From Cognatishimia sp. WU-CL00825 (lineage in GTDB: Bacteria; Pseudomonadota; Alphaproteobacteria; Rhodobacterales; Rhodobacteraceae): a stretch of DNA of 64,000 nt. Shown here piece by piece: positions 1 through 64,000 of the stretch. Location of the stretch: the NCBI RefSeq assembly GCF_040364665.1, contig NZ_BAABWX010000001.1, positions 1,922,001 to 1,986,000 of the forward strand. Reading direction: 5' to 3'. A program made the position numbers and the translations under genes. The notes beneath the pieces are model-generated. The model ran no database searches. It had not been told where the DNA came from and saw only the letters and a program-made list of their open reading frames with translations. The first letter of the stretch is position 1. Every line of letters starts with the position of its first letter.

Positions 1-1381
1 CTTGTTTGGCGTCCTCCTGATCGTGAAAAACACGCACAGGTGCCTGCACAACGCGGTGTTCCGCTGAAACCGCAGATATTTTCATAACACCGGTGCCAAG
101 ATTACCTTTCAAATGCGACAGTCCTCCGTTGACCTGGAAGGGATCTGAAAGCGGCCGCACTATCTTTTCGTTCAATGAGGTCTCTGTTCCGGCGCGCCAA
201 ACAAGCCCTTCATCGGACAAAAACGGTTCTGTTGTATAGTTCGCAAGACCCTCACCCGCGACAGTTTTGGTGTCAGGGTGCAGCAGGCCTCCCTTAAGCA
301 ATTCATGGATCAAATATCCCAATCCACCTGCCGCGTGGAAGTGGTTCACGTCGGCCAGGCCGTTTGGATAGACCCGCGCCAGCAAAGGCACTTCGGCTGA
401 CAAATCTGCAAAGTCTTGCCAGTCCAGAATGATGCCGCCTGCACGCGCCATGGCCAATAAATGGATCAACAGATTTGTTGATCCACCTGTTGCCATCAGG
501 CCTACGATGCCATTCACAAAGGCCTTTTCATCAAGGATTTCGCAGGTTGGAGTGTAGTTGTTGCCCAATGCAGACAGCGAAAGCGCGCGTTTGGCCCCCT
601 CTGTCGTCAGCGCATCCCGCAATTCAGTATTGGGGGTGACAAAGCTGGAACCAGGTAGGTGCAAACCCATGAATTCCATCAACATTTGGTTGGTATTTGC
701 TGTGCCATAAAATGTGCAAGTGCCAGGCCCATGATAGGCCCCCATTTCCGACGCCATTAAAGCCTCGCGCCCGACTTCGCCCTTTGCAAATTTTTGGCGC
801 ACTTCGGCCTTATCATCATTGGAAATGCCACTGGTCATCGGGCCAGCTGGCACAAAGACTGCGGGCAAATGCCCAAAGGCCTGTGCACCGATCACCAAAC
901 CGGGCACAATCTTGTCGCAGACGCCAAGATAGACCGCCGCGTCAAAAGTGTTGTGACTGAGCGCAATGCCCGTCGCCATCGCAATAACATCGCGCGAAAA
1001 CAGGCTCAGTTCCATGCCCGCTTCACCCTGGGTCACGCCGTCACACATCGCAGGCACGCCACCCGCCACCTGCGCCGTGCCGCCAACCTCTCGGACCGCG
1101 TCGCGCATCAGCTGCGGATAACGTTCAAAGGGCTGATGGGCAGAAAGCATATCGTTATAGGCGGTCACAATGCCTAGATTCCCACCTGTTTTGGTGGCAA
1201 GGGCTGCCTGATCCGGTCCAGCGCCTGCATAGGCATGCGCTTGGCCACTGCAAGACAAATGTGCCCGGCTTGGACCCTTACTTTTGGCTGCTGCCATGCG
1301 TTCAAGATAGATGCCGCGCGAACCTTCGCTGCGTTTGATAATCCGTTCGGTCACAGATTTAAGCGTCGCATTTAATGTCAT
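1..1381 (-). CDS. edd: 6-phosphogluconate dehydratase (partial, C-terminus cut by window edge)
   Basis: Dehydrates 6-phosphogluconate to 2-keto-3-deoxy-6-phosphogluconate, the first committed step of the Entner-Doudoroff pathway. The reverse strand reads openly from an ATG at 1381 for about 460 codons up to base 1. The family is usually near 600 residues, so roughly the last quarter is missing. The translation has the IlvD/Edd signatures: a TAYNDMLSAHQP stretch near residue 76, CDGVTQGE with an iron-sulfur-type cysteine, a CDKIVPG stretch, and GTCTFYGTANTNQM. It lies 32 bp downstream of zwf on the same strand, so the two are probably co-transcribed. The next gene beyond the left edge may be eda, but that cannot be seen here. 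Confidence 0.95.
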   Translation of the reverse strand, partial: MTLNATLKSVTERIIKRSEGSRGIYLERMAAAKSKGPSRAHLSCSGQAHAYAGAGPDQAALATKTGGNLGIVTAYNDMLSAHQPFERYPQLMRDAVREVGGTAQVAGGVPAMCDGVTQGEAGMELSLFSRDVIAMATGIALSHNTFDAAVYLGVCDKIVPGLVIGAQAFGHLPAVFVPAGPMTSGISNDDKAEVRQKFAKGEVGREALMASEMGAYHGPGTCTFYGTANTNQMLMEFMGLHLPGSSFVTPNTELRDALTTEGAKRALSLSALGNNYTPTCEILDEKAFVNGIVGLMATGGSTNLLIHLLAMARAGGIILDWQDFADLSAEVPLLARVYPNGLADVNHFHAAGGLGYLIHELLKGGLLHPDTKTVAGEGLANYTTEPFLSDEGLVWRAGTETSLNEKIVRPLSDPFQVNGGLSHLKGNLGTGVMKISAVSAEHRVVQAPVRVFHDQEDAKQ

Positions 1382-1413
1382 GGTTTGTCGCTTTCGTTTC
1401 ACATAATAGCGGA

Positions 1414-2856
1414 TTAATTGCCAATCGGACGCCAACGGCGTCCATCGCGGTGCATCAAGAGCAATGAATCTTCTGGTCCAGAGCTCCCAACGTCATATTG
1501 TTGGGGCTTCAGATTTCGGTCAGTCCAATCTGCTATGATTGGGTCCGCCCAAGCCCATGCGGCTTCCACCTCGTCGCCACGCATAAACAGGGTTTGATCC
1601 CCGCGGATAACATCCATGATTAACCGCTCATATGCGTCCTGGGGTCGCTCAGCATCCTTAAGACTGTCGGCAAAGGTCATATCCAAAGAAGCCTCAGTCA
1701 GGCGCATACCACCGGGTCCCGGATCCTTGATTGTTGTGTGCAAGGTCATGCCCTCGTCCGGCTGCAAACGTATAACCAAAACGTTGCCCTGCGGGACATC
1801 AAGTCCCGGAAAAATCATATGTGGTGGATTTCGGAAATAGACCGCGATTTCGCTCAGCCGTTCGCGCAGGCATTTCCCCGTGCGCAAATAAAACGGGGTC
1901 CCGGCCCAACGCCAATTGGCGACATTTACCTTTAAGCCAATGAAGCTTTCTGTAATCGACTTGTCATTACCGGAGTGATCCCGGTAGCTGCCTTGGTCTC
2001 CTGACGCACGGTATTGCCCTCGTGCAATATCGCTGCTTTCAACGGCTTCAAGCGCCTCGATGACCTTTAGTTTTTCGTTGCGGACGGCATTCGGAGTAAA
2101 TTTCGAAGGAGGCTCCATGGCTGTCAGGCATAGCAATTGCATCAAATGGTTTTGCACCATGTCGCGCATGGCACCGGATTGGTCATAATATTCGCCTCGG
2201 CCATCCACCGACAGCTTTTCTGAAACTGTGATCTGTACATGATCGATGTGCGAGGCGTTCCAAAGCGGCTCAAACAAGGAATTGGCAAACCGCAGCGCCA
2301 TCAGGTTTTGCACTGTTTCTTTGCCAAGATAATGGTCGATACGATAGATTTGATGTTCTTGAAAACAGGCCCGCAGCTCTGCATTCAGCGTGCGCGCCGA
2401 AGCAAGATCATGTCCAAACGGCTTTTCGACAACGATCCGGCTTTCTTCAGTCGCAATACCGCGATCTCGCAAGCGACGGGCAATTGCACCAAAGAATTTA
2501 GGCGCAACGGACAGATAGAAAGCTTGAATAACGTCACTGCGCGTTGCTGCTTCCAAATTGTCCCACCCACGATCGCCCGCTGCGTCCACAGAGACATAAT
2601 CGATCAGGTCCAAAAACGCTGAAATTTTATCTTTGTCTCCATCATGAGCCGATGAAATGGCGGCCGACACTTTGGCCTGAAAATCCGCGCGACTTAAATC
2701 TGAGCGCGAGACGCCAATAATTCTACTGTCGTCCGCAAACTGCCCAGCCAGAAAACGGTGAAAAAGCCCAGGCCAGATTTTGCGGCGCGCCAAATCCCCG
2801 GTGGCACCAAAAAGAACGAGGTCAAAGGCGTTGACCGGAATTACGCGTGAAACCAT
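1414..2856 (-). CDS. zwf: Glucose-6-phosphate 1-dehydrogenase
   Basis: Oxidises glucose 6-phosphate to 6-phosphogluconolactone with NAD(P)+ and feeds the Entner-Doudoroff and pentose phosphate routes. The protein is 480 residues, normal for the family. The nucleotide-binding motif FGATGDLARRK is at about residues 16-26, and the substrate-binding signature RIDHYLGKE at 172-180. The ATG at 2856 follows a GAGGA ribosome site. It is the first gene of a zwf-edd unit. No 6-phosphogluconolactonase gene sits between them, so pgl must be elsewhere. A LacI-type operator about 180 bp upstream (3035-3048) suggests repression relieved by a sugar or sugar acid. Confidence 0.97.
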   Translation of the reverse strand: MVSRVIPVNAFDLVLFGATGDLARRKIWPGLFHRFLAGQFADDSRIIGVSRSDLSRADFQAKVSAAISSAHDGDKDKISAFLDLIDYVSVDAAGDRGWDNLEAATRSDVIQAFYLSVAPKFFGAIARRLRDRGIATEESRIVVEKPFGHDLASARTLNAELRACFQEHQIYRIDHYLGKETVQNLMALRFANSLFEPLWNASHIDHVQITVSEKLSVDGRGEYYDQSGAMRDMVQNHLMQLLCLTAMEPPSKFTPNAVRNEKLKVIEALEAVESSDIARGQYRASGDQGSYRDHSGNDKSITESFIGLKVNVANWRWAGTPFYLRTGKCLRERLSEIAVYFRNPPHMIFPGLDVPQGNVLVIRLQPDEGMTLHTTIKDPGPGGMRLTEASLDMTFADSLKDAERPQDAYERLIMDVIRGDQTLFMRGDEVEAAWAWADPIIADWTDRNLKPQQYDVGSSGPEDSLLLMHRDGRRWRPIGN

Positions 2857-3349
2857 GGTATCCTCATGTGCATGTCGTTTTGCATGCGTTTCTTTGGGTG
2901 GTTTTTTTGTAACGAATCAAGCGAATGGCCTTGTACGGCTATCATAAGGAGCCAATAGATTTGACTTTTGGCTTTGTTCTAAAAAGAAACAGACCCTTAC
3001 ATAAACCGGACAGGCCAAAACCCGACTCACCGACTGGTAGCGCTAACATAACCTGAATCCTAGGAGAATCAATGGGTATTTAAGTGGCCTCTGCATGTTC
3101 AAGCGCACATTCTGAGCGCGTCTCACATTACTATGAAGACCCGGCATTTTCGCATCTGGTCTGGTCAACTGATCCAAGAGCCTGCGCTGGTAATCACCTG
3201 GCTCGTAAAGCTGAATGTACCAAATTGCAGCATGCGACGCGTGTATAGACGCAACAAACAGGTCTAATTTATTGCCATCCTGCAGTTTCCGAATTCACTT
3301 GCAGCAAGCTGTCGCATAAAAGCGACCTGATAAAATTTGTGAGCAAACG
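2857..3349. other. Divergent intergenic region zwf / trhP-like gene
   Basis: About 490 bp with no convincing coding frame. It must hold the zwf promoter on the reverse strand and the promoter of the U32 gene at 3350. The only clear structure is a LacI-type near-palindrome at 3035-3048, annotated separately. I could not place -35/-10 boxes with confidence. Confidence 0.6.
3035..3048. promoter_or_regulatory. Putative LacI-family operator upstream of zwf
   Basis: TGGTAGCGCTAACA is palindromic except for one base pair and centres on CG, which is the typical LacI/GalR-family operator form. It lies about 180 bp upstream of the zwf start. No LacI-family gene is in the window, so the regulator is unknown. 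Confidence 0.5.
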
Positions 3350-5011
3350 ATGACACCCAAAACCTCGGAATTGTTAATGCCCGCAGGCAATCTGCGAAAG
3401 CTAAAGCTTGCAATACTGTACGGTGCTGACGCCGTTTATCTGGGCACACCAGACATGTCGCTGCGCACAAAATCAGAGTTTTCGTTAGAGGATGTGATCG
3501 AGGGCGTCGCGTTTTGTCACGCAAAGGGAAAACGCGCGTATCTGACGCTCAATTTGTTTTCACACAACAAAGATATCCCCAAGCTTGATGAATACATTGA
3601 TACGGTGCGCAAGGTTAAGCCAGACGGTCTGATCATTGCTGATCCTGGCGTGTTTCAATATGTGCGCGAGCGCGCACCCGAGCTGCCACTGCATATTTCG
3701 ACGCAGGCTAATATTTGTTCTTGGTTGTCGGTCAAATTTTGGGAAGCACAGGGGGCCGAGCTTGTGGTTCTTGCGCGCGAAGTATCCTACCCGGAACTGG
3801 TCGAAATTCGCGAGAAATGTCCGGACATCAAAATCGAGGCATTTGTGCACGGTGCCATGTGCATGACCTATTCAGGTCGCTGCCTGTTGTCTAACTTTAT
3901 GGCTGAACGCGGTGCCAATCAGGGCAATTGCGCAAATTCCTGTCGCTGGAACTATAATGTGAAGCTGCAGTTAAAAGACGGCACGCGCGAAGAAATCAAT
4001 ATCACAGAAGACAATGCAGATCTTTTTGAATTCCTATTAGAGGAAGGCTGCCGGCCCGGGGAGTTGATGCCGATCGTGGAAGATGATCGCGGCTCTTACA
4101 TTCTGAATTCACGTGATCTTTGTATCATGCCTAAGTTGGACGAATATCTAAAAATTGGCGTTGATAGTCTGAAGGTCGAAGGCCGAGGTAAGTCAGAGTA
4201 TTATGCCGCCATCGTCGCCCGCGCCTATCGCATGGCCATCGACGATTATTATGCTGACCCCGAGAACTGGGACCCAACGCCATATATGCGTGAATTAGAA
4301 GCGGTCGGGAACCGTGGATACACTTTGGCATTCCACGAAGGCCGGCTGAGCAATCTGGCGCACGACTACGAACACACGGCATCACTTGCACAGTGGGAAT
4401 ACGCCGGTGTTGTCACCGAAGTCACAGAAGATGCATTCTTGGTCGAAGCTAAAAACAAATTGGTCGCCGGAGAGGTGCTGGATTTCGTTTCGCCTATTTC
4501 GCGCGAAACCGTTTTATTGCGCGCTTACGAATTTGAAAAAGCCTCCAACGGAGAGGTGCTGAAAGTTGTTCATGGTGGCAGTAAAACGGTGATACGCCTG
4601 CCCTTTACCTTGTTTGACCACGAAGATTTGGAAGATCTCAAGGCCCGTTTCCCTGTTTACTCTGTGATGCGCAAAGAGCGCGCATTAACAGATGAACAAT
4701 GGAACCGCATTCGCTTTGATAAACTCACGCAAAGCATGGAAATCAATAAGACCGAAGCCGGCACAAAGGGTTATGAAAAACGCCGCGGTGCATTGATTGA
4801 CAGTATCCAAGCAGGTGGCACAGACAAGCGTTTCAAAACCAACCGTGTGGGGGTTGAAGGATGCTGTGGCAAAGGCTGCAATGGGTGTTTGATTTTCTGG
4901 CAAGATGATCAATATGCAAACGCTCGCGAGTCCCTGCTGAAACGCAAACAAGGCGAGATGCTAAGCCGCGCCGAAGCAACGTCTTTGAAGCTTCCGGAAA
5001 AAGCTGATTAG
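3350..5011 (+). CDS. trhP: U32-family protein, TrhP/YegQ-like tRNA uridine hydroxylation protein
   Basis: Closely resembles E. coli TrhP (YegQ), which is needed for prephenate-dependent 5-hydroxylation of U34 in some tRNAs. The U32 signature spans about residues 163-178 (EAFVHGAMCMTYSGRC). Four cysteines (171, 178, 194, 198) are placed as in iron-sulfur U32 proteins, and an R/K-rich SLKVEGRGKSEYY segment follows. At 553 residues it is about 100 longer than YegQ. The extension holds a cysteine cluster, CCGKGCNGC, at about 505-513, which could bind a second metal centre. It stands alone, convergent with ubiX. Its placement beside ubiUV brings three U32 proteins within 7 kb. The family is firm. 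The exact tRNA role is inferred from E. coli. Confidence 0.8.
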   Translation: MTPKTSELLMPAGNLRKLKLAILYGADAVYLGTPDMSLRTKSEFSLEDVIEGVAFCHAKGKRAYLTLNLFSHNKDIPKLDEYIDTVRKVKPDGLIIADPGVFQYVRERAPELPLHISTQANICSWLSVKFWEAQGAELVVLAREVSYPELVEIREKCPDIKIEAFVHGAMCMTYSGRCLLSNFMAERGANQGNCANSCRWNYNVKLQLKDGTREEINITEDNADLFEFLLEEGCRPGELMPIVEDDRGSYILNSRDLCIMPKLDEYLKIGVDSLKVEGRGKSEYYAAIVARAYRMAIDDYYADPENWDPTPYMRELEAVGNRGYTLAFHEGRLSNLAHDYEHTASLAQWEYAGVVTEVTEDAFLVEAKNKLVAGEVLDFVSPISRETVLLRAYEFEKASNGEVLKVVHGGSKTVIRLPFTLFDHEDLEDLKARFPVYSVMRKERALTDEQWNRIRFDKLTQSMEINKTEAGTKGYEKRRGALIDSIQAGGTDKRFKTNRVGVEGCCGKGCNGCLIFWQDDQYANARESLLKRKQGEMLSRAEATSLKLPEKAD

Positions 5012-5064
5012 ACTTGCACCAACAAATGCACCTTACCGAATATGCCTTTTGGTCATGCGCGGGC

Positions 5065-5634
5065 CTAATTATTTGACCAAGCCGCTGCAATGGGCTTTGC
5101 AATGCGCAGCAAATCAATGGCGCGGGCGGCCAATTGATCGACAATATCCGAAACGGTCTTGGGCCTAAGATAAAACGCCGGCACCGGGGGCATGATTATG
5201 CCGCCCATTTCCGTAACTGTCGCCATGTTTCTAAGATGCACCAGCGTTAAGGGTGTTTCGCGTGCCAACAACACCAATCGACGCCGTTCTTTAAGCTGAA
5301 CCGAAGCGGCGCGGGTCAGTAAGTTATCATCAAGGCCATTGGCGATGGCTGCCAAACTGCGCATCGAACAGGGTGCGACGATCATCCCGCTGACAGGAGC
5401 TGATCCGGACGCAATGCGCGCGCCTACGTCGGCAACGTCATAACACGTTGTTGCCAAATCACGCATAACGTCCAATGCATCTGCACCGCATTCTATTTTC
5501 AATGTGCGCATTGCAGCTGGGCTGACGACCAATTCCAATTCGGCACCCAAATCGGCAACCTGTTGTGCAATCGACAGCGCCAGATCCGCACCGGATGCGC
5601 CGGATACTCCAAGAATAACGCGCGACTTACTCAT
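5065..5634 (-). CDS. ubiX: Flavin prenyltransferase UbiX
   Basis: Makes prenylated FMN, the cofactor of UbiD decarboxylases. It is a 189-residue protein of normal length. The flavin-binding N-terminus carries GVSGASGADLA at about residues 9-19. Further in are the family's S-P-A-A stretch and a PVSGMIVAPCSMRSLAAIANG segment, then GGIIMPPVPAFYLRPK near the C-terminus. Its ATG overlaps the last codons of ubiD by 4 bp, so the two genes are translationally coupled. Together they give the O2-independent decarboxylation step of ubiquinone synthesis, which fits the ubiTUV genes transcribed the other way. Confidence 0.95.
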   Translation of the reverse strand: MSKSRVILGVSGASGADLALSIAQQVADLGAELELVVSPAAMRTLKIECGADALDVMRDLATTCYDVADVGARIASGSAPVSGMIVAPCSMRSLAAIANGLDDNLLTRAASVQLKERRRLVLLARETPLTLVHLRNMATVTEMGGIIMPPVPAFYLRPKTVSDIVDQLAARAIDLLRIAKPIAAAWSNN

Positions 5635-7178
5635 GTCTGTTCGCCTCGCAAAATACGCTCTGCAAGGGCTGAGGCGAAGGCGCTATCTCTGGGTGATGTT
5701 GACATCACGTGCCCCCATTCGCGGGTGGTTTCGCTGTCGATTTTTGTGGTGGCGTCAATTCCCATCTTACCAGCAAGGCCCGCTTTTGGGGAAGCGAAAT
5801 CCAGATAATCCATGGGAGTGTTTTCCAAAATCACGACGTCGCGTGACGGGTCCATGCGTGTGGCCAATGCCCAAGAGATATCTTGATGGCTTCTGGGGTC
5901 GATATCGACATCCACCACAATGATCATCTTGGTATAACTGAATTGTGGCAGCATCCCCCAAAGCGCCATCATCACACGTCTTGCCTGCCCCGGGTAACCT
6001 TTGTGGATGCTGACAACTGCTATCCGATAAGAGCAGGCCGCGGGTGGTAACCACAAATCATGGATCTCGGGAATTGAGGCTTGGATCGTTGGCAATGCAA
6101 GCTTGTTGAAAACTTCCCCAATAATGGCTGGCTCGTCCGGGGGGCGCCCAGTGTAAGTTGATAAGTATAGCGGATCGCGCCTGTGCGTGATCGCGCTGAC
6201 TTGCACGACGGGAAAGGGTTCTGCTGGATTATAATAACCCGTGTGATCACCAAATGGTCCTTCGGGTGCGGTTTCTGAACGTGACACCCAGCCTTCGATG
6301 ATGATCTCGGCCTCGGCGGGCACCATGAGTGGGACAGTCTTTGCCGCGACGAGTCTGGGTCGCATACCGTTTAAGGCTCCGGCGAAACTTATCTCTGAGA
6401 CATTTTCGGGCAGCGGCAACGCCGATGAAAGCAGCGTTGCTGGATCTGCGCCAAGAACAATTGCAACAGGTGTTTTTTCCCCCACCTGCCCCCAACTTTT
6501 GTGGTGCGCAGCCCCGCCGCGATGTGGCAACCAGCGCATGATCATTCGATTATGATCTAAGACTTGGACGCGATAGATACCCGCATTATAGGCCGATATA
6601 TCACTTATATCCGTGCCAGGGTGCCGCGTGATAACCACTGGCCAGGTTATCAAGGGTCCTGCGTCCTGCGGCCAATGGGTTTGTATGGGCAATTCGCGTA
6701 AATTGACTGAGTCACCTTCTGTTACGATGTGCTGAACAGGTGCGGATTTCAGAAACTTTGGTCGTGTTGCCAGAGCAGTCTTCAGCATCGGCCAGCGTGA
6801 CAAAGCATCGCGCAACCCTGTTGGTGGCGAAGGAGATCGCAACGCTGCAAGAAACGCGCCCAAGTCCGCAAGTTTATCAGGTGTAATGCCCAACCCAGCT
6901 GCAACACGTTCTTGCGTGCCAAAAAGGTTAACAACAACAGGAACTTCAGACCTTCCCCCATCTTTTAGGATCGGATTTTCAAAACACAAAACCGGCCCGT
7001 CAGCTTCTAGGACTGCACGGTGAACAGCTGTCATTTGATGCTGAACCGAAACCGGATCTGACACTTTCACTAACTGTTGCGTGTCGCCGCACCAATCAAG
7101 AAAGCTGCGCAGGTTTGGAAAGGAAGGAAGGGATCGAATGATATTTCTCCAAGCAAATTGCCTGAGGCCGCTTAGCAC
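5631..7178 (-). CDS. ubiD: UbiD-family 4-hydroxy-3-polyprenylbenzoate decarboxylase
   Basis: Removes the carboxyl group of the polyprenylated 4-hydroxybenzoate ring in ubiquinone synthesis, using prenylated FMN from UbiX. Family features include ITRHPGTDISDISAYNAGIYR, a PEGPFGDHTGYYNP segment with the E-x-P-F-G-D-x-x-G-Y motif, and ALWGMLPQFSYTKMIIVVD. The open frame starts at a GTG at 7178 and gives 515 residues. That start is doubtful: it lies only about 14 bp from an FNR-type palindrome and would overlap the -10 region if the box sits at -41.5. A GGAG at 7147-7150 precedes in-frame ATC (7142) and ATT (7139) codons, after which the sequence resembles the usual UbiD N-terminus. The true start may therefore be a rare codon near 7139. 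Confidence 0.92.
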   Translation of the reverse strand: MLSGLRQFAWRNIIRSLPSFPNLRSFLDWCGDTQQLVKVSDPVSVQHQMTAVHRAVLEADGPVLCFENPILKDGGRSEVPVVVNLFGTQERVAAGLGITPDKLADLGAFLAALRSPSPPTGLRDALSRWPMLKTALATRPKFLKSAPVQHIVTEGDSVNLRELPIQTHWPQDAGPLITWPVVITRHPGTDISDISAYNAGIYRVQVLDHNRMIMRWLPHRGGAAHHKSWGQVGEKTPVAIVLGADPATLLSSALPLPENVSEISFAGALNGMRPRLVAAKTVPLMVPAEAEIIIEGWVSRSETAPEGPFGDHTGYYNPAEPFPVVQVSAITHRRDPLYLSTYTGRPPDEPAIIGEVFNKLALPTIQASIPEIHDLWLPPAACSYRIAVVSIHKGYPGQARRVMMALWGMLPQFSYTKMIIVVDVDIDPRSHQDISWALATRMDPSRDVVILENTPMDYLDFASPKAGLAGKMGIDATTKIDSETTREWGHVMSTSPRDSAFASALAERILRGEQT

Positions 7179-7191
7179 CGAAAAAACCCGG

Positions 7192-7215
7192 AAAAATTGA
7201 CGATCGTCAATTTTT
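7192..7215. promoter_or_regulatory. Perfect 24-bp palindrome with FNR/FnrL-type box
   Basis: The core TTGACGATCGTCAA matches the TTGA-N6-TCAA pattern bound by FNR/FnrL. A5 and T5 flanks extend the perfect dyad to 24 bp. It sits between the divergent ubiD-ubiX and ubiT-ubiU-ubiV-nnrS units and is suitably placed to serve both. Placing the box at -41.5 predicts starts near 7162 (reverse) and 7245 (forward). The Crp/Fnr protein at 11085 has the matching ExxSR recognition residues. Confidence 0.8.
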
Positions 7216-7285
7216 GTCAGGGCCTTTCAAACTAACTCTCTTTTACTCAGCCGACCAATTGCACAATTTGGGGTAGGACACTTCG

Positions 7286-7828
7286 TTGCATCAATCTTCA
7301 GATCCACTTCCCAGATGTCCAACAATGGCGTCTTATGCATTGCGTCTAGCCCCCCTAAGGCCCTTGTCATTTGCATTAACTTCCGTTGCAAAAAACGTTG
7401 CCAAAAATCATCCAGGTCTATTTCGGCGGCTTGGCGAATATGGCGATGCCAGTTTTGTTTTAGACCCAACTGACTTGCCATTTGTTATCTTGCTTAACCC
7501 AAATAGCGGAACACCAAGCGTCATCGCGACACGCAGGTCTACCAAAACAACCACGCGCATTGCCGGCCCGTTCGCAGCGCTGCTCGGGCTGGTACATGGA
7601 AAATTTGATGGCGACGCCCTGTTTTTTTCGCGCAATTTGGTGATCGAAGGCGATACATCTGCTGCCCTGGCGCTGCGCAACGCCATTGATGATGCAGAAC
7701 TTGATTTGGCGCAGGAATTTTTGAGCCCATCCAGCCCACTTTCTGCGCCTTTGCAGCGCTTTCTTACATATTTGGAACAGATGTCGGGTGTGTGTTTCAT
7801 CCGGCCTGAGGACACACAAGAATGGTAA
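7286..7828 (+). CDS. ubiT: UbiT, SCP2-domain accessory factor for anaerobic ubiquinone synthesis
   Basis: UbiT is a lipid-binding SCP2 protein required with UbiU and UbiV for O2-independent ubiquinone biosynthesis. The 180-residue translation has an SCP2-like core. Its stretch KFDGDALFFSRNLVIEGDTSAALALRNAIDDAEL (about 107-140) matches the E. coli UbiT segment with FFQRRLVIEGDTELG. The TTG at 7286 follows a weak AGGA and keeps a PLPRCP N-terminus like that of relatives; an in-frame ATG at 7325 is the alternative. The gene overlaps ubiU by 7 bp, which indicates an operon. Anaerobic induction through the palindrome at 7192-7215 is likely. Confidence 0.88.
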   Translation: MHQSSDPLPRCPTMASYALRLAPLRPLSFALTSVAKNVAKNHPGLFRRLGEYGDASFVLDPTDLPFVILLNPNSGTPSVIATRRSTKTTTRIAGPFAALLGLVHGKFDGDALFFSRNLVIEGDTSAALALRNAIDDAELDLAQEFLSPSSPLSAPLQRFLTYLEQMSGVCFIRPEDTQEW

Positions 7829-8805
7829 TGGAAATCGTTTGCCCAGCCGGGACGCCCGCAGCGTTGCGGGCCGCTGTAAAAGCGGGGGCGCACACAATTT
7901 ATTGTGGATTTAGTGATGAAACCAATGCGCGAAATTTTCCCGGCTTGAACTTTGACAGGGCTGAAATGCGCGCCGGTGTGGAATATGCGCATGCACATGG
8001 GGCAAAAATGTTGGTGGCGATCAACACTTTTCCGCGCTCTGGGGACGAGGCCATTTGGCATCAGGCGGTGTCTGATGCCGAGGCCTGCGGTGTTGATGCC
8101 GTGATACTTGCAGATATTGGCCTTTTGGACTTTGCGACGCGCAAACATCCAAAGCTGCGCAGACATCTTTCGGTGCAGGCCGCCGCAGCAAATGCCGACA
8201 TGATCAACTATTATGCCAAAGCATTTGATATCAAGCGCGTCGTGCTTCCGCGTGTTTTGTCGGTTCCGGAAATTGCCGCCATCAACGCCGAAATTGATAT
8301 CGAAACCGAAGTGTTTGTGTTTGGTGGGCTTTGCGTCATGGCCGAAGGGCGCTGTTCGTTGTCATCTTATGCCACAGGCCGGTCGCCGAATATGAATGGC
8401 GTTTGCTCTCCTGCCAGCCATGTAGCCTATCAAGAAACCGACGGAATATTGGATGCACGACTGGGTGACTACGTGATCCACAGGGTCGAAAGCGGCGCAC
8501 CAGCCCCGTATCCAACGTTGTGCAAGGGATGTTTCAAAACCGAAGAAACGACTGGCCATCTATTTGAGGACCCAGTCAGTCTGAATGCTGAAAAGCTGAT
8601 CCCACAATTGCAAAAAGCCGGTGTTACAGCGCTAAAAATTGAGGGCCGGCAGCGCTCGCGGTCTTATGTGGCACAGGTTGTAAAGAGCTTTCGCGCCGCG
8701 GTCGAAGCTTTGGAGGCAGGCCACCCGATTCCCGAAGGAATGCTGGCCCAATTGTCCGAAGGCCAAGCCACGACCACTGGCGCTTATAAAAAAACATGGA
8801 GATAG
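7822..8805 (+). CDS. ubiU: UbiU, iron-sulfur U32 protein of O2-independent ubiquinone hydroxylation
   Basis: With UbiV it forms the complex that hydroxylates ubiquinone precursors without O2. Residues 7-50 (CPAGTPAALRAA, then NARNFPGLNF) closely follow E. coli UbiU. Cys171, Cys178, Cys195 and Cys234 match the four 4Fe-4S ligands known there, allowing for a two-residue offset. The motif FGGLCVMAEGRCSLSSYATGRSPN is the U32 core. The offset disappears if translation starts at the second ATG (7828), giving MEIVCPAG as in E. coli. It overlaps ubiT and is followed 4 bp later by ubiV. Confidence 0.95.
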   Translation: MVMEIVCPAGTPAALRAAVKAGAHTIYCGFSDETNARNFPGLNFDRAEMRAGVEYAHAHGAKMLVAINTFPRSGDEAIWHQAVSDAEACGVDAVILADIGLLDFATRKHPKLRRHLSVQAAAANADMINYYAKAFDIKRVVLPRVLSVPEIAAINAEIDIETEVFVFGGLCVMAEGRCSLSSYATGRSPNMNGVCSPASHVAYQETDGILDARLGDYVIHRVESGAPAPYPTLCKGCFKTEETTGHLFEDPVSLNAEKLIPQLQKAGVTALKIEGRQRSRSYVAQVVKSFRAAVEALEAGHPIPEGMLAQLSEGQATTTGAYKKTWR

Positions 8806-8809
8806 ACGA

Positions 8810-9721
8810 GTGAAATTAACCGCAGGAGCCATCCAGTTTTTTTGGAGTGCCGATCGTTGGGCGCGCTTTTACGACGATCTCGTTTTGGCACCGGTTGACA
8901 GCGTAATCTTGGGTGAACTTGTTTGCTCTAAGCGCTTGCCATTCTATCAAGACCGCATTCCACAAGCGGTTGAGGCGCTGCAAGCGGCAGGCAAGCATGT
9001 GGCGTTAACCAGCCTCGCCGTTGTAACCCTCAAACGAGAGCGCAATCTGCTGTCAGATCTTTTCGATCTTGGCGTTGAAGTCGAAGTGAATGATCTCACC
9101 GCTTTGGCCTATCTGCCCGAAGGCTCAGCATTTTCAGTAGGCCCGCTTGTAAATGTATATAACGAAAGCACGCTAGGATGGTTGGCCGCAAAAGGAGCCA
9201 CAAGAATTTGTTTACCACCTGAATTGCCCCTTAATTCAATCGAAATTCTTGCCACTGCTGCAAAGGATCTTGGTGTGGAGATTGAAGTTTGGGGACATGG
9301 TAGGATTCCTCTCGCAATTTCTGGGCGCTGCTATCACGCGCGCCTGCACGGGCGCACCAAAGACAATTGCCAATTTGCCTGTGAAGATGACCCCGATGGC
9401 AAAGTTGTTCGGACTTTGGATAATCAACCTTTTCTGTCCATGAACGGGGTACAAACACTGTCTGAAAGCCATGCCTGTGTTGTCGCGCAGGTTCAAAAAC
9501 TTGCCAATGCTGGGGTGTCTTCCCTCCGGCTATCGCCTCAGTCGAAAGGGTTTTTAGATATTTGCCGCCTTTACCGCGCATTGCTAGATGGGAGACAGAC
9601 CTCTGAAGCTGTTGTCCAAGAAATTCGTCACATTTCTAATGGCATACGCCTATCCGACGGTTTTCTCGCAGGGGCAGCTGGTGTTGACTGGTCTGGCAAA
9701 ACGTTACAGCCACATGAATGA
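8810..9721 (+). CDS. ubiV: UbiV, iron-sulfur U32 protein partner of UbiU
   Basis: Second subunit of the anaerobic ubiquinone hydroxylase. The 303-residue protein has Cys39, Cys174, Cys187 and Cys191 in the spacing of the E. coli UbiV cluster ligands (39, 180, 193, 197), including SGRCYHARLHGRTKDNCQFAC. Translation starts at a GTG (8810), 4 bp after the ubiU stop. The stop codon overlaps the nnrS ATG by 4 bp, so ubiT, ubiU, ubiV and nnrS form one tightly coupled operon. Confidence 0.95.
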   Translation: MKLTAGAIQFFWSADRWARFYDDLVLAPVDSVILGELVCSKRLPFYQDRIPQAVEALQAAGKHVALTSLAVVTLKRERNLLSDLFDLGVEVEVNDLTALAYLPEGSAFSVGPLVNVYNESTLGWLAAKGATRICLPPELPLNSIEILATAAKDLGVEIEVWGHGRIPLAISGRCYHARLHGRTKDNCQFACEDDPDGKVVRTLDNQPFLSMNGVQTLSESHACVVAQVQKLANAGVSSLRLSPQSKGFLDICRLYRALLDGRQTSEAVVQEIRHISNGIRLSDGFLAGAAGVDWSGKTLQPHE

Positions 9722-10959
9722 ACGCCACAGTGCGCGCAAAACCCAGACTGTTTAGCCATTTTTGGGATGCCCCTTTTAGACCGCTCTTTTTGGCGGCCTT
9801 TCTCTGCGCTTTCTTTTCTATTCTGATCTGGCCAATTGGCGAAAAACTGGGTTTGCCGACGCCGGGGATCCATCCCCCCGTTTTGTGGCACATGCACGAA
9901 CTTTTGTTTGGGTTTACCGCGGCCGCGATTGGGGGCTATGTACTAACGGCCCTGCCCAATTGGACTGATCAGCAACCTGTCGCCGGGATACTTTTGAAAC
10001 TGCTTGTTCTTCTTTGGGGAGTTGCCAGAGGCGTGAACGTCTTGCCGCAAACTTTGCCAACGGGCTTAGTCGTGCTCATCAACTTAAGCTATTTTTTATT
10101 GCTGTCCTACATCGTTGCTCGCCAGATCTCAGTTTCCAAAGCGTTTCGCAAGTTAAGCTTCGTCTTGGTTGTTTTGGCATTGGGCATGGCTGACGTAGCA
10201 TACTTAACAGCCGCAAACATGGGTTATCCTTGGGTCAGTCATGACATTGGACACCATGTTTTCATTGGCTTGTGCATGTTGCTTATAGTCGTGGGGGCAA
10301 AACTCATCGCTGCCTTTACTAAGAATTGGCTAAACATAAACCAAATTGAAACATCTGATGTAGGCTTGTCTAGCAAGCTGAATTTGCTTGTTTTGGCGTT
10401 GCTGATGATAGGCTTTTGGCTGTTTAGCTTCGTAGATAGTGGCCTCGCCTATGCCGTTCTGTTGTGCACATCTTGCCTTATCATTTGGTCCATGTGTGCT
10501 TGGCAGGCGAAAGCACTTTTCCGTAGCCCACTAATTGCGGCACTGCATGTCTCCTTTTGGTGGATACCAGCCGGTTTTTGTTTGCTGATCCTATCGCAGA
10601 CTGCCCCGTCATCTTACCGCGCCGCTGACGCCCTTCACGCGATAACCATAGGGGCGATGTCTGGATTGATCATGGCTATCTCTGGCAGAGCAGCCGCCCT
10701 TCGCAACAACGGTGTGTTACACGCTAGAAAGTCGTTTTATGTCGCTATACCACTTGTCTGGACAGCTGCATTGGTGCGACTATTGGTGCCTGCATTCCCC
10801 CAGCACACCGAATTGGTTGTAGTGTTATCCGCTACAATTTGGTGTTCTGCTTGGTTCATTTTTATCATTGGCTTTCTTCCGGCGCTTTACGGGCCAGCCC
10901 CGCGTCCAGTGTTGAGTGGGGCAAAACACGCCGCTTCAAATTCGACGCCAGCCAAATAG
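9718..10959 (+). CDS. nnrS: NnrS family membrane protein
   Basis: NnrS proteins are haem- and copper-containing polytopic membrane proteins linked to nitric oxide tolerance and denitrification. The 413-residue translation is hydrophobic, with about 12 membrane segments. It opens with the family pattern FRPLFLAAFLCAFFSILIWP, then a WHMHELLFGFTAAAIGGYVLTALPNWT segment whose paired histidines are typical. More conserved histidines follow at SHDIGHHVFIG and ALHAITIGAMSGLI. The gene overlaps ubiV by 4 bp. The pairing suggests that nitrogen-oxide respiration and anaerobic quinone supply are switched on together, which is an inference from context. Confidence 0.9.
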   Translation: MNATVRAKPRLFSHFWDAPFRPLFLAAFLCAFFSILIWPIGEKLGLPTPGIHPPVLWHMHELLFGFTAAAIGGYVLTALPNWTDQQPVAGILLKLLVLLWGVARGVNVLPQTLPTGLVVLINLSYFLLLSYIVARQISVSKAFRKLSFVLVVLALGMADVAYLTAANMGYPWVSHDIGHHVFIGLCMLLIVVGAKLIAAFTKNWLNINQIETSDVGLSSKLNLLVLALLMIGFWLFSFVDSGLAYAVLLCTSCLIIWSMCAWQAKALFRSPLIAALHVSFWWIPAGFCLLILSQTAPSSYRAADALHAITIGAMSGLIMAISGRAAALRNNGVLHARKSFYVAIPLVWTAALVRLLVPAFPQHTELVVVLSATIWCSAWFIFIIGFLPALYGPAPRPVLSGAKHAASNSTPAK

Positions 10960-11084
10960 CTATTTGCTCGGCGCAAATAATGAGGGCAATCCTCTGTTAC
11001 AATGCGCCACAGTCGACCTTGTTTATGCGCTAACCTATGTTACCCAGGTGCTTTCCAAGCACACGATCAAAGTGAGCAATTGGC

Positions 11085-11813
11085 ATGACTGGCAAAAAAA
11101 CAGACCATCCTTGTGGTCGTTGTGCATTTTATGCGGGAAGCATTTGGAAGCCTGTCCCCTCAGAGTCAGTTTCATTTTTGAAGCAGGGTTTTTCCCGAAA
11201 GACCTTACCCTCGAGCCAAGCTTTGTTCAGGCAAGGAGACGAGAACCGAGGCATATTCTGCGTCTCCAAAGGACTGATTGCAATTCGTGCGCTTAGTGCT
11301 GACGGTGCATCCACTTTGATCAGGATCGCCTACCCAGGGGACGTCATTGGATATCGTTCGTTTTTGGCCAATCGCCCGCATGAGACAGAAGCTCTTGCTT
11401 TGCTGCCGTCGCGCGTGTGCACCGTGGCCTTGCGCCATGCAGACCAAGTTGTTCAGAAAAACCCGATGGTTTTGAAAAGCATTGCGTCCCGGTGCATTTC
11501 TGAAATCGACAGAAACCACGAACGGATTATCGCCACGGCTACAAAATCTAACAAACAGCGTTTGGCAGATCTTCTTTATAGGTTGATGACTGAACATGGT
11601 AAATCTGATGGCGATTGGATCTCAATGCGACTTCCCCTCTCGCGCATCGATTTGGCGGATTTGATCGGTGTGCAGCCTGAAACACTTTCGCGCCTTATCA
11701 GACGGCTGCAATGTGATGGGTCGTTTCAATTCTCTGGTCGATCGGTGCATGTGCCCGCAACGGCTTTTAGTGTTTCACCAGCCTTGTTGCCCCTACCCCC
11801 ACTAAGCGCTTGA
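11085..11813 (+). CDS. Crp/Fnr family transcriptional regulator, FNR-like with incomplete cysteine set
   Basis: A 242-residue activator with an N-terminal cyclic-nucleotide-type beta-roll (about 40-130) and a C-terminal winged helix. The recognition helix has VQPETLSRLIRRL, whose E-x-x-S-R is the FNR signature for TTGA half-sites. That fits the TTGAC-N4-GTCAA palindrome at 7192-7215. FNR binds 4Fe-4S through three N-terminal cysteines and Cys122. Here only Cys10 and Cys13 (PCGRC) are present, Ser19 stands where the third is expected, and Cys112 aligns with FNR Cys122. Cys59 or His8 might substitute. It follows nnrS on the same strand after 125 bp. I do not call it fnrL because the cluster ligands differ. 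Confidence 0.85.
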   Translation: MTGKKTDHPCGRCAFYAGSIWKPVPSESVSFLKQGFSRKTLPSSQALFRQGDENRGIFCVSKGLIAIRALSADGASTLIRIAYPGDVIGYRSFLANRPHETEALALLPSRVCTVALRHADQVVQKNPMVLKSIASRCISEIDRNHERIIATATKSNKQRLADLLYRLMTEHGKSDGDWISMRLPLSRIDLADLIGVQPETLSRLIRRLQCDGSFQFSGRSVHVPATAFSVSPALLPLPPLSA

Positions 11814-11854
11814 TATAATTTATTTATCAATTCCTGAAGATTGAAAAGGATGAG

Positions 11855-11888
11855 ATGCACCCCTCGCAGCAAATAGAGAGGGATGCAT
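11855..11888. terminator. Hairpin between convergent genes
   Basis: ATGCACCCCTC (11855-11865) pairs with GAGGGATGCAT (11878-11888) over 11 positions with one mismatch and a 12-nt loop. It lies between the converging fnr-like gene and the NCS2 permease gene. The T-run is weak on both sides, so it may be a modest bidirectional terminator. Confidence 0.5.
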
Positions 11889-11898
11889 GGAAAAAGCT

Positions 11899-13221
11899 TT
11901 AGAGGTTGGCCTCTGGACTAGGCGAATTGGCCATGCTCTGGTCGCGCTCTTCGCGTGGCAGTAAAAGGTTCAAAACGACGCCTGCAACGCCTGCCAGACC
12001 AATGCCCGCCAACGTAAAGCCACTGCCAAATGGAATGGAAAGCCCCCCAATTCCAACGACAAGAACAACAGATATGATCACCATATTCCTGGCCTCTGTC
12101 AGCCTGTCACCAATCTTGGCAACGACCGATAGACCAATCACAGTCACCATTCCGAACATCAAGATCATGATGCCCCCCATCACGGGCATGGGTATGGTTG
12201 CCAAGGCACCGCTTAGTTTGCCAACAAACGAAAGCGCGATGGCGAAGATAGCAGCCCAGGTCATAATCGCCGGATTAAAGGCCTTGGTCAGTGTAACCGC
12301 ACCAGTCACTTCGGAATAGGTTGTATTGGGTGGCCCTCCAACTAGACCCGCAAATGTGGTGGCCAGCCCGTCTCCAAGCATGGTGTTTTGGATGCCCGGA
12401 TCTTCCATATAATCCTTTTTGGTGACACCCCCGATGGCCATAATATCCCCGAAATGCTCGATTGCGGGCGCAATTGCGACCGGCAAAATAAAGAGGATCG
12501 CCGCCAAGTTAAACTCTGGTGCGACAAATGCAGGAATAGAGAACCAAGGTGCTTCTGCAAAAGGCGCGAAACTGACCAAATTCTGGCCTGTAACAACACC
12601 CAAAACCAACGCCACAATATAGCCTGCAATGACACCGAATATGATCGGAACCACCTTGATAATGCCTTTGCCCCGGATTGCAAAAATCATTGTCGTACCT
12701 AAGGAAATAGCCGCAATTGTTAGCGCAATCCCCTTGGGCATGATCTGCGTGTCGCCCGCGAGCCCCGTCGACATGTTGATCGCAACCGGTGCTAAAGCCA
12801 AGCCGATGACCATAATCACAGGGCCAACAACAACCGGTGGCAAGTATTTGTGCAAAAAGCCACTGCCCCAAATTCTGATCGCAAAGCTAAGCGCCACATA
12901 AAACAGTCCTGCAACAGCTAAGCCGCCGGTTGTTGCCGCAAGCCCCCAAGTTTGAACCCCATAGATAATCGGCGCAATGAATGCGAAGGACGATGCCAGG
13001 AATACCGGGACTTTACCCTTGGTTACGATTTGAAAAATTAGAGTGCCTACCCCGGCTGTGAAGAGTGCTACGCTGGCATTTAGGCCGGTCAGTAGCGGAA
13101 CTAAAACAAGAGCTCCAAATGCGACAAAGAGCATCTGTGCCCCGATCAAGGCTTGCCCCAAGCTGAAATTATAGTCGGTGCTGGATAGCCGGGAGTCGCC
13201 CCCCGATTGTGAGTGTGTCAT
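11899..13221 (-). CDS. NCS2 family uracil/xanthine permease
   Basis: An inner-membrane nucleobase symporter with about 14 membrane segments. Family landmarks are LPPVVVGPVIMVIGLALAP, the APAIEHFGDIMAIGGV segment with the substrate-site glutamate and histidine, and GGPPNTTYSEVTGAV with the second glutamate region. It is closest to the UraA/uracil group, but the substrate cannot be fixed from sequence alone. The open frame extends 4 codons further, to 13233. A GGAGG at about 13226-13230 lies inside that extension and points to the ATG at 13221. The gene is monocistronic. No pyrimidine gene is nearby. Confidence 0.88.
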   Translation of the reverse strand: MTHSQSGGDSRLSSTDYNFSLGQALIGAQMLFVAFGALVLVPLLTGLNASVALFTAGVGTLIFQIVTKGKVPVFLASSFAFIAPIIYGVQTWGLAATTGGLAVAGLFYVALSFAIRIWGSGFLHKYLPPVVVGPVIMVIGLALAPVAINMSTGLAGDTQIMPKGIALTIAAISLGTTMIFAIRGKGIIKVVPIIFGVIAGYIVALVLGVVTGQNLVSFAPFAEAPWFSIPAFVAPEFNLAAILFILPVAIAPAIEHFGDIMAIGGVTKKDYMEDPGIQNTMLGDGLATTFAGLVGGPPNTTYSEVTGAVTLTKAFNPAIMTWAAIFAIALSFVGKLSGALATIPMPVMGGIMILMFGMVTVIGLSVVAKIGDRLTEARNMVIISVVLVVGIGGLSIPFGSGFTLAGIGLAGVAGVVLNLLLPREERDQSMANSPSPEANL

Positions 13222-13650
13222 GTCGTCCTCCATGTTTTCATCAAGAAACCCTGTTGCCCCTCCACGCTTTGGATTTCTTTTCTGTACTTGCTTTATGATT
13301 ACGGATTAGAATTATTGTCCCCAAACGCGCGCCTCTCTGAGGCCCAATTTCCTAGCTACACTCTAAAGCTGTCGTGAAATTTTGTTTCAAATTCACCATA
13401 TTTTGTGCATTTTTTAACCAACCGGTCAATTTAAGTCAATAATTTTACTATTCAGTCAATTTATCCGTGCGCTTTTCTCTCAAAGGATCATCTGAAGCGA
13501 ACTAGCATTAACCTTTTCAGGTTTATGTAGCTTCAAAACTTTGCACGAAGAATGCCAATCCGAACACTCATTTAGCGCGATATTGGTTTGTACAAATCCG
13601 TCGATTTGGAGCGCAACTCATGAAAGCGCCCACCGATCTAATTTCGAAGT
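13222..13650. other. Non-coding region upstream of the permease
   Basis: About 430 AT-rich bases without a supported gene. It carries the permease promoter on the reverse strand and the downstream end of the broken GMC gene. The notable structure is three GTCAAT elements at 13425, 13435 and 13455, annotated separately. Confidence 0.6.
13425..13460. repeat. Three helically phased GTCAAT/ATTGAC elements
   Basis: The hexamer GTCAAT starts at 13425, 13435 and 13455. The spacings of 10 and 20 bp place all three on the same face of the helix. They lie about 200-235 bp upstream of the permease start. This could be a binding array for an activator or repressor, or it could be chance in AT-rich DNA. 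Confidence 0.35.
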
Positions 13651-14981
13651 TTAGTCAAACAGCGTCGCAAAATTATTCTTGATACTGTCCCCAATGTACA
13701 AAGCCAAAGCCTGTATCGTGGATGTGGGATTGACGGCGCCAGCCGTCACAAAGATTGAACCGTCGACAATAAACAGGTTCGTTACGTCGTGGCTGCGCCC
13801 CCAGCCGTTCACGACCGAGTTTTCTGCGGCATTACCCATGCGGCAGGTGCCCATTTGGTGCCATCCAGCGCGCCACCATACCGCGTCGTTGCCCTTGCTT
13901 AGGATCTTCTGCGCCCCGGCAGCCAAAAGAACCTCTTTGGCTTTCTTCTCGCCATGTTCGAGCATCTTTTTGGTGTTCTCGCCCAATCGATAGGTTATTT
14001 TTGGGGCCGGAATTCCATCACTGTCTTTCAGTTCTGGATCAAGCGTGACGCAGTTTGCCTCTTCCGGCAGGTCTTCTATCACCACGGTCAAGCCCGCAAG
14101 ATATGGGTAAACTTCGTCCATGATCCGGCGATGTTAATTCCCCCAGGGAATAGGCTTATCAATGCCATACCCCCCCCAAAAAGCAAAGGTCATTGGCGTG
14201 GTGGACCGGCCAGAGTGAAGACCGTAGCCACGCACAAATCCGCGCGATGGATCACTTTCGTAAAACTTTTGGCTCAATATGGAACAGGCCATCGGTCCTT
14301 CGTGGCCTTTCATTGGCTCTTCAAAGACACCTGCAACCCCGGTGAGAGGATGAAACATCAGGTTCTTGCCAACGAGGCCAGAGCGATTTGCCAAACAATC
14401 CGGAAAGGCTTTTGATTTTGAGTTCAGCAGCAAACGCGGCGTGCCAACGCCGTTACAGGCCACCACAACCATTTCTGCGCTTTGTTCCTGCAGCTGCCCT
14501 TTGGCATCGAAATAAAGCACGCCGTTGGCGAGTCCTGTGTTGGCATCAACAAGAATTTCCGCAACACGTGAATTGGTGCGTAATTCAACACCTGCATTTT
14601 CTAGGATCGGCCAATAAGTGAAATTTGTGCCTCCTTTGGCACCCGCTGCACAGCCAAGATCACAAGTGCCGGCATTAACACATTTCTGTCGGCCATCGTG
14701 ATCTTGGCTTAAGCTCGAAACATCCGACGGCCACCAATGCCAGCCCTTTTCATTGAAGCCTTTGGCCAGTGTTTGTCCCAATTTGCGCATTGGAATTGGC
14801 GGAAGGTCAGGATTGTAAGTTGATAGGCTGGATTGCCGCCCAATCCAGAGACGCCGGTGTTGCGGTCATTCGCCTCGTAGAAAGGCGCAAGCGTAGCATA
14901 ATCAATGGGCCAATCGTCGGCCACGCCATCAAGAGTTTTTGCACTAAAATCCGATTGATCTTGGGTCCACATTGTTTTCAT
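13651..14981 (-). pseudogene. Broken GMC-family oxidoreductase
   Basis: Remnant of an FAD-dependent GMC oxidoreductase resembling the large subunit of gluconate 2-dehydrogenase. Reading from 14981, the segment VADDWPIDYATLAPFYEANDR shifts frame at about 14805-14815 into LPPIPMRKLGQTLAKGF. It then runs through RQKCVNAGTCDLGCAAGAKGG and stops at an in-frame TAA (14134-14136). The same frame resumes with IMDEVYPYLAGL through MGTCRMG and the C-terminal VNPTSTIQALAL. The N-terminal ~110 residues, including the FAD GxGxxG, are missing: the first recognisable residues begin 2 bp after the permease stop. One truncation, one frameshift and one nonsense codon mark it as dead. Confidence 0.88.
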
Positions 14982-14983
14982 CC

Positions 14984-16210
14984 TTAACGACCAGAAACGT
15001 TGCCAGATCTCGAGACCGCATCAGTTGCCACGGCCAATAGTAGTATGGCTCTAGAGAACATAAGTTTGTCAGCGGCACTGGCACCGGACAGATCCAGCCC
15101 ATTCCCAAGCGAGCCAATCACAAGTGCACCTAAAATCGCATTCCAAACAGAACCCTGCCCCCCAAATAGTGAGGTGCCGCCAATGACCGCCGCGCCAATA
15201 CTCTCGAGCAACAGCGAGCCACCTGCAAACGCGGTGTAAGACACCGAACCAAAGCGGGACGCCCCGAAAATACCGCCGATCGCGGCAAGGATGCCAACAA
15301 TAGCAAAGGCAGACACCCGAATGCGTTTCACATCCATCCCAACACGCCGCGCGCTTTCGGCATTGCCCCCCACAGCAAAGATCGAGCGCCCGTAAGGTGT
15401 TGATGTGGTGATCCAGCCAATCAGCGCCATCAAAAGCAGAATAAGCAAAGGCAATGACCGATATGCGTTCATTGTCAAAACAGCTGCAAAAATAAGGCAT
15501 GCAAAGAACGCTACTTGACCCCATAGGGTCGCGTTGCTGTCTAACTCAAGGTGCAATGCCTTTCGCTGCGCTTGACGGCGCAAGGCCATCGCCGCAACAA
15601 ACACCACCAAAAGGGCCGCGATAACCAAGCCCCAAAAATCTGGGAGCAGGACACGAGCTATCGCGCGCACAAAGGGATCACCAACGTTCAGATTTCCTGT
15701 CGGCAGGATCTTCTGCATCAGACCCTGATAGCCCAAGAGACCGGCCAAAGTGACAACAAACGAGGGTATTCCAACATACGCGACAAGCAAACCCTGTGCG
15801 GCCCCCATGACAGCGCCAACCGCGATGACAATAAGGCATGCCAACCAGCCGGGAACACCAGCCAAAACCAAAACCCCAAGAAGCGCAACGCAGACGCCAG
15901 CTGTTGCAGCAGCAGAAAGGTCGATATCGACAAGCAACAGAACAATTGTGATCCCAACAGCCAGGGTCGCGATTACCGCGGACTGCATGAACAAGTTGTA
16001 GATGTTACGTGGTCTAATAAAGATATAGCGGATTTCTTCGGCGCTTGGATCGCTGAGGTATTCATACAGCGGTACCGCAAGGCCAAAGTAGGTCCAGATT
16101 GCTGCCAGTGCGAGCAAACCAGGAACAAAGGTGCCGAACTTGGTTTCGCGCATAATGCGCAACCGATCGACGAACGTAAGTTTGACTTCAGACTGCATTT
16201 TTTGCTTCAT
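14984..16210 (-). CDS. Sugar ABC transporter permease, XylH/RbsC type
   Basis: Inner-membrane permease of a CUT2-type monosaccharide importer, 408 residues with about 10 membrane segments. Typical stretches are LLLVDIDLSAAATAGVCVALLG, YVGIPSFVVTLAGLLGYQG, and the C-terminal STPYGRSIFAVGGNAESARRVGMDV and LLLESIGAAVIGGTSLFGG. Its start overlaps the end of the xylG remnant (ATG at 16210 or 16198), the usual arrangement in these operons. The frame is intact, but both neighbours that would form a working transporter are broken. The permease is probably non-functional in practice and simply not yet eroded. Confidence 0.85.
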   Translation of the reverse strand: MKQKMQSEVKLTFVDRLRIMRETKFGTFVPGLLALAAIWTYFGLAVPLYEYLSDPSAEEIRYIFIRPRNIYNLFMQSAVIATLAVGITIVLLLVDIDLSAAATAGVCVALLGVLVLAGVPGWLACLIVIAVGAVMGAAQGLLVAYVGIPSFVVTLAGLLGYQGLMQKILPTGNLNVGDPFVRAIARVLLPDFWGLVIAALLVVFVAAMALRRQAQRKALHLELDSNATLWGQVAFFACLIFAAVLTMNAYRSLPLLILLLMALIGWITTSTPYGRSIFAVGGNAESARRVGMDVKRIRVSAFAIVGILAAIGGIFGASRFGSVSYTAFAGGSLLLESIGAAVIGGTSLFGGQGSVWNAILGALVIGSLGNGLDLSGASAADKLMFSRAILLLAVATDAVSRSGNVSGR

Positions 16211-16730
16211 CTATCCCACGTGTCATCGCAACGACGATTTCGTCGGGTGTCGTGTCTGCGGTGTTCCTGATTGCCACATTCCCGCCGTGTCTGATGACAC
16301 AGATCCGGTCTGCAATTTCAAAAATGTCGCGCATGTTGTGCGAGATATAGATGACAGCATGGTTGGTTTCGCGCAGCCGTTTGACCACGTTCAAAACTTG
16401 GCAAGTTTGGGCAACGCCCAACGCCGCAGTCGGTTCATCCAGCATCACAACCGAACTTTCAGCCCCTACAGCCCGTGCAATCGCAATGGCCTGACGCTGA
16501 CCACCAGAAAGGCCGCCAACAGTCGCGCGGACAGATTGCAGTGCGCGCACTTCTAAACGGTCGATAGCCCTCTGGGCTTTTACTTCCATTTGCAAGTCGT
16601 CAATCGGGTGCAAGAAACGCGGCAGAAACCCCCACCCAGATTTGACAGGCTCGGCCCCTAAAAACAGGTTTGCAGCCACATCAAGATTTTCACAAAGCGC
16701 GAGATCTTGGTAAACAATCTGAATGCCACG
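16188..16730 (-). pseudogene. XylG-type sugar ABC ATPase remnant lacking Walker A
   Basis: C-terminal part of a sugar-import ATPase. It reads GIQIVYQDLALCENLDVAANLFLG, then the ABC signature LSGGQRQAIAIARAV, Walker B VVMLDEPTAAL and the switch histidine in YISHNMRD. The first ~85 residues, including the Walker A P-loop, are absent. Immediately upstream the sequence changes to the end of the xylF remnant without a stop or start, so one deletion removed the end of xylF and the beginning of xylG. The protein could not bind ATP normally. Confidence 0.88.
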
Positions 16731-17606
16731 TCCGCGCCAACACCGTTCTGCACGACTGCGGTCGCAATGTCAGATGTGTCTTGACCGTTGATCAAACGCA
16801 GGGTGACTTCTGCTGCTGCACCAATTTCGTGCAAAGGACGCCAACCACATTGGGTCTGCTTGCCAAGCAACATCAACTGTTGTGCTTGGACAGTCCAGTC
16901 CAGAAACCGGAACTGTGCCTGCCATGCCTTGCTCTTCCATAGATGCGATGGCTGCGCCGGCGTTACCATCGTTTGATGATACAACACCCTGAACTTTGTT
17001 GCTCAGCTGGGTCAACGCATGGTCCATCGAGCGGCGTGCAATGGCCGGATCCCAACCGGGAGTCCAGTTTTCATACCCCAGAACACGTTCACCAGAGTCA
17101 AACAAAGGCTGCAAAGCAGAGATCTGGCCCGCTGCAATTACACCTGCGTTTGGATCTGTTGGCGAGCCCTTCAGCATAACCAGAGTATCGCCGGACTTGG
17201 TGTTGTCGACAACGTGCTGGGCTTGTGCTGCACCGGTCGCAAACACATCGGCCTGAACCCAGAACTTTGTGTTCGGGGAATTGATCATGCGATCATAGGC
17301 AATCGTCGGCACGCCCTCTTCTGCAGCTGTATCTGCGATAATTGCAGAGCTTTCGCCGTCAATTGGGATAACCACGAGCACTTTTGCGCCCTGTGTCAAA
17401 GCCTGCTCTGCCTGACGTCGCGGCACAGAAGTGTCATTGTTGGCGTTGAAGACTTCAACCTTAAGATCTGGTGCAATTTCTTTCATTTTATCCAGAAATG
17501 CAGCGGCATCCTGCTGTTCCCAACGTAGGTTCACGTTCTCGGGCAATAGCAAAGCAACAGTATCTGCGGAAACTGCGGTTGCCGCAGATTTGCACCGGCC
17601 AAGTCG
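16731..17606 (-). pseudogene. XylF-type sugar-binding protein remnant
   Basis: Periplasmic sugar-binding protein of the same importer. The frame reads from an alanine-rich signal-peptide tail (SAATAVSADTVALLLPENV) through KMKEIAPDLKVEVFNANND, GAKVLVVIPIDGESSAIIADTA and VPVSGLDCPSTTV. Near 16855-16870 it shifts to another frame (GKQTQCGWRPLHEIGAAAEVTL) and ends at the fusion with xylG near 16730. The start is also lost: a TAG interrupts the frame at 17607-17609 and no in-frame start with a signal peptide is visible. Three lesions make it a clear pseudogene. Confidence 0.86.
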
Positions 17607-17646
17607 CTAAATTGGGACCCATATCACCCGCAATGTAACGCTTTGA

Positions 17647-17997
17647 TTAATCCAATTCGGTCCAAGGCCATGGCTTCACGTTGCTTGCCGCGGTTTGATA
17701 TCTGGCGGCTTTTGCCATCCAGATTCCCAAATCGGTCCCAAACTCGGCCAAACGCTCGTTGGGTTGTTTGTTGCTGACCAACATGACGAGAAACTGAATA
17801 ACGGTCACCACGCCCAAAATGGTTTGTGCAAATGAGATCATGACGGCGATCAAGAGCATAAAAATCAAGCGCCAGAGCATGTTATCGGGTTGTTCCGGCT
17901 CAAATTGCTCTCCATGCAGGCGGCCTTCGATTTTTGTTTCGTCTTGGTCCACGTCATTCACCCTTGTTACAGTCACTGCGCGCGGCAAATAGATCAC
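17647..17997 (-). CDS. DUF4389 domain-containing small membrane protein
   Basis: A protein of up to 116 residues with one or two membrane segments (about 41-75) and the soluble tail typical of DUF4389 (SNKQPNERLAEFGTDLGIWMAKAARYQTAASNVKPWPW). Function unknown. The open frame starts at 17997, but the N-terminal residues are not typical. A GTG near 17949-17961 after AAGGG is a likelier start, giving VDQDETKIEGRLHGEQ. It lies upstream of the dead sugar cassette and seems unrelated to it. Confidence 0.75.
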   Translation of the reverse strand: MIYLPRAVTVTRVNDVDQDETKIEGRLHGEQFEPEQPDNMLWRLIFMLLIAVMISFAQTILGVVTVIQFLVMLVSNKQPNERLAEFGTDLGIWMAKAARYQTAASNVKPWPWTELD

Positions 17998-18171
17998 CCC
18001 TCGCGCTTCGTTGCAACATTAGGTGGTCATGAATTTCCAAGTTAAAAGAGCAAAAACCAAGAGATATAGAAATCAATCCGGTCTTTCGTGGCTGCGCAAA
18101 ACTCAGCGCGCCTCGCGCTCTGGGCAGGTGGTGTTGCCTGCCTGGCGCTTGGCACTGTGACAAAGATTTAA

Positions 18172-18188
18172 TTGTACAATTTGTACAA
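18172..18188. promoter_or_regulatory. Double TTGTACAA palindrome
   Basis: Two copies of the perfect 8-bp palindrome TTGTACAA are separated by a single T. The whole 17-bp site is itself palindromic around that base. This looks like an operator, for example for a GntR-family dimer. It lies between the DUF4389 gene and the speB end. The regulator and target are unknown; it may be a leftover of the decayed sugar cassette. Confidence 0.45.
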
Positions 18189-18229
18189 CTCAGCCGCTGA
18201 AACGTACGATTCGCGCGTCTGACGTGCGA

Positions 18230-19072
18230 TCAACACGCGGCCATCAGCCGATACACAATTTGCGCCGCAGTAAAATCCCAAGCGGCGTTGCCGTCGGGCG
18301 CAAATTCGACCACATCCAGTCCCACGCAATTGCGGCCCTGAAGCGCGTGTTCAACCAGGCGCAACGCTTGGTAATACCCAAGTCCGCCGGGCACAGGCGT
18401 GCCAGTGGCGGGCATTTGGCTGGGATCAAGCCCATCAACATCAAAGCTGACATAGATATCTTGCGGGAAATCATCTGGCAGATCGACGGCGTGGATATTG
18501 TCGACAACCAACTCTTCGGCGTCTTTGAAAAACACACCATTTTTGGTGCGACTGTCTTGTTCCTGCTGACATAGGGCGCGCACGCCAAACTGCGCGAGTT
18601 TCAGGCCCTCTTGGGACAAGAGATGCATGACAGAGGCATGGCTGTGTGTGTTGCCCTGATAGGCCACACGCAGATCGGCGTGGGCATCAATTTGCACGAT
18701 GCCGATGGGCCGCTTTAACGCACGCGCGACCCCCATGACGGCGCCATAACTAAGGGAATGTTCGCCCCCTAATGTGACGGGTATTTTTCCAGCATTCACA
18801 GCAGCTTCGGTGCGCTTTGCTATGCGCTCCATGACACTTGGAAGCGCGCCGGTACAGTCAATGGGGGCTTCTGTTTTGATCCCCTGTGCGCAGGGCTCTG
18901 ACCCGTTGGTCAAACGCTCTAATTCGTTGGATGCGCTGATGATGGCCGCCGGGCCATTTGCCGTGCCCGCTCCATAAGAGACCGTGCGTTCAAGCGGCAC
19001 GGGAATAACGCGGAATTTGGCCGTTTCAGCGCGTTCCAGGACGGTGAGTTCACTCTCTAGAAAGGAATTCAT
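18230..19072 (-). CDS. speB: Agmatinase (arginase/ureohydrolase family)
   Basis: Hydrolyses agmatine to putrescine and urea with a binuclear manganese site. The Mn-binding motifs are GGEHS (about residues 102-106), DAHAD (129-133) and SFDVDGLDPS further on. The chosen ATG at 19072 gives 280 residues and lies 10 bp after the nspC stop; the open frame continues upstream inside nspC but without a sensible N-terminus. Other ureohydrolases share these motifs. The call as agmatinase rests on the operon with arginine decarboxylase and the carboxyspermidine enzymes. Confidence 0.88.
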   Translation of the reverse strand: MNSFLESELTVLERAETAKFRVIPVPLERTVSYGAGTANGPAAIISASNELERLTNGSEPCAQGIKTEAPIDCTGALPSVMERIAKRTEAAVNAGKIPVTLGGEHSLSYGAVMGVARALKRPIGIVQIDAHADLRVAYQGNTHSHASVMHLLSQEGLKLAQFGVRALCQQEQDSRTKNGVFFKDAEELVVDNIHAVDLPDDFPQDIYVSFDVDGLDPSQMPATGTPVPGGLGYYQALRLVEHALQGRNCVGLDVVEFAPDGNAAWDFTAAQIVYRLMAAC

Positions 19073-19082
19073 GGTTAGACTT

Positions 19083-20252
19083 TCACGACAGGCGATTTTT
19101 GAAATCAGAATAGGAGAATTGTTTGACGATCTGTAGATCATCGGTGCGGCTGTTCCAAAGCGCAATTGTGGGCAACGGCACGCCATTAAAGGTGTTGGTT
19201 TTCACCATGGAGTAATGCGCCTGATCCAAAAAGGCAAAACGCTGACCAATTGTAAGCGGTTGATCCCAAGTGTAGTCGCCAATGACATCGCCCGCGAGAC
19301 AGCTTGGGCCCCCAAGGCGATAGCTGTGGCCGGTCTTTGCTTCGCCCAGCATGGCAGGCCGATACGGGGCTTCGATCACGTCGGGCATGTGGCAGGTGGC
19401 AGAGATGTCGGTGATGGCAATATTGGTGCTATTGTGAAAGGTATCGAGGACTTCGCCGATTAAAATACCCGCATCAAGGGCAATGGCCTCGCCCGGTTCG
19501 ATGATCACATCGACGTTGTACTTGTTGCGGATATCTTTGAGCAGATGGATCAACACCTCACGATCGTAATCGGCGCGAGTGATGTGATGACCACCGCCAA
19601 AATTCAGCCATTTCAATTGGTTGAAATAGGGCAGCAATTTGTATTCTACCGCGGACCAGACATGCATGAGCGGTTGCACACCTTGTTCACACAGTGTGTG
19701 AATGTGGATGCCATCAACGCCCTTGAGCGCATGGGGCGTCAGTTGGCTGATGGGGGTGCCAAGGCGGGAACAGGGGGCAGACGGGTCGTATTTGGCAACC
19801 TCGCCCACTGAGTATTCAGGGTTGATGCGCAGACCTACTTGTACACCGGCGGCTTGGCATTTGGCTAAAAAGCGGTCTTTTTGTGCGGGACTGTTAAAGA
19901 TGACGTGATCTGATAGGGCAATTATTTCGTCGATCTCGGCCTCTTTGTAGGCCGCGCAAAAGGTTGCAACTTTGCCGCCGTATTCTTGGCGCGCGAGCCT
20001 TGCCTCGTAAAGGCCACTGGCACAGGTGCCCGGCAGGTATTGGCGGATCAGCGGTGCCAGCGAGTACATGGAAAAGGCTTTGAGCGCCGCCAATACGCTT
20101 GCACCAGACCGGTCAGCGACATCTTTGAGAAGGCTTAAATTGCGTTCAACCGCCACCTGATCGACGACAAAACACGGCGAGGGCACGCGCGCCAGATCAA
20201 AGTTGCGAAAGGCACCAGGATCGCCGGCTTGGGTGGTCATCATGTCAGACAT
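19083..20252 (-). CDS. nspC: Carboxynorspermidine/carboxyspermidine decarboxylase
   Basis: PLP enzyme of the fold-III decarboxylase group. It decarboxylates carboxyspermidine (or carboxynorspermidine) to the polyamine, the last step of the alternative spermidine route. The 389-residue protein has the PLP lysine in AALKAFSMYS (about residues 55-60), the EPGEAIALDAG motif, and the cysteine-containing ATCHMPDVIEAPYRP near the active site. It begins with ATG at 20252 after a short AAGGCG. It is 126 bp downstream of the dehydrogenase gene, with hairpins in that gap, and 10 bp upstream of speB. Confidence 0.93.
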   Translation of the reverse strand: MSDMMTTQAGDPGAFRNFDLARVPSPCFVVDQVAVERNLSLLKDVADRSGASVLAALKAFSMYSLAPLIRQYLPGTCASGLYEARLARQEYGGKVATFCAAYKEAEIDEIIALSDHVIFNSPAQKDRFLAKCQAAGVQVGLRINPEYSVGEVAKYDPSAPCSRLGTPISQLTPHALKGVDGIHIHTLCEQGVQPLMHVWSAVEYKLLPYFNQLKWLNFGGGHHITRADYDREVLIHLLKDIRNKYNVDVIIEPGEAIALDAGILIGEVLDTFHNSTNIAITDISATCHMPDVIEAPYRPAMLGEAKTGHSYRLGGPSCLAGDVIGDYTWDQPLTIGQRFAFLDQAHYSMVKTNTFNGVPLPTIALWNSRTDDLQIVKQFSYSDFKNRLS

Positions 20253-20274
20253 TTTTGCGCCTTATAAGTTGGCC

Positions 20275-20314
20275 GGGGGCCAGCCCCCTAGGTCGAATTT
20301 GGAAAAATTCGACC
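20275..20314. repeat. Adjacent hairpins in the polyamine gene gap
   Basis: GGGGGC-CA-GCCCCC (20275-20288) is followed by a perfect 10-bp stem, GGTCGAATTT / AAATTCGACC with a 4-nt loop (20291-20314). Downstream is CCCCCGGAGTATTTTAAG. It occupies the 126-bp gap between the dehydrogenase and nspC. I think it resembles a dispersed intergenic repeat seen in roseobacters, but cannot test that here. It could attenuate nspC-speB or protect mRNA ends. Confidence 0.6.
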
Positions 20315-20378
20315 ACCCCCGGAGTATTTTAAGAAAGATGAACAGGGGCACCGCGCGAAAGCGGCACCCGTGGGTTGT

Positions 20379-21590
20379 TTAGAAATCAACCGGGCCATCA
20401 AGTTCATGCACTTGCCAAGGCAGGCCCTGGGTGTTGAGCATGTCCATGAAGTCATCCGGATCAAGTTGTTCCATATTCCAGACGCCGGGCTGTTTCCAAT
20501 TGCCTTTCAAAAGCTGCGCTGCGCCAATCATCGCTGGCACGCCAGTTGTATAGGAGACCGCTTGGGAGCCAACCTCGGCATAGCATTCTTCGTGATCGCA
20601 GATGTTGTAGATATAAAAGGTTTTTTCACCGGAACCATCTTTGGCCTGACCCGTGGCGATGTCGCCAATACAGGCTTTGCCTTTGGTCAATGCGCCCAGA
20701 TCGCCGGGATCGGGCAGCAGGGTTTTCAGGAATTGGATTGGGATGATTTCCTGACCATTATGCATCACCGGATCAATGCGTGTCATGCCGACGTTTTGCA
20801 GAACCGTCGCGTGCATGATGTAGGCATCGCCGAAGGTCATCCAGAACCTGGCGCGCTCGATTTCAGGGAAATGCGTGGAGAGGCTTTCGAGTTCCTCGTG
20901 ATACATCTGGTACATGTTTTTTGGACCAACGCCGGGGAAATCAAAGCTTTGTTTGTTGGTCAGTGCCGGACTGTGTTGCCATGCGCCGTTTTCCCAGTGG
21001 CGCACTTCGGCCAGCACTTCGCGCAGGTTGATTTCCGGGTTGAAATTGGTGGCAAAGGCCTGACCGTTGTCGCCGCCATTGGCATCCAGAATGTCGATCT
21101 GGCGGATGGTTTCGAGTTTGTGTTTTTTCAGCCAGGTGGCAAAAACAGAGGTCACGCCCGGATCAAAGCCGGAACCGAGGATGGCGGTTAGACCTGCCTC
21201 GCGGAATTTGTCTTGGTAGGCCCATTGCCAGTGGTATTCAAATTTCGCCACATCTTCGGGTTCGTAATTGGCGGTATCCAGATAATGACAGCCGGCCTCT
21301 AGGCAGGCGTCCATCAACACCAGATCCTGGTAAGGCAGCGCTAGGTTGACCAAGAGTTCGGCACCGGTTTCGCGGATCAAACCCACGGTGTCGGCCACCA
21401 CGTTGGCATCAAGCTGCGCGGTTTTGATGGTGACGCCCGTGCGTTCCAGAACGGCCGCCGCGATGGCGTCGCATTTGGATTTGGTGCGGCTGGCGAGCGT
21501 GATATCGGTAAAAATATCTGCGTTCATCGCCATTTTATGAACAGCAGCGTGCGAAACGCCCCCTGCCCCGACAACAAGTGTCTTACCCAT
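20379..21590 (-). CDS. Carboxynorspermidine/carboxyspermidine dehydrogenase
   Basis: Condenses putrescine (or diaminopropane) with aspartate beta-semialdehyde and reduces the imine with NADPH. This forms carboxyspermidine, the substrate of NspC. The protein belongs to the saccharopine-dehydrogenase-like family: a Rossmann motif VVGAGGVSHAAV at residues 6-17, TANYEPEDVAKFEY, and LGSGFDPGVTSVFATW. The ATG at 21590 follows a GGGGGAA ribosome site; the open frame extends 5 codons further to a TTG. It is directly downstream of speA (26 bp) and upstream of nspC and speB. Confidence 0.92.
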   Translation of the reverse strand: MGKTLVVGAGGVSHAAVHKMAMNADIFTDITLASRTKSKCDAIAAAVLERTGVTIKTAQLDANVVADTVGLIRETGAELLVNLALPYQDLVLMDACLEAGCHYLDTANYEPEDVAKFEYHWQWAYQDKFREAGLTAILGSGFDPGVTSVFATWLKKHKLETIRQIDILDANGGDNGQAFATNFNPEINLREVLAEVRHWENGAWQHSPALTNKQSFDFPGVGPKNMYQMYHEELESLSTHFPEIERARFWMTFGDAYIMHATVLQNVGMTRIDPVMHNGQEIIPIQFLKTLLPDPGDLGALTKGKACIGDIATGQAKDGSGEKTFYIYNICDHEECYAEVGSQAVSYTTGVPAMIGAAQLLKGNWKQPGVWNMEQLDPDDFMDMLNTQGLPWQVHELDGPVDF

Positions 21591-21616
21591 GATATGTTCC
21601 CCCAAAAGACAGAGTA

Positions 21617-23503
21617 TTATTCGTAATAGGTGTAGCCGTTGATGGAATCGCGATAGGCGCCCATCAGTGTTTTGCGATCTTTAGACTTTAATGCACCGGT
21701 TGATATGGCCTCGTCGACCATTTTGCGGAATTCAGCGACACAGGCCTGTGGGTCAAATTCGACGTATGACAGCACTTCTGAGATCGTATCGCCTTCTTGC
21801 TCGTGCAAGAGATCAAAGCCGCCGTCCGCCCGCAAATCAATTGTGACCACGTTGGTGTCGCCAAAGAGATTATGCAAATCGCCCAGTGTTTCCTGATAGG
21901 CTCCGACAAAAAACACACCCATGTAATAGGTTTCGTCTTGCGGCAATGTGTGCACCGGCAGGCTGTGGCTGATCCCATCCGCCAGAATAAAACGGTCGAC
22001 CTTGCCGTCGCTGTCGCAGGTGATGTCAGATAGAACGGCCCGTCGATCGGGGCGTTGGTTGAGCATTTGCAGCGGCACCATGGGGTGCAGCTGGTCAATG
22101 GCCCAGACATCAGGCAGTGACTGAAACAGCGAGAAATTGCAGTGATAAATATCGGCCAGATGTGTCATCTGTTCGTCAGAAACCGCAATGTTGTCAAAGG
22201 CCGCATGCTGTTTGATGCGTGCCATCAGGTGCAGATAGATCTGTTCGGCGCGGGCCATTTGGCGCAGGTCGATATAGCCGCGATGAAACAGCGCGCGCAA
22301 TTCATTGCGGTAAAAACTGGCGTCATTCCAGCATTCTTGTAGACGGTCGGTTGAAATGTAATCGGTGATCGCCAGCAAGTCACTGATCAGGTGGTGATCG
22401 TCCCCCTTGGCATCCGGGGCCGTCTGCGCATCATAGAGCGTGGCTTCGAGCACGTTGAAAATTAACATGGATGACGTTGCCACAACGGCGCGACCACTCT
22501 CAGTCACCAAATCGGGATGATCGATGCCAGCGGCATCCATCGCGTATTGCACCGTTTCAACCACATTGGTGCAGTATTCTCGCATCGTGTAGTTGATCGA
22601 GCTTTCCGTGGCGCTTTTCTCGCCGGTGTAATCGACACCCAGTCCGCCCCCCAAATCAAGGTGGGTGAGTGGCACGCCCTCTTTGGTCAGTTCAGTATAA
22701 AACCGGCAGGCTTCGGACACAGCGCGGCGCACGTCATTCACATCTGGCACCTGGCTGCCAAGGTGGCTGTGTTGCAGTTTAAGGCAATGCAGCAGGCCAG
22801 CGTCGCGTAATTTGTCGATCACAGTGACCAGTTGATCGGTTTTCATGCCGAAAGCTGAACGGTCACCAGAGCTTTTTTCCCACTTGCCGGAAATCTGATT
22901 TGTCAGTTTGACGCGCACGCCCAACATGGGTTCAACGCCCAGCTCTTTGACCACTTGAATCACGGTGTCGGCTTCTTTTGGGCTTTCCAGCACAATCACA
23001 GTGTTAAAGCCGATCTTACGCGACAGGATCGCCAAGGTGATAAATTCTGCATCTTTAATGCCATTGCAGACAATCAAGGATTCCTTGGCCAAGCGATGCG
23101 CGAGCGCGATCACCAGCTCTGGCTTGGAACCCGCTTCGAGGCCATAATTATAGGGTTTTCCAAATTCGACGATCCGGTCGATAACCTGCGCCTGTTGATT
23201 GACCTTGATCGGAAAAACGCCGCGATAGGCACCATCGTAGCCAACGCGGGTGATCGCCTCGGCGAAACATTCGTTGATGTGGCGGATTTCATTTTCCAGA
23301 TAAGATGAGACCCGCAACAGCATCGGCACATGCACGCCCCGGTCTTCTAGATCGCGCAGAATTTCTGGCAAGCTGATGGCAGGCGCTTCTGGATTTAGTG
23401 GATTTTTGAGCCCGATTTCCCCGTTGCCGAGCACGACAACAAGATCTTTGCCCCATTTTTCGATGCCATAGATGTCATGAGAGGCAATACGAGAATTGTT
23501 CAA
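21617..23503 (-). CDS. speA: Biosynthetic arginine decarboxylase
   Basis: PLP enzyme that converts arginine to agmatine and starts polyamine synthesis. The 628 residues match the long SpeA form. The N-terminus has the WGKDLVVVLGNGEIGLKNP pattern, and the PLP lysine is K100 in FPIKVNQQ. Other signatures are GLEAGSKPELV, LHSHLGSQ-type residues (KLQHSHLGSQVPDV) and HLDLGGGLGVDY. The start is a TTG at 23503, 8 bp after a strong GGGAG. It is the first gene of the polyamine cluster. Agmatine would be taken on by SpeB encoded at the end of the cluster. Confidence 0.95.
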   Translation of the reverse strand: MNNSRIASHDIYGIEKWGKDLVVVLGNGEIGLKNPLNPEAPAISLPEILRDLEDRGVHVPMLLRVSSYLENEIRHINECFAEAITRVGYDGAYRGVFPIKVNQQAQVIDRIVEFGKPYNYGLEAGSKPELVIALAHRLAKESLIVCNGIKDAEFITLAILSRKIGFNTVIVLESPKEADTVIQVVKELGVEPMLGVRVKLTNQISGKWEKSSGDRSAFGMKTDQLVTVIDKLRDAGLLHCLKLQHSHLGSQVPDVNDVRRAVSEACRFYTELTKEGVPLTHLDLGGGLGVDYTGEKSATESSINYTMREYCTNVVETVQYAMDAAGIDHPDLVTESGRAVVATSSMLIFNVLEATLYDAQTAPDAKGDDHHLISDLLAITDYISTDRLQECWNDASFYRNELRALFHRGYIDLRQMARAEQIYLHLMARIKQHAAFDNIAVSDEQMTHLADIYHCNFSLFQSLPDVWAIDQLHPMVPLQMLNQRPDRRAVLSDITCDSDGKVDRFILADGISHSLPVHTLPQDETYYMGVFFVGAYQETLGDLHNLFGDTNVVTIDLRADGGFDLLHEQEGDTISEVLSYVEFDPQACVAEFRKMVDEAISTGALKSKDRKTLMGAYRDSINGYTYYE

Positions 23504-23660
23504 TCGGTGTCTCCCGGAGAGGTAGGGGCCAAAGGCAAGCTGTGGCGCGAAATCAGATGGCGCGGTTTAGGCGCAATTCATGATTCTTCCAAGAAAAATC
23601 TTAACGGCTCGCGCGGCCGCTTCTAAGGGCCTAGCACATTCGGCGCGCAAAGGGTTCTGC

Positions 23661-24437
23661 TTATTCTTCTTTTAAAAGGGTGGAGAGTTTTGCCGCTGCG
23701 GTTTTGAGCATATCCACGTGTTGGATTGCCTGATCAAGCGGAAAACGTTGTTCGGGTGCGTGCACGGAAAGCGTAGAGACCAAACGACCATTGGCTTCGA
23801 AGATGGGCACGGCGATTGCAGTCATACCTTCCATGAATTCGCAACGATCCACCGAATAGCCCTGATCCCGTACGGCGCGAATTTCTTCGATCAACGCGCT
23901 GGCGGAATTGATGGTTTGCGGGGTGCGCTGTTCCATTTGAACAGAGGTGGCATAGCTTTTGAGATGCCGGTTGTCCAAAGAGCTGAGATACATTTTGCCT
24001 GAAGCTGTGCAATAAAACGGAACCCGGCTGCCCACCGGAAGTTGAATGCGCAGAGGCCATTTGGTTTCGACCCGATCCAGATAGATCATCGCATCGCGGT
24101 CCGGCAGGGCGATATTGCAGGTCTCGCCGATTTCGTCTGCCAAATTAGAAAGGATCGCAACGCGTGCGGTTCGAATTCGCAGTGAGGAAATGATACCCGT
24201 GGACATTATTCGCAATCGCAAGCCGGGCGAATAGCCACGACCATCGATTTCGCGTTGGATAAATCCTTCGGTTTCCAAAGTTGTAAACAACCGATGGATG
24301 GTTGGTTTGGGCAGGCCGAGATTGTGGTTAACCTCTGTTGGTGTCACCGGCACCCCGGCCTTTGCCATCGCTTCGAGCACGAGAAGCAAACGCAGATTTG
24401 TTGGAATTCCGCTTTCTTTGCTTACGTCCTCAGCCAT
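23661..24437 (-). CDS. IclR family transcriptional regulator
   Basis: A 258-residue regulator with an N-terminal winged helix (about 14-70; LGLPKPTIHRLFTTLETEGFIQRE) and a C-terminal IclR effector-binding domain (FYCTASGKMYLSSL, then GYSVDRCEFMEGMTAIAVPIF). It lies 34 bp downstream of the TRAP dctM gene on the same strand and so probably belongs to that operon. It likely controls the TRAP genes and perhaps the divergent GMC dehydrogenase in response to the imported carboxylate. The ligand is unknown. Confidence 0.88.
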   Translation of the reverse strand: MAEDVSKESGIPTNLRLLLVLEAMAKAGVPVTPTEVNHNLGLPKPTIHRLFTTLETEGFIQREIDGRGYSPGLRLRIMSTGIISSLRIRTARVAILSNLADEIGETCNIALPDRDAMIYLDRVETKWPLRIQLPVGSRVPFYCTASGKMYLSSLDNRHLKSYATSVQMEQRTPQTINSASALIEEIRAVRDQGYSVDRCEFMEGMTAIAVPIFEANGRLVSTLSVHAPEQRFPLDQAIQHVDMLKTAAAKLSTLLKEE

Positions 24438-24471
24438 GACTACCCCTTACTTAATTTCGTTTACTGTGCCC

Positions 24472-25836
24472 TTACCCAGTTCCTGGGATCAGGATGGTGG
24501 ACAATGCAGGAACCAGCGCGATGATGAACCATACGGTCAACAAGGCGAACAGATACGGCACCGTGTAGCGCAATAGTCTGAAATAGGGAACGCCCGTTAC
24601 ACCCGAGGCCACGTACAAGTTCAATCCATAGGGCGGCGTGATAAAGCCAATCGACGCACCAACCAAGAAGATTACAGCGAACTGGACCGGTTCAACACCA
24701 ACTGAATGTGCGATCGGAGCCAAGATCGGAGCCAGAATGATGGTGACTGGAAGGCTTTCCAAAACCATGCCACAGACAAACACAATCGCCATGGAAGTAA
24801 AGAGAACCGCGTAGTAGCCACCCATGCCGCGTACAAAATCACCGATGATTTGCTGTGCGCCCAGAACCGACAGGATCTGTTGCATCACAACGGAAACGGC
24901 AATCAGCGGGGCAAGAATACCGGCGATCTGCGCGGAACGCATCGTGATCGAAGGCAATTCCAGAGGGCCAAAGCCTTGAACAACCAGCATTTCACCATAG
25001 CTGCGTTCGCTTGGGTGACGATCTTCGCTTTTGGACCCCATCAGCTTGTATATCGGCAAGCTTAGGAAGCCGACGATGATACAGAAACCAACGGTTACAC
25101 CCGCCGCTTCGGTTGGTGAGAACTTCCCGGTGTAGATGCCCCAAAGCACAAGACCAATGGCAAAGAAGCCGAGCCATGCACCCAAAGCTGTCTTCATCAC
25201 ACGACCAAACTCTAGTTTGATCAGGTAGCCCCAGCCGTTGCGGGTACAGATGATAAAGGCTGCCAACATCATGCCAAAGACCATCAATGCACCTGGGATG
25301 ATACCGGCCACAAAGAGCTCGGAAATCGGCAGGTTCATCAAGAAGCCGTAGACGATGAAGATGATCGATGGTGGAATAATGATACCGACCGTACCACCCG
25401 CCGCAGCAGTCGCCGCAGAGAATCGCTCGTCGTATCCGCCTTTCACCATTTCAGGATGCAGCATAGAACCGATGGTGGCTGTTGTCGCAGAGTTTGATCC
25501 TGAGATCGCTGCGAACAAGCCACAGGCTCCCAAAGTTGCCATCGCCAGACCGCCACGAAGCCAGCCTAAACATGAATAGGCAAAGTCCGAGAGCCGTTTG
25601 GCAATCCCCGATCGGTTGATCAAGTCACCGGTCAGAATAAAGAGCGGCATCGCTAAGAGCGCAAAGCCATCGGTGAAGACGTCCCCCAGAGCTGCGCCAA
25701 TATTTGTGAGGGGCAATCCCAGCACAAAGCTGAGGCCGATCACCCAGTAACCGATGACCAAGAACACAGGCACGCCCAGCATAAAGAAGACCGTTACTGC
25801 GATAGAGATAAGTGTAATCCAATTTCCGTCTGTCAT
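24472..25836 (-). CDS. TRAP transporter large permease subunit (DctM)
   Basis: Large membrane subunit of a tripartite ATP-independent periplasmic transporter, which uses a sodium or proton gradient to import an organic acid. The 454 residues have about 12 membrane segments. Typical motifs are LTGDLINRSGIAKRLSDFAYSCLGWLRGGLAMATL, GSNSATTATIGSMLHPEMVKGGYD and PPSIIFIVYGF. It ends upstream of iclR and starts 11 bp after dctQ, in the order dctP-dctQ-dctM-iclR. Confidence 0.93.
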   Translation of the reverse strand: MTDGNWITLISIAVTVFFMLGVPVFLVIGYWVIGLSFVLGLPLTNIGAALGDVFTDGFALLAMPLFILTGDLINRSGIAKRLSDFAYSCLGWLRGGLAMATLGACGLFAAISGSNSATTATIGSMLHPEMVKGGYDERFSAATAAAGGTVGIIIPPSIIFIVYGFLMNLPISELFVAGIIPGALMVFGMMLAAFIICTRNGWGYLIKLEFGRVMKTALGAWLGFFAIGLVLWGIYTGKFSPTEAAGVTVGFCIIVGFLSLPIYKLMGSKSEDRHPSERSYGEMLVVQGFGPLELPSITMRSAQIAGILAPLIAVSVVMQQILSVLGAQQIIGDFVRGMGGYYAVLFTSMAIVFVCGMVLESLPVTIILAPILAPIAHSVGVEPVQFAVIFLVGASIGFITPPYGLNLYVASGVTGVPYFRLLRYTVPYLFALLTVWFIIALVPALSTILIPGTG

Positions 25837-25847
25837 GGTGTCACCTA

Positions 25848-26516
25848 TTATCCTTCACCAATGGCAGCGGCTTGAATAAGCGGCTCGCCTGAACGAAGAT
25901 TTCTATAGTCCTGCAAGTAATTTTCCATCGTCCGGCCAGCAATCATAACAAAACTAAGGGGAACAAAGACCAGAAACCACCACTGAAGCACGTTGTCGGT
26001 GCCCAGAAGGATTTGAAAATTCGACGCAGAGTTTGTTGCAACAATTGTTGACGTCACAATCACCACCCAAGCAAAGCCCATCCAAAGCACGAAATCGAGC
26101 GTCAGGCATGCAAATTGCAACGGGCGCGGCATGTTGGAGCGAAATTCCGCAAACGCCAAATGGGTGCGAAGTTTAACGTTATATGCGCAGCCCGCCCAGG
26201 TCATGATTAGGAACATAAACGGCGGCAAAGTCGTGGACCACGGCGCTTGTACGTTCAGAACAAAGCGGCGGAACACTTCGACAAAGATAATCGTGCCGAT
26301 CAGTAGGTACGTTGTGACCATGATCGTGCTTTCGAAATTCCGCTCTACCCACGGAACATAATGATAGATCAGCAGGAAGAACCCGCCTCCAAGAATTGTG
26401 ATGAATGCGCCCAACAGCCAAATGCCGTTTGATTCCATCGCACTGCTCATTTCCCACGCATCATTGGACAAAATTGCCCCAATGATCGCAAACATCTCGC
26501 TAAAGAGTGTTGTCAT
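25848..26516 (-). CDS. TRAP transporter small permease subunit (DctQ)
   Basis: Small membrane subunit of the TRAP system, with four main membrane segments and the conserved MTWAGCAYNVKLRTHLAF segment (a DctQ hallmark, W-x-G-x-x-x-x-x-R-x-H). The ATG at 26516 follows a strong GGGAGGAG and gives 222 residues. The open frame runs 36 codons further upstream into the hairpin region, which is not credible. It is longer at the N-terminus than most DctQ proteins. Confidence 0.88.
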   Translation of the reverse strand: MTTLFSEMFAIIGAILSNDAWEMSSAMESNGIWLLGAFITILGGGFFLLIYHYVPWVERNFESTIMVTTYLLIGTIIFVEVFRRFVLNVQAPWSTTLPPFMFLIMTWAGCAYNVKLRTHLAFAEFRSNMPRPLQFACLTLDFVLWMGFAWVVIVTSTIVATNSASNFQILLGTDNVLQWWFLVFVPLSFVMIAGRTMENYLQDYRNLRSGEPLIQAAAIGEG

Positions 26517-26590
26517 AAACTGTCTCCTCCCAGGGACCGACACGATTTCGATGTGCTGGATTGTTTGTAGCCGCCCAGAGTCAGCGAAAT

Positions 26591-26622
26591 ACAAAAATGG
26601 CGGCCGGTAAAGACCCGCCGCC
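26591..26622 (-). terminator. Hairpin with T-tract between TRAP dctP and dctQ
   Basis: On the reverse strand a GC-rich stem (26622-26599, GGCGGCGGG against CCGGCCGCC with one mismatch) is followed by ATTTTTGT. It looks like a rho-independent terminator inside the operon. It is likely leaky, so that more binding protein is made than permease. Confidence 0.75.
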
Positions 26623-26636
26623 AAAATCGATAGGTC

Positions 26637-27869
26637 TTAGGCTTTCCACCAACGACGTGGTTCGACGTTTTCTGGCAGCATATTCGCGTCTACTTCGCGG
26701 GCTACGCGATGCAGTTCGGAATAGGTATCCAGGCCGCCGGCCCATTTGTTGATGCGCTCGCGCCACTGTTCCCAAGCCGCTGGCTGGAACTCTGGTGAAC
26801 ACATTTCTTCGGCCATTTTGATCTGATCATCACCCAAGAATGCGTTACGCACGCCATGCTGAGCGAAGATTGTGTTTGGAAGCTGTGGGTCAGACTGACC
26901 AACAGTTTTAACCAAAGCTGCTTCGTTGGCTGCTTGGACGTGAACCTGTGCGAGGTAGGAAGATTCCATAACCGCGTCTTGCAGGTGACCGTCAAGGCTG
27001 TCGAATACTTTTGCAGACATCGAGGTGTGCTCGGTACCGCAGAAGAATTTCAGATCAACAGACTGGGACACAACAGGTGACATGTTTGCGTATGCAACCG
27101 CAGACGCCCATGTTTCTGCACCATCGATCAGACCTGTTTTCAGACCGTCGAGTGTTTCTTCCCAAGCCACTGGAACCGGGTTCAGGTTCAGAAGCTGCAT
27201 CGCAATACGACCCAGCTGCGTTCCTGTTACACGGTTTTTCGTGCCAAACAGTTCTTCCAGCTTTGTGACAGTTGGTTTGTCTTGGAAGTTTGAACCCATT
27301 TGCAGGCCACGCAATTCACAATGGCTGAAGAGGAACTTCAGACCGTGACGCTTTTCGAGTGGCTCGCGCAGGATCTTGTTTGATTCTGGGCTGTAAAGGA
27401 AGTGGTACTGAGATGCGCGACCTGGGAATACATAGGCGTAATCCAGAACGTTCAAATAGGGTGCACCACCCGCAGAGTTTTGGGTTGATGCCGCGTAAAT
27501 GTCGACAATACCCAATTGTGTTTTCTCTACGCAGGAAAGCTGACCGCAGATTTGGTTGTCACCGATAAATTCAACGCGAATTTCGCCATCTGTACGTGAT
27601 TCGAGGTCACGTGCAAATTCGAGGCAGCCTGCGCGCTCAATCAGAAGGTTACGCGCATTAAATCCGGACGCCCCGAATTTTAACACATGCTTAGCTTCTT
27701 TTTTATAGCGTTTGTCGTAGGTCGATTCGACCGCTCTTGCGAGCGAAGGCATGGTGACAGCGCCTGTAAAGGCACCAGCAGCAAGCAGCGTAGACGACAT
27801 TCCGTAGCGGCCCGCGAGCTTAAAAAGATCGCGACGTGAAATCCCGCTGAGCTTGTCAGAAACTTTCAT
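26637..27869 (-). CDS. TRAP transporter substrate-binding protein (DctP family)
   Basis: Periplasmic solute receptor of the TRAP system, 410 residues. The N-terminus has a twin-arginine signal (ISRRDLFKLAGR, about 10-21) followed by a hydrophobic alanine-rich stretch and a cut site after SLARA, so it is exported folded. The middle carries VFPGRASQYHFLY and LKTGLIDGAETWASAVAYANM, typical of DctP proteins. It is first in the operon. The ATG at 27869 has GGGAGGAT upstream. The ligand is unknown; the divergent GMC dehydrogenase suggests an alcohol-bearing or carboxylate substrate. Confidence 0.9.
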   Translation of the reverse strand: MKVSDKLSGISRRDLFKLAGRYGMSSTLLAAGAFTGAVTMPSLARAVESTYDKRYKKEAKHVLKFGASGFNARNLLIERAGCLEFARDLESRTDGEIRVEFIGDNQICGQLSCVEKTQLGIVDIYAASTQNSAGGAPYLNVLDYAYVFPGRASQYHFLYSPESNKILREPLEKRHGLKFLFSHCELRGLQMGSNFQDKPTVTKLEELFGTKNRVTGTQLGRIAMQLLNLNPVPVAWEETLDGLKTGLIDGAETWASAVAYANMSPVVSQSVDLKFFCGTEHTSMSAKVFDSLDGHLQDAVMESSYLAQVHVQAANEAALVKTVGQSDPQLPNTIFAQHGVRNAFLGDDQIKMAEEMCSPEFQPAAWEQWRERINKWAGGLDTYSELHRVAREVDANMLPENVEPRRWWKA

Positions 27870-27979
27870 GAACTATCCTCCCTGTTCATTTTTGAGACTT
27901 GCAGTATCATTTTTATTGAATTATGAATCAAAAGGCAAGGAAAACCTGCACGTTGATTTTCAATCCCTGGGAGGAGCCG

Positions 27980-29593
27980 ATGAGTCCTAAGAATGTCGAT
28001 TACATTGTTGTAGGCGCGGGTTCGGCGGGATGTGTTGTCGCCAACCGTCTCAGCAAAGACCCTTCGGTAAATGTCGTTCTGTTGGAGGCAGGTGGCAGAG
28101 ACCTGAATCCGTGGATCCACATTCCGGTTGGATATTTCAAAACCATACACAACCCATCCGTGGATTGGTGTTACGAAACAGAGCCTGATCCCGGCTTGAA
28201 TGGCCGCTCGATTGAATGGCCCCGCGGCAAGGTTCTGGGCGGCTCTTCGTCGCTGAACGGTTTGCTTTATGTGCGCGGTCAAGCGGCGGACTATGACCGT
28301 TGGCAGCAAATGGGCAACCAGGGCTGGAGTTATGACGATGTTTTGCCGCTGTTCAAACGGGCGGAAAACAACGAGCGCGGCGCGGATGACTATCACGGAT
28401 CAGACGGCCCACTTTCAGTGTCAAATATGCGCATTCAGCGCCCAATCACCGACGCTTGGGTCGCCGCAGCACAGGCCGCAGGTTATCCGTTTAATCCAGA
28501 TTACAACGGGGCCACTCAAGAAGGCGTTGGGTTTTTCCAGCTGACGTCCAAAAATGGCCGCCGTTGCAGCTCTGCTGTGGCTTACCTGAACCCGGTCAAA
28601 GGTCGCAAAAACCTAGAGATCATCACCCATGCATTGGTGCAAAAGGTCGAGTTGGATGGCACGCGCGCCACCGGTGTGACCTATTTGGATAAGTCCGGGC
28701 GCAGCCACACGATCAATGCCAGCAAAGAAATCATTTTGTCCGGCGGCGCGATCAATTCACCGCAGTTGTTGATGCTTTCGGGCATTGGCGAGGCTGAGCA
28801 GCTGAAAGACGCTGGTGTTGAAGTGAAAAAAGATCTGCCGGGCGTTGGCAAAAATATGCAGGATCACCTGCAAGCGCGCTTGGTCTATAAGTGCAACGAA
28901 CCGACGTTGAACGATGAAGTGCGCACGCTGTATCGTCAGGCGTTTATTGCCTTGAAATATGCAATGTATCGCGCAGGCCCCATGACCATGGCCGCCTCTT
29001 TGGCCTGTGGCTTTATGAAAACCCGCCCCGAGCTTGAGACTCCCGATATTCAATTCCACGTGCAGCCGCTGTCTGCGGAAAACCCCGGCAAAGGTGCAGA
29101 TCCGTTTTCGGCCTTTACCATGTCGGTCTGTCAGCTGCGGCCGGAGAGCAAGGGCGAAATTCGAATTGTGTCTGATAATCCAAAGACCTATCCGAAAATC
29201 ATACCCAACTATTTGTCGACTGAAACAGATTGCCGCACCGTTGTGGAAGGTGTGAATATCGCGCGCAGGATCGCGCGTCATGCGCCGCTGACGTCGAAAA
29301 TTTCGTTGGAATATCGTCCGGATGCTTCGTTGGATATGGACGATTATGATGCGACGTTGGATTGGGCCCGGAACAATACCGCGTCGATCTATCACCCCAC
29401 CGGCACCTGTAAAATGGGCAATGACTCTGCGGCTGTTGTTGATGCGCGTCTGCGGGTTCATGGCATCTCTGGATTGCGGGTCGCTGACTGCTCGATCATG
29501 CCGGAAATTGTCAGCGGCAACACCAATGCGCCTGCCATCATGATCGGCGAAAAATGCAGCGATTTGATCCTTGAGGATCACGCCGCGGGCTAG
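27980..29593 (+). CDS. GMC family FAD-dependent dehydrogenase (choline/alcohol dehydrogenase-like)
   Basis: Oxidises an alcohol to an aldehyde with FAD. The 537-residue protein has the FAD motif DYIVVGAGSAGCVVANRLS (about 7-25), the GMC signature WPRGKVLGGSSSLNGLLYVRG and the second signature SGGAINSPQLLMLSGIG. The C-terminal active-site region is IYHPTGTCKMG ... NTNAPAIMIGEKCSD. The ATG at 27980 follows GGGAGGAG; the longer frame from 27923 has no such site. It is transcribed away from the TRAP operon, so the TRAP substrate may be its source compound. The family covers many alcohols, and choline is only one option. Confidence 0.9.
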   Translation: MSPKNVDYIVVGAGSAGCVVANRLSKDPSVNVVLLEAGGRDLNPWIHIPVGYFKTIHNPSVDWCYETEPDPGLNGRSIEWPRGKVLGGSSSLNGLLYVRGQAADYDRWQQMGNQGWSYDDVLPLFKRAENNERGADDYHGSDGPLSVSNMRIQRPITDAWVAAAQAAGYPFNPDYNGATQEGVGFFQLTSKNGRRCSSAVAYLNPVKGRKNLEIITHALVQKVELDGTRATGVTYLDKSGRSHTINASKEIILSGGAINSPQLLMLSGIGEAEQLKDAGVEVKKDLPGVGKNMQDHLQARLVYKCNEPTLNDEVRTLYRQAFIALKYAMYRAGPMTMAASLACGFMKTRPELETPDIQFHVQPLSAENPGKGADPFSAFTMSVCQLRPESKGEIRIVSDNPKTYPKIIPNYLSTETDCRTVVEGVNIARRIARHAPLTSKISLEYRPDASLDMDDYDATLDWARNNTASIYHPTGTCKMGNDSAAVVDARLRVHGISGLRVADCSIMPEIVSGNTNAPAIMIGEKCSDLILEDHAAG

Positions 29594-29643
29594 TTGTCCA
29601 CCAGAGTTGAGTTGCGCCAGACCCCTTATTTGGCGTAGCTTTC

Positions 29644-29683
29644 GCCCCGTCGCCACTGTCCACCGGCGATGGGGCATTTTTTT
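29644..29683 (+). terminator. Rho-independent terminator after the GMC dehydrogenase gene
   Basis: GCCCCGTCGCC (29644-29654) pairs with GGCGATGGGGC (29665-29675) over 11 pairs with one G-T wobble and a 10-nt loop, then A and seven Ts. It lies 50 bp after the stop codon. Confidence 0.88.
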
Positions 29684-29709
29684 GCCAAGGGAATTTTTTT
29701 GCCAAGGGA
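29676..29709. repeat. Perfect 17-bp tandem duplication at the terminator T-tract
   Basis: ATTTTTTTGCCAAGGGA occurs twice in direct succession (29676-29692 and 29693-29709). The first copy includes the T-tract of the terminator. It is probably a recent slippage duplication. Confidence 0.85.
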
Positions 29710-29815
29710 TCTGGGTGGTGAACTGCCAGTGACCAATTGTCGAGATTGCGGTTGGCAGAGTTTGATTTCATTTTGTATACTTGTCACCAACATATTACAA
29801 AGGTGAGCTGGCAGT

Positions 29816-30337
29816 ATGAACGACGAAACCAACCCCAAACGCCGCATTGTCTCGTCCCGGCACCTTGCTGAGGGTGAAGGCTGGGAAGCCTCGGAAGTCG
29901 AATATGGCATGATCATAGCGTTCAATGCGTTTTCACGCTGGATGACGCGCTGCATGTCAGCCGCGGGCAATACAGATTTGACACCCATTGAAATTTTGGT
30001 GCTGCACAACACCAATCACCGGGGGCGGGACAAGCGTCTGACCGATATTTGTTTCCTGCTGAATATCGAGGACACGCATGTGGTGAATTATGCCCTGCGA
30101 AAACTTATGAAAATGGAACTTCTGCGCTCTGAAAAACGTGGAAAAGAAGTGTTTTACCGCACTTCAGACAGGGGTGCCGCCCTGTGTGAAGCCTATCGGG
30201 ATGTGCGCGAGCGTTGTTTTCTGGACGGATTGTCGCGGTTGGATATGACCGGGGAAGAGATGCGCGAGATGGCGGCCAATCTGCGCACCCTTTCCGGGCA
30301 ATATGATCAGGCCAGCCGCGCGGCCACCTCGCTTTAG
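29816..30337 (+). CDS. MarR-like winged-helix regulator
   Basis: A 173-residue helix-rich protein with a winged helix at about 58-120 (DLTPIEILVLHNTNHRGRDKRLTDICFLLNIEDTHVVNYALRKLMKMELL). This resembles the winged-helix MarR-like group often found beside TRAP or aromatic catabolic genes. It converges with the TRAP operon at 30334-33184, overlapping the dctM stop by 4 bp. It may control that operon or the GMC gene. Its ligand is unknown. Confidence 0.78.
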   Translation: MNDETNPKRRIVSSRHLAEGEGWEASEVEYGMIIAFNAFSRWMTRCMSAAGNTDLTPIEILVLHNTNHRGRDKRLTDICFLLNIEDTHVVNYALRKLMKMELLRSEKRGKEVFYRTSDRGAALCEAYRDVRERCFLDGLSRLDMTGEEMREMAANLRTLSGQYDQASRAATSL

Positions 30338-31635
30338 CGTCCCATCATATTCGGCAACTTGGTGACAATTTGCGGAAAGACCGTGATCAGAACCACACCG
30401 AGCAGCAACAATAGGAAAAAAGGAAAAGCCGCTTTGGCGATTCTTAGGATATTGATGTTTGTCAGCCCCTGAATCACAAACAGATTGAAACCGACCGGTG
30501 GGGTGATCTGGCTCATTTCGACAACGATCACCAGATAGATTCCAAACCACAGTGGATCGATGCCAACAGTGGCAACCATCGGCATGATGATTGACGTGGT
30601 GAGTACAATCACGGAGATGCCATCCAAAAAGCAACCAAGGACAACAAAAAAGATTGTCAGCACAAAGAGCAAGGTTGTGGCCGACAGGTTCATGTCGGCA
30701 ATCCAAGAGGCCAGATTTCGCGGCAGCCCCGTGAAGCCCATGGCGACCGAGAGGAAGGCTGCCCCCAAAAGGATCAGCGCAATCATGCAAGAGGTGCGTG
30801 TGGCCGACATAACGGCCTGGGCAAACAACGCCCAACTGAATGACCCAGACAGCCAGGCCAGCAAAGTGGCCAGAACGACGCCCAGCGCGGCTGCGTCGGT
30901 TGGCGAAGCCAGCCCGCCATAGATCGACCCGATCACCCCACCTATCAGCAAGGCAACAGGCACAAGGTTGCGGGATGCCTTTAGCTTTTCACGCAGAGAA
31001 AAGCTTTGATCGATTGGGGGAATAAGGTTTGGGTTCATCCAGGCCCGCACAGCAACGTACCCGGCAAACAAAGCAATCAGCATAAAGCCCGGCAAGACTC
31101 CGGCCACAAACAGCCGGGCGATGGATTGCTCGGTTGCGACGCCGTAAACGATCAGAATGATCGAAGGTGGGATCAGCAGCCCCAATGTGGCGGACCCCGC
31201 CAGCGTCCCGATGATTAGGCTTTCCGGGTAACCACGTTTGGTGAGTTCGGGCACGGACATGCGGCCAATGGTGGCTGCTGTCGCAGCAGACGATCCCGAC
31301 ACAGCGGCAAAGATCGCGCAGCCAAAGACATTGACGTGCAGCAAACGTCCTGGCGCGCGACCCAGCCATGGCACCAGGCCGCTGAACATATCATCACTTA
31401 GGCGCGACCGGAGGAGAATCTCGCCCATCAGAATGAACAGAGGCAGTGCGGTTAAAGCCCAACTGTGTGAATGGCCCCAGAAGGTGGTGGCGATGATCAG
31501 TCCGGCAGGGGCATTTGTAAAAAACACCAAGGCAGTCAAGCCAATCAGGCTGAGAGCCACCGCCACCCAGACGCCTGCGGCCAGCAAACCGATCAACATT
31601 GTAAGCAGAAGCAGCGCAATTAAAGGATCAGCCAT
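30334..31635 (-). CDS. TRAP transporter large permease subunit (DctM), second system
   Basis: A 433-residue DctM protein with about 12 membrane segments. Family motifs are PLFILMGEILLRSRLSDDMFSGLVPWLGRAPGRLLHVNV, SGSSAATAATIGRMSVPELTKRGYP and PPSIILIVYGVATEQSIARLF. It follows dctQ by 2 bp. It differs clearly from the DctM at 24472 and belongs to a separate P-Q-M set. Confidence 0.93.
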   Translation of the reverse strand: MADPLIALLLLTMLIGLLAAGVWVAVALSLIGLTALVFFTNAPAGLIIATTFWGHSHSWALTALPLFILMGEILLRSRLSDDMFSGLVPWLGRAPGRLLHVNVFGCAIFAAVSGSSAATAATIGRMSVPELTKRGYPESLIIGTLAGSATLGLLIPPSIILIVYGVATEQSIARLFVAGVLPGFMLIALFAGYVAVRAWMNPNLIPPIDQSFSLREKLKASRNLVPVALLIGGVIGSIYGGLASPTDAAALGVVLATLLAWLSGSFSWALFAQAVMSATRTSCMIALILLGAAFLSVAMGFTGLPRNLASWIADMNLSATTLLFVLTIFFVVLGCFLDGISVIVLTTSIIMPMVATVGIDPLWFGIYLVIVVEMSQITPPVGFNLFVIQGLTNINILRIAKAAFPFFLLLLLGVVLITVFPQIVTKLPNMMGR

Positions 31636-31637
31636 GG

Positions 31638-32162
31638 TTACACCTCGTCCGGGGTTGCAAGGACAGGTTTGCCTGCCTGCACGAGATCAACCAGAGTGTG
31701 CAGGACTGACAGCGTCAGCAGGGCCAGCCCAACAAAGGCCACCGATTGGGGAATCCAGAGCGCAATCGGCACGATCCCATTGGAGACGTCGCCAAAATGC
31801 CAGCTTTCTGCGACAAGCGCGCCCATGTAGTAGGTGGCATAGGCTGTCAAAAGCGCGGCGATGGTCAGGGTCAGACCTTCGAGCAGCGTTTGCAGCGCTA
31901 AGGGCAAACGCTGGGTCACCAGATTGACGCGAATGTGGCCCCCTGCCCGCAACGTGTGTGCCATGGCAAGAAAGGTGGCCCCGGCCAGCATAAAGCCAGA
32001 AAAGTCTGCATAGGACGGGATGGTTGACGGCAGCAACCCTGGGCTTATGCGCCCAACACCGTTCAAAATGATTTGCGCTGAGATCAACAGGCAGATGCAC
32101 AGGATCAAGATCCCGGCGATGGCCCCCGCCACATCGTAAAGTTTGGTCAATATTCGTGCCAT
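31638..32162 (-). CDS. TRAP transporter small permease subunit (DctQ), second system
   Basis: A 174-residue membrane protein with four predicted segments and the DctQ pattern SGFMLAGATFLAMAHTLRAGGHIRVNLVTQRL, which includes the R-x-x-x-H-I-R-V-N core. Its ATG follows GGAGG. It is separated from dctP by 62 bp holding a strong hairpin (32188-32210). Confidence 0.9.
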   Translation of the reverse strand: MARILTKLYDVAGAIAGILILCICLLISAQIILNGVGRISPGLLPSTIPSYADFSGFMLAGATFLAMAHTLRAGGHIRVNLVTQRLPLALQTLLEGLTLTIAALLTAYATYYMGALVAESWHFGDVSNGIVPIALWIPQSVAFVGLALLTLSVLHTLVDLVQAGKPVLATPDEV

Positions 32163-32187
32163 TTTACCTGCCTCCCCGCAGCAAAGT

Positions 32188-32210
32188 GGCCGGCAAGAGA
32201 TTTGCCGGCC
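32188..32210 (-). terminator. Perfect hairpin between dctP and dctQ (second TRAP)
   Basis: GGCCGGCAA and TTGCCGGCC form a perfect 9-bp stem with a 5-nt loop. There is no T-tract on the reverse strand, so it is more likely an mRNA-stabilising or attenuating element than a full terminator. Confidence 0.7.
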
Positions 32211-32224
32211 CAGATGTTCTGGCC

Positions 32225-33184
32225 TTAGTTGTCATAGGCGTTCAGAATGGCCAAGGCGCTATCAGATGCTTTGGATTTCCAATTCTCGAGCATGGTTTGG
32301 CCGATGCCCTGCAGGCCAGCAACCAATTCGGCGCTTGGCTGATATACAATGATGCCATTGGCGGCCAGGGCAGCTGTTTTGCTGTCGGCTTCCGCGGCAG
32401 ACATTGCCCAGCCGCGTGCCTCTGCGGTTTCCGCGGCGGCCAAGACGGCAGACTGCGTGTCCGCATCCAGACGGTCAAAAACCCGTTTGTTCACCACAAC
32501 GATGTTTTTGGGCACCCATGCGTTGATGGGGCTGTAATGGGTGACAAAGTCCCAAGCCGTGGAATTTACGCCGGTTGAGGGCGACGTGATCATCGCCGCA
32601 ACCTGACCGGTGGCAAATGCTTGCGGGATGTTAGAGGCCTCGACCTGAACCGGGGCCGCGCCTGCGAGCGTTGCGAATTCTTCTAGGGCGGCGTTATAGG
32701 CGCGAAAGCGCAGACCGTTTAGATCGTCAACTGTGGCGATTTCACCATTGGTGTACAGACCTTGCGCGGGCCATGGCACGGAAAACAGCGGCATCAGGCC
32801 TTCTTTGGCAAGCAGTTCTGTCACAACTGGACGCTGGGCAGCCCAGAGCGATTGCGCATCGTCGTAGCTGGTGGCCACAAAGGGTTGGCTGTCTAGGCCA
32901 AAGGCCAGATCTTCGTTGGAAAGACGCGACAAAAAGAATTCCCCAATCGGTACCTGGCGCGACCGGATTGCGGATTTGATTTCAGCGTGGGGGAACAATG
33001 ACCCGGCAGAATGCAGCGTGATATCAAGCTTGCCATCTGTCGCGGTGCGCAGATCATCCGCAAACTGCGCGATGTTTTGTGTGTGGAACGTTGAGTCCCC
33101 ATAAGGTGTGGGCATGTCCCAAGTGTCGGCTGCGACGCTTGTCGCCAATACCGTCGCCGCGACAGCAAAAATTGCATGTTTCAT
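32225..33184 (-). CDS. TRAP transporter substrate-binding protein (DctP), second system
   Basis: A 319-residue periplasmic receptor with a Sec signal peptide (about 1-19, cut after SVAA). The mature protein starts DTWDMPTPYGDSTFHTQNIAQFADDL and carries the DctP substrate region LNGLRFRAYNAALEEFATLAGAAPVQVEASNIPQAFATGQVAAM, whose arginine usually binds the ligand carboxylate. It is first in a P-Q-M operon with GGGAG before the ATG. The ligand is unknown. Confidence 0.9.
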   Translation of the reverse strand: MKHAIFAVAATVLATSVAADTWDMPTPYGDSTFHTQNIAQFADDLRTATDGKLDITLHSAGSLFPHAEIKSAIRSRQVPIGEFFLSRLSNEDLAFGLDSQPFVATSYDDAQSLWAAQRPVVTELLAKEGLMPLFSVPWPAQGLYTNGEIATVDDLNGLRFRAYNAALEEFATLAGAAPVQVEASNIPQAFATGQVAAMITSPSTGVNSTAWDFVTHYSPINAWVPKNIVVVNKRVFDRLDADTQSAVLAAAETAEARGWAMSAAEADSKTAALAANGIIVYQPSAELVAGLQGIGQTMLENWKSKASDSALAILNAYDN

Positions 33185-33666
33185 TGTCTTCTCCCAAATC
33201 GGTTGGATTCGTTTGAACCCATTTCCGCATTACGTTTATAAAATGTCAACGTTTTGCAAATAAAGCAACATTAAAATTGAAAAAGGTACACAAGGTACCG
33301 GTGAAAAATTCAAGCGGAGCCTATTTTGGCTTTAAAATCAGCATGTTGGTTTGATACGCTCGCTATTCATTGCTAACAGCACCTTGGCAAATTTCGGATC
33401 TGCGCAAAACAATATTGAGCTTTGCCCCAAGCAAAACCGTGGCCTTAATTGGCCCTTATTTGGCAAATTGTGCGCTTTAGCAGCGAGTGATCTTGGCCTA
33501 AGTTGCCCCGGCTACCCCCTGAACTTATGCCACGTTGGCTGCCAAATTCGGGCAAGATGAAGCAAATCTGCACAACCCAGATGCCAAGTTTGCACAGTCA
33601 ACTCCCTTGACCTGTGGTCAGATTACGTCAGGCTTAGCGCTATCAGGAATCCTGGAGGGGTAAAAA
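33185..33666. other. Divergent intergenic region, TRAP dctP / peptide ABC
   Basis: About 480 bp without a supported gene. It must hold both promoters. Structures seen are an inverted repeat at 33285-33299, two identical TTGGCAAATT decamers at 33384 and 33460, and an 11-bp palindrome TTGGCTGCCAA at 33535-33545. A GGAGGGG ribosome site precedes the ABC gene at 33667. Confidence 0.6.
33285..33299. promoter_or_regulatory. Inverted repeat GGTAC-N5-GTACC
   Basis: GGTACACAAGGTACC has perfect 5-bp arms and lies about 100 bp upstream of the TRAP dctP start. It is a plausible operator; the regulator is unknown, with the MarR-like protein at 29816 a candidate by proximity only. Confidence 0.35.
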
Positions 33667-35247
33667 ATGCGCACAAGATTACTCAAAAATTCGGCCCTTG
33701 TTGGCGGTGCCATGCTGTTTGCAGCCATGGGCGCGTCGGCAGAAACATTCAAATGGGCGTCGACAACCGACCCGCAAACGATGGACCCTCATGCAGTAAA
33801 CTCTGCGCCGGTTTTGTCGTTTCTAAACAATATATACGAAGGCTTGGTACGCCGTGGCAAAGACATGGCGATAGAACCCAGCCTTGCGGCGTCTTGGGAA
33901 CCCCTAGAGGGCGAAAACGGCTGGCGTTTCAATTTGCGTCAAGGGGTGACATTCCAAAACGGCGCGGCGTTTAATGCTGAGGACGTTATGTTTTCCTATC
34001 AGCGGGCCTCGAGCGAGGCCGCAGATGTGCGGTCGTGGTTTGCGCCGGTGGCTGACGTGCGGGTGGTGGATGATTACACCATCGACTTTGTCACCAAGGC
34101 CCCAAACCCGTTGTTCCCCGATAGTATCGCCAACTTTATGATCCTGGATAAGGATTGGGCAAAAAGCAACGATGCGGCCCTGCCCGCGCGTGATGCTGAA
34201 AATTATGCCACAATGAATGTGAACGGCACCGGTGCCTTTACATTGGCAAGTCGTGATCCCGGTGTGAAAACCGTGCTATCGCCACATGCGGGCTGGTGGG
34301 ATCAGGTAGATCACAACGTGACCGAAGGTGTATTCACCCCCATTGGCAATTCGGCTACCGGTTTGGCGGCGTTATTGTCTGGTGAAATCGACTTTATCCA
34401 ACCTATCCCGCTGCAAGACGTGCAGCAGGTCGAAAGCCGCGATGGCTTTAAGGTGCTGGAAGGCGAAGAAACCCGCGTGATCATGTTTGGTTTTGGTCAT
34501 GAACATGAAACGCTGCTGTATTCATCAGATGTCAGCGACGCAAACCCATTTGCCGACCCGAAAGTGCGCTTGGCCACGGCCCACGCTTTGGATTTGGCCT
34601 CGATTGACCGGGTGCTGTTCCGGGGCAAGATCGAAGCGGCTTCGCAGTTGGTGCCGGCCAATATCTCTGGCTATTCTGATGCGAACCCAGATCGCCCCGC
34701 CTATGACCCGGCGCGCGCCAAAGCCTTGTTGGCCGAGGCCGGTTACCCTGATGGGTTCAGCTTTGGTCTGAAATGCCCAAATGATCGTTACATCAATGAC
34801 GAAGCATTGTGCCGTGCGGCGGCATCAATGTTTGCGGCGGTGGGCCTGAACGCAGAGCTGAGCACCGGCCCGGTGCGTGACTACTGGCCACAGCTGCGCG
34901 AAGACGACTTTGATATGTATCTGCTGGGCTGGTCGCCAGGTACGTTTGATATGGAACACCCCATTCGTTTCTTGATGCATAGCCAAGACAATGAAAAGAA
35001 ACTGGGGTCTTGGAACTTTGGCAATTATTCCAATGCACGCGTGGATGAATTGCTGCCACTGATCCAGCGCGAAATCGACCCGTCCAAGCGGCAAATGTTG
35101 ATCGACGAAGTGGTGTCGATTACCCAGGACGAAGTCGCCTATATCCCACTGTATACCCAGCCATTGATTTGGGCAGCCAAAGACAATGTTGATCTGACGC
35201 AGCGCGCAGACAACTTCTTTATGCTGCGTTGGGTCACGGTGAACTAA
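33667..35247 (+). CDS. ABC transporter substrate-binding protein, peptide/opine family (family 5)
   Basis: Periplasmic receptor of a Dpp/Opp-type importer, 526 residues. A Sec signal peptide ends near AMGASA (about 26). The mature N-terminus FKWASTTDPQTMDPHAVNSAPVLSFLNNIYEGLVRRG and the segment LAASWEPLEGENGWRFNLRQGVTFQNGAAFNAEDVMFSYQRA are typical of family 5. Substrate class is open: such receptors bind peptides, glycosides or opines. It is first in a four-gene operon, 33667-38842, with a sulfatase-family gene converging from downstream. Confidence 0.92.
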   Translation: MRTRLLKNSALVGGAMLFAAMGASAETFKWASTTDPQTMDPHAVNSAPVLSFLNNIYEGLVRRGKDMAIEPSLAASWEPLEGENGWRFNLRQGVTFQNGAAFNAEDVMFSYQRASSEAADVRSWFAPVADVRVVDDYTIDFVTKAPNPLFPDSIANFMILDKDWAKSNDAALPARDAENYATMNVNGTGAFTLASRDPGVKTVLSPHAGWWDQVDHNVTEGVFTPIGNSATGLAALLSGEIDFIQPIPLQDVQQVESRDGFKVLEGEETRVIMFGFGHEHETLLYSSDVSDANPFADPKVRLATAHALDLASIDRVLFRGKIEAASQLVPANISGYSDANPDRPAYDPARAKALLAEAGYPDGFSFGLKCPNDRYINDEALCRAAASMFAAVGLNAELSTGPVRDYWPQLREDDFDMYLLGWSPGTFDMEHPIRFLMHSQDNEKKLGSWNFGNYSNARVDELLPLIQREIDPSKRQMLIDEVVSITQDEVAYIPLYTQPLIWAAKDNVDLTQRADNFFMLRWVTVN

Positions 35248-35268
35248 GACTAGCGAACGAAGAAGGCG

Positions 35269-36243
35269 ATGGCATATTTTATCCTAAAGCGTCTGGTCCA
35301 GTCCGTCTTTGTGATGCTGGCCGTCGCCTTTTTGGCATTCTCACTGTTTCGATATGTGGGGGATCCGATCAGTCAGATGACCGGGGTTGAGACCTCTGTC
35401 ACTGACCAAGAGAAACTGCGCGAAGATCTGGGACTGAATGACCCATTTGTGGTGCAGTTCGCACGGTTTACTGGCAATATGTTGCAGGGCGATTTTGGGT
35501 TTTCCTATCGCACCCGGCAACCGGTGGCCGAGATGATCACCAGTCGCATCCCCGCGACTTTGGAACTGGGGATTGTGGCGTTGATTATATCGCTGGCCGT
35601 GGGCATCCCAACTGGGGTTTATACCGCGTTAAAACCACGCGGGTTTGTGACCCAGACCATATTGATGACCACGCTTGTGGGGGTGTCGATCCCGACCTTT
35701 GTGATAGGCATCATGCTGATCTTCTTTTTTGGCGTTCTGCTCGGTTGGCTGCCTACTTTTGGACGTGGTGGCACAGTGCTATTGGGTGGATGGGAGACGT
35801 CGTTTTTGACGCTTGAAGGTTGGCGGGCGCTGTTGCTGCCAGCGATCACCCTGGGTGTCTATCAGCTGACATTGACCATGCGTTTGGTGCGGGCTGAGAT
35901 GATGGATGTGATGCGGTCTGATTACATCCGTTTTGCCACCGCGCGCGGCGTGCCGATGCGGCGGCTGTATTTCAAACATGCCCTGGCCAATACTATGGTG
36001 CCCGTGATCACCATTATTGGCTTGCAGTTTGGCGGGGTGATTGCCTTTTCGATTGTCACTGAAAGCGTGTTTCAGTGGCCCGGTATGGGCCTGTTGTTTC
36101 TGGAATCCATCCGCTTTGTCGATATCCCGGTGATGGGGGTCTATCTTGTTGTGATCGCGTTTTTCTTTGTTGTGGTGAACCTGATTGTTGATCTGCTGTA
36201 TGTGGCGATTGACCCAAGATTGCGGGTTGCAGACGTTTCATGA
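35269..36243 (+). CDS. Peptide-type ABC transporter permease (DppB family)
   Basis: A 324-residue inner-membrane permease with six membrane segments. The N-terminus YFILKRLVQSVFVMLAVAFLAFSLFRYVGDP is characteristic of DppB. The ABC-contact EAA-type loop reads MMDVMRSDYIRFATARGVPMRRLYFKHALANTMVPVIT. It starts 21 bp after the receptor gene and overlaps dppC by 4 bp. Confidence 0.94.
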   Translation: MAYFILKRLVQSVFVMLAVAFLAFSLFRYVGDPISQMTGVETSVTDQEKLREDLGLNDPFVVQFARFTGNMLQGDFGFSYRTRQPVAEMITSRIPATLELGIVALIISLAVGIPTGVYTALKPRGFVTQTILMTTLVGVSIPTFVIGIMLIFFFGVLLGWLPTFGRGGTVLLGGWETSFLTLEGWRALLLPAITLGVYQLTLTMRLVRAEMMDVMRSDYIRFATARGVPMRRLYFKHALANTMVPVITIIGLQFGGVIAFSIVTESVFQWPGMGLLFLESIRFVDIPVMGVYLVVIAFFFVVVNLIVDLLYVAIDPRLRVADVS

Positions 36244-37145
36244 TGAGTTTTATCAAACGCCACGAAGGCCTTTGGCTGTTTTCCCATTCGCCCGCTGCGA
36301 TCATCGCGGCAATTGTTGCAATCGCCATCATTTTTGGCGCGGCCTTTGCCCCCTGGCTAGCGCCGACCAACCCCTATGATTTAGCATCTTTTAGCCTGAT
36401 GGACGGCCTGCTGCCCCCGATGTGGGAAGAATTTGGCAACCCCAAGTTCCCCTTGGGCACCGATGATCAGGGCCGCGATATGATTTCATCCATCCTGTAT
36501 GGTGCGCGGCTGTCGCTGATCATTGGCCTGGCCGCCATGGTGATTGCCACGGTCCTAGGCGTGGGTCTGGGGCTGGCCGCGGGATATTATGGCGGGCGCT
36601 TTGATGCGATTGTCATGCGGATCGCTGATATCCAACTTGCGTTGCCCGCCATCCTGACCGCCTTGCTGATAGATGGCATTGCGCGGGGCATATTGCCTGC
36701 AGACGTGCAACAGGATCTGCGCGTTGCTGTTTTGACCCTGGCGATTGCTTTGTCGCTTTGGGTGAATTTCGCACGTACCGCGCGGGCTTCGACCTTTGTG
36801 CAGATGAATAAGGAATACGTGCAGGCCGCGATTATGATGGGGCAACGTCCTATCCGGGTGATGGTTGTGCATATTCTGCCCAATATTTTGGGACCGCTTT
36901 TGGTCATCATGACCGTCGATTTGGCCTCGGCGATTTTGCTAGAGGCCACACTGTCTTTTCTTGGGATTGGCCTGCCTGCTGACAGCCCCAGCCTTGGCAC
37001 GCTGATCCGCATTGGAATGCAATTCCTGCTGTCTGGTGAATGGTGGATCTTGTGGATCCCGACCCTGTTTCTGGTCGCGCTTGTGGTGTCGATCAACATT
37101 CTTGGCGACTTCTTGCGAGACGTCTTTAACCCAAGGTTGCGCTGA
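36240..37145 (+). CDS. Peptide-type ABC transporter permease (DppC family)
   Basis: A 301-residue partner permease. The N-terminal cytosolic stretch precedes a first membrane segment (AAIIAAIVAIAIIFGAAFAPWLAP), then PLGTDDQGRDMISSILYGARLSLIIGL, the DppC hallmark. The EAA loop is MNKEYVQAAIMMGQRPIRVMVVHILPNILGPLLV. It overlaps dppB by 4 bp and the ATPase gene by 1 bp. Confidence 0.94.
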   Translation: MMSFIKRHEGLWLFSHSPAAIIAAIVAIAIIFGAAFAPWLAPTNPYDLASFSLMDGLLPPMWEEFGNPKFPLGTDDQGRDMISSILYGARLSLIIGLAAMVIATVLGVGLGLAAGYYGGRFDAIVMRIADIQLALPAILTALLIDGIARGILPADVQQDLRVAVLTLAIALSLWVNFARTARASTFVQMNKEYVQAAIMMGQRPIRVMVVHILPNILGPLLVIMTVDLASAILLEATLSFLGIGLPADSPSLGTLIRIGMQFLLSGEWWILWIPTLFLVALVVSINILGDFLRDVFNPRLR

Positions 37146-38842
37146 TGCTGAAGGTTGAAAATCTAACGGTCAAGTTTCCGTCTCGGTTTGGCGATGTCAC
37201 CGCAATCGAGGATGTCGCGATTTCGATCGCCCCGGGTGAAATCCACGGGCTTGTGGGGGAAAGCGGGGCGGGGAAATCCACGGTTGGTGCGGCGGTCATC
37301 GGCCTGTTGCAGCGGCCCGGCTACGTTTCTGATGGCAGCATCACACTGGGGGATACAGATTTACGCGGCCTCGATACCTATGAGGCCCACGCCCTGCGCG
37401 GCAAGCGGATTTCGATGATTTTTCAGGATCCGCAAACCAGCCTAAACCCGTTGATGACTGTCGAAGATCAGCTGATCGAGACCATTCAATCGCATGAGGA
37501 TATTGGCACCCGTGCGGCGCGGCAGCAGTCGATAGATTTGCTGGAAGAGATTGGCATTCGCGATGCAGATACCCGTATCAAGGAGTATCCGCATCAATTT
37601 TCAGGCGGTATGCGGCAGCGGGTGGTGATTGCTTTGGCGCTTTGTACCAATCCCGAATTGATCATCGCAGACGAGCCAACCACTGCGCTGGATGTGGCGG
37701 TGCAAAGTCAGGTGCTCGATCTGATCCGTGAACTGGCAGATAAACGCAAGATCGGATTTATGCTGATCACACACGATATCGGCGTGATTGCCCAAATCGC
37801 CGATAATGTCACTGTGATGCGCAAGGGGCGCGTGATGGAAACGGGCCCAACGCAACAGGTTCTGGGGCGTCCAGAGCACCCCTATACGGTGGCCTTAATG
37901 GATGCAGTGCCGCCGCTTGACCGTAAAATTGATCGATTTCGCGTGCCAGTAGATGAAAGTCTCGGGGCACGTACAGATCGCCCCGGTGACCGAGCAGAGC
38001 GCTGGTTGCTTGAGGGGCAAAAGCAAGACATCACAGGCTTGAAAGTGTCAGGTCTGGAGGTGCAATTTCCCGGTACCCGCACATCTGTTTGGCGCAAACC
38101 CGAGGCCTTTACGGCCCTGCAACGCATCAGCTTTGATGTACGCCCAGGCAGCATTCTGGGGCTTGTCGGCGAAAGCGGGTCTGGCAAATCGACTGTGGCC
38201 AAGGCGATCACCGGATTGATCCAACATACCGATGGCAGCGTGACGCTGGGTGATGAAATTTTGCCAGCAGGCAAAGCACGTGGGCGCAAACATCCATCGC
38301 GCCAATTGATCCAGATGGTGTTTCAAGACCCCTATTCCAGTCTGAATTCCCGCCACCGCGTAGGCGACATTCTGACCGAGCCTTTGTGGTTGTATGATCT
38401 GGTCAAAGACGCCGACGAGCGCCGCGATCTGGCCGCTGCCATGCTGGATTTGGTCGGCATGGCCCCTGAGGCCATTGATAAGTATCCGCATCAGTTTTCC
38501 GGGGGCCAACGACAGCGCATTGCGGTGGCGCGCGCCCTGCTGGCCCGACCGCGCTTTTTGATTTGTGATGAACCAACTTCGGCGCTTGATGTGTCAATTC
38601 AGGCGGAAATATTGAACCTTTTGAAAGATCTGCAATCCACCTTTGGGCTGACAATTCTGTTTATCAGCCACAATCTGTCGGTCGTGCGCCAGATGGCTGA
38701 CGACATCGTGGTGCTGCGTCATGGGGTGATTGAAGAGCACGGGGACACTGAAGCCTTGTTTGAAAATCCGCAGGCGGATTACACCAAGACCTTGCTGAAA
38801 CTGACACCGGTCATGCCAATGGGGTGGCGCAAAACGGGTTAG
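37145..38842 (+). CDS. Fused DppD-DppF ABC transporter ATP-binding protein
   Basis: A single 565-residue protein holding both nucleotide-binding domains of the importer. Domain 1 has Walker A GESGAGKST (about 39-47), signature FSGGMRQRV and Walker B LIIADEPTTAL. Domain 2 has GESGSGKST, FSGGQRQRI and FLICDEPTSAL. The oligopeptide C-terminal segment HPYTVALMDAVPP follows domain 1. Such fusions are common in Rhizobiales and Rhodobacterales. Its stop overlaps the sulfatase stop on the other strand by 4 bp. Confidence 0.95.
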   Translation: MLKVENLTVKFPSRFGDVTAIEDVAISIAPGEIHGLVGESGAGKSTVGAAVIGLLQRPGYVSDGSITLGDTDLRGLDTYEAHALRGKRISMIFQDPQTSLNPLMTVEDQLIETIQSHEDIGTRAARQQSIDLLEEIGIRDADTRIKEYPHQFSGGMRQRVVIALALCTNPELIIADEPTTALDVAVQSQVLDLIRELADKRKIGFMLITHDIGVIAQIADNVTVMRKGRVMETGPTQQVLGRPEHPYTVALMDAVPPLDRKIDRFRVPVDESLGARTDRPGDRAERWLLEGQKQDITGLKVSGLEVQFPGTRTSVWRKPEAFTALQRISFDVRPGSILGLVGESGSGKSTVAKAITGLIQHTDGSVTLGDEILPAGKARGRKHPSRQLIQMVFQDPYSSLNSRHRVGDILTEPLWLYDLVKDADERRDLAAAMLDLVGMAPEAIDKYPHQFSGGQRQRIAVARALLARPRFLICDEPTSALDVSIQAEILNLLKDLQSTFGLTILFISHNLSVVRQMADDIVVLRHGVIEEHGDTEALFENPQADYTKTLLKLTPVMPMGWRKTG

Positions 38843-40476
38843 GCACCAGTGTCTGTTGGAATTCGGCCCTTGTAGCGCGCAACCAGGTCTGGCGCGACAT
38901 CCTGGTCGTCATAAAGGCCCAGCATAACGCCTGTACCCTTGTCTTGCCTTTGTGCAACAATCTCGGCGTCAGATATCGTCAGGCGCTGCGACATGCGCAA
39001 ACCCCAGCTGTGAAGCTTGGCATACATGTCTTTGCGCGCATTTTCAAAAGAGGGATCACGCCCCAAATCTTTCAATTCTTGCGGGTCATTTTTAAGATCA
39101 AACAGCATGGGTGGCATGTTGCCTTCGCAATGCACAAGCTTCCAATCATGATCCGCCACCATGAACATGCGTGCATCCCGCGGGCTGACCTTTAGGCCCT
39201 CTGCCACGGGGTGTTTGGAATAGTCATATTCGCTGACGACAAATGCGCGTGCATTCTGGGGCGTTTCGCCGCGCAGATAGGGCAGCAACGACCGGCCTTC
39301 GACGATATGATCCGGGATGTCGCGCCCAGAGGCGGCGATGATGGTGGCTGTCAGATCAATGGCTTCGACCAAAGCGTCACATGTGGTGCCGCGAGAGGTG
39401 TCGGCCTCTGGTCTGGGATCGTAGATAATGGCCGGAATTTTGACGGATGGCGCATGAAACAGGTCTTTTTCACCCATCCAGTGATCGCCAAGATAATCGC
39501 CGTGATCTGATGTGAGTATGATCATGGTGGTTTCGAGCTGGCCGCTGGCTTCCAAATGATCCAGCAAGCGGCCAATTTGATCATCACACTGCTTGATCAA
39601 GCCCATATAGGCGGGAATGACTTTATTTCGCACTTTGTCCTGCGCAAAGCTTTGGCCGATCCTGCCATTTGTAAAGGCCTGATATATGGGATGCGGGTCC
39701 TGTAATTCGTGATCTGCGCGCACCGGGGGCTGAATGTCTTGGGGGCCGTACATGTCGTGATAGGGTGCGGGCACAATATAGGGCCAATGGGGTTTGATAT
39801 AACTGACATGGGCACACCAAGGGGCAGTGGCCTGTTTGGTGAACTCTATCGCTTGGGTCGTCAGCCAAGGGGTTTCGCTGTCTTCTTCTTTGATATTGGC
39901 CGGTTTGTCGGCGTTTTCCATGAACCAGCCGCTGGCGATAAAGTCACCATCCTTGCCCGCATTGGCAAAATCCACCCAAGGGTTTTCACCGGCATATCCC
40001 TTGGACTTTAGATATTCGTTATAGGGGCTGCGCTTGGTGTCATAGGGGCCAGAGGGGCCTTCGGCCCAAAGGCCGTCGTCACGCACATAGACATCAAACC
40101 CGCATTCTGCCTGACGGGCACCAATGATGCTGTCTGGCGTTAGACCGAGGCGCGCCATGCCTTTGGCATCCACGTTCATGTGGGTTTTTCCGATCAACCA
40201 GCACCCCATGCCGGCCTCGCGCAGGTGATCGCCGAGGGTGGGTTCGCCAACGCGCAGGGGATGGCCGTTCCACTGTGCCCCGTGTGAGCTGACATAACGG
40301 CTTGTATAGGCGCTCATCCGGGCGGCCCCGCAGACGGGGGACTGCGTGTACGCATTGGTGAATCGCACGCCCATTTGCGCAAGCCGGTCAATATGAGGCG
40401 TTTGCAAACTTTGATGACCCGCGCAGCTGAGATAATCAAACCGAAGCTGATCAAACATGATGTAGAGAATATTCAT
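38839..40476 (-). CDS. Sulfatase / phosphonate monoester hydrolase family enzyme
   Basis: Alkaline-phosphatase-superfamily hydrolase, 545 residues from the ATG at 40476. The N-terminal metal ligands are in MNILYIMFDQLRFDYL (D9 and following). The nucleophile motif is SPVCGAARMSAYTSR, with Cys49 expected to become formylglycine: CGAAR instead of the usual C-x-P-x-R, an accepted variant. IGKTHMN and ILTSDHGDYLGDHWMGEKDLFH complete the metal site. There is no signal peptide, so it acts in the cytoplasm. Sulfate esters, phosphonate monoesters and phosphodiesters are all possible. It converges with the peptide ABC operon and may process an imported ester. A tandem repeat sits just upstream. Confidence 0.87.
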   Translation of the reverse strand: MNILYIMFDQLRFDYLSCAGHQSLQTPHIDRLAQMGVRFTNAYTQSPVCGAARMSAYTSRYVSSHGAQWNGHPLRVGEPTLGDHLREAGMGCWLIGKTHMNVDAKGMARLGLTPDSIIGARQAECGFDVYVRDDGLWAEGPSGPYDTKRSPYNEYLKSKGYAGENPWVDFANAGKDGDFIASGWFMENADKPANIKEEDSETPWLTTQAIEFTKQATAPWCAHVSYIKPHWPYIVPAPYHDMYGPQDIQPPVRADHELQDPHPIYQAFTNGRIGQSFAQDKVRNKVIPAYMGLIKQCDDQIGRLLDHLEASGQLETTMIILTSDHGDYLGDHWMGEKDLFHAPSVKIPAIIYDPRPEADTSRGTTCDALVEAIDLTATIIAASGRDIPDHIVEGRSLLPYLRGETPQNARAFVVSEYDYSKHPVAEGLKVSPRDARMFMVADHDWKLVHCEGNMPPMLFDLKNDPQELKDLGRDPSFENARKDMYAKLHSWGLRMSQRLTISDAEIVAQRQDKGTGVMLGLYDDQDVAPDLVARYKGRIPTDTGA

Positions 40477-40488
40477 CAGCGGCACATT

Positions 40489-40528
40489 TCTTTTGGACAG
40501 TTTCAGTGTCTTTTGGACAGTTTCAGTG
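40489..40528. repeat. Perfect 20-bp tandem repeat before the sulfatase gene
   Basis: TCTTTTGGACAGTTTCAGTG is present twice head to tail (40489-40508, 40509-40528), ending 12 bp before the sulfatase ATG at 40476. It may be a direct-repeat operator, as used by MocR-type regulators, or a recent duplication. Confidence 0.85.
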
Positions 40529-40562
40529 CAGCTTAGGCAAAAAACTTAGCTTTTGACACCGG

Positions 40563-40973
40563 TCATTCGCTGTCTGATGCGTTGGCCTCTAGCGTGCCGA
40601 GGTCTTCGAGGATCGGGCAATCTGGGCGGTTGTCGCCCGCGCAGGCTGACACCAGATGGCTGAGAGTTGTGCGCATGGCCTGAAGTTGGGAAATCTTGTC
40701 GTCAATCTTGGCGAGATGTTGTTGAGCCACCTGCTTCACGCTGGCGCTTTTTCGGCTTTCGTCTTCGTAAAGTGCCAGCAAAGTACGGCAATCTTCGATG
40801 GTGAAACCCAAAGCCCGGGCGCGACCCAGAAAGGCCAATTTGTGCAAGTCACTATCGCGAAAGCTGCGGTACCCGTTTGCGCTGCGCTGAGGTGTGACAA
40901 GATCAATGTCTTCGTAATAGCGAATGGTTTTGGCGGGCAGGCCTGATAGGCGGGATATTTCTCCGATATTCAT
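40563..40973 (-). CDS. cueR: Cu(I)-responsive MerR-family regulator CueR
   Basis: A 136-residue MerR-type activator. The N-terminal helix-turn-helix is MNIGEISRLSGLPAKTIRYYEDIDLVTPQRSANGYR. A dimerisation coiled coil follows, and the C-terminal metal loop is CAGDNRPDCPI, whose two cysteines spaced as in CueR favour copper(I). It lies 10 bp downstream of copA on the same strand and activates the operator at 43322-43352. Confidence 0.93.
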   Translation of the reverse strand: MNIGEISRLSGLPAKTIRYYEDIDLVTPQRSANGYRSFRDSDLHKLAFLGRARALGFTIEDCRTLLALYEDESRKSASVKQVAQQHLAKIDDKISQLQAMRTTLSHLVSACAGDNRPDCPILEDLGTLEANASDSE

Positions 40974-40983
40974 GGTGCGCTCC

Positions 40984-43266
40984 TTAGCTTGGGTCGCCGA
41001 GGCTGTCTATGGCTGCGGGGATTTTCCGCAAACGCAGCGCATTGGTGAGAACAAAGACCGACGACAGAGCCATAGCAAAGGCGGCCAGAACCGGCGACAA
41101 CAACAGGCCGAAGGCCGGATAAAGCACACCAGCGGCCACAGGGATCAGCGCGGTGTTATAGCCAAAGGCCCAGAACAGGTTCTGGTGGATATTGGCCAAA
41201 GTGCGGCGCGAGATATCCAGGGCAGTCACAACCCCCCGAGGATCCCCGGACATCAAAACAACATCGCCGGATTGAATGGCCACATCAGTGCCGGTGCCAA
41301 TGGCAATCCCGACATCCGCCTGCGCCAAGGCCGGTGCATCATTGATGCCATCGCCAACAAAGGCAACTTTTTGCCCCTGAGCTGCAAGCGATTTCAGCGC
41401 CGCGCCCTTGCCTGCTGGCAAGACATCAGCGAACACTTTTTCAATACCGATTTCAGCAGCAATGGCATTGGCGGTCTGAATTTTGTCACCGGTGATCATC
41501 GCCAGCGTCAGACCCAAGGACTTGAGCGCAGCTATCGCGGCTTTGCTTTCTGGCTTGATGGGGTCAGACACGCCAAGCACAGCGGCAATTTTTCCATCGA
41601 TCGCGGCAAAAAATGTGGTTTGCCCCTGTGCGGCCAGGTGCGCAGAGCGATCACCCAATTCCCCAAGATTGATATTTTCGCGCTGCATAAAGCGATCGGC
41701 ACCTACGATGAGTTTTTGACCCTGCACCATTGCCATTGCACCATAGCCGGTGACAGACTTGAAGTCAGAAACCTTTGGCATCACAAGGTTTTGCGCCTTT
41801 GCGGCGCGCACAATGCCCTGCGCAATCGGGTGCTCGGAAAGCTCTTCGACGGCGGCTATGCTGGCGAGCACACTGTCAGGATCAAAGCCATCGGCGACGT
41901 GGTAGGCGGTGAGTTCCGGTCGGCCAACAGTCAGGGTCCCGGTTTTGTCAAATGCGATCACATCAACAGAGCTCATGCTTTGCAATGCGTCACCTTTGCG
42001 AAACAGCACGCCAAGTTCTGCGGCGCGGCCTGTTCCAACCATAATTGAGGTGGGGGTCGCCAGTCCCATGGCGCAGGGGCAGGCAATGATCAAGACCGAC
42101 ACACCCGCGACCAGAGCAAAGGTCAGGGCTGGGTCAGGCCCAAAGAAAAGCCAGGCCAATACCGTCGACGCTGCGGCCAACATTACGGCAGGCACGAACC
42201 ATAGCGTGACCCGGTCAACAATGCCCTGAATGGGCAATTTGGCACTTTGAGCCTCTTCGACCATGCGCACAATCTGCGACAATGTTGTGTCGGCCCCTAC
42301 CCGCGTGGCTTGAAATTTGAAACTGCCGACACCGTTCACCGTACCCCCCGTCACCAACGCGCCCGCCGATTTAAAGGTTGGCAGCGGTTCGCCCGTGATC
42401 ATGCTTTCGTCGACATGGCTTTCGCCGTCGATGACCTTGCCGTCCACAGCGATGCGTTCGCCGGGGCGCACCACAACCATGTCGCCGACCTGCAGTGCCT
42501 CTATGTCAATTGTGTCGATGGCCCCTTGGCGTTCTATGCGAGCGGTGCGTACTTGCAGACGCAGCAGTTTCTGGATCGCTGCGCCGGTGCGCCCTTTGGC
42601 TCGCGCTTCGAGATAACGGCCCAGCAGGATCAACACGACAATCACCGCGGCAGCTTCGAAATACACGGCACGGACCTGATTGGGCAGCACATTTGGCAAA
42701 AAGGTCGCCACAACGGAATAGGAATAGGCCGCACCTGTGCCCAGCGCCACAAGGCTGTTCATGTCAGGCGCGCCCTTTTTCAAAGCAGAAAATCCCTTGG
42801 AGTAAAACAACCGGCCTGGCCCAAGTAAGACGGCACTGGTCAGTAGAAATTGAATAATCCAGCTGGCCTTGTGGCCGATGGTTTGACCAATAAAGGCGTG
42901 AAAACCTGGCACGGCGTGGCCGCCCATTTCCAAGAGGAACACAGGAATGGTCAGCAAAGCTGCGAGACCAAGCTGACGGCGCAGGGCCAGTGTTTCGGCG
43001 GCTTTGCGGTCGCGGCGTTCAGCCTGTTCTTTGCGGTCGGACATGTCAGAGATCGTGGCCGGGTAGCCTGCTGCATCAGCGACTTTGGCAAGCAAGGTTG
43101 GGCTTGTGGCGTTTGGCAAATAATGAATTGTTGCCGTTTCGGTGGCCAGATTAACCGAAACCTCCGAGACACCCTCTGCGGCTGCGAGAGCCTTATCAAC
43201 GCGACCAACACAGGACGCACAAGACATGCCTTGAATGGCAAGCGTGACGTGTTCGGGTTTTGCCAT
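40984..43266 (-). CDS. copA: Copper-exporting P1B-type ATPase CopA
   Basis: Pumps Cu(I) out of the cytoplasm. One N-terminal heavy-metal domain carries GMSCASC (about 13-19 from the chosen start). The membrane CPC motif is [13 protein letters not shown], the phosphorylation site [11 protein letters not shown], and the hinge [20 protein letters not shown]. The ATG at 43266 follows CAGGAG and gives 760 residues; the open frame starts 22 codons earlier but overlaps the CueR operator region. It is co-transcribed with cueR. Confidence 0.96.
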
Positions 43267-43321
43267 TGTCGTCTCCTGAACGGGATACCTGAACCGAGTT
43301 TCGGAACCGGCTTCGACATGG

Positions 43322-43352
43322 CACTTAGGCATTCCAGTTACTGGAAGGTCAA
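43322..43352 (-). promoter_or_regulatory. CueR-dependent copA promoter
   Basis: On the reverse strand a -35 TTGACC (43352-43347) overlaps the dyad CCTTCCAGTAACTGGAATG, followed by TAAGTG (43327-43322) after the long 19-bp spacer typical of MerR-type promoters. The dyad closely resembles the known CueR operator. Confidence 0.85.
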
Positions 43353-43437
43353 GAGTTTTCCGACTATTTCTGATATTTCTGGTTGGGGAGATGTCTGAGC
43401 TTTGATCGCGTAAGTCACGCTGGGCTCAAAGCAGATT

Positions 43438-43463
43438 GGCAAAGGCCGCAAACAGCCTTTGCC
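43438..43463 (-). terminator. Hairpin at the end of the hyu/ABC operon
   Basis: GGCAAAGGC (43438-43446) and GCCTTTGCC (43455-43463) form a perfect 9-bp stem with an 8-nt loop, 25 bp beyond the ATPase stop. There is no strong T-tract, so termination may be partial. Confidence 0.6.
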
Positions 43464-43487
43464 GATAATATGGACAGCCAATCAGGC

Positions 43488-44225
43488 CTAGTGCGACAGC
43501 ACTTGGTCCAAGAAGTTGCGCGTGCGCTCATTTTTGGGTGCGTTGAAAAAACTCTCGGGATCGCTTTCTTCAATGATGGTGCCCGCATCCATAAAGATCA
43601 CACGATCTGCCACTTTGCGCGCAAATCCCATTTCGTGGGTCACGCAGATCATGGTCATGCCCTCTTCGGCCAGTGTTGTCATAACATCCAGCACTTCGCC
43701 GATCATTTCAGGGTCTAGCGCTGACGTTGGTTCATCAAACAACAGAATTTCCGGCTTCATGCAAAGCGCGCGTGCAATGGCAACGCGTTGTTGTTGCCCA
43801 CCAGAAAGTTGACCTGGGTATTTTTCTGCCTGGTTATCAATCTGCACTTTGGTTAGGTAGCCCATCGCCAATTCTTCGGCGTCAGACTGAGACATCTTGC
43901 GCGCCAACATTGGAGCAAGGGTGCAATTTTCAAGAATTGTCATATGCGGGAACAAGTTGAAATGCTGAAAGCACATCCCAACTTCACGCCGCATTTCTTC
44001 AATATTTGGCGCGTCTGCATTGATGGGCTCGCCATTGATCAAAATGTCCCCAGACTGGTGTTCTTCCAGTTGGTTAATCGTGCGGATCATCGTGGACTTA
44101 CCTGACCCAGACGGCCCGCAAACTACGATCTTTTCACCTTTGGCAACGGATAAATTGACGTCTTTTAGGGCGTGAAAAGTTCCATAGAACTTGTTCACGG
44201 ACTTCATTTGTACGGCGGCTGTCAT
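43488..44225 (-). CDS. Amino-acid ABC transporter ATP-binding protein (AapP/GlnQ type)
   Basis: ATPase of a polar amino-acid importer, 245 residues. Walker A is [10 protein letters not shown] (about 36-45), the Q-loop [15 protein letters not shown], the signature [15 protein letters not shown], Walker [15 protein letters not shown] and the switch [10 protein letters not shown]. The ATG at 44225 follows GGGAG. No permease or receptor gene is next to it. The only matching set, at 58853-62181, lacks an ATPase, so the two probably form one transporter. It is the last gene of the operon that starts with the FAD oxidoreductase. Confidence 0.93.
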
Positions 44226-44239
44226 CGATATTCTCCCTG

Positions 44240-44590
44240 TTAGGTTTGGCCTATTTCTGCGGCGACCACTATTATTTCTACTTTCAATGCATCGCGGGCG
44301 AGTTTTGCCTCTCCACACGCGCGCGCGGGGGCATGACCTGCGGGGACCCACATGTCCCAAACGGCGTTCATTTCAGCAAAGTCTGCCATGTCTGATAGCC
44401 AAACTATGGCTTGCAAAATGTGGCTGCGATCAGAGCCAGCTTCGCGCAAAAGCCCATCAACACGTGACAAACAATCTTGGGTTTGTTCCGCGACCGTATC
44501 GCCTGCACCCACCTGTCCACAAAGGTAAATTGTACCGTTGTGCTTGACGATCTTGCTCATACGTTCGCCTGTGTGCATCCGTTCGATCAT
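44240..44590 (-). CDS. RidA family enamine/imine deaminase
   Basis: RidA proteins hydrolyse reactive enamines and imines such as 2-aminoacrylate, which PLP beta-eliminases release. The 116-residue protein has the fold markers [14 protein letters not shown] and [19 protein letters not shown]. The catalytic arginine is probably in [20 protein letters not shown]. The ATG at 44590 follows GGAG and overlaps the acyl-CoA synthetase stop by 4 bp. Its presence fits the C-S lyase at 56031 and the FAD amine oxidase in this operon, both of which would generate such intermediates. Confidence 0.9.
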
Positions 44591-46506
44591 GCAGGTTCTC
44601 CAATTAAATTACGCGCAACCAAAGCGTCGGAAATTTCGTTAAGAATAGCCGGATCGTCGATCGCCGCCGGCATTTTATAACTTACACCATCTGCGATTTT
44701 TTGCATCGTCCCGCGCAACACTTTGCCAGAACGTGTTTTAGGCAGACGTTGGACCTGAACTGCAATCTTGAAGGCTGCGACAGCTCCGATTTTGGAACGT
44801 ACGAGTTTGACCAATTCCTTTTCAAGAATATCCGCCTCGCGGTCCACATTGTCATTTGTAACAAAGAAGCCGAGAGGCATTTGCCCTTTTAGGGCATCTG
44901 CAGCCCCAACAACCGCACATTCGGCGATATCAGGGTGGCTTGAAATGACTTCTTCCATGGCCCCGGTAGACAGGCGGTGGCCTGCAACATTGATGATATC
45001 ATCTGTGCGCGCCATGATGAAAACATAGCCGTCTTCGTCGATAATGCCGGCGTCAGAAGTGGCGTAATAGCCGGGAAACTCTTGCATATATGACGTGTGG
45101 AACCGATCCTTGGCTTTCCAAAGCGTTGGAAAACCGGATGGGGGCAAAGGCAATTTGCAGACGATATTTCCCAAAGAGCCGTTGGGCACTTCGTTGCCTT
45201 CGTCATCCAATACCTGAATGTCATAACCCGGCATCGGTTTGCCCGGAGAGCCGAGTTTAATCGGAAATGCGCCAAGGCCCACTGGATTGCCGGACATTGC
45301 CCACCCGGTTTCTGTTTGCCACCAATGATCAATGACCGGCCGTTCGAGATGGTCTTGCGCCCAAGTGATCGTCGCCGGATCAGAGCGTTCGCCCGCCAAG
45401 AACAAGGTGCGGAAATTGCTAAGGTCATATTGCGCAATAAGAGCACCGGTTGGGTCTTCTTTTTTGATCGCACGGAAGGCGGTAGGTGCCGTAAACAGCG
45501 CAGCAACTTTGTGGTCTTGGATAACACGCCAAAATGCGCCTGCATCAGGCGTGCCGACCGGTTTGCCTTCGTAGACCACTGTGGCGCAGCCGTGCAGAAG
45601 TGGTCCGTAACAAATGTAGGAATGGCCAACGACCCAGCCCACATCAGAGGCGGCCCAAAACACATCGCCGGGGGTCAAACCATAGTGGTATTGCATGCTC
45701 CATTTCAGGGCGACCATATGGCCACCGTTGTCACGCACCACACCCTTTGGTTGGCCCGTCGTGCCAGAGGTATATAGAATATACAGCGGGTCTGTGGCGG
45801 CGACTGGTACACATTCTGTGCTTTGGCCCGTCTCAATTGCTGAGCCGACAGCTTGGGCGTAATCGATGTCTCGCCCCGCGACCAAAGTGCAAAGCTGCGT
45901 CTCTCGTTGCAAAATGACGCAATGCTTTGGTTTGTTTTCTGACAGCTCGATTGCCGCATCCAACAGAGGTTTATAGGCGATCACCCGCCCCGGTTCGATG
46001 CCACAGGACGCAGAAATGATGGCCTTGGGGGCCGCGTCATCAATGCGTGTGGCAAGCTCTTGCGCTGCAAACCCACCAAACACAACCGAATGAATGGCCC
46101 CAAGGCGTGCGCAGGCCAGCATCGCAAAAATGGCTTCGGCGACCATCGGCATATAAATCACAACGCGATCGCCTTTGGCCACGCCACTTTGACGTAACAC
46201 AGCCGCAAGCGCACCAACCTGAGTTTGCATTTCAGCAAAAGTATAGCTGGCAGATCCCCCGGTTACCGGGCTGTCATAGATCAAGCCGGTACGGGCACCT
46301 TGGCCTGCCTCGACATGGCGATCTATGCAGTTATAGCAGGTGTTGCAGGTCGCGCCGTCAAACCAGCGGCCATAAGCCCCTTTTTCCGCATTGAAGGTCT
46401 GGGTTGCAGGAGAAAACCAATCGATATCCTCGGCAGCTTTCGCCCAAAAGTCCACGGGATTGGCTTGCCAATCAGCATATGTTTCTGCGTAGCGTGACAC
46501 GGTCAT
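44587..46506 (-). CDS. Acyl-CoA synthetase of the propionyl-CoA/acetyl-CoA synthetase family (PrpE-like)
   Basis: Activates a short-chain carboxylate to its CoA thioester through an acyl-AMP. The 639 residues have the AMP-binding motif [13 protein letters not shown], the WWQTETGW site and the C-terminal catalytic lysine in [12 protein letters not shown]. The N-terminus [24 protein letters not shown] and the YNCIDRH segment resemble PrpE, so propionate or a 3-substituted propionate is more likely than acetate. It sits inside the hyu operon, 4 bp after the SDR gene, and suggests the pathway ends in a short acid that is CoA-activated. Confidence 0.88.
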
Positions 46507-46510
46507 CCCC

Positions 46511-47266
46511 TTAACAGGTATAGTTCATGCCGAGACGTCCGCCGTCGACATAGATGGTTTCGCCAGTGATGTAGCTTGATTTTTGGGAGCATAAGAAGGC
46601 CACAACGTCGCCAATTTCACGTGCGCCGCCGACCCGTTGCAACGGTGTGCGAGACATCACCATTTTCATGGCGTCTGGGTTTGCGTTCACCCCCGCCATC
46701 ATTTCGGTGTCGATGGAACCAGGGCCTACAGCGTTCACACGGATATTGTGTTTGGCCAAGGAAAGCGCTGCAGCCTTTGTCAGTTGGTTCACCCCGCCTT
46801 TGGAGGCGCAATAAGCCGGGATTGAAGGTATAGCGACCTGGGCATTGATCGAGGACATATTGACAATTGCCCCCTCGATGCCTTTGGCCAACATCGTATT
46901 TGCGACGCGCTGCATGGCGATAAATACGCCGCGCAGATTCACATTTAACACGCTCTCAAAGGCGTCCAGATCATAGGAAAGAAAGTCGCCCGGCTTGGCA
47001 ATGCCTGCATTATTCACAAGGGCCGAAATCGGACCAATATCAGCTTCGATATGATCGATGACAGCATTGATTTCAGTGATATCACCCATATCACATTTCA
47101 GACCGATGGCGTCTGCACCGAGTTTTTCGGCTGCGGCTTTAGCCCCTGCTTCGTTGATATCAGAAAGCACCACGCGATAGCCGTCTTCGGCAAGGGCTTC
47201 GGCACAAGCGTAGCCAATGCCCTGGGCAGCGCCCGTTACAAGTGCAATTGGTTTATCGTTCATCAT
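46511..47266 (-). CDS. Short-chain dehydrogenase/reductase
   Basis: NAD(P)-dependent SDR, 251 residues. The cofactor motif TGAAQGIG is at about 12-19, the NNAG motif at LVNNAGIAKPG, the catalytic serine in NMSSINAQ and Y-x-x-x-K in YCASKGG. It fits the FabG-like classical group, and the C-terminal region SYITGETIYVDGG is usual for it. Substrate is unknown; in this operon it could reduce or oxidise a keto/hydroxy intermediate. Confidence 0.88.
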   Translation of the reverse strand: MMNDKPIALVTGAAQGIGYACAEALAEDGYRVVLSDINEAGAKAAAEKLGADAIGLKCDMGDITEINAVIDHIEADIGPISALVNNAGIAKPGDFLSYDLDAFESVLNVNLRGVFIAMQRVANTMLAKGIEGAIVNMSSINAQVAIPSIPAYCASKGGVNQLTKAAALSLAKHNIRVNAVGPGSIDTEMMAGVNANPDAMKMVMSRTPLQRVGGAREIGDVVAFLCSQKSSYITGETIYVDGGRLGMNYTC

Positions 47267-47275
47267 CTTTTCCTA

Positions 47276-48922
47276 TTATTCTTCAAAACCGTAGTCAGAT
47301 TTTGCTTGTTCTTTTGTGATCAATCCGGCCGCGAGATCGTCGGCAATGCGGGCGGTTTCGCGCGCCCTTGGATCGCCGTAACCGCCGCCGCCGGGCAAAC
47401 TGAGTTTGAGACGCTGGCCTGATTTCACCAATTGCCGGCCTTTGCTCCGCAGTTTGGTGCCGTCGGCCAATTCGACGTTGCCTTTGGCCCCTGGCCCGCC
47501 GCCATCGCGGCCCCGTGCCGGGTTTTCGACACGATCAAACATAGCGTTGAAATAGATGTCATAGCCGTCACGCGGCTCGATTTCGATCATCTGACCGAGC
47601 CCTCCGCGCAATGCGCCAGCGCCACCCGAGCCTTCGCGCAGGTCTTTGCGCCAAATGGTGATCGGGCCAACATGTTCAGTGGCTTCAACGCTCATGGTTG
47701 ACACGCCTGATGGAAAGGCTGTTGCTGACAGACCATCCAATGCTGGACGGGCGCCTGTGCCACCCGAATTGAACATCAGCACTTCTTTGTTGGGCAAATT
47801 GCTGTCTGGATCGCTTGCCCGTGCGGAGATCTGGATGTTCCAAAGGGCGCTTGCGCCTTCTGCTGGTACGGTATTGGGCAAAGCTTGGTGCAACGCGCCC
47901 AACACAACATCAGGAACGAGATGCCCAAGGACGTGGCGCACCGACACGGGCGCAGGTCGCTTGGCGGCTAGGATACAGCCTTCGGGCGCGGTGATTTCAA
48001 AGGGCTCAAGCGAGCCAGTGTTGTTGGGCACCTGAGGCGCGATTGCACATTTCAGACCATAACACGCATAAGCGCGGGTATAGACTTCGGGCACGTTGAC
48101 GCCAAAACGGCTCATGCCAGAGGTGCCATCAAAATCTGCTTTGATTTTGTCGCCTGAAATATCGAGACTGACCACCATTTGCACTGGAGCGTCATAACCA
48201 TCAACCTGCATGCTGTGCTGGAAACTGCCGTCAGGCACTTTAGCAATCGCCTCGTGGGTGGCTTTGCGGCTTGTTTCGATGATAAATTCAGACAGACCTT
48301 CGAGGTCAGCAATGCCAAATTCGCCCATCATGGTTTGCAGCCGACGATCGCCCGCTTCGTTGCAAGCGGCTAAGGAATACAGATCCCCGACCACTTGATC
48401 CGGTTCGCGTACATTGGCACGCACAATGCTGATTAGATGCTGCGCAACGGTGCCACGCTCGGCAAACTTCATGATGGGGATCAAAAGCCCCTCTTCATAA
48501 ACTTCGTTCCCATCCGGGCCAAAACCGCGACCGCCGATATCAACAACATGCGCTGTGCAAGCAAAGAACCCGATATGGACACCGTCGCGGAATGTTGGCG
48601 AAACCACGGTGATATCGTGCAAATGCCCGGTGCCAAGCCATGGGTCATTGGTGATAAAAACGTCGCCTTCGTAAGTGTTCTGAAGGCCGATTTCGCGCAC
48701 AAAATGAGTCACGCTTTCAGCCATCGCATTTACATGGCCTGGTGTTCCGGTAACCGCTTGGGCAAGCATGCGCCCTTGGCGGTCAAACAGGCCCGCTGAC
48801 AGATCGCCTGCTTCGCGCACCGATGTGGAAAAGGCCGTGCGAATAAGGGTAGTCGCTTGTTCTTCGACCACTGCAATAAGGCGGTTCCACATGACCTGAA
48901 AGTCAATTGCTGTAGGGCTCAT
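47276..48922 (-). CDS. hyuB: Hydantoinase/oxoprolinase subunit B
   Basis: Partner of HyuA in ATP-dependent opening of cyclic amides such as N-methylhydantoin, 5-oxoproline or their relatives. The 548 residues match HyuB: DFQVMWNRLIAVVEEQATTLIRTAFSTSVREAGDLSAGLFD, then FITNDPWLGTGHLHDITVVSP, YEEGLLIP and the C-terminal LPGGGGYGDP. It overlaps hyuA by 4 bp. The family also includes acetone and acetophenone carboxylase subunits, so ring opening is not proven. Confidence 0.92.
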   Translation of the reverse strand: MSPTAIDFQVMWNRLIAVVEEQATTLIRTAFSTSVREAGDLSAGLFDRQGRMLAQAVTGTPGHVNAMAESVTHFVREIGLQNTYEGDVFITNDPWLGTGHLHDITVVSPTFRDGVHIGFFACTAHVVDIGGRGFGPDGNEVYEEGLLIPIMKFAERGTVAQHLISIVRANVREPDQVVGDLYSLAACNEAGDRRLQTMMGEFGIADLEGLSEFIIETSRKATHEAIAKVPDGSFQHSMQVDGYDAPVQMVVSLDISGDKIKADFDGTSGMSRFGVNVPEVYTRAYACYGLKCAIAPQVPNNTGSLEPFEITAPEGCILAAKRPAPVSVRHVLGHLVPDVVLGALHQALPNTVPAEGASALWNIQISARASDPDSNLPNKEVLMFNSGGTGARPALDGLSATAFPSGVSTMSVEATEHVGPITIWRKDLREGSGGAGALRGGLGQMIEIEPRDGYDIYFNAMFDRVENPARGRDGGGPGAKGNVELADGTKLRSKGRQLVKSGQRLKLSLPGGGGYGDPRARETARIADDLAAGLITKEQAKSDYGFEE

Positions 48923-51006
48923 GCTGTGTCTCCTTTACGGCGCAAAAGCAAACTTCCGTCGCCCTGACCAATGGCCCGATAAGCCGAGGTCACAATGGTG
49001 GTTGTTTCATTTTCAACAATGACCGCGGGGCCTTCGGCCACAGCTCCTGGCGTCATGGCAGAGCGGGCGATTTCGCGAGCGGTGACCTGTTTCCGTTGGG
49101 CCGCGTCATAAAACGAACGGCTGCGCAGTTCCTCGGCGGGTTTGCCTGCCCCGTGAGGCGTCACACGATCAACGTCGGGCAGTACCGAAGCAACCACCAG
49201 TGACCAATTCGTGATTTCGATAGGCAGGCCATCAATAATGCGTCCAAAGAGCGTTTGATATGCGGCTTCAAATGCCACCAGGATCTCTGCTTTGTCTGCA
49301 TCTGCGAACTCTTTGTAAGGCAGAGAAACCGGGATTTCCCAGCCTTGGCCAGAGTAGCGCATAAAGGCGGTGAGCCGCGAGGTTTTAGGCGCGTCTTTGG
49401 CCCCTGCTTCGACAAACAGGCGCGCTTCGTTTTCGAGTTCCTGCAATGCTGCATTGACAGCTTGGGCGTCAAATTGGTGCAAGTGCTGAAACAGGCCGCG
49501 GGTGGCCTCATAGCTGAATGGAGCTTTCAGAAAACCGATGGCAGAGCCAACCCCGGCACCGGGCGGGATGAGCAGATCGTCGATCCCAAGTTTTTCGCAC
49601 AGCCGACAGGCGTGTAATGGGGCACCGCCGCCAAAGCCGATCATGGTGAAATGTTCGATATCACGCCCGTTTTCCACAGTATGGACCCGTGCGGCATTTG
49701 CCATATTTTCATCGACCATTTCGGTCACGCCAAAGGCCGCATCTTCGGTGCTTGTGCCAAGTTCATCAGCAAGTTTCGCCGCAATGGCGCTGTCGGAATT
49801 TGCCGCTGAAAGCGGAATGGCCCCGCCAGCAAAGTTGTCGGGGTCCAGACGACCAAGCAGCAGATTTGCATCTGTTACCGTGGGTTCTGTACCACCCTTT
49901 TGATAGCAGGCGGGTCCGGGCTCGGATGCGGCTGATCTGGGTCCAACCTGAATGCGGCCTAAAGAGTCGATGGAAGCAATTGAGCCGCCCCCGGCCCCAA
50001 TTTCAACCATTTCAACCACCGGCGTGGACACGGTCATTCCGGAGCCTTTTTTGAAACGATAGGTACGGGCCACTTCGAAGGTATTAGCGGTTTTGGGCGC
50101 GCCGTCTTCAATAAGGCAAATTTTTGCAGTTGTGCCGCCCATGTCAAAGGAAAGCACTGAATTCAGACCATGTGCTCTGGCGAAATCTGCGGCAAAAATC
50201 GCCCCGCCAGCGGGGCCGGATTCAAGCAAGCGCACCGGCTGTTCCGCAGCGGTTTCAACTGAAATCAAGCCACCGCCTGAATGCAACATAAAGACTGGTG
50301 CATCCAGCCCTTCTTCGGTCAAGCGTGCCACCAGACGGCCAAGGTAGTCAGCGACCTGCGGCTGAACATAGGCGTTTGCAATCACGGTATTGAACCGCGG
50401 CAATTCCCGCATTTGTGGTGAAATCACCGACGAAATCGAAATCGACAATTCCGGAGCCGCAGCCCGAAGTGCCTCTGCCATCTGAACTTCGTGCGCGTTG
50501 TTGGCATAGGAATGCATCAACCCGATAGCGACGGCTTCATAGTCGCCAGCGAGCACGGTTTGTACCATTTCGTCGACTTCGGCAGGATCTAGCGGCAACA
50601 AAACCTCGCCGTTTGGCCCCATGCGTTCGTTCAACGTCAGACGATCTTGGCGAGGCACCATCGGTTTGGGGAGCGACAGGTTCAGGTCATATTGCTCAAA
50701 GCGGTTCTCTGAGCGCATTTCGATCACATCGCGAAAGCCTTCGGTGGTGATAAAGGCCAATTTTGCGCCGCGACGTTCGATCAGCGCATTGGTGACAAGC
50801 GTTGTCCCATGGATAACTTGACCAATATCATTCAGGGCGATGCCCGCCTTTTCAGCCGCCAGCTTAATGCCGTCCAAAATGGCTTGCTCTGGGTGGCTGT
50901 AGTTCGTCAACACTTTGCAGGTTGAAAGCCCACCAGAGTATTGCAGCGCAACGTCGGTAAATGTACCTCCGATATCTACGCCAATACGGTTCATTGATGT
51001 TGTCAT
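48919..51006 (-). CDS. hyuA: Hydantoinase/oxoprolinase subunit A
   Basis: ATP-binding subunit of the hydantoinase/oxoprolinase pair, 695 residues. The N-terminal phosphate motif is RIGVDIGGTFTDVALQ (about 7-22). VIHGTTLVTNALIERRGAKLAFITTEGFRDVIEM, the metal-binding DMGGTTAKICLIEDG and IGAGGGSIASID are also diagnostic. The full-length, intact pair HyuAB implies a cyclic amide or lactam (possibly a sulfur-bearing ring such as a thiazolidinone) as a pathway intermediate, which is an inference. It follows the FAD oxidoreductase gene by 5 bp. Confidence 0.93.
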   Translation of the reverse strand: MTTSMNRIGVDIGGTFTDVALQYSGGLSTCKVLTNYSHPEQAILDGIKLAAEKAGIALNDIGQVIHGTTLVTNALIERRGAKLAFITTEGFRDVIEMRSENRFEQYDLNLSLPKPMVPRQDRLTLNERMGPNGEVLLPLDPAEVDEMVQTVLAGDYEAVAIGLMHSYANNAHEVQMAEALRAAAPELSISISSVISPQMRELPRFNTVIANAYVQPQVADYLGRLVARLTEEGLDAPVFMLHSGGGLISVETAAEQPVRLLESGPAGGAIFAADFARAHGLNSVLSFDMGGTTAKICLIEDGAPKTANTFEVARTYRFKKGSGMTVSTPVVEMVEIGAGGGSIASIDSLGRIQVGPRSAASEPGPACYQKGGTEPTVTDANLLLGRLDPDNFAGGAIPLSAANSDSAIAAKLADELGTSTEDAAFGVTEMVDENMANAARVHTVENGRDIEHFTMIGFGGGAPLHACRLCEKLGIDDLLIPPGAGVGSAIGFLKAPFSYEATRGLFQHLHQFDAQAVNAALQELENEARLFVEAGAKDAPKTSRLTAFMRYSGQGWEIPVSLPYKEFADADKAEILVAFEAAYQTLFGRIIDGLPIEITNWSLVVASVLPDVDRVTPHGAGKPAEELRSRSFYDAAQRKQVTAREIARSAMTPGAVAEGPAVIVENETTTIVTSAYRAIGQGDGSLLLRRKGDTA

Positions 51007-51011
51007 GATCT

Positions 51012-52286
51012 TCAGATGCTCTTGAGGATTTGATTTGCGGTAAAGGCGGTCTGATACACGCGCGACATGATCGGCGCTGTTGGGACCGTGGATAAGGCTG
51101 TGATTGGCAGCGGCAGGTCTGTGCGATCCATACCGGTCAGAAGGTCTGACATGGTTTGGCCAAACAGCGTGCCAGTGGTGATGCCGCGTCCATTATAGCC
51201 AATGGCAGTAAACAGGTTGTCTTCCAGCTCATAGATTCGCGGCAGGTGATCCGGTGTCATGGCGATTTGGCCATGCCAGGCTTCTTCAAACTCGACCGGT
51301 CCCAATGTTGGAAAGATACGCGCAAGCTGTTTGCGTGCCCAGCGCTGTGACAGCCCTGAATATGGATCGCCAAACACCTTGCCCATGCTGCCAATGATCA
51401 ACCGATCATATGCATCACGACGCAGGTTAAACATTATGGAACCGGTGTCCCAAAGCCCCTGCCGTTGGGGGAATATATGTGCGGCCTCTGGGCCAAGTGG
51501 TTTGGTGGCAAGCTGGAAGTAGTGGATTTTGGTGAAGACGCGGTTCAGCTTCGGCCAAAGAGTGTCAGTATAGGCATTGGTGCCCAAAATCACGGATTTT
51601 GCGGTGACAGTCCCCTGATCTGTATCGACCTTCCAAAGCGCGCCGTCCTTGCGCAGTTTGGTTGCTGTGACGCCGGTGCTGATTTTCGCACCGGCGCCTA
51701 TCGCAGCTCGCGCGAGGCCGCGGCAATAGCCCATCGGATTGATCATTCCCGCACGCTGATCGACCAACCCGCCAAAAAACGATGTGGTGCCAATCAGTTC
51801 GGAAACTTGTTCGCGGCTGAGTAAATCAACGGGCTCGCCTAACCGTTGCCACTCGTTGTGGCGGTCTTGCAGCTCTTTGAACCCTGCGGGCGAATGCGCG
51901 GCATGAATGGTGCCAACGCGCGCTGCCTCACATTGCATCTGGTGTTTCTCGACGAGAGAGTAGACGACTTCCGGCCCCAGCCCAAAACGCTTGATGAAGC
52001 GCGGTCCATAAACTTCGCCCAGTTTCTCGCGGACCTGCTGTGGTGGCAGCCACAAGGCGGCGTTCACAAATCCGCAATTGCGACCAGATCCGCCAAAGCC
52101 AATTTGCTGGCTTTCAAGAACATAGGTCGACAGGCCTTTTTCGGCACAGTGTAATGCAGAAGACAAACCCGTATAGCCGCCTCCGACAATCGCAACGTCA
52201 ACTACGGCATCAACCGCCAGGGGGGCGCGAATGTCTCGCTCAAGTGCCGAAGCATCCCAAAGCGAAATTGCAGACTTGCCTGTCAT
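51012..52286 (-). CDS. FAD-dependent amine/amino-acid oxidoreductase (DAO family)
   Basis: A 424-residue flavoprotein of the D-amino-acid-oxidase/glycine-oxidase group, similar to PuuB-type enzymes that oxidise secondary or primary amines. The FAD motif DVAIVGGGYTGLSSALHCAEKG is at about 31-52. FGGSGRNCGFVNAALW follows, and the C-terminal IGYNGRGITTGTLFGQTMSDLL. The ATG at 52286 is preferred over the frame start at 52364 because the latter would cover the promoter. It is the first gene of the operon running to 43488. Oxidation of an amine or of a saturated ring nitrogen is the likely reaction. Confidence 0.9.
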   Translation of the reverse strand: MTGKSAISLWDASALERDIRAPLAVDAVVDVAIVGGGYTGLSSALHCAEKGLSTYVLESQQIGFGGSGRNCGFVNAALWLPPQQVREKLGEVYGPRFIKRFGLGPEVVYSLVEKHQMQCEAARVGTIHAAHSPAGFKELQDRHNEWQRLGEPVDLLSREQVSELIGTTSFFGGLVDQRAGMINPMGYCRGLARAAIGAGAKISTGVTATKLRKDGALWKVDTDQGTVTAKSVILGTNAYTDTLWPKLNRVFTKIHYFQLATKPLGPEAAHIFPQRQGLWDTGSIMFNLRRDAYDRLIIGSMGKVFGDPYSGLSQRWARKQLARIFPTLGPVEFEEAWHGQIAMTPDHLPRIYELEDNLFTAIGYNGRGITTGTLFGQTMSDLLTGMDRTDLPLPITALSTVPTAPIMSRVYQTAFTANQILKSI

Positions 52287-52335
52287 ATTTAAGAATCTCC
52301 GGTCATCAAGTTTGAATTGCACAAGACGTGCTGAA

Positions 52336-52364
52336 AGGTTGCACGATCCAGATAGTTGTGTCAA
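52336..52364 (-). promoter_or_regulatory. Predicted promoter of the FAD oxidoreductase-hyu operon
   Basis: TTGACA (52364-52359) followed by CA, a 17-bp total spacer and CAACCT (52341-52336). The layout matches the predicted promoters at 55975-56003 and 62230-62258, which also begin TTGACACA and have a -10 of the form CANYCT. Confidence 0.55.
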
Positions 52365-52377
52365 TATCCGAAATAAG

Positions 52378-52396
52378 CGTTCTATATATCAACACA
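52378..52396 (+). promoter_or_regulatory. Shared leader element, copy 1 (rhodanese gene)
   Basis: CGTTCTATATATCAACACA lies directly before the GGAG ribosome site of the rhodanese gene. It matches the copies before the BisC-type gene (55943-55961) and the ABC receptor gene (62196-62214) at 15 of 19 positions each. It may be an operator or a transcript leader element. Confidence 0.6.
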
Positions 52397-52407
52397 GGAG
52401 CAATAAT

Positions 52408-52812
52408 ATGTCGAAGCTCAAAATGTCTTCTTCACAAATGGTCAACGATGCGCGAGAGCGCATAGAAGAGGTTGAAACCGCTGACTTAATCGCGCAGTTG
52501 GACTCGCCAGATGTGGTTGTGGTTGACCTGCGCGACATTCGCGAGCGGCAAAGAAGCGGGTTTATTCCCGGCAGCTTTCATGCGCCCCGTGGCATGATCG
52601 AATTCTGGGTCGATCCAGACAGCCCATATTTCAAAGATATCTTTGCCCAAGAAGGCAAGAAATTTGTATTCCATTGCGCTTCGGGATGGCGTTCAGCCAT
52701 CACAACAGCCACGTTGCAAGACATGGGTTTTGAAGCCGCCCATTTGAAAAGCGGATTTTCAGATTGGGTGAAACAAGGCGGCCCCGTCGAGATGCCCGAA
52801 CAAAAGTCTTAA
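52408..52812 (+). CDS. Rhodanese-like sulfurtransferase
   Basis: A 134-residue single rhodanese domain that carries sulfane sulfur on a cysteine persulfide. Motifs are VVVVDLRDIRERQRSGFIPGSFHAPRGMIEFW and the active-site loop FHCASGWRSA, with the catalytic cysteine near residue 90. The ATG at 52408 follows AGGAG; the open frame extends 59 codons upstream only as an overlap with the divergent gene. It stands alone between the hyu operon and the convergent iclR gene and shares the leader element of this regulon. It may pass persulfide sulfur to the dioxygenase encoded at 57871. Confidence 0.92.
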   Translation: MSKLKMSSSQMVNDARERIEEVETADLIAQLDSPDVVVVDLRDIRERQRSGFIPGSFHAPRGMIEFWVDPDSPYFKDIFAQEGKKFVFHCASGWRSAITTATLQDMGFEAAHLKSGFSDWVKQGGPVEMPEQKS

Positions 52813-52817
52813 GGCGT

Positions 52818-53588
52818 CTAGATGCGGCTCAATTTGGAAGACACGCTGCGAGCCGCATGCGCAACCAAAGCCCCGTAACGCTCTGCCCCATTTTCAGGCA
52901 GGCTAATATCAGGCAATGAGATGCCCAACGCCCCAACAGTTTCGCCGCTAGGTAGGGTAATGGCAGCCCCAAAACTTAAGATGCGGTTTCGAAACTCGCC
53001 GGTGTCATAGGCAAAACCACGGGATTTCGTGGCTTCTATATCGCGATCCAGCGCATCAAGTGAGGTCAGGGTTCGATCCGTAAATCGGTCAAGCGAACCA
53101 GAGATCTGGTCACGAATCCGGTCATAGTTTGCCGCAAGAATGGCCTTGCCTGTGCCCACACAATGCAAGGGTGCGCTGCCACCAATAGCATTCCAAGACC
53201 GGATCGGTTTTTGGCTGTCTACTTTATCAATGTAGATCACCGATAGATTTTCCTGCACCGCTAGATAGATCGCCTCGCCGGTTTCCTGTGACAGGAATGT
53301 CAGCTCAGGGGCAGCGAGTTCTCTTAGGTTAAGATTCTCGACCGACGAACGACCTACTTGCCAGGTTTTCAGGGTGGCCGCATAGGATTTGTCTTCGCCA
53401 TGCTTTACGTAGCCAAGCGTAGTCAAAGTTTGCAAAAGTCGAAAAGTATTGGATTTCGTAAGACCAAGTTCTTTGGAAAGCTCGGTAACGCCTTTGCCTT
53501 TTTGGGCGGCGGCAAGATTTTCTAGAATAGACAGTCCTTTTGACAGCGTTGAGTCAACTTTGGGCTCTTTTTTCACTTGGTCAGTCAT
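52818..53588 (-). CDS. IclR family transcriptional regulator
   Basis: A 256-residue regulator with an N-terminal winged helix (LSKELGLTKSNTFRLLQTLTTLGYVKHGEDKSY, about 40-72) and an IclR ligand domain (PLHCVGTGKAILAAN, GFAYDTGEFRNRILSFGAAITL). It starts 19 bp after the BisC-type gene and so is co-transcribed with it. It is the only regulator inside the 43-62 kb island and is the best candidate for the factor acting at the shared leader elements, including its own operon's. Confidence 0.9.
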   Translation of the reverse strand: MTDQVKKEPKVDSTLSKGLSILENLAAAQKGKGVTELSKELGLTKSNTFRLLQTLTTLGYVKHGEDKSYAATLKTWQVGRSSVENLNLRELAAPELTFLSQETGEAIYLAVQENLSVIYIDKVDSQKPIRSWNAIGGSAPLHCVGTGKAILAANYDRIRDQISGSLDRFTDRTLTSLDALDRDIEATKSRGFAYDTGEFRNRILSFGAAITLPSGETVGALGISLPDISLPENGAERYGALVAHAARSVSSKLSRI

Positions 53589-53607
53589 TGTCTACTCATC
53601 CAATTTT

Positions 53608-55929
53608 TTACCGTTTAGCAGTATTTTTTTGCTGATAAAAGGCAGGTGGGTTGTGAACCTGCACATCAGGTGGTTCGCCGATGAATTTTCGCACATCAAC
53701 CAGTGCAGAATGGGACGCTGGACTTTGCGTAAGGGACGATGTGCGCCCATCATGGGTCAGCACATTTGGATTGCCGTGCCTGTCTCTGGCCTGAGGGGCC
53801 GAAAAATCGGGGTCAAACCACGCCCCAGTCCACAAAAATACATTTCCCACCGCAACTTCGTCTGAAAGCACAGCCCCCGCCAGACAACGACCGCGGTCAT
53901 TAAATATCTCGACGATATCGCCATCCAATAACCCGCGAAGAGCCGCATCAGCGGGGTTTATCAGCACAGGTTCGCGCCCCTGAATTTTGTGACTAACGCT
54001 ATAATCGCCGTTGTCTAACTGACTATGCAGGCGGGTCTTGGGCTGGCCTGAGATCAGATATAGTGGGAATTTCTGCTTGAGACCCAAGGCGATGTCGCGA
54101 GGTGGGAACCATGTCGCATGACCTTTGCAATCAGTCAGGTCAAAGCCAGCAATCTTGTCTGAATATAGCTCTATCTTACCGCTTGGTGTGGGTAAGGCGT
54201 TTACCACAGGATCCGCCCGAAAATCGGCCAAGAACACCTGATCGGGGCTTGGGTCTGGCACATCAAGAACGTCGCCACTGATGAAATCCTGCCAATTTGG
54301 CAGTGTGACGTTTACTTCGGCTGCCCGGTCTTGGGTGGTTGCCCATAACGCCTGCAACCAGTCCTCTGCTGATTTGCCAGCGGTAAAGTCTTTGCCGTTG
54401 CCCAGCATCTCGGCCAATTCGGCATATATGTCGTATTCTACGCGCGCCTCGCCCCTTGGCGATACCAGGCGCGGCATTGGCACCAAAGCGTTGTCGGATT
54501 TGCCAGCGCCGAAATCTGTGCGTTCTTGCGCAGCCGCAATCGGCAAAACAATATCCGCATGGCGCGCCGTAGCGGTCCAGTTCAATTCGTTCACAATCAC
54601 CGTCTGCGGTGACTGGAATGCGTGATGTAAATGGTTCAGATCTTGGTGATGGTGAAATGGGTTTCCCCCCGCCCACCATAACAGTTTGATATCCGGGAAA
54701 GTGTGTGTCTGACCCTGGTATTTGAAGGGCTGATTTGGCTTGGTCAGCATTTCGGCGATCATCGCAACGGGAATAAACTCGGTAATCGGGTTCTTGCCTT
54801 GGGACAGTGCCCCCCACCTAAAGGGTCGTTCAATGTTGCCGATGTTGGCGTTTACGCCGTAGCCGATCACATAGCCACCTCCGGGCAGGCCGATTTGCCC
54901 AAGCATCGAGGCCAATGTAATTGCCATCCAAAGCGGCTGTTCACCAAAGTCGGCCCGCTGCACGCCTGCGGCCACGCTAATCATTGTGCGCGAAGACGCC
55001 ATTCGTCGTGCAAGCGTGCGAATTTCCTGTGCGCTGATGCCGGTTTCTTGAGCGGCCCACTCGGCTGACTTAACGATGCCGTCTTCCGCGCCCAGCAAGT
55101 AGGTTTCGATTTTCTCAAAGCCAACGGTATACCATTCCATAAATTCTTTATTGTGCAGTCCTTCGGTCAACAACGTGTGTGCGCAGCCCATCATCAAGGC
55201 GGTGTCTGACCCAGGTTTTGCAGGCAGCCATTTGGCCTTTAGTATGTCCGCTGCGTCGCTGCGCATTGGGCTGATATTTACAAAATCGACACCGGCCTTG
55301 GCGCAGGCCGCCAAATTGCCTTTCATACGATGGCGCGCGACGCCACCGTCGCTGACCTGGGTGTTACGCTCTGCCATACCGCCAAACATCACAACAAGCT
55401 CGCTGTGTTCTGCAATTACGGTCCAACGCGTCGCCTGTGCCACGTGCTGCCGATATGGACCCACAATGTGAGGCAGCAGACCAAGTGCTGCGTTATAACT
55501 ATAATTGCCCTCGGACCGCACAAATCCGCCCTGCGTGTTGAGGAATCGTTTCAGCTGGCTTTGTGCATGATGAAAACGACCGGCACTGGACCATCCGTAG
55601 GAGCCACCAAAAATTGATTTATTGCCATAAGAATTGCGCACGCGCGTCAGATCACTGGCGATGTGCTGCAACGCGGCGTCCCAGCTGACTTCGACGAATT
55701 GATCGCGGCCTCGCGCCACTGCTTTGGTGTCACCCTCGAGCCAGCTTTTGCGAATCGCAGGGCGCAAGATGCGCGCGGCCCCATTTAGGCTGCTGGCAAT
55801 ATTTGCATTGATTTCCGAGGCCGCGGGGTCCCTTGGGTGCCCCTCAACCGAAATCAATGTGTCTTTCTCTACGGTTGCGACGCCCACACCCCAATGGCTG
55901 GCCGTCAACTTTGTAACGCTCTTAGTCAC
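53608..55929 (-). CDS. Molybdopterin S/N-oxide reductase, BisC/TorA type
   Basis: Bis-MGD molybdoenzyme of the DMSO reductase family, 773 residues, close to the length of E. coli BisC. There is no N-terminal Fe-S cysteine cluster and no twin-arginine signal, so it is probably cytoplasmic like BisC. TASHWGVGVATVEKD opens the protein and GGSYGWSSAGRFHHAQ (about 108-123) contains the likely molybdenum-ligand serine. Substrates of relatives are biotin or methionine sulfoxide and trimethylamine N-oxide. The GTG at 55929 follows AAGGGAAG; the longer frame to 56046 would overlap the divergent gene. It is co-transcribed with iclR and is divergent from the C-S lyase gene. Confidence 0.88.
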   Translation of the reverse strand: MTKSVTKLTASHWGVGVATVEKDTLISVEGHPRDPAASEINANIASSLNGAARILRPAIRKSWLEGDTKAVARGRDQFVEVSWDAALQHIASDLTRVRNSYGNKSIFGGSYGWSSAGRFHHAQSQLKRFLNTQGGFVRSEGNYSYNAALGLLPHIVGPYRQHVAQATRWTVIAEHSELVVMFGGMAERNTQVSDGGVARHRMKGNLAACAKAGVDFVNISPMRSDAADILKAKWLPAKPGSDTALMMGCAHTLLTEGLHNKEFMEWYTVGFEKIETYLLGAEDGIVKSAEWAAQETGISAQEIRTLARRMASSRTMISVAAGVQRADFGEQPLWMAITLASMLGQIGLPGGGYVIGYGVNANIGNIERPFRWGALSQGKNPITEFIPVAMIAEMLTKPNQPFKYQGQTHTFPDIKLLWWAGGNPFHHHQDLNHLHHAFQSPQTVIVNELNWTATARHADIVLPIAAAQERTDFGAGKSDNALVPMPRLVSPRGEARVEYDIYAELAEMLGNGKDFTAGKSAEDWLQALWATTQDRAAEVNVTLPNWQDFISGDVLDVPDPSPDQVFLADFRADPVVNALPTPSGKIELYSDKIAGFDLTDCKGHATWFPPRDIALGLKQKFPLYLISGQPKTRLHSQLDNGDYSVSHKIQGREPVLINPADAALRGLLDGDIVEIFNDRGRCLAGAVLSDEVAVGNVFLWTGAWFDPDFSAPQARDRHGNPNVLTHDGRTSSLTQSPASHSALVDVRKFIGEPPDVQVHNPPAFYQQKNTAKR

Positions 55930-55931
55930 GC

Positions 55932-55962
55932 GCTTCCCTTTTTGTGCCGTTATATAAAACGT
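55932..55962 (-). promoter_or_regulatory. Shared leader element, copy 2 (BisC-type gene)
   Basis: On the reverse strand this 31-bp stretch matches the leader of the ABC receptor gene (62185-62215) at 27 positions without gaps, ending in the ribosome site AGGGAAG. The 19-bp core (55961-55943) is CGTTTTATATAACGGCACA. A TGTGTCAA 21 bp further upstream is also shared with the rhodanese gene leader. Confidence 0.7.
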
Positions 55963-55974
55963 ATATACCATATG

Positions 55975-56003
55975 TTGACACATGTCTTTCGGACTGTCAT
56001 CCT
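55975..56003 (+). promoter_or_regulatory. Predicted promoter of the C-S lyase operon
   Basis: TTGACA (55975-55980), 17-bp spacer and CATCCT (55998-56003), with a start expected near 56010. It has the same TTGACACA and similar -10 as two other predicted promoters of the island. Confidence 0.55.
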
Positions 56004-56030
56004 CTGAAAAACACTTGATGCGAGAAAGAT

Positions 56031-57215
56031 ATGCCGCATTCTTCACAGAACCTATCAGATACGCTTGTACACATGGGCCGCCCTGCCCGAAAAGACGGTC
56101 GACACGTCAACCTTCCGTTGGAACTTGGCTCGACGATTGTTTTTGATACTCTGGATGCTTTCGAAGCAGCGCGTGATGCGCGCTATGAAAACGGCACTCA
56201 GTATTATGGACGATATGGCAACGAGGCCACGTTTCAGCTGGAACATATGCTGGCCGAATTAGAGCAAGCCGACGGCGTTTCGCTGACATCCTCTGGTGTG
56301 GCGGCCATTACCATAACGCTGCTCACCTTCGCGCAGCCTGGCAAGCATCTGTTGGTTGCTGACCATGTTTATGGCAATACCCGAAATTTTTGCGATGGCG
56401 TGTTGCGCCAGATTGGCGTTGAAACAGAATATTTTGACCCAATGATTGGCGCAGACCTTAGCAAGCTTATCCGCGACAATACCTGTGCAATCATGTTTGA
56501 AGCCCCCGGATCTGGAACATTTGAAATGCCGGATATCCGGGCTATTTCAGGCGTTGCGCGTGCGGCCAATATTCCTGCGATCCTTGACGGCACATGGGCC
56601 ACACCGGTGTTTTGCAATGCACTCACCTTGGGTGCCGATGTCGTTGTCGCGTCGATGTCAAAATATCTAAGCGGTCATTCGGATTGCATGCTGGGTATGA
56701 TCGCCTGCAATGCAAAGTACTTTGAAGACATTCGAAAGACTCTATTTGCGGTTGGTGACAAGACCGGCGCGCAGGAAGTGTTTCTTGCCCTGCGCGGCCT
56801 ACGTACCTTGAAAATGCGTATGCTTCATGTTGATCAAGCTGGGCGCGACATGGCGCAATGGCTGGGGCAACAACCCCAGGTGAAACGCATTCTGCATCCT
56901 GCGTTCGAAAGCTGCCCAGGGCACGCGTTTTGGAAGCGGGATTTCACGGGATCTGCAGGCTTGTTCAGCGTGGTTTTTCACCCCTGTGACAAAAGCCAAA
57001 TTCGGTCCTTTGTCGACGCGTTGCAACTGTTTGGCATTGGCGTCAGCTGGGGTGGTTACGAGAGCCTTGTTCTGCCTGTCACGCCGCAGCGCAATGCCGG
57101 CACTTGGGACGAAGACGGACAGCTTGTCCGGTTTAACATTGGCTTTGAAGAATTGGACAGCCTGAAAGCTGACCTGTCAAAGGCCTTGCCACTTTTGAAT
57201 ATTGCACCGGAGTAA
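56031..57215 (+). CDS. metC: Cys/Met-metabolism PLP enzyme, cystathionine beta-lyase-like
   Basis: PLP-dependent C-S lyase, 394 residues. The PLP lysine is K211 in ASMSKYLSGHSD. GTQYYGRYGNEATFQLEHMLAELE is the substrate-side segment, and YGNTRNFCDGVL the phosphate-binding region. It resembles MetC, which cleaves cystathionine, and also cystine or other S-substituted cysteines, giving a thiol or persulfide plus 2-aminoacrylate (then pyruvate and ammonia). Here it is first in an operon with a persulfide dioxygenase and divergent from an S-oxide reductase, so degradation of an S-substituted cysteine is more likely than methionine synthesis. Confidence 0.87.
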   Translation: MPHSSQNLSDTLVHMGRPARKDGRHVNLPLELGSTIVFDTLDAFEAARDARYENGTQYYGRYGNEATFQLEHMLAELEQADGVSLTSSGVAAITITLLTFAQPGKHLLVADHVYGNTRNFCDGVLRQIGVETEYFDPMIGADLSKLIRDNTCAIMFEAPGSGTFEMPDIRAISGVARAANIPAILDGTWATPVFCNALTLGADVVVASMSKYLSGHSDCMLGMIACNAKYFEDIRKTLFAVGDKTGAQEVFLALRGLRTLKMRMLHVDQAGRDMAQWLGQQPQVKRILHPAFESCPGHAFWKRDFTGSAGLFSVVFHPCDKSQIRSFVDALQLFGIGVSWGGYESLVLPVTPQRNAGTWDEDGQLVRFNIGFEELDSLKADLSKALPLLNIAPE

Positions 57216-57217
57216 CC

Positions 57218-57856
57218 ATGCAAAATAAGATCGACCATTTCGCCATTGGAGCGGATTCATTGGACCAAGGTGTCCTGGCGATGGAAAGCGTTTTGGGCGT
57301 GACCGTGCCACGCGGCGGCAAACATGACGCAATGAGCACGCACAATTGCGTCATGCAGTCCGGCAACGAAAGTTTTTTCGAGTTGCTTGCCATTGATCCT
57401 GAGGCACCGGCTGATCCCGGTCGCGCCCGTTGGTTCAGCATGGACGAGCAAGCCACAAAAGACCGTCTGAAACAGCGCCCACGCGCCCTGTGCTGGGTGG
57501 TCGGGACCGACGATTTGGATGCTGTGATCGCCGCGAGCCCCGTTGATTTGGGCGAAGTGGTATTGTTTACACGCGGCGACCGGTCCTGGCGTTTAACTGT
57601 CCCAAAAGACGGAAGCCTGCCAATGGGTGGCCTGTTGCCAGCATTTATCGAGTGGTCACCCGGACCGCACCCCAGCACGGGCCAACAGGATTTGGGCGTG
57701 AAGTTGTCAAAAGTTCAGTTGCAGCATCCAGAGCCAGAAACGCTTAGCAATATTTTGGAAGCGCTTCAGGTGAGCCACCTCGCAGAGGTCAGTGCAGGTG
57801 CCGCAGCACTTTCTTTCTCATTGCAAACGCCATGCGGTGATGTGGTCTTAGATTAG
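57218..57856 (+). CDS. VOC/glyoxalase-like domain protein
   Basis: A 212-residue protein of the glyoxalase-like group (Glyoxalase_3 type). It starts MQNKIDHFAIGADSLDQGVLAMESVLGVTVPRGGKHDAMSTHNCVM and contains NESFFELLAIDPEAPADPGRARWFSMDE, the usual pattern of this family, whose function is mostly unknown. It starts 2 bp after the C-S lyase gene and is followed 14 bp later by the persulfide dioxygenase gene. A role on a thiol adduct or on the ring product is possible but not shown. Confidence 0.8.
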   Translation: MQNKIDHFAIGADSLDQGVLAMESVLGVTVPRGGKHDAMSTHNCVMQSGNESFFELLAIDPEAPADPGRARWFSMDEQATKDRLKQRPRALCWVVGTDDLDAVIAASPVDLGEVVLFTRGDRSWRLTVPKDGSLPMGGLLPAFIEWSPGPHPSTGQQDLGVKLSKVQLQHPEPETLSNILEALQVSHLAEVSAGAAALSFSLQTPCGDVVLD

Positions 57857-57870
57857 CAGGGGCAATCGCT

Positions 57871-58752
57871 GTGCAACCAACGCTTCAACTTGAAAAACTA
57901 CCCGACGTGAAAGCTTTCTTTGACGATCAGTCAAATACGATCAGCTACCTTGTCATAGATCCCGCCAGCAACGCCTGTGCCATCATCGATACTGTTATGC
58001 AGTTTGACTATGCGGCCGGGCGATTGAGCTATGAGACTGCGGATGCGATTATCTCTGAAATAACCGCCCGTGGTCTTGATTTGGCTTGGATCATCGAAAC
58101 GCATGTGCACGCAGATCACCTGTCTGCCGCCCCCTATATTCAGGAAAAACTGGGCGGCAAGATTGGTATTGGTGAACATATTCTGACGGTTCAGGATACC
58201 TTCGGGAAAATCTTTAACGAAGGCACTGAATTTGCCCGTGACGGGAGGCAGTTTGACCAACTTTTCAAGGATGGTGACACCTATCAGGTTGGTTCTCTTT
58301 GTTGTGTGGCGCTACACACGCCCGGCCACACGCCTGCCTGTATGGTGCATTTGATGGGGAATGCCGCATTTGCGGGTGATACATTGTTCATGCCCGACGG
58401 AGGGTCAGCCCGTGCTGATTTCCCCGGCGGAGACGCGGGCGAACTTTACGATTCCATAGCGCGCGTTCTCGCATTGCCCGAAGAGATGCGGTTGTTTGTT
58501 TGCCATGATTACGGGCCAAACGGTCGTGCCATTGCTTGGGAAACCACCATCGGGGCGCAGCGGTCTGACAATATTCATGTTGGAAAAGGAACAAGCCGCG
58601 AACACTTTATTGCGATGCGTGAAACCAGAGATGCGCAATTGGCGGTACCAAAGCTCATCATCCCTTCGCTGCAGGTGAATATGCGAGCGGGTGAGGTTCC
58701 AAAGGACACCGATGGCAATATGGTTTTGAAAGTTCCGATCAACAAACTATAA
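57871..58752 (+). CDS. Metallo-beta-lactamase-fold persulfide dioxygenase (ETHE1/Blh-like)
   Basis: Oxidises glutathione persulfide to sulfite with iron and O2 in characterised relatives. The 293-residue protein has ETHVHADHLSAAPY (H78, H80, D82, H83), LHTPGHTPACM, AFAGDTLFMPDGGSARADFPGGDAGELYDSI and HDYGPNGR, the pattern of the Blh branch. The start is a GTG at 57871 after AGGGG. It is last in the C-S lyase operon and ends at a strong terminator. It would remove persulfide formed when the lyase acts on a disulfide substrate such as cystine. Confidence 0.88.
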   Translation: MQPTLQLEKLPDVKAFFDDQSNTISYLVIDPASNACAIIDTVMQFDYAAGRLSYETADAIISEITARGLDLAWIIETHVHADHLSAAPYIQEKLGGKIGIGEHILTVQDTFGKIFNEGTEFARDGRQFDQLFKDGDTYQVGSLCCVALHTPGHTPACMVHLMGNAAFAGDTLFMPDGGSARADFPGGDAGELYDSIARVLALPEEMRLFVCHDYGPNGRAIAWETTIGAQRSDNIHVGKGTSREHFIAMRETRDAQLAVPKLIIPSLQVNMRAGEVPKDTDGNMVLKVPINKL

Positions 58753-58774
58753 GAATTATCCGATTTCCATAAAC

Positions 58775-58812
58775 AAAAAGCCCGGACAAGAAAAATCTGG
58801 TCCGGGCTTTTT
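58775..58812. terminator. Bidirectional rho-independent terminator
   Basis: AAAAAGCCCGGAC (58775-58787) and GTCCGGGCTTTTT (58800-58812) form a perfect 13-bp stem with A- and T-tracts on both strands. It serves both the persulfide dioxygenase operon and the converging ABC permease operon. Confidence 0.95.
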
Positions 58813-58852
58813 ATTGGAGCAGTGATCAGAGCAAAGGGCTCTGACCATTTTT

Positions 58853-59944
58853 TTAGCGGGCAGAAACGCTCATACGTCCTTTAAGATACTCACCGTATTG
58901 CCCCAACGAGAAGATGAAAGCCCAATAGATTAGGGCCACAAATACATAAACTTCGATGAAGTACGGAGCCCATTCAGCTGTACCAAAGGCAGCGTTGGCT
59001 GAAGCTAAGATATCAAAGAAACCGATGATGATCACAATCGCAGTCTCTTTGAATGTCACAACAACCATGTTGATTGTTGCCGGCAATGCATGTCGGAATA
59101 CTTGCGGCAAAACAATCTTTGACAGAATGTTTAGATAGGACAAACCGAGCGCTCGGCCAGCTTCGAATTGCCCCTTCGGGATCGCCTGAAATCCGCCGCG
59201 GAACACTTCAGCTTGATAGCAGGCAAAGAACAACGCAAAGGCGATGATGACACGCCAGATCTTGTCGCCTTGCAACCAGTCTGGCAGCAAGATTGGCACC
59301 ACAACCGCCGCTGTGAACAGGGTTGTCAAAAGCGGCAAAGATCTGATGAAATCGATGACAAGCGACGCGAAACTGCGCACCACGGGCATTTCTGACCGGC
59401 GCATCAACGCAAGGCCTAGCCCCATTGGCATGCCCAACAGAACGACCGAGGCGAACAGAAAGAGGGTCAAAGACAGCCCGCCCCATTGGTCTGTTGTAAT
59501 CTGGGTCAGGCCTAAAAGCGACCCATCCATCAAGAGATAGTACGCAGCAAAGCCCAAAATCCACAGGATGGACAATCGTTTGCCCGTCCAGGTCCATGGA
59601 AAACAAGAGGCAATAACGGTGCCGATGATTGCAATGCACGCTAATGTCGAGCGCCAATGTTCATCAAACGGATAAAGGCCAAAGAGGATGAGACGGTGGC
59701 GGGCTGCGATAACTGACCAACACGCGCCACTGTCATGGCCGCAATTGGCGACGTCTTCGGCCCGCCAGACCGCTGTCAAGACGGCCCAGTCCAAGGCAAG
59801 CCAAGCGATATAAGCCAGTACACCAAAGACAAACGCAGAAATCAGGCTATCTTGGATCGAACCAAAGGCGCGTTTCCGCAATTTGGCGACGAATTTTTCC
59901 ATTCTACCAGGAGAACTTGGGGAGGATGTAACTGCCATCGTCAT
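58853..59944 (-). CDS. Amino-acid ABC transporter permease (AapM-like)
   Basis: Second permease of a general L-amino-acid importer of the Aap/Bzt type, 363 residues. It has an N-terminal membrane region with a periplasmic loop (RAEDVANCGHDSGACWSVIAARHRLILFGLYPFDEHWRS), the AapM hallmark. The C-terminal EAA loop is FRGGFQAIPKGQFEAGRALGLSYLNILSKIVLPQVFRHALP. The ATG at 59944 lies just after the aapQ-like stop. There is no ATPase gene after it; the operon ends at the terminator near 58800. Confidence 0.92.
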   Translation of the reverse strand: MTMAVTSSPSSPGRMEKFVAKLRKRAFGSIQDSLISAFVFGVLAYIAWLALDWAVLTAVWRAEDVANCGHDSGACWSVIAARHRLILFGLYPFDEHWRSTLACIAIIGTVIASCFPWTWTGKRLSILWILGFAAYYLLMDGSLLGLTQITTDQWGGLSLTLFLFASVVLLGMPMGLGLALMRRSEMPVVRSFASLVIDFIRSLPLLTTLFTAAVVVPILLPDWLQGDKIWRVIIAFALFFACYQAEVFRGGFQAIPKGQFEAGRALGLSYLNILSKIVLPQVFRHALPATINMVVVTFKETAIVIIIGFFDILASANAAFGTAEWAPYFIEVYVFVALIYWAFIFSLGQYGEYLKGRMSVSAR

Positions 59945-59946
59945 GA

Positions 59947-61080
59947 TCAATGCGCCTTTAGTTGCATACGCGCATTCAGCCAGTTGACGAATTGCGCAAT
60001 AGAGAAGTTAACCAAGAGGAAAGCCCCCATCAAAATCGCGATCAATTCAAGAGTTTGACCCGACTGCGTGATGGATGTGGATACAATGTAAAACAGATCA
60101 GAGAAGCCGATTGCGACGCCAATCGTTGTGGCTTTCATGATGAATATCCACTGATTTCCCAGGGGGGGGATAACTGTTCTGAGCGCCATTGGCATCTTGA
60201 TACGGCTCCAGATTTGCCCGGAACTCAACCCGACCGCCTGCCCGGCTTCGATCAAACCCGTGGGAACCTGTTTAAGTCCCCCGCGCACAACTTCGGCGAT
60301 ATAGGCAGACCCGTAGAGCACGATGGAAATGATCATTGCCACAAATTCAATTGAAACAGTCAGACCGCCGACAAAGCGCAGACCTTTCAGCTCTGGTGTC
60401 GAAACCGCCGCCTCGCCGGCAGGAACCAAAATCAACGCCGCCAGCACAATCATGGCTAGCGTGCCGCCGGCCCAAATGGCAAACAGCTTGCCAAGCTTGA
60501 CCTTCCGCAGGAAGAGCATCACCAGCAAAAGGATGGAGGCCAGCGCAATCCAGACGCCATATTGGACATCGACGTTCAACGTCGGGATCATCATGCCGCG
60601 GTTGGAGAGAAAGACTGAATCTCCCAAGCTTAGCGCCTGACGCGGCCCCGGCATGTGAATGCAAATTGCGTACCAAAAAACCAGTTGCAAGATGAGCGGA
60701 ATATTTCGGAATGTCTGCACAAATACCGAAGCCGCAGAAACAAGCGCCAAGTTTTTCATGTCGCGCATCGTCCCGATCAAAAAACCCAGAATGGTCGAGA
60801 GCACAATACAAATGCCGCCCAAAAACAACGAGTTCATAAAGCCGATTGTCAGCGTACGCGCATAGGTGTCGTCAATGTTGCGATCGATCAAAGAAAAGGA
60901 ATATGCCCAGCCTGTTGAGCGTTCCAGAAAACCGTAGCCACTTGTAATGCCAAGCGCCGCCAAATTGGTGCGTGCACTTGAAATCGTTGTCCAAATGAAG
61001 ACCACAGTGCCAAGTATTATAAGGGATTGGATAATAAGCCGACGTCGACGCGCGCGGGCGCGCAATTCCGCTGCAGACAT
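59947..61080 (-). CDS. Amino-acid ABC transporter permease (AapQ-like)
   Basis: First permease of the same importer, 377 residues. The N-terminal loop NLAALGITSGYGFLERSTGWAYSFSLIDRNIDDTYARTLTIGFMNSLFLG is typical of AapQ/BztB. The EAA loop reads VRGGLKQVPTGLIEAGQAVGLSSGQIWSRIKMPMALRTVIPPLGNQW. The ATG at 61080 follows GGAGG. It is separated from the receptor gene by 69 bp holding a hairpin. Confidence 0.93.
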   Translation of the reverse strand: MSAAELRARARRRRLIIQSLIILGTVVFIWTTISSARTNLAALGITSGYGFLERSTGWAYSFSLIDRNIDDTYARTLTIGFMNSLFLGGICIVLSTILGFLIGTMRDMKNLALVSAASVFVQTFRNIPLILQLVFWYAICIHMPGPRQALSLGDSVFLSNRGMMIPTLNVDVQYGVWIALASILLLVMLFLRKVKLGKLFAIWAGGTLAMIVLAALILVPAGEAAVSTPELKGLRFVGGLTVSIEFVAMIISIVLYGSAYIAEVVRGGLKQVPTGLIEAGQAVGLSSGQIWSRIKMPMALRTVIPPLGNQWIFIMKATTIGVAIGFSDLFYIVSTSITQSGQTLELIAILMGAFLLVNFSIAQFVNWLNARMQLKAH

Positions 61081-61102
61081 GGTTTCCTCCGTAAAGAAAT
61101 GA

Positions 61103-61128
61103 GGTCACCCCAATGGTAAGGGGTGACC
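61103..61128 (-). terminator. Perfect hairpin between the ABC receptor and permease genes
   Basis: GGTCACCCC and GGGGTGACC form a perfect 9-bp stem with an 8-nt loop. Only a weak T-rich stretch follows on the reverse strand. It probably attenuates transcription or stabilises the receptor mRNA. Confidence 0.7.
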
Positions 61129-61149
61129 AGTGCATGTTGGAAGGATCAA

Positions 61150-62181
61150 TTAGTCTAGTTGTGGAGCGTAAAGCACGCCGCCATGGCTCCAGAGATTGTT
61201 CAGACCGCGCTCGAGGTTATATGGGCTATTTTCGCCGATATTGCGGTGGTAGATCTCTGCATAGTTGCCCACTGCAGCAATCATTTCACGCGCCCATGTA
61301 TCACGCAGGCCAAGACGTTCACCCATGCCTGGGTCAACGCCCAGCAGACGTGCAACTTTTGGGTTTGGTGGGTTTGCCGCCATTTCGTGGACATTCGCCG
61401 AAGTGATGCCCTCTTCTTCTGCAATCAAAAGAGAAGCCAACATCCAGTTAACGACGTCAACGAACTCTTCATCGCCCTGACGCATCGCTGCAGCAATCGG
61501 CTCGGAGGAAAGCTGATCGTTCAGGATGGTATGGGCGTTGGGATTATCCATCTCTGTGGCACGAAGGACGGCAAGGAATGGGCCCCAAGCGGCAAATGCA
61601 TCACAGCGATTTGCAAGATACGCGGCACGCAGTTCAGAGGCTTTTTCGTATGAAACCACAGTCACATCGGTATCGATGGACTTCAGGTAGTTCGCTGAAA
61701 TACGTTCGATCGTAGTACCGGCTTCGACGCATACTGTGCCGCCTGCCAGATCTTTTGCATCCGTGATGCCCAGATCGCCGTGCGCCATAAACTGTGCGCC
61801 GCCAAAGAAGTAAGGCAGAGAGAACTGCAGACCCAGTTCAGTGTCGCGGCCCATGGTCCAACCGGTTGCCTTGATGATCACATCAACATCACCAGATTGC
61901 AGCGCCGGGAAGCGTTGAGCCCAACTCAGCGGCACGATCTGGGCTTTGCTTGGATCGCCCAAAATGGCGGTGGTCAGCGCGCGGCACATGTCAATGTCCA
62001 AACCCTTCCACTCGTTTTTGTCGTTTACTTCAACAAATCCAAAATAGCTGCCGTTGTGGCCGGAACAAAGCATGGTTCCACGATCTTCAATTTGCTGCAC
62101 GGTCGCACTTTTCGCTGCCACCATGTTTGGTGCTGTTAAACTAAGAGCAGCTAGCGCGCCTACAAGTCCAAGGTATTTCAT
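61150..62181 (-). CDS. Amino-acid ABC transporter substrate-binding protein (AapJ-like)
   Basis: Periplasmic receptor, 343 residues, with a Sec signal peptide cut after VAAKS-type residues (about 23). The mature protein matches AapJ/BztA: IEDRGTMLCSGHNGSYFGFVEVNDKNEWKGLDIDMCRALTTAILGDP, AGTTIERISANYL and GENSPYNLERGLNNLWSHGGVLYAPQ at the C-terminus. Relatives bind a broad set of L-amino acids, and the context here suggests a sulfur-containing one. The ATG at 62181 follows AGGGGAAG. It is first in the J-Q-M operon. Confidence 0.93.
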   Translation of the reverse strand: MKYLGLVGALAALSLTAPNMVAAKSATVQQIEDRGTMLCSGHNGSYFGFVEVNDKNEWKGLDIDMCRALTTAILGDPSKAQIVPLSWAQRFPALQSGDVDVIIKATGWTMGRDTELGLQFSLPYFFGGAQFMAHGDLGITDAKDLAGGTVCVEAGTTIERISANYLKSIDTDVTVVSYEKASELRAAYLANRCDAFAAWGPFLAVLRATEMDNPNAHTILNDQLSSEPIAAAMRQGDEEFVDVVNWMLASLLIAEEEGITSANVHEMAANPPNPKVARLLGVDPGMGERLGLRDTWAREMIAAVGNYAEIYHRNIGENSPYNLERGLNNLWSHGGVLYAPQLD

Positions 62182-62184
62182 TTG

Positions 62185-62215
62185 GCTTCCCCTGTTGTGC
62201 TGTTATATGAAACGT
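62185..62215 (-). promoter_or_regulatory. Shared leader element, copy 3 (ABC receptor gene)
   Basis: Reverse-strand 31-bp stretch ending in AGGGGAAGC, identical at 27 positions to the leader of the BisC-type gene. The 19-bp core (62214-62196) is CGTTTCATATAACAGCACA. It lies downstream of the predicted transcription start, so it could act as a repressor site or within the mRNA. Confidence 0.7.
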
Positions 62216-62229
62216 TTGTATCGCTATTA

Positions 62230-62258
62230 AGAATGCTGCTATGCGCTTCTTGTGTCAA
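62230..62258 (-). promoter_or_regulatory. Predicted promoter of the ABC receptor operon
   Basis: TTGACA (62258-62253), 17-bp spacer, CATTCT (62235-62230). It has the same TTGACACA start as the promoters at 52364 and 55975. Confidence 0.55.
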
Positions 62259-62623
62259 TAGTTTTTACCGGCCAAAGGTTTTTCTGTTGAAAATTAAGGG
62301 AATCCGCATGAATTTTGGGCAAGATTGGTGCGCCGGGCAGATTGACTGGCAGCCAGTTGGAACAAGTGAATTCAGCAATCGCAACTTATCGCGCCGTCAA
62401 ACAAACATAATCGACGGCCAGTAGTTTCCGGCGAGGGACAATAGCGAAACCGTGATAAGCTTTGCAGAACCCCGCCTTACCATGGGCTTGCGTTTTGGGG
62501 CGCGTTTCAAAGCGCAATCGTTGCTTATCACAACGCAAAAAAAACGCGATATGAAGTTGGAACACGAGGCCAGCAGGATCCATTTTTGGCCGATCGAAAC
62601 CAAACACTCGCTTTGCGAGGAGC
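62259..62623. other. Intergenic region before the LysR gene end
   Basis: About 365 bp with no supported gene; the short open frames here have no family resemblance I recognise. A perfect 9-bp inverted repeat, GTGATAAGC (62452-62460) and GCTTATCAC (62523-62531), brackets 62 bp. It might be the trace of a lost mobile element, but no transposase is readable. Confidence 0.5.
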
Positions 62624-63520
62624 TTAAAATTGTTCTGCTAAATGATCGATCAATAGGCGTATTCTTGCGGTCAAATGGCGACTTGGTGGATAAACGGCAT
62701 AAAGACCAATGACCTTGGCTTCTTGCGGTTCAAAGATCAGCTTTAACTGATTTGAGGCAAGGAAGGGTTGAACAGTGTAAAGTGGCACGCGCCCGATTCC
62801 CTGACCATCCGCCGCCATATTGGCGATAGCAAGCGGAGAGTTCGCACGAAAATTGCCTGATACTGCGACAGTGTACACGCCGCTGAGGCCTTTGAATTCC
62901 CAATTATCGAAATTTCCGGCAACTGTTTGCAGCAGGCAATTATGGGTCGCCAGGGCCGCAGGCTCGTTTGGGAACCCATGTTGATCCAAGTAATCTGGCG
63001 ACGCGCAGCAAACCACCCGCATGTTCATGAGTTTGCGTGCAACAAGGCTGGAGTCTTTAAGTTCACCAAACCGTATCGCCAAATCAAATCCTTCTTCGAT
63101 CACCGACACATGATGATCTGACAGATTCAGATCAATCGACACTTTGGGATGGGCCGCCTGAAACGGCCTGAGAGCCCGCACAAGCAGAGACGCTCCGAAC
63201 CCAGTTGGGGCGGTGATGCGAATACGACCTGCAAGCTCGGATTGGGTCTCTTGTACCAGCCCTTCCAATTCGTCAAATTGCTCTAACAGGGGCAGGCATC
63301 TGTCAAAATAGGCCGCCCCAGTTTCCGTCAATGTGACGCTGCGGGTGGTGCGATGAAAAAGTTGCGCCTCTAAACGCTCTTCCAGCTGCCCAACGTATTT
63401 GCTGGCAAGTTTGGTACTGATCCCAACTTGCTTTGCCCCATTGGTAAAGGAGTTTTGCGTTGCCACCGCAACAAACGTTCGCATGCCTTCGATCGTATCC
63501 ATTGACGCCAATATGTTCAT
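62624..63520 (-). CDS. LysR family transcriptional regulator
   Basis: A 298-residue regulator with an N-terminal helix-turn-helix (MRTFVAVATQNSFTNGAKQVGISTKLASKYVGQLEERLEAQLFHRTTRSVTLTETG, about 13-68) and a C-terminal periplasmic-binding-like effector domain (AGRIRITAPTGFGASLLVRALRPFQAAHPKVSIDLNLSDHHV). It belongs to the common CrgA/YafC-like group. It is divergent from the glutathione S-transferase gene, with a palindrome between them, so it most likely controls that gene and itself. Confidence 0.92.
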   Translation of the reverse strand: MNILASMDTIEGMRTFVAVATQNSFTNGAKQVGISTKLASKYVGQLEERLEAQLFHRTTRSVTLTETGAAYFDRCLPLLEQFDELEGLVQETQSELAGRIRITAPTGFGASLLVRALRPFQAAHPKVSIDLNLSDHHVSVIEEGFDLAIRFGELKDSSLVARKLMNMRVVCCASPDYLDQHGFPNEPAALATHNCLLQTVAGNFDNWEFKGLSGVYTVAVSGNFRANSPLAIANMAADGQGIGRVPLYTVQPFLASNQLKLIFEPQEAKVIGLYAVYPPSRHLTARIRLLIDHLAEQF

Positions 63521-63524
63521 AATG

Positions 63525-63534
63525 ATTGTACAAT
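63525..63534. promoter_or_regulatory. ATTGTACAAT palindrome between lysR and the GST gene
   Basis: A perfect 10-bp palindrome 4 bp upstream of the lysR start and about 90 bp upstream of the GST start. It extends to the 13-mer ATTGTACAATTTG, identical to 18171-18183. It may be a LysR-type site or a shared operator. Confidence 0.4.
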
Positions 63535-63620
63535 TTGGTATATTATAGCCGTGATGATCTCAAGTTATTCCTTTGTTATCGCCAGAGCAATCCTGGCTCC
63601 GTCAACCAAAGGATCGTTAA

Positions 63621-64000
63621 ATGTCCAACGCCATTCGAATTCACAGTTTTCCACTTTCCGGCCATGCGCACCGTGTTGTGCTGTTCGCCAATCTTGCCGG
63701 CATCAACCACGAAGTCATCAATGTGGATATGTCAAAGGGGGCGCATAAGGCGGATGACTTTCTGGCCATAAACCCCTTTGGTCAGGTCCCTGCGATCGAA
63801 GACGGAAACGTTGTCATAAGTGACAGCAACGCCATTCTTATCTATTTGGCCCGCAAATACGCCCCATCCTATATGCCAACCGATCCTGTCGCCGAGGCCG
63901 AGGTGCAAAAATTTTTGACACTGGCAGCAGGCGAGTTGGCGTTTGGGCCGGCCGCGGCGCGTTTGATCAATGTCTTTAAAGCCCCGTTAGATGTCGACTT
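63621..64000 (+). CDS. Glutathione S-transferase family protein (partial)
   Basis: The first 126 residues are visible and the gene runs off the right edge. The N-terminal thioredoxin-like domain reads MSNAIRIHSFPLSGHAHRVVL, then NPFGQVPAIEDGNVVISDSNAILIYLARKYAP. The cis-proline QVPA and the glutathione-binding S-N-A segment are diagnostic. The ATG at 63621 follows AAAGGA. Likely conjugates or reduces an electrophile under LysR control. The specific substrate is unknown. Confidence 0.93.
   Translation, partial: MSNAIRIHSFPLSGHAHRVVLFANLAGINHEVINVDMSKGAHKADDFLAINPFGQVPAIEDGNVVISDSNAILIYLARKYAPSYMPTDPVAEAEVQKFLTLAAGELAFGPAAARLINVFKAPLDVD

Follow-up and report, generated by a model that had tools for sequence, protein, structure and literature searches.

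The gene content of a 64,000-nucleotide stretch of Cognatishimia sp. WU-CL00825 DNA (the window) was evaluated around a block of 16 genes at positions 43488–62181. The gene layout suggested five transcription units. Unit i (minus strand) ran from an FAD amine oxidase (DAO) through HyuA, HyuB, SDR, PrpE and RidA to an ABC importer ATPase; unit ii (plus strand) was a rhodanese gene; unit iii (minus strand) comprised BisC and an IclR regulator; unit iv (plus strand) carried a cystathionine-beta-lyase-type lyase (CBL), a glyoxalase_3 (VOC) protein and a persulfide-dioxygenase-like protein (PDO); and unit v (minus strand) held a periplasmic binding protein (SBP) and two permeases. Pfam, NCBIfam and the gene layout bore out the initial annotation of a five-unit block with these enzyme families and IclR. 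The same was true of its amino-acid ABC importer divided between two units, with the SBP and permeases in unit v and the ATPase as the final gene of unit i. For DAO, BisC, PrpE, PDO and HyuAB (caprolactamase), even the highest-scoring specific model stayed below its curated cut-off.

The genes of unit i all lay on the minus strand. DAO (51012..52286; PF01266) was pipecolate-oxidase-like, and its likely start was the ATG at 52286. Its nearest named model was the L-pipecolate oxidase AmaA (NF050086; 430.9 bits, under the cut-off of 600). The fold resembled those of glycine, sarcosine and proline oxidases, which act on small or cyclic amino acids, and its neighbours included proline dehydrogenase and sarcosine oxidase solved with L-thioproline bound. 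HyuA (48919..51006; PF01968, PF05378) and HyuB (47276..48922; PF02538) were the alpha and beta subunits of an ATP-dependent lactamase/hydantoinase. Both reached the Pfam gathering scores (Hydantoinase_A 289, Hydant_A_N 163 and Hydantoinase_B 480 bits), and an ATP-dependent ring hydrolase is predicted from these superfamily domains. The best solved relatives of HyuA were N-methylhydantoinase (7hk5) and 5-oxoprolinase (6yra), and the caprolactamase models CapA and CapB (NF050156, NF050157) gave 444.7 and 192.6 bits against cut-offs of 1000. The SDR oxidoreductase (46511..47266; PF13561) was followed by the PrpE/Acs-like short-chain acyl-CoA synthetase (44587..46506; NCBIfam), which scored 729 bits against the NCBIfam propionate–CoA ligase (cut-off 955) and 682.2 bits against TIGR02316, the propionate–CoA ligase PrpE (cut-off 827.4). 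The unit ended with a RidA/L-PSP-type enamine/imine deaminase (44240..44590; PF01042, 82 bits) and the ATPase of a PAAT-type amino-acid importer (43488..44255; PF00005), for which the top NCBIfam model was GlnQ (314.5 bits, under the cut-off of 379).

The single-domain rhodanese (52408..52812, plus strand; PF00581) was adjoined by the IclR-family regulator (52818..53588, minus strand). The latter had the IclR Pfam domains PF01614 and PF09339, and its top NCBIfam model, the glyoxylate regulator BhcR (NF045644), reached only 154.5 bits of a cut-off of 350. BisC, a molybdenum S-oxide reductase of the BisC/DMSO-reductase family with a GTG start (53608..55929, minus strand), matched TIGR00509 over nearly its full length (861.6 bits; cut-off 1017.55). 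Its best solved matches were a DMSO reductase (1eu1) and an entry for TMAO reductase (7l5i). The residues aligned with Ser147 of 1eu1, the Mo ligand, and with the active-site residues Tyr114 and Trp116 were conserved; an export signal was not seen on inspection by eye. The PLP-dependent C–S lyase CBL (56031..57215, plus strand) exceeded the curated cut-off of TIGR01324 (398.6 versus 365.9 bits), a family membership that does not fix the natural substrate; two other CBL homologues in the same genome were 32% identical. The VOC-fold protein (57218..57856, plus strand) reached the Glyoxalase_3 gathering score of 25.1 (PF13468). The MBL-fold PDO (57871..58752, plus strand; PF00753) scored 351.1 bits against the Blh model NF040641 (cut-off 625), with the dioxygenase half alone aligned. 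The remaining importer genes, all on the minus strand, encoded permease 2 (58853..59950; PF00528), permease 1 (59947..61080; PF00528) and a family 3 SBP (61150..62181; PF00497), whose best solved relative was 4z9n (268 bits).

Shared leader elements and promoters had been claimed to tie the units together. The element, defined as the 19-base pattern TGTGYYRWTATATRRAACR with at most two mismatches, matched the window at 52378, 55943 and 62196, and shuffled controls gave a mean of 0.03 matches in 100 shuffles, none of which reached three. The zero mismatches at the three sites were there by construction because the pattern was read off them. The real test of the element is the lack of other genome matches and its conservation in relatives. 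Across the 3.62 Mb genome, the pattern matched only at the three promoters of the block (3/3 matches at unit promoters, as for an operator shared by a co-regulated regulon), whereas the pattern read backwards gave two matches. Hence, the suspicion that such elements might occur genome-wide at unrelated genes was not confirmed. Pattern and matrix together placed the element at 52374..52396 (minus strand) in the DAO/rhodanese divergent promoter, at 55943..55965 (plus strand) in the BisC/CBL divergent promoter and at 62196..62218 (plus strand) in the SBP promoter, and the three sites ended 11–14 nt ahead of the rhodanese, BisC and SBP start codons. A second, weaker inverted copy at 52357..52379 (plus strand; matrix score 16.6) overlapped the TTGACA of the DAO direction, and a second inverted copy at 55960..55982 (minus strand; 20.3), not described as weaker, overlapped that of the CBL direction. 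A possible weak second copy in the SBP promoter (62217..62239, plus strand; 10.2) ranked seventh in the window, under the matrix score of 12 used elsewhere.

In relatives, the element was present upstream of 40/47 rhodanese genes and 37/38 CBL genes, the DAO/rhodanese and CBL regions having also been used in training, and upstream of 29/31 SBP genes outside the training set (7/9 and 22/22). The ATATTGACACA block beside it recurred upstream of CBL and, on the opposite strand, of DAO. The element was absent upstream of HyuB (0/81), PrpE (0/34), ATPase (0/32), permease 2 (0/29), RidA (0/26) and PDO (0/15). It occurred in 1/60 SDR and 3/40 VOC regions; the latter three were loci that had lost the lyase and in which VOC adjoined the promoter. 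The element part of the claim was thus upheld at three promoters and in relatives, whereas the promoter part was not: a sigma-70 scan of 52200–62700 returned 6 promoter-like sites against 7.9 expected. The leader element resembles an operator and is the predicted binding site of IclR.

Conservation was explored in the 80 best HyuA loci, 40 of which also carried genes of the C–S half with BisC, lyase and VOC (C–S loci). The block was largely syntenic in relatives, many of them marine, as the regulon reading had required, and the gene set reached Marinomonas, Vibrio, Granulosicoccus and Afipia. HyuB was found at 80/80 loci. The core genes were present in 36–40 of the 40 C–S loci: HyuAB, SDR and IclR (40 each), DAO and VOC (39 each), the lyase (37, two of these fragments) and the reductase (36). 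The other genes were less constant, namely rhodanese (32), ATPase, PrpE and permease 1 (31 each), permease 2 (29), RidA (24), SBP (21) and PDO (15). The SBP count was limited by flank length, and a close homologue occurred in 22/24 carrier genomes searched. Moreover, the protein distances of HyuB, DAO, SDR, IclR, CBL and VOC tracked those of HyuA (r = 0.76–0.96; 0/999 permutations each) in the 29 loci from which all seven proteins were recovered. In two Marinomonas loci, CBL, VOC, ATPase, DAO, HyuA, HyuB and SDR were consecutive on one strand. Synteny and the distribution of the element both supported the proposal that the units form one regulon.

The set also came apart. Thirteen loci held the DAO–HyuAB half without C–S genes, with a full 10 kb flank on that side, and no close VOC gene was found elsewhere in 16 genomes whose locus lacked C–S genes, a sample that took in 11 of the 13. 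The full set was scattered over the HyuA tree, its distribution requiring 13 changes. Locus L041 kept SDR, HyuAB, CBL and VOC, with DAO and BisC absent from the locus; its genome had no DAO relative at E <= 1e-30, and SDR can therefore hardly act on a DAO product alone. BisC relatives at E <= 1e-100 were missing from the L055 and L059 genomes, and the L041 and L065 genomes had only relatives of 44–47%. The genomes of L011, L013, L032, L037 and L052, four of which kept VOC at the locus, showed no CBL relative at E <= 1e-60. Because the DAO–HyuAB half stands alone in 13 loci and some carriers lack a close S-oxide reductase, the set is modular rather than one invariant pathway, and some strains are without the reductase, DAO or lyase.

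We consider it about an even bet (probability roughly 0.5) that IclR controls the block as a regulon for the catabolism of a cyclic sulfur amino acid with a secondary amine, frequently encountered in its S-oxide form. Observed are the families of the genes, their synteny and co-divergence, and a conserved element unique to the block in the genome; all the reactions, the binding by IclR and the identity of the substrate are proposed from these. The PAAT importer would take up the substrate, and cytoplasmic BisC would reduce the S-oxide where present. DAO would then oxidize a ring C–N bond to a cyclic imine, and SDR and HyuAB, in an order that is not fixed, may make a lactam out of the hydrated imine and open that ring at the expense of ATP. 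The PLP lyase would cut the C–S bond, releasing pyruvate, ammonia and a thiol, and VOC may act on this thiol or another late product. PDO and rhodanese would deal with sulfane sulfur or sulfide, RidA would scavenge 2-aminoacrylate, the PrpE-like ligase would activate a short acid, and IclR would bind one element at three promoter regions. The substrate class initially suggested, a sulfur-containing, possibly cyclic or S-oxidized amino-acid derivative, appears to fit the enzyme set. The best guesses from the enzymes encoded are chondrine (1,4-thiazane-3-carboxylate S-oxide) and thioproline. Chondrine is the preferred compound, although as a single candidate it is rather unlikely; HyuAB would then yield S-carboxymethylcysteine, and the thiol would be thioglycolate. 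Chondrine poorly accounts for the VOC, PrpE-like and PDO genes. As a long shot, marine bacteria would here have the first pathway for a thiazane amino acid of seaweeds, chondrine for instance: the ring would be handled like pipecolate and made into a lactam, ATP-driven opening would give S-carboxymethylcysteine, and thioglycolate cleaved from it would be degraded by the glyoxalase-fold enzyme via an undescribed reaction.

Parts of this general scheme resemble known systems. The AmaA route of lysine breakdown uses a DAO-family FAD oxidase on a cyclic imino acid, but DAO scored 431 bits against the AmaA cut-off of 600, and that route has no place for HyuAB, a C–S lyase or an S-oxide reductase. 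The N-methylhydantoin/creatinine pathway combines HyuAB with sarcosine oxidase, matching the pairing of HyuAB with a DAO-family oxidase and the best solved HyuA relative; however, the 16 genes lack carbamoylsarcosine amidase and include sulfur enzymes instead. BisC/MtsZ-type enzymes are methionine or biotin sulfoxide reductases of the same Mo family (1eu1 and 7l5i matches), but the BisC here fell below the TIGR00509 cut-off and lies in a catabolic rather than a repair or respiratory regulon. According to PMC6061476, caprolactam is opened with ATP by a HyuAB relative, as in the CapAB pathway of Pseudomonas jessenii; CapAB differs in the block's low scores (445 and 193 versus 1000) and in having no sulfur steps. 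A published account of a pathway with this exact gene set was not found in searches of open PMC papers, in agreement with the original statement of knowing no described one. The block appears to encode a hitherto undescribed pathway for using a ring-shaped sulfur amino acid, of possible seaweed origin, as food. If so, roseobacters, Marinomonas, Vibrio and relatives would process dissolved organic sulfur and nitrogen in the sea by an unrecognized route, and the block would offer a genetic entry point to cyclic sulfur amino acids, the turnover of which is undescribed in the literature searched. It would also give a function to a glyoxalase-fold family so far without one and a marker element usable to locate the regulon in further genomes.

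Thioproline (thiazolidine-4-carboxylate) or its S-oxide is a doubtful but serious candidate. DAO and SDR would yield 2-oxothiazolidine-4-carboxylate, HyuAB would release cysteine, and CBL would act as a cysteine/cystine lyase feeding rhodanese and PDO, which accounts for the presence of both and for a possible stand-alone use of the DAO–HyuAB–SDR–rhodanese half. This route gives VOC no role, the model closest to DAO describes an oxidase of six-membered rings (pipecolate), and we know of no natural thioproline S-oxide; the sarcosine oxidase solved with L-thioproline speaks for it. According to PMC6257297, a review of prodrugs, proline oxidase converts thioproline to cysteine, and 5-oxoprolinase does so with the oxothiazolidine carboxylate. 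The latter is a family precedent for opening a sulfur-containing ring, but in animal cells, with the compound serving as a prodrug of cysteine. The modularity raises the unlikely case of two pathways under one regulator, with BisC, CBL and VOC acting on S-alkyl-cysteine sulfoxides and DAO, HyuAB and SDR on an unrelated lactam or cyclic amine. The solitary DAO–HyuAB half, the checked genomes without a close VOC gene and the 13 changes on the HyuA tree fit this separation, whereas the Marinomonas gene row on one strand, the co-varying protein distances of both halves and their common element argue for a single system.

Biotin sulfoxide, or another sulfoxide that is not an amino acid, with HyuAB opening the ureido ring, is hardly credible. 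The BisC family name and the activity of the HyuAB family on ureido-like rings recommend it, but the importer belongs to the polar amino-acid class, beta-oxidation genes were not found among the 16 block genes, and a PLP C–S lyase requires an amino acid. It is also very improbable that cysteamine is the released thiol, from S-2-aminoethylcysteine or a relative, and passes to hypotaurine and onward. DAO and HyuAB would have no clear role, and the aminotransferase that suggests this fate occurred at two loci only: in Paracoccus seriniphilus the gene after the lyase and VOC is annotated as hypotaurine–pyruvate aminotransferase Tpa, and P. onchidii (L065) carries a relative in the same position, which reached no NCBIfam cut-off among the matches listed (25 of 68 models).

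The genes named in the initial annotation were all found in the window region by Pfam and NCBIfam profiles, and their layout gave five transcription units between positions 43488 and 62181. The amino-acid importer was split, with the binding protein (SBP, 61150–62181) and the permeases in one unit and the ATPase as the last gene of the unit of the FAD amine oxidase (DAO). The most likely start of DAO was at 52286, and that of the S-oxide reductase BisC was a GTG at 55929. The active-site residues of DMSO reductase were kept in BisC. No export signal was visible in this enzyme, which is therefore expected to work in the cytoplasm once the substrate has been imported. The LysR gene upstream was followed, on its own strand, by a terminator-like stem at 62607–62624 and thus probably lies outside the SBP unit. 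No tRNA genes were found in the window. The glyoxalase-like (VOC) protein gave a confident model with the VOC fold. The fold search with this model returned the superfamily only (HPPD, methylmalonyl-CoA epimerase and 3p8a) and no reaction, and a PDB sequence search with the protein returned no match.

The conservation of the block was evaluated through a HyuA search of named genomes, from which the best 80 loci were taken with up to 10 kb of flank on each side, so the counts show synteny and not prevalence. A gene was scored as present when its best matching stretch anywhere in the locus exceeded the identity threshold, with no length rule; the ORF calls included antisense ORFs, and later counts therefore used homology-labelled genes only. 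The cystathionine-beta-lyase-like C-S lyase gene, the VOC gene or both occurred in 40 of the 80 loci, here called C-S loci. HyuA, HyuB, SDR and the IclR regulator were present in 40/40 of them, DAO and VOC in 39 each, the lyase in 37 (two as fragments, in L011 and L013; 35 under a 40% length rule), BisC in 36 and rhodanese in 32. PrpE, permease 1 and the ATPase were each found in 31, permease 2 in 29, RidA in 24, SBP in 21 and the persulfide dioxygenase (PDO) in 15, the counts of transporter genes being lowered where contigs and flanks end. When 24 carrier genomes were searched in full, 22 contained a close SBP gene; those of L013 and L049 had none at E ≤ 1e-120. The core genes were thus syntenic in 36–40 of the 40 C-S loci, and the lack of synteny that had been named as counter-evidence was not borne out.

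The carriers comprised Rhodobacteraceae/Roseobacteraceae, Hoeflea, Tepidamorphaceae, Roseibium, Rhodospirillales, Afipia, Granulosicoccus, Marinomonas and Vibrio. In two Marinomonas loci (L060 and L062), the lyase, VOC, ATPase, DAO, HyuA, HyuB and SDR genes were consecutive on a single strand. Moreover, protein distances for HyuB, DAO, SDR, IclR, lyase and VOC tracked those of HyuA (r 0.76–0.96, 0/999 permutations each) over the 29 loci that yielded these six proteins together with HyuA. Synteny and co-varying distances together indicate that the cluster travels largely as a unit. The family was sampled with 149 unselected genomes, one per genus and including the genome studied here. HyuA relatives of at least 65% identity were found in 8 of the 148 others, and VOC relatives of at least 64% in three (G127, G063 and, as a partial gene, G107); in G127 and G063, approximately 6.2 kb of a single contig separated the two relatives. 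The distribution of the cluster across the genera of the family is patchy. Two copies of the block were present in Marinovum algicola FF3 (L009 and L017), one of them on a 27 kb contig.

Three sites in the block read TGTGYYRWTATATRRAACR; each stopped 11–14 nt short of a start codon, that of rhodanese, BisC or SBP. With up to two mismatches, the pattern had 3 matches in the window against 0.03 expected, and the whole 3.62 Mb genome held the same 3 only, with 2 for the backward control; because the pattern was built from these sites, the evidence lies in the lack of further matches and in the relatives. At up to two mismatches, the leader elements were accordingly confined to block promoters in this genome, and the genome-wide spread over unrelated genes that the initial annotation had named as refuting was not observed. 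With a matrix refined on relatives, the three sites took the top ranks in the window, and inverted second copies belonging to two of the promoters came next; the SBP site had a weaker neighbouring copy, in seventh place. At the two divergent promoters, the TTGACA serving the opposite gene (DAO or lyase) lies under the second copy, so that binding of a single regulator could govern transcription both ways.

At a matrix score of at least 12, the element was found upstream of 40/47 rhodanese and 37/38 lyase genes in relatives, counts that are not independent because the matrix was trained on these regions. Outside the training set, it was present upstream of 7/9 SBP genes (all except those of L011 and L016) and at 22/22 scorable SBP genes among 23 fetched from carrier genomes, in which L118 ended early; both SBP genes of Marinovum algicola FF3 (L106 and L120) carried it. 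The control regions of HyuB (0/81), PrpE (0/34), ATPase (0/32), RidA (0/26), PDO (0/15), permease 2 (0/29) and SDR (1/60) were nearly free of it, as were letter shuffles (4/1700) and in-gene stretches (0/595). Upstream regions of IclR also scored in 13/47 cases. The VOC regions scored in 3/40, namely, in L032, L037 and L052, all of which have no lyase gene and place VOC next to the promoter; VOC has taken the promoter place of the lyase there, indicating that the element stays with the unit. The IclR regulator, present in all 40 C-S loci, is the natural candidate to bind it. An RNA leader was considered for the element; no Rfam match was found in the window at gathering scores, so it is no known RNA leader, and the service of divergent promoters favors a DNA operator. 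Of the shared leader elements and promoters proposed earlier, the element was confirmed at three promoters and was kept in relatives; the shared promoters were not confirmed by a simple sigma-70 scan, which gave no excess over shuffles.

The block was also modular. Among the 40 HyuA loci without C-S genes, nine (L006, L008, L015, L016, L039, L053, L061, L066 and L069) ended early on the C-S side, and some of these may be full clusters. Thirteen loci with a full flank on that side kept DAO and HyuAB without C-S genes; ten had full flanks on both sides (L022, L026, L034, L042, L043, L044, L047, L048, L068 and L071), and three on the C-S side (L028, L056 and L064). SDR, rhodanese or IclR was also kept in several of the thirteen. 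When 16 genomes whose locus lacks C-S genes were searched, among them those of 11 of the 13 loci, no close VOC gene was found elsewhere (two VOC matches at 41–46% resembled family-wide paralogues), and no BisC exceeded 49%. The full set was scattered over the HyuA tree, requiring 13 changes; the tree is unrooted, so this pattern may stem from multiple losses of the C-S half or from multiple transfers.

There were also exceptions among the C-S loci. DAO and BisC were absent from L041 (Hyphomicrobiales), which is adjoined by an amidase and an oligopeptide-type importer; SDR is retained there without DAO, which makes it less likely that the role of SDR is confined to a step linking DAO to HyuAB. 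Genome searches were empty for DAO in L041 and for the lyase (E ≤ 1e-60) in L032, L037 and L052, loci without it, and these empty results are weak. No BisC relative at E ≤ 1e-100 was found in the L055 and L059 genomes. Two Paracoccus loci without BisC carried a class III aminotransferase after the VOC gene (L083, 7814–9971; L065, 3793–6006). In one of them, that of Paracoccus seriniphilus, it was annotated as the hypotaurine–pyruvate aminotransferase Tpa, and the block lay on a 449 kb plasmid. The genome of Marinomonas colpomeniae (L060) contained a BisC match of 57% with one in-frame TAG, so the gene may have lost its function, or the TAG may be a sequencing error. Within the full set, HyuAB, SDR, IclR and VOC vary least, whereas reducing an S-oxide and oxidising an amine appear to be entry reactions for certain substrate forms.

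DAO grouped with pipecolate, sarcosine and proline oxidases. Relatives of HyuAB open lactams or hydantoins in an ATP-driven manner. The gene neighbourhood of DAO and HyuAB suggests oxidation of an amine within a ring, followed by ring opening at the lactam stage. The PLP-dependent C-S lyase would then need an S-substituted cysteine-like product or cysteine, and BisC would account for an S-oxide form of the substrate. Chondrine meets all these demands and is the preferred candidate substrate, at a probability of roughly 0.2. Its reduction would give 1,4-thiazane-3-carboxylate, the sulfur analogue of pipecolate; lactam opening would then lead to S-carboxymethylcysteine, from which the lyase would release thioglycolate. 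Red and brown algae contain chondrine, and the algal names of several carriers (Marinovum algicola, Epibacterium ulvae, Marinomonas algarum and Marinomonas colpomeniae) lend it weak support. For the lactam step, the documented case is the HyuAB relative caprolactamase, which is reported to open its lactam with ATP (PMC6061476).

The main rival is thioproline, likewise a candidate of low probability. Its oxo form is reported to give cysteine with 5-oxoprolinase (PMC6257297), and a cysteine product would make the DAO–HyuAB half useful alone. Cycloalliin was set aside by chemical reasoning: it cannot yield a lactam because the ring carbon next to the nitrogen carries a methyl group. A substrate-specific catabolic regulon such as that proposed for chondrine is of a known kind. 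Among the matches listed in open PMC papers, no account of this gene set or of bacterial chondrine use was found, which agrees with the earlier statement that no described pathway with this exact set was known.

Outside the block, a sulfatase-family hydrolase was encoded at 38839–40485, with PehA as the nearest match at a score below the PehA cut-off. A CopA copper exporter and a CueR regulator at 40563–43332 flanked the block. Their relatives (63% and 71–72%) also lay near HyuAB in L054 (approximately 100–2800) and L068 (approximately 13900–16700), both without C-S genes, and this recurrence may be due to chance. At 10001–18069 of L036, and also in L030 and L053, HyuAB 77–81% identical to those of the window stood beside a D-amino-acid-dehydrogenase-like oxidase, so that almost identical HyuAB serve another purpose there. 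The products of three more genes at this place (approximately 504, 163 and 334 aa) would suit a TctABC transporter by size, an assignment that is a guess; neither of the two that were scanned had an NCBIfam match. A further HyuAB clade, approximately 60% identical, occurred in Pseudomonas, Rhizobium, Shinella and Paracoccus (L084–L086, L070 and L073–L080), and its three annotated plasmid loci (L084–L086) carried an FAD-binding oxidoreductase and an amino-acid importer nearby.
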